Of a DNA stretch of 41,501 nt, positions 1 to 41,501 are shown in pieces. The DNA lies in assembly GCF_000186865.1 (NCBI RefSeq), contig NW_008705601.1:95787-137287 (forward strand), in the 5' to 3' direction. A model generated the notes under the pieces. The model searched no databases, was not told where the DNA came from, and saw only the letters and a list, made by a program, of their open reading frames with translations. The position numbers and the translations under genes are program-made. Origin of the DNA: Aureococcus anophagefferens. Its lineage: Eukaryota > Sar > Pelagophyceae > Pelagomonadales > Pelagomonadaceae. Position 1 is the stretch's first letter. Every line of letters starts with the position of its first letter.

Positions 1-2
1 CC

Positions 3-3000
3 ACGAAAGTTGGATTAAAGTACATAGTGACCCTTGGCCAAGCGACCAACTCTCGTGTGCCTGTCTTTCGTTGGGAGAACATGCAAATTGCCTCGTACGC
101 ATCGGCGACATACGGTTCCATCGGTGTATTTCTGTCGGATGCAGCTGCTTTTGGAATCTCAAAGCTCGAATCGCAGAGCATGAGCCCTCAGATGGGCGTT
201 GTTCTCGAAAGAACTACCTCGACACTTATCGCCTAGAGCTCCCGCGCCTCGCTCTCGAATACTCCCATCGGTTTCTTCCTCGGCGCCGGGGGCTCTTTCT
301 CGAGCGAGGGCACCGGCACCGGTAAAAAAGAATCGCTCTCGGTGTACTCGGGAACCTCTGGAGCTCTCTCCGTGGCGTCTGGTCGGGTGTCCTTCACGCT
401 CGGTCTCACGGGTCCGTGCCTGACCTTGGACACAGCGTGCTCATCGTCGCTCGTTGCCGTGCATTTGGGAGCGTCAGCTCTCAAGCTCGCCGAGTGTCCC
501 GAAGCAGCGGCGACGGGCGTTGGGATGCTGACGGCGACGGTGTCGATGGCTTTCTCGGCGGCGGGCATGCTCTCCGCTTTTGGACGCTGCCACACATTCG
601 ATCGTCGCGGAGACGGGTACTGCCGTGGGGAGGGCTGCGGCGCTTTTCGGTTGTCCTCTGGATGTTTGGAAATGTCAGTTTTGGGCACAGCTGTGCAGCA
701 AGACGGTCCGAGCGCGAGCCTGACGGCACCAAATGGGTCATCGCAAAGACGACTCATCGATGCTGTACAGGCAGACACGGTTTTAAAATTTCGAGTTCTA
801 GAGGCGCATGGCACTGGCACAGTTCTCGGCGATTCTATTGAGGTGACCGAAGTTCTGGTTTCTGAAACCCACGTGGCGTCGTTGATAGGTTGGTGCTGTA
901 GTGAACGCTATATCTCTCAACTCGCACATTTGAGTTCCTGTGGCAGAAACTACCTGCTTGAAATCAAACATGGGGCATCTGGAGCCGGCCGCTTCGGCCT
1001 CGTCCCTTGCGTCTGTGATTCTTGTTTTCTTCCTGACATCCGTGTTAGCTGTTAATGCATAGTTGCGTCGGTCGTTGGTCCACGAGCGCCTAGGAGTGAT
1101 CTCCATGTCATGTCTCTAGGCTAAATGCGCACCTATCATGATTTTCCTCATTTCACATGCCCGCCGAAACGGGAATGGTGTCGAAGTACACGAGCAAAGA
1201 CACCACTCGTGCTTTCCCAGCTTGAACCAATTCATTTGGCTTTAGCGGGACCATCGCTCATGCAGGATTTCTTCAAGGAGGCCCCCACAAGAGGTGTCCA
1301 GCAGATCACTGCTAACGATAGATAACCTCAGTGTTTTGAAATCAAATCATTGATAAGCAGGATCAAAACCGATCCCAATCACCAGAATCCACATAAGAAA
1401 ATGTAATGAATACACTCGAGAACCTGTTCGGCTCAGAACTCAAGATTGACACACCATTTGTGAACCTTGAGGCTGTGTCTTAAAGCCTCGATGAGGACTA
1501 ATCGTTCCTGGCCATGGGGCTCAGGTCAAGCATGGCCTCAGTACTGAGCTCCAAGATAAGCAACGCAGTGAGCGCTGTAGTGGAACCAACACAAATATTT
1601 GAGACTCCAACGATTCGAACATTCCGAAAACATCTCTCGCAGCTGAGCAGTATATCTGAAGAGATACTGCATCCGATTTTATCGGAGACCATATCGCGTC
1701 AAATTGACGCTGGAAGACGTGGCAGGGAAAAATGGAGCGGCCTCTCTCGCAAACTACGCGCTTCGCTCGGTGTCAACATCGAGGACACAAAATTGATGAC
1801 CATGACCAACGCGAGAGAGCTCCTTGGATTCCTTGACTAACGTGCAGAATCTGCGGCTGAAATTACACCTGAGCCATCCTACAGCTTGTGGGACAAAATG
1901 TTGTCTTTCCACAGTAAAACGTCGGGAGATAGATATGTACTTAGTCAAAAAAATACATGAACAATTCTGTTGGTGTTTGCCATGCCTCATTCCGGGCTTC
2001 AGGCTTTGATGTCGGGGCTCGACACACACACGTACTTGGCGGTAGGCAGTGAGCTTTGCCTCTTACCATTCACATCAATGATGGAATGATCTAATTTTTT
2101 AACCCTGTAAAGACACGAAACTGATGGACTTTAAGTAAATGTACGCAGCCTGCGAAATCAGGCATAGAATCATATTTCTATTGAGCCAGAAACTCCAATT
2201 CCCAGAATCTTTGAGGCCATGCAAGATTGGTCTGCCCCATGAATATTGGTCGACGCCACAGCGGCATATTCCGCGTGTGAACTGCCAGTTTTCCGGCAAG
2301 TTAAGGACATGTTTAGAAACAGCATATGCATGGCACTCCTACGCAACCCCACTTCCTGTCTCGGTCAACGACACCAGTTGTACGGATGAGAAAGTCTGGT
2401 TACGTATGAGAAGTAGTGGATAAAATTCACGCGATTGTGCGCAGACTAAGCATACACATAGCTCCGATACGAAGAATTGCCAGGCGCATTCGAGATCATA
2501 TACCAGAGTCTTGCAATTCCCTTCCAACCTGCAAATATGGATGCGGATATTGATATTGAAATGCCCAAGCGCACACAAATCGAGCTTCAGATTGACACAC
2601 ACGTCCTTGCATGGGAGCTGGGTTACCAGTAATCGTCGTAAGCAACTGTCGATTACCTATTCATCGACGTCGAGGCCGAGCAAGGCGTTGTAATTTACCT
2701 TCAGCATGGAGTTCCTTCGCAAGAGGCCGTGGTTTTACTCCATGGTGGTCTAGGAACACCTGTTGCTACCCAACTGCAGCCGCATTTGCCTTAGGACTGG
2801 CCAATGATGACTTTGCAGGCACCTGAATTGCTGAATCAGGAACAGATTGAAATCTCCAATTTTCGGGATCGTGCTCTGTTATACAATGATTGCATTAGCA
2901 GACAATGAGTTCAGAGAAGTGTTCACTTGGTTGGATACTCCCACACGGGTCCGTTAGCCTATGAAATGTCGATCAATTTCGTGGCAGCTGGGCTACGCTG

Positions 3001-3547
3001 TGGATCTTTAAGCCTGATCGATCCGTTACCATTTTCGATTTCAAACAGGTAAAGTGGAAATTTAATCCAAGAACGGGCAAAGATGTACGACTTCGTGTTT
3101 GGGACCCTGCTACTCACAGAGACAGGTCTCACCCAAGCAGTATCGCTCGGTGCGATCACATCCTTATATAAACTCGAGTAGGAAGCGGGTCAGATTAGCT
3201 CCGAATTCATCGAAGAACTGAGACTGATCGTCGACGCTGCTCAGACTTTAGCCTACGAATACCCGACTTTTGATAGATCATCAGCGCGACCAAAATTCCG
3301 AGCTTTAATCACGTTCTCGACAACGAATGATGCATTTGACTTTTTCGACAAGGCAGGCTATGCAGGACGTGATCACGCAGACAAGATCTATGGATGGAGC
3401 ACGGTATTAGACACTTCGAACATGAGCATTGAACATCTGGATTGCGACCACGCCAAGGTTTTCACCACAAAGACATCAACGCTCTGAGTTGCATCCTCGC
3501 TCATTCGCATGCACGAAGAAAATAATTATACAGAGGACGCCAAATGA
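3..3547 (+). CDS. PKS gene A, 3' part: KS-ACP-ST-TE, interrupted by in-frame stops
   Basis: Terminal module and offloading domains of a modular type I polyketide synthase whose 5' part lies outside the window. Frame 0 runs 3-842; after intron 843-888 it is frame 1; after intron 1071-1119 it is frame 2 through ACP, ST and TE to TGA 3545-3547. I see no frameshift, only in-frame stops (for example TAG 234, TAG 1060, TGA 1223, TGA 2087, TAA 3050, TGA 3485). The end is supported by the paralogous TE of gene B: both run exactly 19 codons past the aligned L-(Q/TGA)-VAS position before stopping (TGA 3545 here, TAA 29163 there). Under the standard code this is a pseudogene; the preserved frame, introns and catalytic residues argue for a constrained gene that is decoded or edited unusually. 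Confidence 0.7.
57..1300 (+). CDS. KS-A ketosynthase domain (three exons)
   Basis: Beta-ketoacyl synthase: decarboxylative Claisen condensation on ACP-bound chains. In order: VPVFRW near 57, a variant of the DPQQ block (MSPQ), [10 protein letters not shown] with active Cys at 438-440, [40 protein letters not shown] (His 807-809), GDSIE, then after an intron [11 protein letters not shown] (His 976-978), and after a second intron the C-terminal [13 protein letters not shown] (from 1229). In-frame stops: TAG 234, a TGA before the KSN block, TAG 1060 (aligned with Gln of NAQL in most other copies), TGA 1139 and TGA 1223 (aligned with Arg of [10 protein letters not shown]). All three catalytic residues are intact. 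Confidence 0.9.
843..888 (+). other. Intron 1 of KS-A (46 nt)
   Basis: Starts GTGACCG and ends TTGATAG. It lies between GDSIE and VGA; removing it rebuilds the universal GDPIE-VGA junction in phase 0. The same position is split in five of the other KS domains here plus KS-K. Confidence 0.85.
1071..1119 (+). other. Intron 2 of KS-A (49 nt)
   Basis: Follows CGTCG and ends TCTCTAG before GCTAAATGCGCAC. Phase 2: CG|G makes an Arg codon, giving LRRLNAHL, the expected segment after NAQ. The frame switches exactly here from 1 to 2. Confidence 0.8.
1406..1665 (+). CDS. Acyl carrier protein domain before the ST domain
   Basis: Helical carrier domain for the growing chain. The frame continues unbroken from KS-A (frame 2). 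The N-terminal part has [15 protein letters not shown], the pantetheine region reads AMGLRSS with candidate Ser at 1526-1528, and the end matches the ACP pattern [17 protein letters not shown]. The usual Asp of DSL is Arg here; the equivalent ACP before the ST of gene B has Lys (GLKS), so the change is shared by both pre-ST carriers. Stops TAA and TAA interrupt the stretch between helices I and II. The open stretch to about 1840 ([11 protein letters not shown]) might be a remnant of a second carrier. Confidence 0.7.
1870..2650 (+). CDS. Sulfotransferase domain (CurM/Ols-like)
   Basis: Predicted PAPS-dependent sulfotransferase that would sulfonate the beta-hydroxyl of the ACP-bound chain before decarboxylative release. 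The N-terminal segment reads [12 protein letters not shown]...[13 protein letters not shown], matching the PAPS-binding loop and the PEL-x-LLPF block of the olefin-synthase/CurM sulfotransferases. Further on are LLRNPTS (3'-phosphate-binding region) and [11 protein letters not shown] 2087 sits where these enzymes have Arg of the ER pair. Frame 2 throughout. The call rests on motif resemblance plus position between ACP and TE, and on an independent second ST-TE pair at 27.3-29.2 kb with a clearer YVHLIRHP motif. Confidence 0.65.
2690..3547 (+). CDS. Terminal thioesterase domain, TE-A
   Basis: Alpha/beta-hydrolase releasing the finished chain. [18 protein letters not shown] (strand and oxyanion region), TLQAPELL, then [12 protein letters not shown] with nucleophile Ser at 2939-2941, LSLIDPLPF, and near the C-terminus CDHAKVF supplying the likely catalytic His. 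All in frame 2. Stops inside: TAG 2792 region, TGA 2914 region, TAA 3050, TAG 3179, TGA 3485 (Gln CAG in the gene B copy). Following an ST, this TE would by analogy with CurM carry out hydrolysis coupled to decarboxylation and sulfate loss, giving a terminal alkene (inference). Confidence 0.8.
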
Positions 3548-3554
3548 ACAAGTT

Positions 3555-4693
3555 TCGGCGTGCCTACCATCGGCAAAGTTATTTGGAATGAAGATTTTGC
3601 GATTCCCAAGAATTTGCTCGCTCGCGCGGTGGTATTCAGCAAGGGCAGCGTCCGGGTGAATTGCGAGGAGCATCCCGAGCTGGACTCCAAGGCGATCGTG
3701 GAGCTGTACGACGTGGACAAGTCGGAGGCGAGCCTGCGAAAGAAGACGGAGAAGATGGGCGCTCGGTTCGTGAGCTACGAGAACGGGACGTGGGCGTTCG
3801 AGGTGCGCGGCTTCGGGGGCGGTGGGACCAAGGCGACGAAGCTGAGGGACCCCGCGTTCGGGTCGGTGACGTGGGAGCGCGATCTCGGGATCACTTCGGA
3901 GCAACTCGCTCGCGCGGTGGTATTCAGCAAGGGCAGCGTCCGGGTGAATTGCGAGGAGCATCCCGAGCTGGACTCCAAGGCGATCGTGGAGCTGTACGAC
4001 GTGGACAAGTCGGAGGCGAGCCTGCGAAAGAAGACGGAGAAGATGGGCGCTCGGTTCGTGAGCTACGAGAACGGGACGGTGGGACCAAGGCGACGAAGCT
4101 GAGGGACCCCGCGTTCGGGTCGGTGACGTGGGAGCGCGATCTTGGGATCACTTCGGAGCAACTCGCTCGCGCGGTGGTATTCAGCAAGGGCAGCGTCCGG
4201 GTGAATTGCGAGGAGCATCCCGAGCTGGACTCCAAGGCGATCGTGGAGCTGTACGACGTGGACAAGTCGGAGGCGAGCCTGCGAAAGAAGACGGAGAAGA
4301 TGGGCGCTCGGTTCGTGAGCTACGAGAACGGGACGTGGGCGTTCGAGGTGCGCGGCTTCGGGGGCGGTGGGACCAAGGCGACGAAGCTGAGGGACCCCGC
4401 GTTCGGGTCGGTGACGTGGGAGCGCGATCTCGGGATCACTTCGGAGCAACTCGCTCGCGCGGTGGTATTCAGCAAGGGCAGCGTCCGGGTGAATTGCGAG
4501 GAGCATCCCGAGCTGGACTCCAAGGCGATCGTGGAGTTGTACGACGTGGACAAGTCGGAGGCGAGCCTGCGGAAGAAGACGGAGAAGATGGGCGCTCGGT
4601 TCGTGAGCTACGAGAACGGGACGTGGGCGTTCGAGGTGCGCGGCTTCGGGGGCGGTGGGACCAAGGCGACGAAGGTTCGGGTCGGTGACGAGG
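3555..4693 (+). repeat. GC-rich tandem repeat, four copies of a 288-bp (96-residue) coding unit
   Basis: Copies of an almost identical block recur at offsets 288, 257 and 288 bp (landmark GGGTGAATTGCGAGG near 3655, 3943, 4200, 4488). Each encodes a unit containing SVTWERDLGIT, ARAVVFSKGSVRVN, EEHPELDSKAIVELYDVDKSEASLRKK and GARFVSYENGTW. The unit before the third landmark lacks 31 bp, shifting the frame from 2 to 1, so no single frame covers all copies. The first unit starts in AT-richer DNA with a divergent but recognisable head (GKVIWNEDFAIPKN) and turns GC-rich at about 3617. The last unit has a 14-bp deletion and ends at TAA 4699-4701. No convincing ATG precedes it. I do not recognise the domain; it is charged, globular-looking and without signal or membrane segment. 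Confidence 0.85.
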
Positions 4694-4827
4694 GGTGCTA
4701 AAGATAGGTCTTCCAGGTGGTTTTGCAGAGCATGCCGATATCAAGTTAAGTGATGAAGTGATGCTCTTGTTTCAAAGTTCACTCCGCGGGGTAACTTTGA
4801 ATCATAGTCAACACCACACTTTTGAGG

Positions 4828-5265
4828 TTAGGTTTTGAATCTGTGCTGATAGGGGCGTCCTACGCGCCTCGGGGGGGCGTTAACCACGGGCGGGGTCGCA
4901 TCGCTTCCCGGCGCGAATTGCGCGAAAAAAGCATCACGCAACGCTGCGGCGTCTGGTGAGTAGCCGTCGCCAACTTGAATAGGTGGAAGACTATAATCTG
5001 TCGAAGCAGATGGGGCGTCGAAGCAGGCTGGGCGTCGAGGCGGGTGGGGTTCAGTTGGCGATCGCCTGCGTTCAGAGGTAAGGTCTGTCCAGGATCCGAT
5101 GGCACTTGGAGATGCTGATAGCCTCCGGAGACTGATGATCCAGCCTGCAGTTTCCGCCCAGAGATAGAGAGTTTTATATCTCCCTAGTGGCTCGCTGGTA
5201 CAGAGCCACCAAATATCCCTTCCCTTCCTAATACTTTCCAACCCTGTTATAGCTGCTTCTCGCAC
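4828..5265 (-). CDS. Hypothetical minus-strand ORF, 145 codons
   Basis: Open from ATG to stop with a Pro/Arg-rich middle and a DAAALRDAFFAQF helix-like segment. No domain recognised. It is the longest unshadowed minus-strand ORF in the spacer. It could be chance, a small gene or a mobile-element remnant. Confidence 0.25.
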   Translation of the reverse strand: MREAAITGLESIRKGRDIWWLCTSEPLGRYKTLYLWAETAGWIISLRRLSASPSAIGSWTDLTSERRRSPTEPHPPRRPACFDAPSASTDYSLPPIQVGDGYSPDAAALRDAFFAQFAPGSDATPPVVNAPPRRVGRPYQHRFKT

Positions 5266-5311
5266 TGTGATAGACGGAGAGTCTTCCTGGACCTAGTGAG
5301 GCAGAGTCGGA

Positions 5312-5348
5312 CGGCAGGGCAGCCCCACTAGGCTGCCTCCCCGTGCCG
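5312..5348. repeat. Inverted repeat / hairpin
   Basis: CGGCA...TGCCG outer arms enclose GGCAGCC-CCACTA-GGCTGCC, a 7-bp perfect stem with 6-nt loop. It lies between the spacer ORF and the four-TM gene. It could be a terminator-like structure or a mobile-element end; the sequence does not decide. Confidence 0.45.
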
Positions 5349-5620
5349 GAGTTTACTATATCGTTATGGGCGGAAACGAAAGCAAAGCTGAGCCTCTCTA
5401 ATGTCGATCATGAAGTGTCGGAGGGCATTCGATCCGATTGTACCCCGGGCGGCGGTGTCATTCGGGTGGACACTCGTTAGAAGACGCCGGTCGACCGTGA
5501 CGGACGAGTCGCCGACAGGGACGTCCGGAGCGACCGGGCGGAGGTGTCCCGCAGCTCGGACGCGCATCGGTCCTTGTCCCAGTGCCCGACGGCGCCGGTC
5601 GCCGCGCCGCTGCGTCGCGC

Positions 5621-7060
5621 ATGGGCGGCCCGGTCGAGAACCTCCTGCGCGCCGCGGGCTGCCCGCTCTACGCCGTGCCGAAGGCCCTGGGCGTCGACGT
5701 CGAGGCGCAGCGGAGCGCGGAGCAGCGGGAGGCGGACGCGGAGCGCTTGTGCGTGGCGCCGTGCTCGACGAGACGGACAACGGCATCCCCGACGTCTGCC
5801 TCGAGCGCAAGTGGTGCCCCTTCAACCCGGACAACCCCGTCACGACAACTTCGTGTGCCTCGTCTTCGGCAACATCGGCTTCCCCTACTTCGACCAGCGG
5901 CGCAAAGTCTACATGGGTCGTCGCCATGTGGTCGACGCTGCTGGCGATGTTCGTCACGGCCTTCGGCGCGCTGTCGCTGTCGACGGACCCGGACGTCGTG
6001 CGCACGAGCTACTGGGCGAAGCTCGAGACCTGGAACTTGACGTCCCCGCGAGACAACGCACTACTACCTCGGCCTGCGATCCATCGTCACCGTCTACGAC
6101 GGCGGCGACGAGACGACGGACCGGCTCGAGATCGACTACATGGTCGGGCGGATCCCCGGGAGCCGCGACGTCGACCCCATGCGCGAGGCGCTGCTCGAGA
6201 GCTGCGCCGACTCCGCCGCGGGGAACCAGATCGGCGCACTCCTGTCGTGCGTGACGCTCATCTTCGCGCTGCTCGGCACGATCAACCGCATGAAGTTCTC
6301 GAGTGACGCGAACGTGCAGAAGGCGCTGGGCCTCGTCACGGACACGTGGGGTGCGCTGACGCTGAGCTACACGCTCTTCAACTTCCACGCGAACTGCTTC
6401 GACGACCTGCCGAGCCGGTTCCAGCGCCTCGACCTCGACTACGAGTGGGGGCCGGGCTGGATCTGCTACCTCTTCTGCGCGCTGAGCGACATCATCCGCG
6501 CGGCCGCGCACTGGGTCACGCCGACGCCGGGCAACGGGTCGGTTGTGTGCACCCTGAGCCTGCCGGCGGAAATCGTGAAGCTCCTGGACGCCGACGGTGA
6601 CGGCGAGATCACCTGGGAGGACCAGAAGCTCATGTTCAAGAACCTCAAGAAGCTCATCGCGCACGAGACCGTCGTCGTCCGGTCTCGCGCGATGCTCCTC
6701 CGGGCCGACATCTTCGAGGGCGGCGGCTGCGTCATGCGGGCCGCGTCCGACGCGGCCGAGGACCTGGCGGACCGCGTCCGTGCGTCGCTGGCGGCCCACG
6801 ACGAGAGCCCGCACGCGCTCGGCGAGCTCGAGAAGCGCGACTTCGTCGCGGGCGCGCTCGCGGAGTTCTCCGGCGGCGAGGCGGCGCCAGCGCCGGCGAT
6901 GGCGACGCCGCCCGCGACGCCGGCGACGGCGACGCCGCCCGCGACGCCGGCGATGTCGCCCGCGTCGCCCAAGGCGTCAAAGGCGCCCAGGGCGCCCGCG
7001 CCGCCCAAGGCGCCCGCGCCGCGGCCGGGTCCGCCGCCGCGCGACGCCGGGCCCGCGTAA
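5621..7060 (+). pseudogene. Four-TM protein with EF-hand, frame-broken in its 5' half
   Basis: GC-rich gene unlike its PKS neighbours. Likely start ATG 5621 (MGGPVENLLRAAGCPL). Coding sense jumps frame four times (about 5757, 5845, 5916, 6056: frames 2-1-0-1-2) with no missing residues, so these are small indels, not introns. Recognisable in order: Cys/Pro-rich segment ERKWCPFNPD, TM1 MWSTLLAMFVTAFGALS, TM2 IGALLSCVTLIFALL, TM3 VTDTWGALTLSYTLF, TM4 WICYLFCALSDII, EF-hand loop DADGDGEITWED (Ca ligands at 1, 3, 5, 12), then a charged helical part and a Pro/Ala/Thr-rich tail of GCGACGCCGCC-type repeats, ending TAATGA at 7058. The part 6058-7060 is one intact frame. Family not recognised; the topology suggests a Ca-responsive membrane protein. 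Sequencing error in GC-rich DNA is an alternative to decay. Confidence 0.6.
6891..7050 (+). repeat. Low-complexity Pro/Ala/Thr coding repeat
   Basis: Short direct repeats of the type GCGACGCCGCCCGCGACGCC, including a nearly exact tandem pair at about 6900-6950, encode the (A/T)PPATPA tail of the EF-hand protein. Probably a disordered cytoplasmic tail. Confidence 0.7.
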
Positions 7061-7330
7061 TGAGCTTCTGGATTCTTCACCAGACTATAAGAATCGTACT
7101 TGACCGTATGGTACTGATCATAACCAAATATACCGCAACGGATAGGCAATCTCAGTGGTGCTTCCCCCCTCATCGCCTGTCGCGCTTGGTTGGGACGGAC
7201 CGTCCCGTGACAGCGAAATACCGCCTCTCAGTCATTGCTCTCAGTCAGCACACGCGAGGCCCAGCGCCCCGCGCGCGATGCGCACCAGCGGTCAATCAAC
7301 GCCGGGAACTATCTTGGGTGCGTAGCTTCT
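7061..7330. other. Spacer before PKS gene B
   Basis: Composition returns from GC-rich to balanced. No domain recognised and no promoter motif I can defend. The start of gene B must lie here or further downstream. Confidence 0.4.
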
Positions 7331-7336
7331 ACTGTG

Positions 7337-7475
7337 CCACAAGAGGCCGCGCTCGGCTCATGGCATTGAGCGCCGACGCGTTGGATCTGCATGGTATCGC
7401 CGAGAACATCAGCACGGCGGTCTCCGTGTGAACGAGTTCTGTGGCTCTGCTTCGTGACAGCTACCTCTGACGCGT
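7337..7475 (+). pseudogene. ACP remnant with Ala in place of the pantetheine Ser
   Basis: MALSADALDLHGIAENISTAVSV matches the tandem ACPs at 8.9-9.4 kb ([23 protein letters not shown]), but Ser is Ala (ADAL), so it could not be pantetheinylated. A TGA follows at the same place as in the other copies. Frame 1, whereas the next domains are frame 0. Probably a degenerate copy of the same carrier. Confidence 0.55.
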
Positions 7476-7479
7476 GCAT

Positions 7480-8285
7480 TCTAGAAGCCCGCTCTACTGC
7501 TATGGCTGTGTGGTCATCCAGTGGCATAGGAATAAAATATTTACGAGGCGACTGCATTTGAAAACACCAGCTGTGGCCGAAACGACGATGGTTCTTCAAT
7601 GCTCATGGATTGAACATTTTGGGCGCTTTGGGCAGGACAGGGCACTGTGGCGTTGTACGCCATCGACATGCCACTCTTGCCAGCTTGGTAGAATTCAGAT
7701 CCGACTGCACTTACAGAAAAGCTCGCGCGATCATTCTCTGTAGAGCTACCCACGATCGTGTCTTCGCTGAATCATCCCGCAGGTTGCCAAGCAGCTGTTA
7801 CTTTGTACAGTCTGCATAAGCGCACTGAACATCGTCTTGTCAATAGACTTAAACTTTCGCTCGATTTGTAAGGATGTGAGTATAAGAGGCGCATAAATTT
7901 CAACGAGCAGATATTCCATCTTCCGTACACGCAGGGCTCGCGGAATTTTATCGCATGCTTTCGAAGTCTAATCTGGAACCGTAACGGCAATACAATTCCC
8001 GCGTTGTACGAAAGCTTCCTACAAAGTGGCATGTGCGTCCAAGAGGCAGGTTGGACCATTTATGGCTGGGAATCTCGCATCGTCAATCCCATCTAGGTGA
8101 AACCATAAATTTCGCTCGCATCTTTTGTGTCGCGTGGCAGCTAGCGCCCTATGCTCAGCTAAAAGCTCGCAGGGATTCATGTCAGCTTAATCACAATCTT
8201 TCAAGGTTCTCCTGCTCGCATATGCACCAATGCAAGGCGGCGCTAAAAAGTGAGTCTCGTCGATCGGGCGGCAAATTCCGCGTTG
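7480..8285. other. Unassigned stretch upstream of KS-C
   Basis: No recognisable domain. An open stretch in frame 1 (7474-7743) continues from the ACP remnant. The N-terminal half of KS-C should lie here but I could not align it. The phase changes from 1 to 0, by an intron or an indel. Confidence 0.35.
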
Positions 8286-8694
8286 ATCGCACTTGGTCGC
8301 ATTTCTTACGTGCTCGGCCTCGCCTGCCCCTGTTTCCCCGTCAGTTCCGCGTGCTCGGCTTCTCCTGTTGGCGCACATCTCACAGCAGTAGGATTATAAC
8401 GAGCTGAGTGCGAGCAAGCGTGCATGAGCGCGGCAAACACCCTCGAGCAGGGCATGTATGCTACCTTTAGCGTCCCTGGTATGCAGTTAAATCATGGTTG
8501 TTGCCACTGGTTTCATGACTGCGCCGATGGATATTGCCGCAGAGAAGGCGCCGGGTCTCTTGGTAGGTCCAGCGAGGATGCTCGTCAAAGGCCATTAGTC
8601 TTCGGCGTCCTTGTCCGTGACTGGTCGCTCGACACATACTTAAAATTAAAACTCGGCGAACGTTTTTCATTTGGCTTTGGTGGAAGCCACTAAC
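8286..8694 (+). pseudogene. KS-C, collapsed ketosynthase remnant
   Basis: Starts with GRISYVLGL and keeps SSACSAS (Cys present, but the DTAC/DSAC Asp is Ser), [10 protein letters not shown] and [10 protein letters not shown]. It then skips the whole HGTGT-GHLE part and resumes at SFGFGGSH before TAA. It is closest to KS-D. Two conserved Arg columns are Cys here (GRCH becomes GCCH, the FDSR Arg is TGC), as C-to-T decay would give. TAA 8397 and CGA 8400 face CAG and TGA in KS-D. This is a genuinely inactive copy and a useful internal control for what decay looks like in this locus. Confidence 0.75.
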
Positions 8695-11600
8695 CAGTTA
8701 ATGACGCCAGCGTCAATTAATTACCAGAAACGCACACAAGAAGGTTCCTCTGATGAGCAATTGGAGATCTATTCGACGGGGACTTGACGAGAGAGGTGTC
8801 CAATGCGTGTCCACTGGGTGCCCACATGGCACCATACTTTAATTGAAACAATCAATATCGAATTTTGCCCACCACTGCTTGGGCATTGGTGGCAGTATTA
8901 CTGGGAGGTTGTGATGATATGATGCGAAATGGACAACGGGTTGACGCTAGCGAGCTTGGTATTAGACTCGCTGCGGCTTTCGATGTCCGGCTGCCGAAAG
9001 CGGTTGCGCATCCCGATGTCGGGTTCATGGCATTGGGCGCCGATTCGTTGGATCTGCGGGGCCTTGCCGAGGATATCAGCACCGCATGTTCTGTGTGAGC
9101 GAGTTCTCTGACTCTACTCGAGTGTGGGACGTTCAGAGCGCTCGAAGATCACCTTCCCGTGGGATGAGGGCATGACGCTAGCGAGCTTGGTATTAGACTC
9201 GCTGCGGCTTTCGATGTCCGGCTGCCGAAAGCAGTTGCGCATCCCGATGTCGGGTTCATGGCATTGGGCGCCGATTCGTTGGATCTGCGGGGCCTTGCCG
9301 AGGATATCAGCACCGCATGTTCTGTGTGAGCGAGTTCTCTGACTCTACTCGAGTGTGGGACGTTCAGAGCGCTCGAAGATCGCCTTTCCGTGGGATCAGG
9401 GCCTGACATTATTGGACTCACTGCAGCTTTTAAGAGTCAAGTGATATCGGCTGGCAGGACTTCGACTGGATATTTGTAGTTTCGACTCCCTGGGACCGCT
9501 TCTAACCCTGGTGTTTGAGAGTTCTTACTCTTGAATGTGACATCAGGACAAAACATACCACCAGCTTGATGAGAATCTTCCCTAATTTCACATGCATCGG
9601 CCGCCTATGGAAACTTCACGCCAATGTTCATCTAACATGATAATTGGAATATGTCTAAATAAGAATTAAATTATGTGAATCCTGTTCAATTGCAACTTCT
9701 TGAGATCTGTCATACTGCGTTTGTCAGTCGCGGCAAGCGCCCCTCTACATTGACAAACACGCTCACAGGTGTTTATGTTGGTCTATTTACCTCTTTACTC
9801 GGTGGTTCCTTCTGATGATCCAATAGAGGTGCAAAACCAAACATCTACAATGGAACGGCGAATTCTGTCTCAGTAGCTTCTGGTCGCATTTCTTACCTGC
9901 TCGGCCTCATCGGTCCGTGTTTCCCCGTCGATTCTGCGTGCTCGGCTTCTCTTGTTGCGGCGCATCTCGCATCGGTAGGATTGCAGTGAGCGGAGTGCAA
10001 ACAAGCGTGTGTTGCCGCGGGAGGCATCCTCGAAGCAGGCATGTATGTTGCATTCAGCGTTGCTGGTATGTTGTCGAATCACGGGCGCTGCCACTCATTT
10101 GATAGCCGCGCCGACGGATATTGTCGTGCCGAAGGCTGCGTTGGATTTCTATGTGAGTCTAGTAATGATGAAACGGCACAATAGATTCGCTCGACTGCCG
10201 TTTGATAAGATGGTCCAAGCGCAAGTCTCACCGCCCCAAACGGAGCCTCTCAGCGTTCATTGCTTTGAGCCGCGGATTTTGATGCAGCTATCAATGGTAG
10301 CATCGCACTCGAAGCCCATGGAACTGGCACTGTGCTTGGCGACCCCATTGAAGTCGGGGCCGCTGTCAATGTGCTCTGCAGTGTGCAGGTCCACATTTGA
10401 ACCATTAAAAGCAATGTCGGGCATCTGGAGGCGACCTCTGCGGTTGCGGGATTGGTGTCGTTGATCGCGCTTGCCTTCGCACAACTTCCGCTGTGTTCCT
10501 TGCATTTTCTCAATTTGCATGTGAGATCTCTAGAGCTCTGCCTGTTTTATTTTGCGACGGAAGTGGCTTCTAGCGCTCTTAACTAACCTACCGCAAGCTG
10601 ATTGAGTTCGTTCGGGTACAGTGGAACAATAGCCCACGGAGCATTTTCCATTGGTGATGCGAGTTGCCTGTCGGTCTTCTAAGCCAGATCACAAATTTCA
10701 TCATTTCGTGTTCAAAAGTGAGTTGCTGATGTTTCTGTCGGACTAGTGTGATTGGCTTTCGCAGAATTGGAAAGCATCGGCGCTGTATCCTGTGAGTTAC
10801 GATGTCGTGGAAGTCAGTCCCTGGGAACTTTCGCATCATTGATGTAAAGGCCTTCTTCCAGAGAGCATACACTTTCTGAAGTGATGTAAAGGCCTTCTTC
10901 CAGAGAGCATACACTTTCCAAAACTATGGAAACAGTCCATGCCGCGCACCCTGATACACAGTGCCACACAAGAATAACCAGCATTCCATAAACCACGCTG
11001 TGTTCCAAAAGGTTAACATGTTTACTTCTTGCTGCTGGGTGCATGTACGACTCCTGTCTGTATCAAGTCTCACGTGAGGGCTTGTTATCAGGTAGCCTAT
11101 GGTTCCGATGTGCCATTCAGCCCCGAGCATCCCAACGCCGGTGAGCTACCGCGACCTTGCAGTCCCCGCTTCGGCTTCTGTTTCTCCACGGAATGGATAC
11201 GTACGCAGAATTTCAAGTCGCCTCCCTGAATCACCAGGGCTGGAATTGAAGTCCAATAATCGAATGGGTGACACTAAGCGCTCCAAATCGAGGCGCCGAT
11301 TTTTCGTTGGGAGCCGGTGGCATGTTCTTGCGCGAGCAATTCGGGTACGAGCCGCAGAACTCGCGTTCTTGGCGCCTGATTACGCAGTATTCCTTGACCA
11401 GCGCCAGCCAAGCTGACATGTTTTCTCGCATTCGCAAGGCATCGGACTCTGATGCTGACATCTATGGGCTTGGAGAAGACTGGACAGCATCGGTCGAGCA
11501 GATAATGCGAGCTGTAAAGGAACAGGCCCTCGTCTGCGGTCTTGCGGGTATCAGTGAAGGCGCCACAGTTGCATCTGCTCTCCTCGTGTAGCTTGCCTCT

Positions 11601-14600
11601 GAATGTTGGCCCTGGTTTCGTGCTTGAATGCTGATCAGCGTGTGCGCGCTGACCTCGCCTGCTCACAGTCACCTGTACCAGGCTGAAACGAGCTCTGTGT
11701 CGTCCCTCCACTTGGTCGGCTACGGTGATACTAGGGACATTCAGCACATGGTTGGGCGGACAGCGGGAGTCTACAAATCAAGCTCTGGTATTTGTTTTTT
11801 CAGTGGCGGACACAAGCTGCCCGACCTGAGCGCTCGGCTAGTCAATGCGCTCTAATCTCTCCACTGTATCACTTTCGGCAAGTCCGCCACGTATGTATGG
11901 AATCCCGCTTGTTTTTAAGGGCGAAATTTTGACCAGAAATTATACCGCGGGTTTGCGTCCTGTTCGGTACTGCTCTAGAATGCCTTTTGGCAGATTGGCA
12001 GCGCTGGCTCAGCTGAGACCTTGTCGTCACATAGTGCAACAGTGTGTTGGCAGAAAGAGCATGTTTTGCTTTTAGAAAGTGGACATGTGATGGTTGCCAC
12101 CTTTCTCACCAGGTTGCTTTGCTTAATTGCGTGCTACGCTCTCATTCTCCAAGGCGACGACCATCTCACCACTCAAGTTACAAATCGAAGTCTCAGTTCC
12201 TGTCAGGAGCAAAGTATCATGACGCCTATTCTTGCGGTGCTTAGCCAAGATAAGTGCTGATCTCATTTGGCTCAAGTCGCAGATTGGTGCGCCAGCACTA
12301 GAGAACCTGGCCGCAATAGATGTCCACAATGGAACGTGAGTGCCGCCGCATATGGCATAAAGGATGCGTGGGATCAAATAAATCATTATGTGTTGATCCT
12401 CAAGTGAATCAAAGTCTTTGGTATTTGAAACTCGCTGGTCTTGATGCATCGTAAGAATTCATTGCCCATGCTGCTGAATTAGAACATCAATTTTTTGCAT
12501 GCAAGTTTCGTTACTTCTAGTCTTAGCGTCGTCCATGAGAGATGCGTGAAACACATCATGCAGTCTAGCCTACGTGCTAGGAAAGTGAATTCGATGATGT
12601 GACTCATGTATCATTCACTAATCCAAAGCAAAGATCCTTCATGCTATTGGAGCTCAGATTGAATCATTCTAATCAAGGCTTTGCTTGAATGCAGTCAAGT
12701 GTAAGAGAAGATGATATAATGTTCTACGGGCTTGGTCTTGTACCTTGGTCGCAATCTGACGTGACTCGCCCCTTCTGTTTTAGCGCCGACAGTCGTTGTG
12801 GGCTTCGGGGTGTCTTGTCTGCAAATTTGCGTATAAATGAAGCCAGATGACATATTTTTGTTGAAACCTCGCTAGGACGTGACGAAAACTCCTGCCAGTG
12901 TGCATCGTACTGTTAAACAGTGGGACACTGTCCTGGCAGTCGTAGTCTTGTGTTCCCAGTCGCTAGAATGAACTCAGACCTTTAGTGCGCGTTTTAGGCA
13001 AGCTCGAGCTGTTGGCAATGGTGTCCAAGCAATCGGGCGGCGACCAGACTCGCCGTGTCATGTTGCTGTTATTTCCTGCTGAAGAACACTCCACGTGTGC
13101 TTGACTTACACGGCCGTGATTCCCCTGATAGTACTTTTGGGCCTTTTGTGTCAAAGTTGAGCCACTGTCGAGGTGCACGTGGTCTTTGAGGAGGTGAATG
13201 GCTTTGCTTCCGATGGCCCGGATACCAGGCTTCTTGGCAAGAACTAGCTCATCAGTATGATGACCATCGCTTCCTGACTTGCCAGCTTCCACACAGTGCA
13301 GGCTCTTGGAGATGTTTCGAACTTGGTGATCTCTGGTGTTGATGTTTAGTACACATGCGATCTACAACCAAGTGATAGCTTGGAAGCGCATCACATGAAT
13401 CTCGTTGATGAGATTAGACTTGAGGATCACCAGAGACTTGACGCAGTGGGACTCACAGATTCGATCTCACTTCTGCAACCTAGCTAGGTGCGCCGAACTG
13501 TACATAATACAGTGAGTTTGATGTTGAGGATAACCAACTGAACTCCACGCAACATCAAGACTGTAAACCTGGCGTGGAGAGGTTCCGACACTGCACTGCT
13601 CGAGCTTGATGATTCTCCTACATTCAACACCATGACTTTCACTCTTCTTCAGGACTTGCAAGCTTGCTTGCGAGCTGCCTTTACATCTGTCAACACGCGG
13701 ATTCTGGTGCTTCAAGCTGCCGGCCCCCATTTCTGTACTGGTGCGCGCTACCACAGCAGAGCGTCGACGGTTCCACTTTGGTGGGTCAGAGCACAGGACA
13801 CATACAGTAAGGGTCTTCTTCTAGATCAACTACGGAGTGTTTCGATCTCAACTGTGTCCTTGCTCCAAGGAGCGTCCGTTGGCGGTGGGCTAATTTTGGG
13901 CCTGGCCGCAGACTTGCGGATGGCCACTCGCTCAGCCAGTTTCCGGTTGGGCGTGGCACCACACAGCCTTAGTCCGGTAATGATGGCAACGGGAGTACTT
14001 CCTAATCTCGTTGGATATCATTTTTCAATATGAATGTACACGGAAGATTTGTTCATAAATGGGTAGGATGCAATGTCATGCGGCCTCGTTGGTGTTGTTG
14101 TATGTTCCGATAGATCACATGCCTTGTCATTTGCCAGAGCTTAACGCCCTCTGGATAAATGTGCACGCATTCTTTAAAGTGACCAGCATTTCACTGCAGA
14201 GACTATGTTGAACATTGAGGCAAGAAAAAATCATGATGAAATGCGGATCGACTCTCTCACTAGACTGAAGACGCGAAGAAAATCGCACTGATTCGCTTCA
14301 AGCTGTGCTCCCAGCAATTTCCTCCTGTTTTCATCCTTTCAATCTGAAACTAGAGTATTGCCAGAGACAGTGGCAAATCTTGTAGGCTCTGTAGCCTCGT
14401 CATTAGTAGGAGACACAAATATCACTATTGAGGCCCCACTCATGGATGCCGGGATTGACTCGCTTTCAGCAGCCGAACTAACTCGATAGCTCAATGTTTG
14501 CTTCGGGACTCAGCTAGCAGTAACGACACTATTTGACTACCCATCTATCGCATTATTAGCGAAATATCTTAGATCGACCCTTGAATTTTGCTGTGGCGAG

Positions 14601-17600
14601 GTCACCACTTCGCACGGAATTGAATGCGTAGAATTAAATAACAAAAACCAAACGATTTTTTCCGCAACCAAGTGTGTTCATCTTCCACCCTGTCTCCATC
14701 ATAACATCGACCTCAAAGGATGCTGTTGAGGCGCATTGAATGTGGCAGGCTCTGTGCCGTGCTCTTGCTGGGATGCTGATGCTGTTGATGTCAGAGGATT
14801 AAGTTCTGATCAAAGATGGCGACTCTGATACGGCGCGTTTTTAGTAGACTCGCATTCTTTTGACGCTAGTTGTTTTCGAATCAGGCCAGCTGAAGCATCG
14901 GCGCTAGATCCGCAATAGATGATTCTGTTGTAAGTTGGATACCGTGCTTTATTCAAAAGATGCCTCGGGCGAAGTTCGCTCGCGAGTGCTAACATTGGAA
15001 TCATGCTTGGTATGATGAATTCAGATCAGCGGAGGGAAATATCGCGAATCCCTGGACCATACGACATGACCGGCAACGGTAATTTCGCAGCGGGGGCACG
15101 CCTCTCTTTTGTGCTCGGCATGCGAGGCCCTTGCATTACCACTGATACCGCCTGCTCTTCCAGCCTTGTTGTGACTCACATTTCTATACGACTGATTCAA
15201 CACTAAGAATGCATGGACGCCCTTTCAATGGGCTGTAATATGATCCTGAGCCCACGTGGCGCCTTTTCAATGTTCTCTATCGCAGGGATGCTGTCCACAC
15301 ACGGTTGATCTCATACATTCGATTCTCGTGCAAATGGGTATCAGCGTGGTGAGGGTTGCGTGTGTATTTTTAACACATCCGCCATCACTGATGAAGAGAT
15401 TTTTGTAATGCACCTTGGATCGAGCTGTCTGCACAACGGGCAGAGCGCAACGTTCACCGCATTAAATGGTTCGTCACAGAAGAATTTGTTGCTTCGCGCT
15501 GGGCCGGCCAACGCTCGTTTTATTGAAGCCCACGCCACTGGCACTTCTCTGGGCGACCCTGTGGAAACGAGCTCTCTGGCTGATTTGTTCAAGTCACAGA
15601 GTGTCTCGATTACTTCTCTCAAAGGAAACTTGGGACATATGGAAGGCACGGCTGGTGTCAGTGGCTTGCTGAATCTCAGCAACATGCTTGAGCTTCGGGC
15701 AGTTGCTGCTAATGCCCAATGCCGCATGTTGAATCTAAACCTGCAGAAGCTGGCAGCGGGGTGGTGTCTGCAGCTGGGGCTAGACTCAAATGCGGTAGCC
15801 CCTGCATTGACTGGCGGTACAAGCTCGTTCGGAGCGACTGGCATCATCGCACATGGACGGCTTGGAATATCACCCGATAAAATTACGACCGAGAGACAAC
15901 ACTAGTGGTGTGTCGATCTCGAACTGAAACTCGCCTCATAATATCGAGCACATGTTTGACTATACAGAGTGCAACGGTGCGGATCGGTCGACCGCATGCC
16001 TCAGTAGCCACCAGCGTCTCATAGCGGCCCTGGCAAACAGGCGTTGACACCTGACTATGTGCATGCTTCCTGGAAATTGAAAAAGCAGCTAAAAGATTCA
16101 TGTCCAGCACCCGGCCCCGGTAGGTGCGCTGTGTATCCCGCAAGGCCGCAAAGTCGAGTGTCCGCAATCAACAGCCAGAATGGGCTTGTCGCTGGAATGC
16201 GCCCGTCACAGAGGTCCTTGTGACACCGTGCATCTAGCCCATGATTTCGTCTTGGTGTTCATAAGAACCCAGGTGTATGTCAACCACTGAATACATGATT
16301 GTACCTCACAGGCCAAAATGCACCGAAGATTGTATTATATTGGGGTAGAATACCATGGCTCGCATGATCATCCGTGCTCATCAATGCAACGCTAAAGTTT
16401 CAGAAGCAACCTGGATACTTTCATAGCCAAGGAACTGTTCACGAGTCAGAACCAGCGTGCAGGTGTGGACAACTTGAGCAAATAATTGTTCTGGTGGAAT
16501 CTTTAGCAGGTTGGACCCTGGGTACCTCTTTGGGCGTTGATACACCATTGATGTCTGCGGGCTTGGACTCAATTGTCGTGACTGAGCTTGCATAGGCTCT
16601 TTCTTACTGGTTTCGGCAAGAAATTTCACCGACACTACTTTATGACTATCCCTCTCTCAATCAAGTCGCCAGCCGGTTACATGTAGCTTGCTTGAACACT
16701 GCACTGTCTTCGTAATGCGACAAGTAGATCGCTTTGCTTGGTGTGGTGCGAAGTAGGTGAAATTCAGTTGTCTGTGCCGTGGCCTAAAGCTTTCTGCTCG
16801 CTTAGTCTTTAAGCTGAAATTCGGAGCTCCATTCACTGGTCGCATCCGCTTACCAAGTGAATTCGCACGTGCCCGTAACACGTTGGTCTATATAGATCTC
16901 AACATATGCTTCTGCAACATATGGATCTTTTTTAAATCCTTCCTAGTTGGGCCTTGACTGAGCAGCATTCAGCATCTCATTCCCAGAGGCACATTCTATG
17001 GATCCACAGCAGAAACTTGTGCTTCACGTTGGCTACCTAACGTTTGAGCAAAGACATACGCAGGTCAGCTCATTATGTGCTCATCATGGCGGGGACTTCG
17101 CCATGGGAATTTTCGTGGGTGTTGAACCGAGCGGGCTGCAAGCTCTCGAAAGAGTTTCACCTTTCTTCGCTGTGACCAGTAGGGCGTCTTCAATCGCATC
17201 AGGAAGGCTTTCTTATTAATTGGGGCTCGTCGGCCCCTGCTATTCAGTTGACACTGCATGCGCATCTGCCCTGGTTGCGTTGCACATCTGCGCCATGACG
17301 TTTGATGTTGATTGCGAGTGTTGAGAGGGTATTAGCATGGGAACCAAGTTCCTCACTGAAGCGCTTCACGTGGCAACTTCCAGTGCCAGAATGCTCTCAG
17401 TCTTTGGCTGATGTCATTCTTTTGATCAGCGCGCAGATGGATACTGCCGTTCGGAGGGTTGTGGCGCGTTCCTGCTTTCCACGAGGACTTGTAGTGCCTT
17501 TGATCTCCTGGACTCTGCGGTATGACAAGACGGTTCGAGTGTTAGCCTCACAGCACCTAACGGGGCGTCCCAAAGGCGACTGATGAGGGCGGTGTGGGAT

Positions 17601-20600
17601 CATGGTCATGATCTAGGGCTAGAAGCCCATGGCACGGGGACTGCCCTTGGAGATCCAATTGAGGTTATTATCTCATAATGAGGCCTCATCCGTCATTCCA
17701 GTCCATCCAGGTTGGCGCTGCTGTTGGAGCCTTGTGCGAGCACAATGATGGCATTAAGCGGTCTGTTGAATGCACCTCTTCAAAAGCAAACATCGGTCAC
17801 TTGGAGGCATCTGCGGCCGCGGCGAGTCTAACTTCACTCACCCTTGTGCACCTTGGAACGTCCGCAGTCTTCGGAAATACGCAGCTGAATTCGTGAAGTG
17901 CGGGGTCATCATAAATCAATGGTGGACGAATTGAGTCTTAGGCTGAATGTACACCTCTTGTCCATCACGAGCGTAACATTTAGTATGCCAGCTGATGTTA
18001 CACTGGTCGAAAGTGGCGATGCTAAAGATAGCAGCCTGTCATCACTTGCTCGTTTGAGTTCATTCGGCTTCAGCGGGACTATTGCACATGGGGCCTTGAG
18101 TTCCACATTAGTCTGTTTGTGGTGATGTATCACAAAAGTAATAAGTGGCTCCCTGTACCGAACTTGTTTTGGTGTGACGAAATTGTTAACGGGAAACAAT
18201 CTAGGCAGCGATACCAACAATTGAGGCATTGACGATGCCCGTTTCCTTGCTATGGGCCTGTCATCTGCTGCAATGCTTTCTCTCGCATAGGATATTTCCA
18301 GCCACACGGAATTCAACGTGGAAATTATGAGCATCTTCGAGGATCCTACACCGCGCGCATTGGCCATGCGTTTATCTGAAGCAGGCGCAAGAAAACCGGT
18401 AGAGGAGCTCTTAGCTTGTATTCGAAGTATCGTTATGAAATACTAGCAATTACAAGAGATTCCACAAGAAATCACATCAACCTCTTCAAGTTCTTCTGGA
18501 AGTAGTCTAAAGGTGTCCTGGAACTAGCAGCAGCTGTTAACGGTCATGTTGTTGGATGGTTCAAACAAGGCTTACAACATATCTATATCACATTGGTTTG
18601 TCGGTCGGCTCTCTATTGAAGCCCTGTGTTTCGCGATGAGACAACTGATAGCGTGACATTCAATCTTGAGGACAACATATTCTGTGAACGAGGATGGCAG
18701 TTTTGGTGTGATTGTTGATGATGATCCCCAGTTCGATCTAAGTTGAGCTGTGGCTGATACTGAAGAGGAAGCTATTCACATTGGAGCTGTGCATTCAAGT
18801 GAGCATCTTTTGATCTTTGGTGGCAGTATCATCCGTGCCTTGCTTGTTGCCATGGGGTCCCGCCATCTACTGGTGATCACGATTCATCACATAGCATGTG
18901 ATGGTGTTTCAGTTGCACTCATAATGGCGGAGCTGAGAGATCTCTATTTAAATGCACTTCAGCCTGGCGCAATCCAGTCACGTTGATGCGATGAATAGTA
19001 TGTTCATTTTGCAAAGTGGCAGTGAGAATTTGTTCAGTCTAGTCTTGACGTGTAACGCTCATTCTGGATAAATTAGCTGCGTCATGGTTAGCTTCCCATT
19101 CTACGGTTGCCATTTGACCACCCACGGTGACCAGTGCAGCGTTCTTCGAATGGTGGAATCTGCCGCTTTTAGATTCCAGCTAATGACGTATCTGCCCTGC
19201 AACAATGATACAAAAATCTGTTCGCAGTAGTACTCGCATTGTGGGCTGTATTACTTTGTAGACTGAGTGGTCAGGACGAAGTGGTTATAGGTGTACCCTA
19301 TCACGGTCGCGATAGTGTGCAAGGTCACTATTCAGACACCATAGGATATTTTGTGAACATGCTTCCCATCTATCTTGGAATTCCTCGTGGCCAAATGTGT
19401 CTCGGCCTTTTTTAAACTGTTTTATGAATATCGAACATGGCGATTTAAAATGCATAACTGCCTGTTCAGGAAATTGCAAACAGCCTTCCAAACCTGCCCC
19501 GTGATCCGTCATACCAGACAATGTACCAAAGTCTGTTTTTCTGGCAGCTTACGGATCGAGTCATGGACGGAGCATGGGGTGATGCTCTTCACGTCCGTCC
19601 GGCAGATCTTGGCTAGCCATGAAGTGGAGGTGCTCCGGGGACAGCAAAGTGCGATATAAGCCTCAGTGCAGTTCCCGATCCCTTTGGCTAGATTTAAGCT
19701 GAGATTGAGTATAACCGGGATCTATTCCAAGCAAGCACTGCAGAAAGATTTGTTCTATATTTTAAAACACTGGTCACCTCCTTCGTGAAAGCAGGGGATA
19801 GTGACCTCGTGTGGAAGCTAAATTACCTTGGGGAGGAAGAGAGAAACACATTATTATACAGCTTCAATGAGATGAAGCCAGCCAACTCTCCAGTGAGTCT
19901 AAGAGTACATGACTTAGTTGCAGAATAGACACTGCACGCACCTGCGAGATCGGCAGTGGAATGGTGCGCGAAGCAACTCACGTATTGAGAGCTTTAAGAC
20001 TGTGCAAACTGCATAGCCGTATGGCTTCATGACCACATGATCGGTCACGCAATCCCAGACATGGTCGTGGCACTCCAAGTCAGCAAATCTATCGAAATGG
20101 CGGTTGCAATCTTGGGTGTGTTGAATGCTGGCTGCGCTTACCTGCCTTTAGACAGCACATGGCCCCTTGCAAGGTGAAGCTTCATGGTTCGTGATGCAAG
20201 GTGCACTCACTTTCTCACGCAAGGGGAATATGACCATAATTTCCTCAGTTTATTTGAGGCAATTCTCTGTCTGGATTAGGGCTACTAATTGCGTGTACAA
20301 AATGCTAGGATTCAACAACCATAGACAACTGCGCGTCATCTTGTATATGTAATTTACACCTCTGGTAGCACTGGGAAACCCAAAGGTGTCCTTGTGGAGC
20401 ATGCTGGTGTTGTGAATTTGCTTCAAGGAACTCGCAAGCTTTTTTAAAAAATTCTCGCAGTTTAAAATCCAATTTGAGCCGCGATTTCTTTTAATTACGT
20501 TTTTGATGCATTCTAGCAATCTTTTTTTTAGTGTCTCGGTGTCCATGGTGGTACGTGTGTGTTTCTAGAGAGCGGGCTTTCGCTCATTGATCTCGATGAT

Positions 20601-23600
20601 AGTTTAAAATTCACCATACTCTACGATGTACCCTCAGTAATGGCACTTGTGACGGTACCGCAGAACGTGGCATTGGTTCAAGTGATCGGTGAAGAGCTTT
20701 CACACTCGCTCGTCGCTAATTTACCGGTTGGTGTTGCCCTATGGAACTGGTACGGACCCACGGAAGTCTCAATAGCGGCCACATTGAAGGATGGCGTTAC
20801 ACTGTCGCGGCTGAATTCCATAGGATTTCCTCTCGAAAACGTTGCTTGCTACGTTGTCGATCGATAGACCGTCGAGCTTTTGCCAATCGGAAGCTATGGG
20901 GAGCTCCTGCTTGGGGGTGTACAGATAGCACGTGGTTACCTCAATCGGCACGAGCTAACAGCTGAGCGCTTTGTTCCAATGCCTTGGCCTACAGCCCACT
21001 CAAGCCGTGGCATAGCGTACCGAACCGGAGATCTGGCACGTTGGTGGCCAAATGGCGAACTTGAATTTGCTGGACGCATCGATTTTCAAGTAAAAATCCG
21101 CGGCTATCGCATCGAGTTGGGGGAGATTGAGCATGCTTTACGCTCGCAGACTGGCGTCGTCGAAGCGGTTGTTGTGATATGCGCGACTGGTGAGTCTGAA
21201 GGGGGTCTAGTTGCATATTTGCGCCCCAAGAATGTTGCATCAGGTGAGCCCTGGAGAAGAATACTGAAGGGAGTTGGCTGAATCCTACCTTCTTACATGG
21301 TGCCTGGAATGGCGATTGGAGTCGACCATTGGCCTCGAACAAGCAGTGGAAAAATTGACCGGACACAGTTACCAGGGGCCATGTCGGTTTTAAGGGAGCC
21401 AACTCAAGTTGTTGATTAAGTCAGAAGCACGGCGGAACACATCAGAGATCTCTCTCAAAAGATCATGGGCAAGACCGTTGGATTATGAACTCCCCTGATG
21501 TCTGCAGGGTGTAGCTCTTTAGGAGCTGTCCATCTGGCCCGAAGGTTGAGTATCGAACTCTCAATGCACCTGGAACCCACCCTTGTTTTCAACTATCCAA
21601 CAATTGAAGCAATAGCTCTTCTTGTTCAGGGCGGATGCCCCAAAGTGAGGCAGAAAGTGCCCCGTTCGACGCTTTGTGAGTGTCGGTCAATCTGTTTTGT
21701 AGCTAAGCTGCAAGTCCACAAGCCGTCAGATCTTGACATGCTTTTGATCTGCAAACTCGATGCATCTCGCGTGGCACCATTTTTGCGTTGGGGATGTTCT
21801 CCTGTATTTCCCTCCGGATACGGCCAATTTTAGCTGCACCATGTCTCCTACACTGTCCCTTCTAGCATGTCTTATTTGGAAGCCCTGTCCGCAGATCCTC
21901 GCTTCCTTGCGGTACTAGATATGGCGGCTTAAGCTCTCAAACGGTCTGCGAGTTTGTGTACATAAGCTACCGGCGTGTACGTAGGCATGTCTGGAGTTCT
22001 CTCTTGATCTTCATTGTAAACGTAAGGGGGTTCGTATTCTTTGACGTCCGAGGCTTTATCGACAGCAGCAGGACGTATTTCGTACTAACATGGTCTCACT
22101 GGGCCCTGCATGTGCATAGACACCGCGTGTTCATCGATGCTGGTTGCTGTTGATTTAGCAGCTGCTTGGGTTCATACCTCTAGCTTTTGGGCGGTTGCCT
22201 CAGGGTCAACTTTTTTGTCGGTCAAAGACTCCACAGTGTTGACTACTGCTGGGATGTTGTCAAATTTTGGTTGATGTCACACCTTTGATGCCCGGGCAGA
22301 TGGATATGCACGAGGTGAGGGCGGTAGTTTTTTCCTACTCGGCAGTAATTTTGAGGAGACTCGAGCCCAAGTGCTGGGATGTGCGGTCCGTTCAGATGGG
22401 GCAAGTGCGAGCTTCACTGTTCGCAAGTCTGTGTCAAGTAAATGGAATGATATAATTAGCCCTTGTAATTGTAGGCACCAAATGGTTTGTCTCAACGCAA
22501 TCTTCTCGAGTCTGTGAAAAGTGTCTAGATGTGGGGATACGCCCTCGAGGCACACGGCACCGGGACAGCGCTCGGAGACCCGATCGAAGTCCATGACTTC
22601 CAGCGTGTGCCCATTTTGCATCGTTGATTACAGGTCGGTGCTGCTATAGCAGCTCTGTGTGTGAACTCAAAATCGGCACAATGCTCCTCATCAAAGTCAA
22701 ACTTGGGTCACCTTGAAGCATCGGCAGCAGCTGGGGGTCTGGTGTCTCTCATGCTAGTGGCACTGAAGATGTTTATGATCACAGGAAATGCACAGCTGAA
22801 TCAGTCTACTCCAATGCACCCTCTAGCAACAAACACATTGCGGACATAGGCTGAATTTGCACCTGTCAGGAATTGTATCTTCATCATTCGAGGTACCCAC
22901 CGAGGCGGTTGCCAAAACCAAGTGCGGGTTAGGTAAAGGGTCGTCCCCTTTTTGTCGGCTGAGCTCGTTTGGATTCTGCGGGACTATAGCTCACGGCGCA
23001 TTCAGGGCCAACAACTAGTCGAACGAATCTTGTTCGGCTGCCATGGTGCCAATAGGCTGCGAAATTTCAGTGTATAGATTTTAGTTGATGCCAAAGAACA
23101 CATCGTTCCTACCACCTTTAATCCACTGATAGGGAAGTATCAAACTCAAGCAAAATGATGCGTTTCACTAGGTTTGAGCGCATTTACTATTTATCCTTGG
23201 AACAGTCATGACCGGTGACATTCCCTTAATGCACGCCGGTCTTGATTCGCTCTCTCTGACAGAACTAGTTGTCCAGCTGTGAAGTCACTATTGACTGAAT
23301 TTGCCAAGCACTTGTGCATTTGACCACCCTACACTGAGATCTTTGGCATGTGCTCTTGATTTCTAATCGGATTTTCATGCAACTGCCATCACAATTTGAC
23401 AGACTAATTGAGAGTTTTCGTCTATCTGAACTCTCGCTTTTTTCCTTCCTAACCGGATAAGTTCTGAGGATGGAATAAAGCTCATGTGCTTTAGAGGCCA
23501 CGTGACTGCCTCAGATATACCTCCAACACGCTGGGTAGGCGAACAAGCTCAGGTAGCAAACTATGGTGCCTTTGTGTGTAATAGCTTATATAGTGGGCCT

Positions 23601-26600
23601 GCTTTTGGGCTTGGTTGTCAAGAAATTCAGGTGATCGATCCTCAGTAACTGATCGTGCTCGAATAAGCGAGCAAAATTCTGCTCGGTCTTTAAAACATGC
23701 CTGGTGGTGTCTTTGTTGGAGTTTAATATCAGTTAGGCCCCCACCTCTAGGTGCCCAATGCCTTTTCACCAATAGGTGCCTCCTGCTCTGTCGCAGCTGG
23801 CTGAGTATCATTCGTGCATGGATTGATCGGCCCGTGTGTTTCCTTAGATACAGCGTGTTCGTCATCTCTCGTGGCATCTCATATCGCAATTTATTCGCTT
23901 TGGAATCAGTGTCTCTTCGCAGCCATAGTCGGTACGAATATATTGTCAGAGCAAGCTAATGGAATAATCGCAAACGCTGGGATGCTATCTGCCTTGGGAC
24001 GCTGTCACGCATTCGATAATCGTGGAGATGGGTACTGTCGTGGCGAGGGGTGTGGCGCTTTTTTAGCGGGCTCGGAGATACTGGAAAACTCCATTATCAG
24101 TATCGCAGTACAACAGGATGGGCAAAGCGCGAGCCTGACGGCACCAAGTGGATCATCACAGCGACGACTGATTAGGGCTATACCTGATTAAGGCACAGCT
24201 TTGGAGCGGCTTGAGGCACATGGCACCGGGACAGCGCTCGGAGACCCGATCGAAGTCCATGACTTCCAGCGTGTGCCCATTTTGCATCGTTGATTACAGG
24301 TCGGTGCTGCTATAGCAGCTCTGTGTGTGAACTCAAAATCGGCACAATGCTCCTCATCAAAGTCAAACTTGGGTCACCTTGAAGCATCGGCAGCAGCTGG
24401 GGGTCTGGTGTCTCTCATGCTAGTGGCACTGAAGATGTTTATGATCACAGGAAATGCACAGCTGAATCAGTCTACTCCAATGCACCCTCTAGCAACAAAC
24501 ACATTGCGGACATAGGCTGAATTTGCACCTGACAGGAATTGTATCTTCATCATTCGAGGTACCCACCGAGGCGGTTGCCAAAACCAAGTGCGGGTTAGGT
24601 AAAGGGTCGTCCCCCTTTGGTCGGCTGAGCTCGTTTGGATTCTGCGGGACTATAGCTCACGGAGCGTTTGCTTGTTCATCAAGCAGAAGACCACACGCCC
24701 TGATGGCACAAGTAGTCTCCCTAAACTGAATTTCTGAAGACTGGGATAGGTAGAGCTGATGCCAGCAGCTTGCAATAAGGAAGCCACAAGGAATGGTTGC
24801 AACTTGTCGATTAGTTGTAAGACATTGTTTCTAATCACAAATCATCGAATCCCAATCCAGCAACGGAGCACGTGCTTTCTGGTCTAAGTGACGACACGAG
24901 CCCGCATACGGATCTCACACGCCAAGAGACACCTTGAGCTTCAATCTTGGAAGGGATCAATCAGTCGTCACTGAACCTTTGGTCATCTCACGATTCTGGC
25001 TTCTACAAATCGCCCTGCAATCTGATTTTGCCAGGTTCCGGCTTGAATTATCTGGCAAGCAAGTACAATATTTTGCCAGAGCCTTTAACACCCTTCCTCT
25101 CTGATTCTGTGGAATTCGGACGCAGATTGCTTCTGGCATCTTTCTCGAGCCCTGAAAGATGGCTTGAGTACTCGAAAGCACGATTCAGGCATTACATTTC
25201 TGGAACTGCGAAGCGCTACTTGCAAAGGCCGCACAGGTCGATCAAACCGCGTGTGTTGGCGAGCCCATACAGAAACTGACCAATTTTATTGACCCTCATG
25301 ATTGGAATGCAAAGGTTGAGTCCATAGCATTCCTTGCCTTGGGGACATCCATTGACACAACTTTGCCGTTCATGTCTGCTGGGATGGACTCGGTTGCTGC
25401 AAACGAATTGACGCGAGTGCTATCGGCTGAACTAGAACAGAAATTACCACGGACCTTCCCGTTCGACTATCCCACAATTGACTCGATTGTGCATCTCTTT
25501 TCGTCTGAGGTCAACAGTGGAGAGACTGCGTAGTTGACCTTGCATATTGAGGGAGACAGATCCAATCAGCTAGTTCCCTACAACTGAAAACACACAATCA
25601 CCTTCATCATTGCATCTTGTTTCTAGCTAGCAGGATCCCTGAGCTCTAACTCTAGCTTGCGGCAGATGGCCACTCTGATGCGGACTACGAACTCGCACAT
25701 CCCGATGGTGTGATGGGCGACTGAATTAAATCATCGATCTGCAAGGTATGGGTCGTTGATGGGCGTCGAACAACAAACCCTCGATGCAGCATTCTTCTGA
25801 ATTTCCCTTGCCGAGGTGTAGACGCTGGATCCGCAATAGGGAATGGTGCTGAATGTTGGGTATTCATCGTTTAAGAAGTCACCGTATCTTCCCTTTTGTT
25901 CTGTAACAGATAGAGTGACACAAGGAGTTTTTGTTGGCGTCGAGGTAGGTGGGCTACAGGACCGTCAAAGAAACATCTTCTCGCTGAGCGGTAGCTCGCA
26001 ATCAATCATCTCGGGGTGACTATCGTACTAGATTGGATTGGTTGGACCTTGCTACTCGATTGATACTGCATGTGCGTCCGCCCTGTCGGCGTTGCATGTT
26101 TGTAACGAAACATTTTTGAACAAAGAGTGCACCGCTGGTTCCTGTATCGGGATTAAGATCCTAAACGAGGCAGCACATGCTGCCATTTCGATTGCAGCGA
26201 TGACCTCATCCCACGGACGATGCCACACGTTTGATCACTGAGCAGATGGTTACTGTCGTGGTGAGGGCTGTGGCGCGTTCGTATTGGCTCCCTGTGCATC
26301 AGATGCCAATATAGTTGCGGTGTATGGCATTGCAGTCCAACATAATGGTGCCAGTGTAAGTCTGACAGCTCCGAACGGGTGATCGCAAAAATGACTACTA
26401 CAATCGATACCAGATCATTAGGCTGGCACCCATGTGATCCAAGCACATGGGACAGGCACAGCGCTCGGAGATGCAATTGAAGTGCTCGTCCCACTTTCTT
26501 AGAGCTCATGCAATATCCGATTCTATCTAGGTGAGTGCTGTACTTTAAGCTCTGGGACGACAGCTAGGCAAGACCATGCGGTCGATACAGTGCTCGTCTT

Positions 26601-29165
26601 TGAAATCAAACATGGGCCATTTGGAGGCAGCGTCTGCCGCCGCGGGTCTAGCCTTCCTTGTGATATGCACGACTGAAGTCACAGCTAACGCTCAGCTAAG
26701 GCGGTGCCTCGTGCCTGGTGCCTTCACGAGGTAATAAGTAGCAGAGTAGGCTCAACATAAACTTAGATTCTCAACTTAGAACAACATTTTCATTTGATTT
26801 GCCTGTTGGGCATGTGGTATGAGTCAAGGACGGTCGTTCGTTTTCTTCACGCTTGAGTGCTTTTGGCTTCAGTGGCGCGATTGCGCACGCGGCACTCACC
26901 TCGTCAGAATGTTCCCATTTGCAGATGTACATCATTCGAGCCAAGAAGGTTTCGCACTTTCGAAGTCTAACATCAATGTGCATAACGATCACTCCATTGA
27001 AATACACACATATAAAGAGCAGGCAATCAATTCCCTTTCCAATCTCTTAATCATCATGAACAATCATTGCAAAATTTCTGCGAGAAATGAATCGTTCCGG
27101 TGCTAGCCTCGACACTTCATTTGAATAGGTAGGATCCCCTATGGCAAAATTTGATGAACTTGTTTCATTCTGGGCCTTGGGGTTGAAGTCCAGGTAAGTA
27201 TCGTCCCTCGCCGTCGACATCAGCCAGCAGTTTGATATTTAAATGACCATTACACAATTATTTGAGACCTCTTCGATTGAAACCCTGACGTAACATGTCA
27301 TTAGCCAATGCAGTGTAAGCCCTTTGAAGGTTAGATCAGTCCTAATTGAGATCCTACGGCGCTACACCACTTGCTCAACAAGCCACTAAAGCCTTGTGAA
27401 CTGGATGCATGAGCACTTTGACATATTCGTAGATTAATCAGAGCTTGCAAAGATGCATACTTGGCGGTAGTTCGCCATGTATTTAGACTCGCATCCAAAG
27501 ATGGTAGTTCAAAATGAAACTGAGTTCTAGCTTCTTGGGAACGGCCCAACTGATCTCTAGCATGGCACCCTGCGTTAGACGCACACGAGCGGGATGTTGG
27601 CGTGAAAATGCGCTTTCCTCCTATCCTTTCCGTATAGTGGATGCAGCGAGTTTGTACGACTACTACGGCTATCGACGTCCATATTTGTGCTTGTAGGAGC
27701 ACACACCCCCGTAACGCATCCCAATGGTGGCATGGACACGTCATTGTTGAGAAACTCGCGATGTTCTTTCGATTCACCCCTTTTGGATTGCACCAAGGCG
27801 GCACATGCATCTATACTGGAATGGTCATCTCCCAAATTGCTCGTGACCCTCCTTCCTGCTTGCACATCTATTGGAGATTTGATCTGAGGCACGTAGTTAA
27901 CCTTCTTAAGTCCCATGTATGTCCACCTGATCAGACACCCTGCTGGAATTCAAAAAATGGTAGCAGCATGATCCTCGAAGCAGCACAATTTGGAGGCGCT
28001 GTGGACGAGCTTCAATTGCTAGATCATGTAATAATTTCACGAGTCTAACTCAATTATCTTCTTTCAAATCAAGTACGAAGACCTCCTTGAAGATCCGGTG
28101 TGCATATTTTCTCGACTGCCGAGAGAATTCAGCCGGCCGCCTGTCGTTTGGAAGACAACCACGATGTGTCAACCATCCTCTCGATTGCTTCAGCACGGAC
28201 AGTATCACTTCGAGACAATCCAGATGGGTTGGGATCTTGGATATACCTTTTTTGGATGACAAGAGTCACTTTTTATCTACCCAGATGCGTTGGATAAAAC
28301 ATTAATTTGACTATAGGAAGGAGTCTCGACAATTCCAGTGCTCATTCTTCTGCACGGGGGACTCGGGACACCAGTCGCTATTCAGCTGCAATCCTACTTG
28401 GACGATCGATGGCCGCTTGTCACACTACAAGCACCAGAGTTACTCCCGCCGATGCAGCAATGACGTTTTGGGACGATGCTGCAGCGGGCGTCATACTACA
28501 ATTCCCTATTATGCAATCTGTCATTGTGTGACATTCGCATCTGTCATTTGGTCGGTTACTCTCTTTCTGGACCACTGGCTCTCATACTAGCAGACCTGTG
28601 CTCTTTTGAGTGTTGATGGCTAATCCTGATTGACCCAGTTCCGACTTCAGGGATGATATGTGATCCTCCGAGTTGTAACGATCTTGTGTGGAAACGAGCT
28701 GCCACGTATGAATTTGTGTTTGCGACGTTGCTTCTTACTCGTGTAAATTTGCGCACTGCGATCCAATTAGGGGACATAACCACACTTAACACCCTAGAAC
28801 TGCACGTAGGAAAAGTCACTCCGTAGCATATCTAAGAAATTTCCACGATCACCAGCGTGTCAATAATTTTGGCAGAGGAATACAATGCCTCATACATGTA
28901 GTGTCCCACAAAAGATGATGGTTAAGTTGCTTTTTTGACATCGCTACATGTGTCTGATTTCTATTCAAAAGCAGGTTATTTAAGTTGGGACCATGCAGAT
29001 GGCATGCTTGGATGGCGCAACATCTTGAGAGGATGTAAGCTATTTGAAACAAGGCTGTCCTCCAGCCACGTCGACGTCTTTTCGCGCGAAGCCTCGCTTC
29101 TTCAGGTAGCTTCGATTGTCTCAGTACTGTATGATACATCTGAATCACATCCTTGCACAGAATAA
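8295..29165 (+). CDS. Hybrid PKS-NRPS gene B, about 21 kb, interrupted by in-frame stops
   Basis: Domain order: KS-C remnant, ACP-ACP, KS-D, FSH hydrolase, unidentified, ECH, ACP, KS-E, ACP, KS-F, ACP, C-A-PCP, KS-G, ACP, KS-H, ACP, KS-I, ACP, ST, TE. All domains from 8.29 to 17.66 kb are in frame 0. Later phases are 0, 1 and 2 and change only at the introns in KS-F, G, H and I. Stops of all three kinds occur throughout, mostly at Gln or Arg columns. The 5' end is uncertain (7.1-8.9 kb). The 3' end is TAA 29163-29165, overlapped by AATAAA. No AT and no recognisable KR, so extender loading in trans is implied. Whether this is a living gene depends on how the stops are handled. Confidence 0.65.
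8925..9165 (+). CDS. ACP-B1, first of a tandem pair
   Basis: Carrier domain: [18 protein letters not shown], then [10 protein letters not shown] with phosphopantetheine Ser at 9045-9047, [10 protein letters not shown](TGA)[20 protein letters not shown] matching helix III-IV of ACPs. Followed in the same frame by ACP-B2. Tandem ACPs are typical of beta-branching or rate-boosting carrier sets. A TGA stands in the loop after helix II in both copies. Confidence 0.8.
8930..9390 (+). repeat. 231-bp direct tandem duplication (ACP unit)
   Basis: The stretch from GACGCTAGCGAGCTTGG (8943 and 9174) to GACGTTCAGAGCGCTCGAAGATC is repeated with only a few differences. Confidence 0.9.
9168..9400 (+). CDS. 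ACP-B2, second of a tandem pair
   Basis: Nearly identical to ACP-B1 with a period of 231 bp (77 codons), Ser at 9276-9278, frame 0. The near identity extends through silent positions and the shared TGA, so the duplication is recent or the copies are homogenised. After it the frame stays open into the KS-D linker apart from in-frame stops. Confidence 0.8.
9590..10665 (+). CDS. KS-D ketosynthase domain, intronless
   Basis: NPVQLQLLE (DPQQ block), [32 protein letters not shown] (Cys 9939-9941), [47 protein letters not shown] with no intron, [22 protein letters not shown]. One uninterrupted frame 0 of about 1.08 kb. It carries many stops, including TGA 9987 (CGA in KS-C), adjacent TGA-TAA at the VQQDG position, and TGA 10599 at the Arg of GRLSSFG. 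Both introns found in its relatives are cleanly absent. Confidence 0.88.
10666..11150 (+). other. KS-D to hydrolase linker with 42-bp in-frame tandem repeat
   Basis: Frame 0 stays usable but no domain is recognised. At 10841-10918 a unit starting GATGTAAAGGCCTTCTTCC is repeated with a 42-bp (14-codon) period, so a TAA codon is duplicated in frame with it. Confidence 0.5.
11160..11858 (+). CDS. FSH1/LovG-type serine hydrolase domain, copy 1
   Basis: Serine hydrolase of the FSH1 family (relatives such as LovG release polyketides). [16 protein letters not shown] (N-terminal strand and HG oxyanion region), [12 protein letters not shown], then [12 protein letters not shown] with nucleophile Ser at 11553-11555 (GxSxG), [19 protein letters not shown] and GGHKLPDLS with the catalytic His. 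Frame 0. Stops: TAG 11589 and TGA 11625, the latter at an Arg in copy 2. It sits between a KS and an ECH; both copies in the window have this context. Possible roles are editing, release or transacylation (inference). Confidence 0.75.
11859..13550 (+). other. Unidentified segment between FSH hydrolase and ECH, copy 1
   Basis: Frame 0, with a 79-codon open stretch 12021-12260 carrying [19 protein letters not shown]. This matches W-x-x-E-x-x-L and G-(V/F)-x-x-ATF in the equivalent place of gene C (34.3 kb), and later blocks (KMI-x-CSTGLV versus DYMI-x-YCTGVV) also correspond. So it is a shared, diverged domain of about 500 residues with many stops. I do not recognise it. Its place beside ECH would suit an HMG-synthase-like enzyme, but I found no HMGS motif. 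Confidence 0.45.
13551..14160 (+). CDS. Enoyl-CoA hydratase/crotonase domain (ECH1-like), copy 1
   Basis: Crotonase fold: [27 protein letters not shown] (first oxyanion-hole segment), [17 protein letters not shown] (second), [21 protein letters not shown]. Open for 133 codons (13632-14033), then TGA and TAG in the same frame. In beta-branching cassettes ECH1 dehydrates an HMG-ACP-type intermediate; the adjacent ACP and the absence of a free CoA pathway fit that. The ECH in gene C at 36.0 kb is its paralogue. Confidence 0.8.
14390..14620 (+). CDS. ACP after ECH, gene B
   Basis: [19 protein letters not shown] with Ser at 14460-14462, then TAG (aligned with Gln) and [17 protein letters not shown]. 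Frame 0, continuous with the ECH before and KS-E after. Confidence 0.85.
14780..15905 (+). CDS. KS-E ketosynthase domain, intronless divergent type
   Basis: RW near the start, [27 protein letters not shown]-(TAG 14916)-MILL-(TAA)-[53 protein letters not shown] followed directly by coding sequence, [21 protein letters not shown]. Cys and both His are present; HGTGT is HATGT and the Asn/Thr region is altered, so this is the most divergent complete KS. It has no introns and is in one frame for about 1.1 kb. TGA 15306 is at the Arg of GRCH. It follows ECH-ACP and might be a specialised or branching KS. Confidence 0.85.
15906..16440 (+). other. Linker between KS-E and the next ACP
   Basis: No recognisable domain. 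The flanking domains share frame 0. It contains about a dozen in-frame stops, denser than in the domains. A minus-strand ORF (15883-16167) shows nothing familiar. Confidence 0.4.
16464..16690 (+). CDS. ACP after KS-E
   Basis: [20 protein letters not shown] with Ser 16569-16571, TAG at the Gln-type position, then [17 protein letters not shown]. Frame 0. Confidence 0.82.
16930..18125 (+). CDS. KS-F ketosynthase domain (three exons)
   Basis: [41 protein letters not shown]-(TAA)-[25 protein letters not shown]-(TGA 17409)[46 protein letters not shown], intron, [18 protein letters not shown], intron, [20 protein letters not shown]. The phase is 0, then 2 after intron 1, then 0 after intron 2, so splicing explains every change. 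TGA 17409 faces Arg in six intact copies. TAA within SYxLGL faces TAG or TAA in KS-I and KS-G; Gln is a plausible residue. Confidence 0.9.
17664..17710 (+). other. Intron 1 of KS-F (47 nt)
   Basis: GTTATTATC...CATCCAG between GDPIE and VGAAVGAL, phase 0. Confidence 0.85.
17893..17941 (+). other. Intron 2 of KS-F (49 nt)
   Basis: GTGAAGTGC...GTCTTAG, phase 2 (TC|G), restoring QLNSLNVHL. Confidence 0.8.
18190..18405 (+). CDS. ACP after KS-F with altered DSL
   Basis: [19 protein letters not shown](TAG)-DIS and [19 protein letters not shown] match the ACP helix II and III-IV regions. The Asp before the pantetheine Ser is Ser (GLSS). Frame 0, hands on to the NRPS module. Confidence 0.7.
18515..19790 (+). 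CDS. NRPS condensation (C) domain
   Basis: Forms the amide between the upstream acyl-ACP and the PCP-bound amino acid. Core C1 region WN-(TAG)-QQLL and KAYNIS; C2 LIA-(TGA 18654)-HSILRTTY, where the family has RHE-x-LRT; C3 catalytic [12 protein letters not shown] (about 18882) complete; C4 [11 protein letters not shown] and [10 protein letters not shown] (19280-19380); C5-type [12 protein letters not shown]7 region IEYNRDLF. All in frame 0. Stops are more frequent between cores than in them. Confidence 0.85.
19890..21400 (+). CDS. NRPS adenylation (A) domain
   Basis: Activates an amino acid as adenylate. LTY-(TGA)-EL (A1-type region), [12 protein letters not shown]3 [13 protein letters not shown] (20349 on), A4-like VFDAF with the Asp that contacts the alpha-amino group, A5 [10 protein letters not shown]6 [18 protein letters not shown]7 [10 protein letters not shown]8 [21 protein letters not shown]9 LPSYMVP, A10 [11 protein letters not shown] with catalytic Lys. 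Frame 0 throughout; TAG 20866 follows VVDR at a Gln-type position. The stretch between A2 and A3 (20160-20340) and between A3 and A4 is poorly conserved. Substrate not predictable by eye. Confidence 0.9.
21425..21650 (+). CDS. Peptidyl carrier (PCP) domain
   Basis: [21 protein letters not shown] then [16 protein letters not shown]. The pantetheine Ser is kept but the preceding Asp is Ser (CSSL). Frame 0, directly after A10. Confidence 0.75.
21755..23020 (+). CDS. KS-G ketosynthase domain (four exons)
   Basis: [24 protein letters not shown] (diverged DPQQ block), [15 protein letters not shown]-(TAA)-[19 protein letters not shown]-(TGA 22272)[16 protein letters not shown], then an extra intron between SFT and [23 protein letters not shown], intron, [15 protein letters not shown], intron, [18 protein letters not shown]. 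Phases 0, 2, 2, 0 as splicing predicts. The 3' part (22555-23000) is nearly identical to KS-H. Catalytic Cys and both His are present. It accepts the peptide-extended chain from the PCP. Confidence 0.88.
22419..22474 (+). other. Extra intron in KS-G (56 nt)
   Basis: GTTCGCAAG...AATTGTAG splits ASFT|APNG in phase 0. No other KS in the window has an intron here. Confidence 0.75.
22589..22633 (+). other. Intron 1 of KS-G (45 nt)
   Basis: GTCCATGAC...GATTACAG between GDPIE and VGAAIAAL; identical in KS-H. Confidence 0.82.
22804..22849 (+). other. Intron 2 of KS-G (46 nt)
   Basis: GTCTACTCC...GGACATAG, phase 2 (CA|G), restoring NAQLNQLNLHL; identical in KS-H. Confidence 0.78.
23190..23390 (+). 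CDS. ACP after KS-G
   Basis: [22 protein letters not shown](TGA)-SHY-(TGA)[18 protein letters not shown]. Ser at 23247-23249. Frame 0. Both TGAs fall in helix III where basic residues are common. Confidence 0.82.
23530..24690 (+). CDS. KS-H ketosynthase domain (three exons)
   Basis: [22 protein letters not shown](TAA 23646)-LIVLE, GGVFVGV, AAG-(TGA 23802)[74 protein letters not shown], intron, KSNLGHLE, intron, [13 protein letters not shown]. Phases 0, 0, 1 agree with the introns (45 and 46 nt). All catalytic residues present. Confidence 0.9.
24255..24299 (+). other. Intron 1 of KS-H (45 nt)
   Basis: Same sequence as KS-G intron 1. Its length is a multiple of 3, so the phase stays 0. Confidence 0.82.
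24470..24515 (+). other. Intron 2 of KS-H (46 nt)
   Basis: Same sequence as KS-G intron 2; the phase moves from 0 to 1. Confidence 0.78.
24700..25275 (+). other. Unassigned linker between KS-H and ACP
   Basis: KS-H exon 3 and the following ACP share frame 1. A 110-codon open stretch in frame 2 (24947-25279) competes. No domain recognised in either. Confidence 0.4.
25290..25533 (+). CDS. ACP after KS-H, without internal stop
   Basis: [28 protein letters not shown] then [18 protein letters not shown]. Ser at 25390-25392. One of the few domains here with no internal stop; TAG follows at 25531. Confidence 0.85.
25670..26925 (+). CDS. KS-I ketosynthase domain (three exons)
   Basis: NSHIPMV-(TGA 25711)-W at the RW position, [19 protein letters not shown](TGA 25798)-IS (CGA in KS-E), AEV-(TAG)-TLDPQ-(TAG 25837)-[20 protein letters not shown]-(TGA 26017)-LSY-(TAG)-[24 protein letters not shown]-(TGA 26239)[16 protein letters not shown]-(TGA 26392)-[16 protein letters not shown], intron, KSNMGHLE, intron, [18 protein letters not shown]. 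Unbroken frame 1, then 2, then 0 exactly at the introns. It is the best single domain to see stops at Arg and Gln columns. Cys and both His intact. Confidence 0.9.
26482..26530 (+). other. Intron 1 of KS-I (49 nt)
   Basis: GTGCTCGTC...TCTATCTAG after GDAIE, phase 0. Confidence 0.8.
26704..26749 (+). other. Intron 2 of KS-I (46 nt)
   Basis: GTGCCTCGT...CAGAGTAG, phase 2 (CG|C/G boundary), restoring NAQLRRLNINL. Confidence 0.8.
27120..27325 (+). CDS. ACP before the gene B ST domain
   Basis: [16 protein letters not shown](TAA)-VSSLAVDIS, then [15 protein letters not shown]. Candidate Ser 27189-27191; Asp of DSL is Lys (GLKS), like the Arg in the pre-ST ACP of gene A. Frame 0. Confidence 0.65.
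27400..28320 (+). CDS. Sulfotransferase domain, gene B
   Basis: Frame 0. [13 protein letters not shown] near 27670 (PAPS-loop region), [16 protein letters not shown] from 27915, a clear 3'-phosphate-binding signature of olefin-synthase-type STs, [10 protein letters not shown] (28068), and [17 protein letters not shown], which align column by column with gene A before the TE. TAG 28314 faces Gln of gene A. Predicted to sulfonate a beta-hydroxyl for alkene-forming release. Confidence 0.72.
28320..29165 (+). CDS. Terminal thioesterase domain, TE-B
   Basis: [39 protein letters not shown] with Ser 28560-28562, [16 protein letters not shown] and SSHVDVF (likely His). Frame 0, ending TAA 29163-29165. 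It is aligned along its whole length with TE-A. AATAAA at 29161-29166 overlaps the stop and may be a polyadenylation signal. Confidence 0.8.
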
Positions 29166-29207
29166 AAATTGAATCTCCCTTGTCAGAATACCATAAAAAA
29201 CGATTCT

Positions 29208-32200
29208 ATGATCGCAAATACTAACTCGCATGACAACACTGCATGACGACTACTTCACTGGTACGAACCTCAGTAACAGTCTTGGCAATCATAGAGCGCG
29301 GATCATGAGTGGAATGGCTGGTCGATAATTAGTTCAAGCTGTTTGCGGGTTGGTCAATGGGTTCCCTTCGAAACAGCGTTGAGTACAGTTGGTAGTCCAT
29401 GTCTTTTGTGGTTTTCTGGTGCGGCGACAAACTCTGCATTCAACGAAACTGATTGACATGGCCTTTCTGGCTACGAAAATGCCCTCGCAGTGCTTGATCA
29501 CGACGAACTTTTGAATGCCTGATGCGCAACCTACTGAGGTTTACTCACGTCATCTGTCTTGGCTTCTTTAGCCCTTAAAAATCTTGGATTGGCTGCTGGT
29601 GACTGAATTTTTTTAAGCTTGCCCACGGGCCTTGAGGCAATCTGCTGGATTGTATCTGCAAAACGTCTCGGAATCATATACACGTGCATACCTCAAAATA
29701 TACCCGTACAATCACTTGCTGATCGCATACATGATACTGGTGCCAAGGTATTGATTGCGAATGATGTCTCGGGATAGTGATTGGTGAACAGTGCAATGTC
29801 CGACTTTCATAGTGTACCAGAATTATTGAGGATACTGGGGACGGAAGATATTGCCAGTAGCTAGATTGCTGCTATGTGACGAGAGATACAGGACTCTATG
29901 ACGATTTCAACAACTGCACTCAACGTTTTATTCAAACTCCTCGGTACTCCAAGTAGTGATGTTTCCGCTCGTATCTTCGCCAAACTAGAAGCCACACGTC
30001 CGCACCTGCAGGTGTTTGTCGACGATGTCCTGAAATTTGAGAACAGTCCGACCAAAACAAAGCACTCTCCCATGTTGAACGGTGATCATCTGCACGGGCC
30101 ACATGTATCATTCGCTAACTCTGTTATGGACGAAGAACCTTGACCTGTGGAGGCGAATTTCCCTCTGTTCATTACCTATACGAGTGGAAGCACAGGAAGA
30201 CCAAAGGGCATCGTCCACGCGCATGGATATCTGGCGGGTGTGATGATGACGATGCAATGCAGCTTCGAACCTATTCCAGGGACCGACATCATTTTTGTGC
30301 TTGCTTCACTTGAGTGGATCACTGGTCAGTCGTACATGGTGGCAGGAAGCCTTTCAAGTCGTGTCACAAGTCTGATTACCAGGTCAAACCCGGTCTCGCC
30401 GTATGTGGCACATTTTGCTGCGATGATCGATCAATATGGCGCATCCATTCTGAAAGGAGGTGTTTCATATCTTAAACTTTTGATGTCAAAGGAGCTAGGA
30501 GCTACGGAATTACGTAAATTCGACAAGTCGACCCTCAAGGTGGCAAGTTTCTGCGCCGAACCTTGTTCTCCTGCAGTTTAGCTCTTTGCGATGCGTCACA
30601 TCACCCCACATTATATAAATTCTTACTGGGGAACTGAGCACGGCGGAATGGTCTTGAGCTGGCCCTACCAGGATGCTGGGTAGAACTTGGCACCAGATAC
30701 TCACATGTGCGAGTATCCATGGATTTAGTTTTCATCCTGGGCTCCTGCTGACCACTCACAAAGATGAAGCTCATTCTGATCTGCAAATACAAATGACGTG
30801 GGTGAAGGGGTGATCCTAGCACCGTGGCCATACATGGCACGAACAACCTGGGGAGATCCAAGAACTGTCGGGCATTGAGATTGGCGAGGTGATGCTAAGC
30901 AATTTAAGTCTACGTATTTTGACCGATTCAACGTACCCGTATTTTTCCAGGGCGATACCGCAGTCTCACATGGCTCTGGCCACTTCTCAGTGCATGGTCG
31001 CTCAGATGACGTACTGAATATCAATGGGCACTGAATCAGCACAGCGCAAATTGAGGCCAGCGTGTTACGTGACAAGCTCAGACCCAACTCTCCAGTTGCC
31101 AATTGTATTGTGGTCGGAATTTCCGATAGGTTAACAGGTCAGAGCCCCTGGGCATTCATCACTCTGATGGAAAAATCTGTGTTGTCCATTCAAGACAGGT
31201 AGCGACTTGCAACCTACTGCGTTACTGACATTGGCGAACACGCTGTACCGTCGCAATTTGTTGTCATCGGCGATATTCCTGAAACCGCGACAGGAAAGTA
31301 TATGCGCCGAGCAATACAAAAGACCGTTCAAGGCGAGTAAATTGGTGACTTGAGCGCTCTTCGCAACCCAGGTTCTATTGATCAACTTTAAACGTCCTTA
31401 AAATAACAAGTATCGAAAGGCATTCTCCGTATGGTCGAGCAAGACTGGCTCTCGCTACGAGTGACTCCAGTAGAGCCGAGACCGATCCCATGAGCTCATC
31501 CTGCGGTTTTTAGAATCACCAAAGAGCTCTTCTTTGCCATTCAAGGTACGGAGGTTGCTAGAGATGTACCACTCGTGGATGCTGGCCTGACTTCGCTGAG
31601 TGCTCTGAGGCTAGGATGATCGCTGCAGGATTAGCTTTCGGTCAATATTCCCGCAACACTTGTTTTTGACTATCCTTCTCTAGATTCTATTGTTTCTCAC
31701 ATCGCTTCGACCAAATTGGATGTTTGAGAAATCACCACAAACTAGCAAAATAAGCGCGAGGCTTTGCACACTGGGCTCGTATTGATCAGTGATTAATGTA
31801 TATGCTTGCCCTTTCATGCTTTGAATGCAAGCTCACTCCGCAACATGATTGCTCGTGGATATGATACACAACGAAAAGTTCCTTTGCTGCGATGGAATTT
31901 AGAATCACTAGCTCATATGGTATCAACAATATATGGCAGCTTCAGAGTAATCCAGATTGGATTTTGCGGCTTGTCGAATATTGAAGCAAGCCACGTCGAT
32001 CCTCAATAATTGATGCTGCTCGAATCAGCTTTTGAAGTTCTTTGTGATGTGAAGAATGTGGGTGTGTACGTGGGCATGGGGGCCTTGACAGGCTAATTCA
32101 TGCCGCGTTCGAAAGCTCGTGAGACAACGATATACTCCGGGACTTCGATTGTCCTCTCCGTCGCATCTGGTCGTATTTCTTTCATGAACGGACTTGTGGG

Positions 32201-35200
32201 TCCTTGTCTTGCTCTTGACACAGCCTGTTGTTCCACCCTTGTCACCAAACATCTCGCGAGATCAGGCCTGGAATGAGCTGAGTGTACTCAGTCCATCTCA
32301 ATTGGTGTTGGATGCCTTGAACAGGCGGGATTCTGTGCATTTTCAGCCGCTGGAATGCTATCATCGCATGGACGTTGTTACACATTTGATGTTTGAGCGG
32401 ACGGCTACTGTCGTGCAGAAGGTGTAGTTTCTTGGTTTCTCGAATATACTGGGAACATACTTATCAATGGTTCCGCAGTATAGCAAGACGGACAAAGCGC
32501 AAGCCTAACGGCCCCCAACGGAGCATCGCAAAAGTGATTACTTGAAACTCTACAAGACGGCATCACTGTTGTGTAAGCGCTCGAAGCTCACGGCACAGGC
32601 ACGGCGCTTGGGGATCCTATCGAGGTACGGCATTCTTGATAGATAGTGTGCGCTCGGATTTTTTCTATAATAGATGGGTGCTGTGACAGGAGCTTTGTGT
32701 ATGAATTTAAAGTTGGTACATCTCGCATCCCTGAAGGCAAATGTCGGCCACCTTGAGGCATCTGCGGCTGCTGGGGGAATGGCTTCTCTTGTTCTTATGC
32801 CTCTCGGCATTTGTGCAGTTGCCAAAAATATACAATTATATCGGTCTGGGCAATGTCCTGGGTGTGATGATAGAGATTTGAACTATAGGCTGAACTTCCA
32901 CCTAGTTGCCTTAGTGTCATTGTCATTTCAAATGCCAACTGAGATCTCGACATAAATTGAAGCTTAGTCGTCGTCAGGTCGGCTGAGTTCATTTGGTTTC
33001 AGTGGGACCATCGCTCATGCGGCGTTTGTCCCTCAAGCTTGTTCGGAATTAGCCTAAAAGGGGACCAAATCAACTTCTGTCCACCGCGTTCAGACAGTGA
33101 GTTTGAGCTCGAGCAACCACTTAATGTTTGTCGCACACACTTCATGGATGGCACATTCAGTGAGTTGTTGTGATTTGCGACGCAATTGCGTGGTGAACGT
33201 CACGTCATAGCCTGGGCTATTGCAGGGGCAATTGCAAACAAAAAAAATTTGGGCGGGGGCTGATGCGATGCTGAGCAATGATACATTCGTTCGGAGTCAA
33301 GTTGCCCGGTCACCTCGGATATATCAGATTGCGCAACGTCACGACGAGGATTTGTTTTTCAAGGATCCATGTGCTGCCATGCACAGAGGGGCCCACTGTC
33401 ATTTCTCCCTTCCTCATTATAATCTATACCTCGTACGACGAGAATCGAGCACCTCTGGGTGATGATCGCGACTGACACTTTCAGGCACTCGGGTATTTTC
33501 TATTCGTGTATGATTGTCCCCGTTCATTCCAAAGACTTCGCACTCAGCACTGAGGTTGTTGTTCTTGCACGGCATGGACACATACGCTGAATTTTAGGTG
33601 GGGTCTATGATTCACCAGTGATGGATGCAGCAATAGATGATAGAGTGGGTCACAATGAGCGCTCCGAATCAGGGAGGTGACTTTTCGTTGGGAGCCGGTG
33701 GGAAGTTCTTGCGTGAACAGTTCGGGTATGAGCCACTAAAGTCACGGTCATGGCGCCTCATAACACAATACTCCCTGACAAGCGCAAGCTAAGCCGAGAT
33801 GTTTTGTCGCATTCGCAGAGCGACGGAGGAGAATGATGGCAGATATGGGCTCAGGGATGACTGGAAACGAGCATTCTAGCAAACAATACAGTTGGAGAGG
33901 GACTAGGCGCCCATCCACGGTTTTGCGGGTATTAGCGAAGGTGCAACAGTTGCATCCATTCTACTCGCACGGCATGCCCAAGACGTCGCAAGCAGCTTCC
34001 GTGGGCGTTTGCTGGTTAGCGTCTCCGCACTGACGTCGCCTGCTCACAGTCAAATGTACGAGGAGGGACAAACAAACATGCAATGTCTCCATTTAGTTGG
34101 GGATAGTGACACGGCGGATATCTAGCACATGGTTGGACTGACAGCGGGGCTCTTTGGATCTGACTCTGGTGTCTACGTCTTCCGGGGGGGACATAAGCTT
34201 CCAAATCTGAGCCACCGGCTTGTTCGAGTGTTAGGTTCAGCTCAGTTGACTGTCCTTGGCAAATCCATCTAGCTTCCATGTCGGCCCATGCAATCAACAA
34301 GCTACAATCTCCAAGTCACGACAGAGTATAGTCATCTACGGACAAGAGCGGACAAGTTCATTAGTTCCATGGTGATTTCCCGTTCCCGAGTTGTGGATGC
34401 AATCTGGAACGAGGAACAAATTTTGCATGTGACAGATGGATTTGTACGCGCGGCTACTTTTATTTGAACTATGCTAGAAGTCATCACGTGCCACGCTCTC
34501 GTGCATTCAAATTGCCATGACAAGCCAGATAATTCAACAGTGCGACAAGCAGGCTGCAGTCTGAATTCTGGCTTTGAAGTAGATATTGCAGCCCCCATTC
34601 TTGTGGCACTTGGCCCGTATCGGCACGGGGACGTTGATTAGTTTGCGGATTGGTACGTCAGTATCAGAGGAGAGGTCCATTATTCAAAGTCCCACGCGTG
34701 GGACGCTAGTGCTCTGGCCTTCAACGAGAGGGATGCACTGATTTGACTGGAAAAGTGCGCATCGACCCTGAAGCATCTCAGAGTAACTGGTGTTTGAAAC
34801 TTTCTTGCCTCAATTCGTTGAAAAGACACGCTACACGCAACGCGGGATGACGTCCCATTTATGGCCATTTATGACGTAAATAGGAGGGTAAGAGAAGGGG
34901 GGCAAAACTACGGGGATGAAGTCAATTTCGCTGAATCAAGGATCCTCACCTCGAGCCTTCACGCCATCAAGGAGCGCAGCAATGTTGTGGCTAGCCCTGA
35001 GAGGTCTGATTCACAACTAAGCCAAATGTAGATGGAGATGGCCAGTTTCCTTGTCTTTCGTCCAGCGCTCATCCCAAACGAAAGGTTTTCGTGCTGTTGG
35101 AGCATGAACCGCGTGATGGTAATAAAACACAGCTCATGTATCCGGGTACAGGATTACATGATCTAGTATTGTACTGGTGTGGTTTTTGACTTTTGTCGCG

Positions 35201-38200
35201 TTGCAATCGCAGGGCCGGTTTCCCCCTTTGCAATTTCCGTCAAAGCTCCAATGTTTGCTATAAGCAAGGAAATGGCATCTTGGAACACAGTGACGCTGGG
35301 TGATATATTCATGGTGCAGCGGAGCCTCGATGCAGCGGGGAGCTTTTCCAATGCAGGCCACGTCATCAATGAAGAAGATCTTGCTCTGCGAATTGTGGTC
35401 TTTATTGCAAAAATACTTGCAAGAAACCACGCTACTATTGCCATGGCTGGAAGCTCTGCATAGTCCTGGGTCACGGCGGCTGTCCCCCTTGCAGCTAGAC
35501 CAGTACTGGGCATAGGATGTCAAATTGACATCGTCGCTAGCTAGGTTACACTTCACATTTGCTTGACCAGTCTGACTTGGATGCGCGCTCTGACTGAAAT
35601 CTTAGGAGTCATATCGAATAGTGGAGTTGCAGTAATGATGCATCTTGCGCGTCACGAGGGGGGTCATGTCGTCTGCCAACCACTCTGAAGCGGACCACTT
35701 GTCACCACAACATTCGTCACCACAACTGTTTCTTCTGATTTATCAAGCTTCCATACAATGATTACTCTTCGTAATCTTTCGACAATCATGGTCTCCGGGA
35801 CGAAAGTGCTGTACTCTTGCGCAACAACGTTGCTCGCTGATAGCCTGGAAACATCTCAAGTGAGGCTCATTGACAAGTTAAAACCAGACGAGCGGGGGAA
35901 ACTGGACACGCGACCTTTCGAGTCGAATACAAAACTTCCACCTTCCACGTGTGTAAGCCACGCCTTGAGCAGAGCAGCCCGTGTAATGCTAAAAATCATG
36001 TAACGGGAACCGTCGAGGAGCACCAAAGCAGCTATGATAGCATGGAATGACCCTGGAATAGCCTTGCTTGAGCTCAATGACCCCCATACCTTCAATGCTA
36101 TGACGGAAACTCTCTTGCAGAACCTAACAGTCCAGCTATCGGCAACGTTTGCTTCCTAGTCCCTCCGTACTCTAGTCCTACAAGCTGCTGGTCCTCATTT
36201 CTGCACCGGGGGTCACTACGCAAACAGCATGTCAACATGTCCACCTTGGTGGATCAAGACACAATTCACATGCAGCAGTGGTTATCTTTTGGATCGGATT
36301 TGAAGTGCACCGCTTGTGTCGATCTCTGTGCTTCAAGGATTATCAATTGGTGGCGGATTTCTCCTGGGCCTAGCAACTGACCATCGCATAGCTACGTTAT
36401 CTGCAACATTTCGGCTGGGCGTGGCCCGCCACGGCCTCAGTCCCGTTTTGATGGCGACTAAAATCCTACCCTCTCTGGTCGGGCCCTGACTGTCCATGGT
36501 GATGTTTGCAGAAGATTTGCAAATAAATGCTCCCCAGGCTGTAATGCGAGGCATTGCCGGCAGCATGCTGCTTAATGTACGGATGGCTAGGGAATTTGCG
36601 GCTTGTGCAGGTGCTTGAGCAGCGGCGGGCTTGGCGATGATGGTGGGTGTAATTGATAGAGACCTCTACCATTTTGTTTAAGAGACGATGCTCGGTGAGG
36701 AAACCAAGATCGGTGCAAGCATGGCGTCGACATCCGTGATTCTTAGGAGTCACAATACTACAACTGATGCGTCACCACCTCAAGGTCCCTTTTTGGGCGC
36801 CGAATGAAGATTTCATCAAGCGCGTAACAAATGAGTAACATCCTTTGTCCGTGTCCTAATTGCGCCGAGATTCGGCACTAGCCTCTGACAAGAGGATGTC
36901 CGGCCGAAAAGAGCTGGAATCGATTCTCTCGCCGCACCCGACATTGTGGATTCCATGGGTGGGAGGTTTGATATACACATGAGAGCAACATCACTGTATG
37001 GTCGTCCTCTATAAAATCACATGGCCTCTGACGATACGAACCCGTGTGCAAGAAGTCCAGTTGATCTTCATGTTGGGGACCCCTAGTAAGTAGGGACTAG
37101 ATCAGAATGAATTGCTCTTGAGCCTGAAATTGACTCAGCTTAATTACAACAATAAATCTTGTCTATAGTGACTCGCAGCCTGGGGTTGGATATCGGTGCT
37201 GACGCGCCTCTCATGGAGGCGGGTGTGGACTCGCTCGCTGCACTGGAACTCTCAAATTGACTTCAGTCAGAGCTTTGTCTAGACATCTCTGCAATGCTCA
37301 TCTTTGATCATCCAAGCGTATCATCTGTTGCTTCCTACCTTGTATCCAATTTTGCTCGCATCGAACTTTCATTGACATCTCGTTCGTTGTTTCATGCGAC
37401 GTCGATCAAGAAAGAAAGCGGAGACACACCAAGTCCACCGATTCTTGTCTCCCAAATTGTTCGTGGTGTTGTTATTGTCTCATACAATCGACCACAGGAA
37501 AAAAACCCATTTGATGCCGCATTGTCAAGCGCACTCGTGTCTGTCCTTGACAAACTTAATACTGACCTACAATTGTCTGCAGCCATCATCACGGGACGTG
37601 GAGGCTACTTCTGTACGGCAGCCAAGTTCGACGAGCTGCTTCGTCCTATTCATCCTGTGTGGCTACATACGTCTCTCGTGGCAGGCATCGTCATGTTGTT
37701 TGACTCGTTCATCACGTTCAGTAAACCCATTGTCGCAGCCATAAACGGTCCAGCATTTGGTGGTGGTGTGACCCAGGCCACGCTGTGCGACATGGTACTT
37801 TCCCTGCGTCACGCTAAATACTCACTGACTTTTTCTCACTGGAAGGTGTCACCAGAGGGTTGTGCTTCCGTACACCTGGCTCGTGTCATTGGCATTAGCG
37901 AGGCAGGGAAAATGCTGGCGGGTGCATGGATCCCTAGCTCAGCTGTTGCAAAGAGCATTGGTCTGGTATCCGAAGTTGTGGCCGATCTTTCGACACTTCT
38001 TGGTACGACTGACAAATGAATCTGAGAGCTCATCTCCGATTTCTACCCTCGCTCCTACAGGAACCTCGCGGGAGGATGTGAGATATGCCAGGAATACAGC
38101 ACCACAAGCGCCTAGGAAGGGATATCCCTCGCAGATGCTTGCCTATCTCCCCCCTTTCTAGTGATCTAGTCTCAACTTCCCACATCCTCGATATATTTTG

Positions 38201-41200
38201 CGAAGCTTTGCCTGTTTATGATAACGATGTCGCCGCTTTCTTTGGAGTAGTTGGGCTCACACAACGGAAACAAATCATAGATGGAGTCGGTGATAGAAAA
38301 GTTGTTGATGCGAGCTTTCATGCCTCACGTGGATATTCCCCCAGGACTGTAGCAAACGTCAGGTGATTGCCTTCATGTTTTCTTTTCCGATCTTGAGTTT
38401 AAGTTACCTCCGAGTATTAGCAATGCAAGCCAGCTGCGAAATTTTATTGCAAATCGTCTGAATGCGACTTCACCACCCTCATGATGGGCTGTGAAGAGCT
38501 CACACGCTATTTCAGTAACTTATGGAAACTTTGTATTGAGGCGACTTTGTCTCGAACTCACTACGTGGGGGATGTCACACACGGAGATTTCAGTAGTTGA
38601 TCCGTAGCAGCTTATCCTTTTGGAAACGAGTTACGTTGTACTAGCAAATGCCAGCTCAAGTAGCCACCGGCTTAGCAACACCCATGTGGGTGTCTACCTA
38701 GGAATTTCCGGGGCGCTGGTGTCATCAGGGGTTGCTGGTGATTCAGGGGCTGCTGGCGATTCTCATGATGCGAGAAATGTCTATGTTGGCACATCGGCTT
38801 CCATGGCCGTCGCTTCTGGCCGTATTTCGTACACACTTGGGCTAACTGGCCCATGTTTTCCTGTGGATACCGCATGCTCAGCTTCTCTTGTTGCAATTCA
38901 TGTTGCTTCTACTGCATTGAAGCTGGTAGAATGTTTGTGTGCGTGCGTATGCGGTGAAGGACTGTTGGAACAGGCAGTGTTTGTTGCATTTAGCACCGCA
39001 GGAATGCTCTCTCCCTTGGGTCGATGTCACACGTTTGATTGCCGCGCTGATGGATACTGTCGCGGCGAGGGCAGCGGTGCGGGCTTGCTGTCTTCCGGGA
39101 ATCTTCGAAGCGTAATCGTGCTTGGCACTGTGGTGCAGTAAGATGGCCTGAGTGCGAGCCTGACTGCACCAAATGGTTCATCACAAAAACGACTTGTTGC
39201 CTCCATCAGAGATATTGGTGCCGCTGCTCTGGCATTGGAAGCGCATGGCACTGGCACGACACTTGGAGATCCAATCGAAGTACTTTCATCATCATCGCGA
39301 CAGACCATTGCAAGCACCGTTTGGATAGGTTGGCGCTGTCATGGGGGCCTTGTGCATATCCTCTTGCCCGTCGAGGGTCCAGATACATTGTGCCTCTTTG
39401 AAGTCAAATATGGGCCACTTGGAGCCAGCGGCAGCTGCCATTGGCCTCATATCTCTTGTGTTCCTGCCTCTAAGCATGTGCGCCATTGCAGTGAATGCGC
39501 AGATGAATCAGCTGCTCCCCCCCTAACAAGAGAGTTTCCAAGCTTGGGAATGTCAGGTTGAACGCACACCTAGCATCAATCCTCTTGCCATCATTTGAGA
39601 TGCCCGTCGAGGTATTGTGTGAATGTTTTGCTCAGTGCTCATCGGTGGGTCGGCTCAGTTCGTTTGGCTTCAGTGGGACTATCACGCACGGCGCATTTAC
39701 TTCCTTGGCCTACAAGAAGCAAAACGACAAAGAAAGAGATAAAACGACATCTCACTTCCGCAATTCTTGAGACTTGCCCTCCGAGAGGTACAAAGCCGTC
39801 CATTGGACCGATGGGATCTTGATTAGCTCGGGTTCTTTGTCCGAGACTGTGAGTGCCACTCTCGCTAGTCATGCTATTTCAGGTAGCATCATCCTGCCCG
39901 CTGTCAGCTATACTGAGCTTGCTCTTGAAACACTTGATCATGGAACGTGTCTGTTTGGTCTGTTCATCGTACGGCCATGCCCGCTGCCATCGCACAGATC
40001 TGATCAGTGCTTGCTGTAGTGCACAGGACGAACGTCAGAAACATTCGCAATTGAGAGTATGGCGACGAAGAACGATGTCAGTTTCATTGTCCATGCTATT
40101 GGACATTGTAGAGGTGCCAATCGGATGACGACCACAGATGGCTCAATGCGAGCTGTCCAGAACTCGAGTTTTAATTTATTTGGAATCCTGCAGACTGAAT
40201 ACTAATAATTTCGCAGCCCGGCGGGCTAAAAATGATATGGAATCTTCTCTGAAAATGCCCTACAAGCTGCTGTTTGCGTCGCGAGTTCCTGGCAGTAGAG
40301 GAGTAGCAAAAGTTTGCAGCGGTGGAAAGAGTCGGACGTAACCAAGCAATAATCTTCGAGCAATATCTCCCTGTCAAAGGCAGCCTGGCTGCACGCATGC
40401 GCGTTTATTTGACAAGCACTGCCGGATTAGCTTGCCAAATACGTCCTGCCAATATCTGGGCTGCTAACTCAACCACCTGCTTTGTACATCCGCCATGGCA
40501 GTGTGTGTGCGGCTGGCTCCTAGCAGCCACGGTCTGTATGAAGGTGCTCTTCTTTGCTGTAGTATGGTCTTGAATGTCATTCTGGTCAGGAGCAAATCTA
40601 TGATCGGCGATTTTAAAGTGCTGTCATGTGAGCGCCTCAAGAGATCCCTCAGAAAAGATTGCCCTTAATTCCACTAGAAGTGAAGTTGCATCTACACCTC
40701 GCCGCATTATAGCGGCCGCGTACCTCCCAGCTGAACGACACGCCGTTTGCATCGGCACACCATGCGTTGTGTAAGCGGCACAGTCTCCTTGGACGTGCTT
40801 GGGCAACGAAGCGCACCGTGCTTGCGTTTCGTGCTTTCATCAAGAGCGCCGCCATAGCAAGTACAATGGCACCAATCTATCAATCATGTAGCTCAAGGGG
40901 ACTATTCCAGAGGTCTCGGATGCAACCCACAGGCTGGCGGGCGCGAGAGATACCTCAAGTGTTGCCACAAGTAGTCAGGTGCATTTGATTAGTAATGGGA
41001 ACTGAACTTTCCGTGGACGCCCCACTGATGATGGCTGCTGGAATCGACTCCCTTGGTGCTACCGAAATGCAAGAGAAGCTAAGCGAAAGATTTAGTCTCG
41101 TGCTCCCGACCACACTACTCTTTGACTATCCATCGATTAAGGGAATTGCATCTTTTTTGGTTGAGAGGAGTACTGGTTGGGGCGGAGCTCTGGCAACAGA

Positions 41201-41501
41201 GACGGCTCATTCAGCCAAAGAAGAAACAATCATCAACGTGAAAGGGCATCGCCCATCGCCGGAAATGTGGTCGAACAGGATTCTCTCGAAATGGTGAGTA
41301 GCAGCAAGTACGATAAGATTTATCTATTTGCATATCAAACTGGGTGGCAAGGTGACAAGGTTTGTCTCCATGCGCGAGCTTGTGATCCGGACCTTGGTCA
41401 CGGCTTCCGATGTTCCCATTCTTTGATGGGCTGCTACTCGAAACAATGCAGAGAACTATGGATCGTTTCTTCTAAGTCAACTTCAAGTGGATTTTTAGTC
41501 A
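29208..41501 (+). CDS. PKS gene C, 5' part with ligase loading module, runs off the window
   Basis: First in-frame ATG after the gene B stop is 29208 (42 nt downstream, frame 0). Order: acyl-CoA ligase, ACP, KS-J, FSH hydrolase, unidentified segment, ECH1, ACP, ECH2, linker, KS-K, DH, ACP, KS-L. Phase 0 to 32624, 1 to 39279, 2 to 39510, then 0 to the end, changing only at KS introns. A ligase-ACP start just after an ST-TE end supports two separate genes rather than one. In-frame stops throughout, as in gene B. Confidence 0.65.
29240..31340 (+). CDS. Acetyl-CoA-synthetase-like acyl ligase (loading domain)
   Basis: Adenylate-forming enzyme of the ACS type rather than the NRPS type. NSAFNETD-(TGA)-H where ACS has D-R-H, AAGD-(TGA 29604)[14 protein letters not shown] where the family has [41 protein letters not shown] (phosphate loop, 30180), [29 protein letters not shown]-(TGA 31032)-ISTAQIE where ACS has GHR, and [14 protein letters not shown] with the catalytic Lys. 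Frame 0. It would activate a short carboxylic acid and load it on the next ACP as starter. Confidence 0.85.
31500..31730 (+). CDS. Loading ACP of gene C
   Basis: [18 protein letters not shown](TGA 31617)-SLQD-(TAG 31632)[20 protein letters not shown]. Thr replaces Asp before the pantetheine Ser. The two stops fall at Arg/Gln-type positions of helix II-III. Frame 0. Confidence 0.8.
31850..33055 (+). CDS. KS-J ketosynthase domain (three exons)
   Basis: KVPLLRW, YGSF, DPQ-(TAA 32007)[53 protein letters not shown]-(TGA 32394)-[11 protein letters not shown]-(TAG 32481)[17 protein letters not shown](TGA 32535)-[16 protein letters not shown], intron, KANVGHLE, intron, [19 protein letters not shown]. 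The His of RCH is Tyr here, the only such change among complete copies. The catalytic triad is kept. Confidence 0.9.
32625..32673 (+). other. Intron 1 of KS-J (49 nt)
   Basis: GTACGGCAT...TATAATAG with a T-rich tract before the acceptor, phase 0 after GDPIE. Confidence 0.85.
32844..32888 (+). other. Intron 2 of KS-J (45 nt)
   Basis: GTCTGGGCA...AACTATAG, phase 2 (CG|G), restoring IQLYRLNFHL. It has no internal stop and a length divisible by 3, so retention would go unnoticed by ORF finders. Confidence 0.75.
33056..33545 (+). other. Linker between KS-J and hydrolase
   Basis: Frame 1 is open for 80 codons (33220-33462, [21 protein letters not shown]). Not recognised. Confidence 0.4.
33553..34245 (+). 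CDS. FSH1/LovG-type serine hydrolase domain, copy 2
   Basis: [15 protein letters not shown](TAG 33595), [27 protein letters not shown]-(TAA 33790)-[20 protein letters not shown] (GxSxG nucleophile), [23 protein letters not shown]-(TAG 34123)-[13 protein letters not shown]. Frame 1. The three TAA/TAG codons face CAA, CAA and CAG in copy 1, while an Arg here faces TGA in copy 1. This is the clearest pairwise evidence that stops replace Gln and Arg. Confidence 0.78.
34250..36030 (+). other. Unidentified segment between FSH hydrolase and ECH, copy 2
   Basis: Frame 1 connects the flanking domains. It includes an open 94-codon stretch 35179-35463 ([37 protein letters not shown]) and another at 35758-36003. 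Shares blocks with 11.9-13.5 kb. About 590 codons with stops. No family recognised. Confidence 0.45.
36040..36760 (+). CDS. Enoyl-CoA hydratase domain (ECH1-like), gene C
   Basis: [96 protein letters not shown]. Paralogue of 13551-14160, with both oxyanion-hole segments present. Frame 1; TAG and TGA codons occur, including a TAG at a Gln-like site in FAS-x-SLRTLV. Confidence 0.8.
36761..37155 (+). other. Linker before the second ACP of gene C
   Basis: No recognisable domain; the flanks share frame 1. Confidence 0.35.
37165..37365 (+). CDS. ACP between ECH1 and ECH2
   Basis: [21 protein letters not shown](TGA 37258)[30 protein letters not shown] is where ACPs have Arg (NRLQ). Frame 1. Confidence 0.87.
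37420..38019 (+). CDS. Second enoyl-CoA hydratase domain (ECH2-like)
   Basis: Crotonase fold: [112 protein letters not shown]. Completely open, no internal stop from 37294 to TGA 38017. In beta-branching cassettes ECH2 decarboxylates the glutaconyl-type product of ECH1; the ECH1-ACP-ECH2 order fits. Confidence 0.85.
   Translation, partial: GDTPSPPILVSQIVRGVVIVSYNRPQEKNPFDAALSSALVSVLDKLNTDLQLSAAIITGRGGYFCTAAKFDELLRPIHPVWLHTSLVAGIVMLFDSFITFSKPIVAAINGPAFGGGVTQATLCDMVLSLRHAKYSLTFSHWKVSPEGCASVHLARVIGISEAGKMLAGAWIPSSAVAKSIGLVSEVVADLSTLLGTTDK
38020..38480 (+). other. Linker between ECH2 and KS-K
   Basis: A 93-codon open stretch in frame 0 (38085-38366) differs from frame 1 of both flanks. Either it is chance or two unseen introns lie here. 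No domain recognised. Confidence 0.35.
38500..39735 (+). CDS. KS-K ketosynthase domain (three exons)
   Basis: [17 protein letters not shown](TAG 38605)-[65 protein letters not shown]-(TAA 39139)[33 protein letters not shown], intron, KSNMGHLEP, intron with GC donor, [19 protein letters not shown]. Phases 1, 2, 0. One of the cleanest copies (few stops). It has a short Ser/Gly/Val-Ala insertion near 38720-38765. Confidence 0.9.
39280..39328 (+). other. Intron 1 of KS-K (49 nt)
   Basis: GTACTTTCA...TTGGATAG after GDPIE, phase 0. Confidence 0.85.
39511..39556 (+). other. Intron 2 of KS-K (46 nt, GC-AG)
   Basis: GCTGCTCCC...ATGTCAG, phase 2 (CA|G), restoring NAQMNQLNAHL. The donor is GC, unlike GT in its relatives. 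Confidence 0.7.
39780..40620 (+). CDS. Dehydratase (DH) domain
   Basis: Double-hotdog dehydratase. [20 protein letters not shown] carries the HxxxGxxxxP catalytic His motif (39868 on). [12 protein letters not shown]...HAIGH fits the middle hotdog strand. [24 protein letters not shown] fits the second hotdog, where the family has L-(L)-DA-x-x-Q. The expected catalytic Asp is His (CAC at about 40398), so activity is doubtful. Frame 0, several stops in the second half. Confidence 0.7.
40621..40975 (+). other. Linker between DH and ACP
   Basis: Frame 0 is open for 73 codons (40767-40985). No KR signature (no GGxGxxG-like motif) or other domain seen. Confidence 0.4.
40985..41200 (+). CDS. ACP after DH
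   Basis: [29 protein letters not shown] then [18 protein letters not shown]. Intact DSL motif, no internal stop in 40995-41297. Frame 0. Confidence 0.88.
41375..41501 (+). CDS. KS-L, start only
   Basis: ASDVPIL-(TGA 41424)[16 protein letters not shown] aligns with the RVP-x-x-RW...YGS start of the other KSs; TGA again replaces Arg of RW. Frame 0, cut by the window end. Confidence 0.6.

What the first reader, a model, noticed from the sequence alone, without database searches (positions are those of the whole stretch)
1..41501. In-frame stop codons in constrained megasynthase genes: TAA/TAG at Gln sites, TGA at Arg sites
Comparing domains that occur several times in the window, stops are not scattered. 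TGA takes the place of Arg at GRCH (15306, 17409, 22272), FDxR (26239, 32394), SQKR (26392, 32535), SGR (23802, 26017), RW (25711, 41424), GRLSSFG (1223, 10599), FFRI (25798; CGA in KS-E at 14877), C-domain RH (18654), ligase GDR and GHR (29604, 31032) and ACP NRLQ (37258). TAA/TAG take the place of Gln at DPQQ (14916, 23646, 25837, 32007, 38605), NAQL (1060) and VQQDG (32481, 39139). Neutral C-to-T decay should hit His (CAY to TAY) and other Arg codons (CGY to TGY) equally, but the KS catalytic Cys and both His are kept in 27/27 cases and I see no CGY-to-TGY change at these Arg columns in complete KSs. Candidate explanations: UAR read as Gln plus UGA read as Arg (the latter unknown to me in any code), U-to-C mRNA editing (which turns UAA, UAG, UGA into CAA, CAG, CGA), or programmed readthrough. 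A few stops face other residues (TAA versus Ala in ECH, TGA versus Tyr in ST).
Basis: partly seen in the sequence, partly recalled or inferred. Interest (0 to 1): 0.97.

Follow-up and report, generated by a model that had tools for sequence, protein, structure and literature searches.

The report
A second code for algal megagenes
In an alga that is very likely the brown-tide species Aureococcus anophagefferens, a large family of giant polyketide/peptide synthase genes carries hundreds of in-frame stop codons, mostly UGA where arginine belongs and UAA/UAG where glutamine belongs, and yet shows the marks of purifying selection, so these genes are likely read with a different code from the rest of the same nuclear genome.

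Summary
All 26 listed positions are in-frame stops. The window lies in a 49 Mb eukaryotic genome, very likely Aureococcus anophagefferens.

In ketosynthase (KS) pieces from the window and other GC-50% contigs (38 long, plus shorter exon pieces), 35 of 39 stops at conserved columns stand at Arg or Gln. At Arg columns: CGC 69, CGT 40, CGA 31, CGG 31, TGA 28, but TGC/TGT/TGG only 3. TGA-aligned columns of relatives favour Arg 5.8-fold (CGA 7.8); TAR-aligned columns favour Gln 10.3-fold (CAA 10.3). Among the 40 closest of 691 pairs dN/dS is mostly 0.07-0.32, and old paralogs share stops. Database relatives ending inside the KS break off just before Arg/Gln-rich columns in 68 of 87 cases.

So this is not decay: the stops behave as Arg/Gln synonyms. 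General or frame-blind U-to-C editing is not supported. HSP70 and kinase hits hold no TGA; the kinase TAR I read lie in intron-like inserts; eRF1 keeps NIKS.

Best reading: a recoding restricted to one gene class, likely by tRNAs. Mechanism untested. I saw no report of UGA=Arg.

The parts
15..1270 (+). KS 1 (its first columns lie before the window): exon 15-851, then pieces 946-1074 and 1100-1270 in other frames; stops at 1060 (Gln of NAQL) and 1223 (Arg of GRLSSFG)
   Evidence: the window shares 138 aa exactly with A. anophagefferens model AURANDRAFT_33486 (P0195)
8244..8576 (+). partial KS, 2 in-frame stops
9480..10646 (+). KS aligned in one frame, 15 in-frame stops, 5 shared with each of three paralogs (L026, L027, L023); one exceptional TGA at a Trp column (9570)
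13593..14120 (+). enoyl-CoA hydratase (ECH) domain with 2 in-frame stops; end approximate
14679..15863 (+). KS aligned in one frame, 6 in-frame stops, incl. TAG 14916 (DPQQ) and TGA 15306 (GRCH)
16809..18101 (+). KS in three pieces 16809-17666, 17723-17890, 17940-18101; 8 stops in the first, incl. TGA 17409 (GRCH)
18519..19853 (+). NRPS condensation domain (Pfam E 3e-52 with X at stops), TGA 18654 at the Arg of RH
19989..20942 (+). AMP-binding (adenylation) domain
21765..23009 (+). KS in pieces 21765-22439, 22469-22852, 22845-23009; TGA 22272 (GRCH); one exceptional TAG at a Thr column (22472)
23436..24672 (+). KS, 9 stops in 23436-24536, incl. TAA 23646 (DPQQ) and TGA 23802 (SGR)
25621..26903 (+). 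KS in pieces 25621-26484, 26543-26707, 26748-26903; 11 stops in the first piece
29529..31298 (+). AMP-dependent ligase: AMP-binding 29529-30662 with TGA 29604 (GDR); AMP-binding_C match 31089-31298, with TGA 31032 (GHR) just before it
31803..33030 (+). KS in pieces 31803-32627, 32674-33030; TAA 32007, TGA 32394, TAG 32481, TGA 32535
36055..38019 (+). two ECH domains (from 36055, 3 stops; from 37465, no stop in the aligned part)
38398..39701 (+). KS in pieces 38398-39297, 39341-39514, 39552-39701; TAG 38605 (DPQQ), TAA 39139 (VQQDG)

Best explanation
In these nuclear megasynthase genes UGA stands at arginine sites and UAA/UAG stand at glutamine sites as freely exchanged synonyms of CGA and CAA/CAG, and their messages are likely decoded by a recoding restricted to this gene class, predicted to use Arg- and Gln-charged tRNAs that pair with a U in place of C at the first codon position. 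Shown: the codon pattern, its absence from the other genes examined, purifying selection between stop-bearing copies, and the absence of a matching pattern at sense codons. Inferred: that the decoding happens on the ribosome. The three exchanges (CGA/UGA, CAA/UAA, CAG/UAG) are one rule, C or U at codon position 1. That would be met by ordinary tRNA-Arg(UCG) and tRNA-Gln(UUG, CUG) with a G36-U1 wobble, or by dedicated suppressor tRNAs (anticodons UCA, UUA, CUA). Unknown: how termination by eRF1 is kept off these messages while other genes end normally. A regulated state with low eRF1 activity, in which the large synthases are made, is one guess.
For: Conserved Arg columns (228 codons, 6 columns): CGC 69, CGT 40, CGA 31, CGG 31, TGA 28, TGC 2, TGT 1, TGG 0; conserved His 191 codons, TAY 2. 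Residues that relatives carry opposite stops (130 KS domains): TGA Arg 5.8-fold (CGG 6.0, CGA 7.8), TAR Gln 10.3-fold (CAA 10.3, CAG 9.7); 0 of 2000 permutations reach either. TGA/(TGA+CGA) follows the Leu ratio TTR/(TTR+CTR) by GC class: 0.74/0.55, 0.56/0.52, 0.56/0.49, 0.40/0.46. Purifying selection with stops in place: L013 vs L020 dN/dS 0.24 sharing 2 stops; window 9480 vs L027 dN/dS 0.24 sharing 5; L012 vs L017 dN/dS 0.29, where all 4 one-sided stops face CGA, CAG or CAA. Stops are used in frame: out-of-frame triplets at conserved codons are left alone (101), and sense codons show no T-to-C excess. Other data sets: 68 of 87 relatives that end inside the KS end just before one of 17 Arg/Gln-rich columns, expected 6%. 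The rest of the genome: HSP70 18 matches without stops. Kinases 132 matches (125 of 358 candidates scored), no TGA, 7 matches with TAR; in the 3 of these 7 that I read all 7 TAR lie in inserts that look like short introns, and the sequences (GC 45-50%) hold 11 CGA and 30 CAR but no TGA.
Against: The part of eRF1 that I read keeps GTASNIKS and neighbours, so all three stops should terminate in the cytosol; a message with about 2% stops (74 of 3564 aligned KS codons in the window) would need near-complete suppression. No suppressor tRNA was found: 36 tRNAs typed, none with UCA, UUA or CUA, and no other close paralog of tRNA-Arg(ACG) or (UCG); but the tRNA list is partial (63 of 277 candidates scored; no tRNA-Gln in it), so this is weak. 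Four of 39 stops at conserved columns face W, E, T or L. In more diverged pairs many one-sided stops face other codons. TAR is less frequent than the Leu yardstick predicts (0.23-0.36 against 0.46-0.55). High-GC PKS genes of the same family carry few or no stops. No transcript or peptide data.
Confidence: 0.5

Rival explanations
1. Stop-directed U-to-C mRNA editing: genomic TGA, TAA, TAG become CGA, CAA, CAG in the message before translation, by a machinery that acts almost only on in-frame stops.
For: Gives exactly these three exchanges; leaves eRF1 and other genes untouched. Precedent in fern mitochondria: 233 of 530 U-to-C edits turn stops into Arg or Gln codons (passage of PMC10027690).
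Against: In the fern more than half of the U-to-C edits hit other codons; here T at sense codons shows no excess (109 of 5238 opportunities, inside the range of other base changes; stops 67 of 222), TGY/TGG at Arg columns 3, TAY at His columns 2. Frame-blind motif editing would damage 101 conserved codons. No DYW deaminase hit (but nothing rang in its prokaryote controls either, so uninformative).
Confidence: 0.22
2. The genes evolved under a variant code in another organism and reached this genome by transfer or chimeric assembly, where they are now dead.
For: Low GC (about 50%) against 66-80% in intact KS loci; stop-bearing KS hits confined to seven contigs plus two hits on C11; intact NIKS region of eRF1.
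Against: The same sequence is in an independent A. anophagefferens annotation (138 aa exact). C41 also carries high-GC ORFs and copia-like ORFs. Moderately diverged paralogs inside this genome still exchange TGA/CGA and TAR/CAR with dN/dS below 0.3, although those duplications could predate a transfer. The intact C4 PKS shares motifs such as [12 protein letters not shown] with the window.
Confidence: 0.13
3. Neutral pseudogene decay with C-to-T bias.
For: Stops in nearly every low-GC copy (one of 38 long stretches has none); lower GC than intact PKS genes; the two most recent pairs with differences have dN/dS 0.52-0.53, on few changes.
Against: CGY/CGG-to-TGY/TGG at conserved Arg 3 of 120 against TGA 23 of 50; the third-position C/T ratio before GA is like that before GC, GT, GG, so no CGA-specific mutation; catalytic Cys and HGTGT His kept 37 of 37; shared stops in old paralogs under constraint.
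Confidence: 0.04
4. Programmed readthrough at leaky stop contexts, or selenocysteine insertion at UGA.
For: Eukaryotes do insert near-cognate Arg and Gln at stops at low rates (recalled).
Against: No strong context around stops compared with CGA or CAR; many stops per gene; UGA columns favour Arg, with Cys at 0.32-fold.
Confidence: 0.06

Closest known systems
UAR=Gln nuclear codes (ciliates, some green algae and others)
   Same: UAA and UAG stand for Gln, the commonest eukaryotic nuclear change (passage of PMC8629427)
   Different: There the genome's genes use it; here the HSP70 and kinase hits do not, and UGA stands for Arg
All-three-stops codes (Amoebophrya ex Karlodinium; Condylostoma and Blastocrithidia recalled)
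   Same: All three stops occur as sense; in Amoebophrya dynein genes the number of typical stops runs from none to 157 (passages of PMC6394959)
   Different: There UGA is read as Trp; here Arg. A restriction to one biosynthetic class is not in the passages I saw
U-to-C RNA editing in fern and hornwort organelles
   Same: Genomic stops at Arg and Gln sites in working genes, 20 in one short region (passages of PMC10027690; hornworts recalled)
   Different: Organellar; over half of the fern's mitochondrial U-to-C edits are at non-stop codons; here nuclear, spliced genes and stops only
Aureococcus multimodular PKS (Shelest et al. 2015)
   Same: Very likely the same gene family: 56 'free-standing' KS models, many judged most likely parts of type I PKSs that resisted re-annotation (PMC4661987, section 5 and passages)
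   Different: 'Stop codon' and 'pseudogene' do not occur in that text; the recoding would explain the broken models

Membership tests
Alternative nuclear genetic code (genome-wide) | stop codons align with one residue in conserved proteins | tested here: met
   TGA Arg 5.8-fold, TAR Gln 10.3-fold
Alternative nuclear genetic code (genome-wide) | used by the genome's genes in general | tested here: not met
   HSP70 18 of 18 matches stop-free; kinases 132 matches without TGA; 3 low-GC kinases read: 11 CGA, 30 CAR, no TGA, 7 TAR all in intron-like inserts; 4 further kinase matches with TAR not read
Alternative nuclear genetic code (genome-wide) | altered eRF1 or matching tRNAs | tested here: inconclusive
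   NIKS region intact, YxCxxxF part not read; no suppressor among 36 tRNAs of a partial list
U-to-C RNA editing | edited C in transcripts | not testable with these tools
   no RNA reads
U-to-C RNA editing | restorable T also at sense codons | tested here: not met
   no excess
Pseudogene | no purifying selection, changes spread over residue types | tested here: not met
Selenoprotein (UGA=Sec) | UGA at Cys/Sec columns | tested here: not met
   Cys 0.32-fold at TGA columns
Algal multimodular PKS/NRPS | repeated KS and ACP with C/A, ECH domains | tested here: met
   Pfam with X at stops
Algal multimodular PKS/NRPS | no integrated AT domain | tested here: inconclusive
   no AT hit in the one forward frame scanned over 8001-37970; other frames not scanned

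The most novel reading that the evidence does not exclude
One nucleus runs two genetic codes at once: the standard code for ordinary genes, and for a large family of PKS/NRPS megagenes a code without stop codons inside the reading frame, with UAA/UAG = Gln and UGA = Arg, an assignment not known to me in any organism. The stops may act as a lock, so that the synthases are made only in a cell state that reads them.
Probability: 0.4. Interest if true: 0.97.

Novelty: categorically new. Interest (0 to 1): 0.92.

Why it matters
A stop-to-Arg assignment, and a code that applies to one gene class inside a nucleus, would both break current rules on how codes change. Even if the mechanism proves to be editing, it would be massive stop-only U-to-C editing of nuclear messages. 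Practically, it would explain why the polyketide genes of a brown-tide alga resisted re-annotation (PMC4661987), and it would change how its natural products are predicted. Gene finders would be missing such genes in related algae too.

Tried and rejected
Neutral decay, CGA-specific mutation and frame-blind editing: tested and rejected. The idea that high-GC PKS genes lack stops only because T is rare at first positions: Leu TTR is 18% (48 of 264) in six intact PKS frames with 86 CGA and 131 CAR, so stops would be expected; but I picked those frames for being open, so their zero is by construction, and the fair evidence is that the KS hits on C2, C4, C8, C12, C32 and C39 have no internal stop. 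The idea that kinase TARs are sense: not supported in the three genes read, where they lie in inserts, judged by eye against recalled kinase sequences; four more kinase matches with TAR were not read. ECH domains as a second test family: 13 copies and 35 stops, none at conserved columns, but no conserved Arg/Gln column exists there, so it neither supports nor refutes. A coding-potential track of the window did not resolve gene ends, so true termination codons were not found. Relatives in viral contigs: none; in bacterial genomes 12 loci with low identity, not used further. tRNA-Gln search with a recalled sequence: no hit, uninformative. Rfam eukaryotic rRNA search failed twice. RuBisCO large subunit: no match in the assembly.
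Full report
WHERE IT IS. The window is contig C41, bases 95787-137287, of a 49.05 Mb, 86-contig genome. The genes have short, intron-like gaps at repeated places. The host is very likely Aureococcus anophagefferens: model AURANDRAFT_33486 shares 138 residues exactly with the window, and JL720_15278 shares 164 residues exactly with an intact KS gene on contig C4. The genome gave 125 KS matches (125 of 131 candidates scored). Matches with internal stops lie on C34, C37, C41, C45, C52, C55 and C77, plus two on C11; not every match on those contigs has a stop. Matches on C2, C4, C8, C12, C32, C39 and other contigs have none. Stop-bearing stretches have GC near 50%; intact KS loci have 66-80%.

WHAT THE GENES ARE. 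With X at each stop, one forward frame over 8001-37970 gives KS, ACP, ECH, a serine hydrolase (FSH1), a condensation domain and two AMP-binding domains: a PKS/NRPS hybrid. Ten KS domains lie in the window, one of them a short partial. Shelest et al. 2015 (PMC4661987, section 5 and passages) counted 56 free-standing KS models in A. anophagefferens and judged a significant number most likely parts of type I PKSs that could not easily be re-annotated; the words 'stop codon' do not occur in the text.

CHECK OF THE OBSERVATION. All 26 coordinates are in-frame stops at the named motifs. I built a KS profile from eight intact KSs of the same genome and aligned every frame of the window and of 23 other loci to it; two of those loci read all N. 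L005 was dropped as a duplicate stretch from the counts; L024, which repeats L017, was dropped but not. At columns where at least 80% of sense residues agree, 35 of 39 stops are at Arg or Gln; the exceptions are one each at W, E, T and L. At columns with at least 60% Arg or Gln, Arg columns hold 37 TGA and 2 TAG; Gln columns hold 28 TAR and 3 TGA.

WHY NOT DECAY. Arg columns: CGC 69, CGT 40, CGA 31, CGG 31, TGA 28, TGC 2, TGT 1, TGG 0; His columns TAY 2 of 191. The three TGY at the five columns are all in the window. A mutation bias for CGA is not seen: at third positions, where C-to-T is silent, T is as frequent before GA (275 to 259) as before GC, GT or GG. Catalytic Cys and HGTGT His are kept in 37 of 37. 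Of 691 KS pairs the 40 closest were listed; their dN/dS is mostly 0.07-0.32 where it can be computed, and the two most recent pairs with differences give 0.52-0.53 on few changes. Paralogs with near-saturated silent sites share up to five stops.

STOPS AS SYNONYMS. Residue profiles of 130 KS domains (from 120 database relatives and the eight intact host KSs) opposite each codon: TGA is like CGG and CGA, TAA and TAG are like CAA and CAG; TGY is Cys, TAY is Tyr. Many of these relatives are themselves broken models, but the residues they show were predicted from ordinary codons (inference). TGA/(TGA+CGA) runs with the Leu TTR fraction by GC class; TAR is lower than that yardstick.

OTHER DATA SETS. 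Of 225 database proteins (the best 120 of each of two searches that gave 3817 and 267, overlaps merged; one, P0121, is the window's own), 87 end inside the KS before column 287, and 68 of these end directly before one of the 17 Arg/Gln-rich columns (11 before 241, 24 before 242, 18 before 257, 9 before 258, 6 before 259). Members are related, and the second query was itself bounded by stops at Gln sites, so I do not lean on the p-value. Still, the simplest cause is that relatives in other data sets carry stops at the same sites; I saw no DNA of theirs.

IS IT THE WHOLE GENOME? Not as far as tested. HSP70: 18 matches, no stops. Kinases: 132 matches (125 of 358 candidates scored), no TGA, 7 matches with TAR. 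I read three of those seven: all seven TAR lie in short inserts relative to kinases (by eye), which look like introns; over the whole three sequences there are 11 CGA and 30 CAR and no TGA at GC 45-50%. AMP-binding: 15 matches, none with stops (14 of 64 candidates scored). A C11 PKS frame with locus GC 68% holds 3 stops in about 2245 codons, one of them TAG at the Gln of DPQ, so the feature may reach a high-GC contig at low frequency. eRF1 lies on C31, another contig with low-GC genes; the part read keeps GTASNIKS.

MECHANISM. The rule is C or U at codon position 1 of CGA, CAA and CAG, in frame only. Editing of any U is not supported by sense codons: T-to-C would give the relatives' consensus at 109 of 5238 sense opportunities (2.1%, inside the 0.7-2.9% of other changes) but at 67 of 222 stop opportunities; T-to-A does so at 34 of 222, the same TGA sites, since AGA is also Arg. 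Frame-blind stop-triplet editing would hit 101 conserved codons that keep their residue. In-frame stops are recognised as such only on the ribosome, so tRNA decoding is the most economical reading. Ordinary tRNA-Arg(UCG), present with an intron, and tRNA-Gln could read them by a G36-U1 wobble (inference). No strong context favours readthrough. The unsolved part is how eRF1 is kept away. Stop-only editing coupled to translation stays open; the fern precedent is partial (PMC10027690, passages).

PRIOR KNOWLEDGE. Searches for UGA/arginine/stop reassignment, PKS with in-frame stops in algae, pelagophyte stop codons, Aureococcus editing, U-to-C editing, in-frame stops in nuclear genes with readthrough and Aureococcus with in-frame stop or genetic code listed no title or abstract start that reports this. 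Beyond listings I saw passages of six papers (PMC4661987 with section 5, PMC10366177 with outline and abstract, PMC10756674, PMC10027690, PMC8629427, PMC6394959). The library holds only open-licence papers.

LIMITS. No RNA or protein data exist here. The tRNA list is partial. Alignment edges may misplace single stops.

Noticed in passing
window 39297-39341 and equivalent places in many KSs: Short gaps with a frame change (about 40-60 nt) at the same KS place, GDPIE|V, look by eye like GT..AG introns; a second recurrent break near NAQLR|LN has unclear splice ends.
   Followed up: partly
window 3592-7428: A high-GC block (ORFs at 64-72% GC, overlapping on both strands) without a convincing Pfam match interrupts the low-GC synthase DNA.
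   Followed up: partly
L009 4874-6877 and 7504-9999 (C41:1-10000): Two long low-GC ORFs read by eye as copia-type retrotransposon polyproteins, without internal stops.
   Followed up: partly
L017 4231 and L024 6316 (C52 and C55): KS stretches identical over 362 compared codons on two contigs: a recent segmental duplication or unmerged haplotype.
   Followed up: no
L071, L072, L073 (C22, C31): Low-GC kinase genes hold short in-frame inserts, probably introns of a length divisible by three, that look like in-frame stops in six-frame searches.
   Followed up: partly
L030 1520-1605: ARAGORN calls a tRNA-Arg(GCG) inside an intact PKS reading frame, probably a false positive of high GC.
   Followed up: no
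L075 (C31) and L074 (C4): eRF1 lies on a contig with low-GC genes and a Pelota-like gene on a high-GC contig: the genome seems split into two GC classes, reminiscent of outlier chromosomes of picoalgae (recalled).
   Followed up: no
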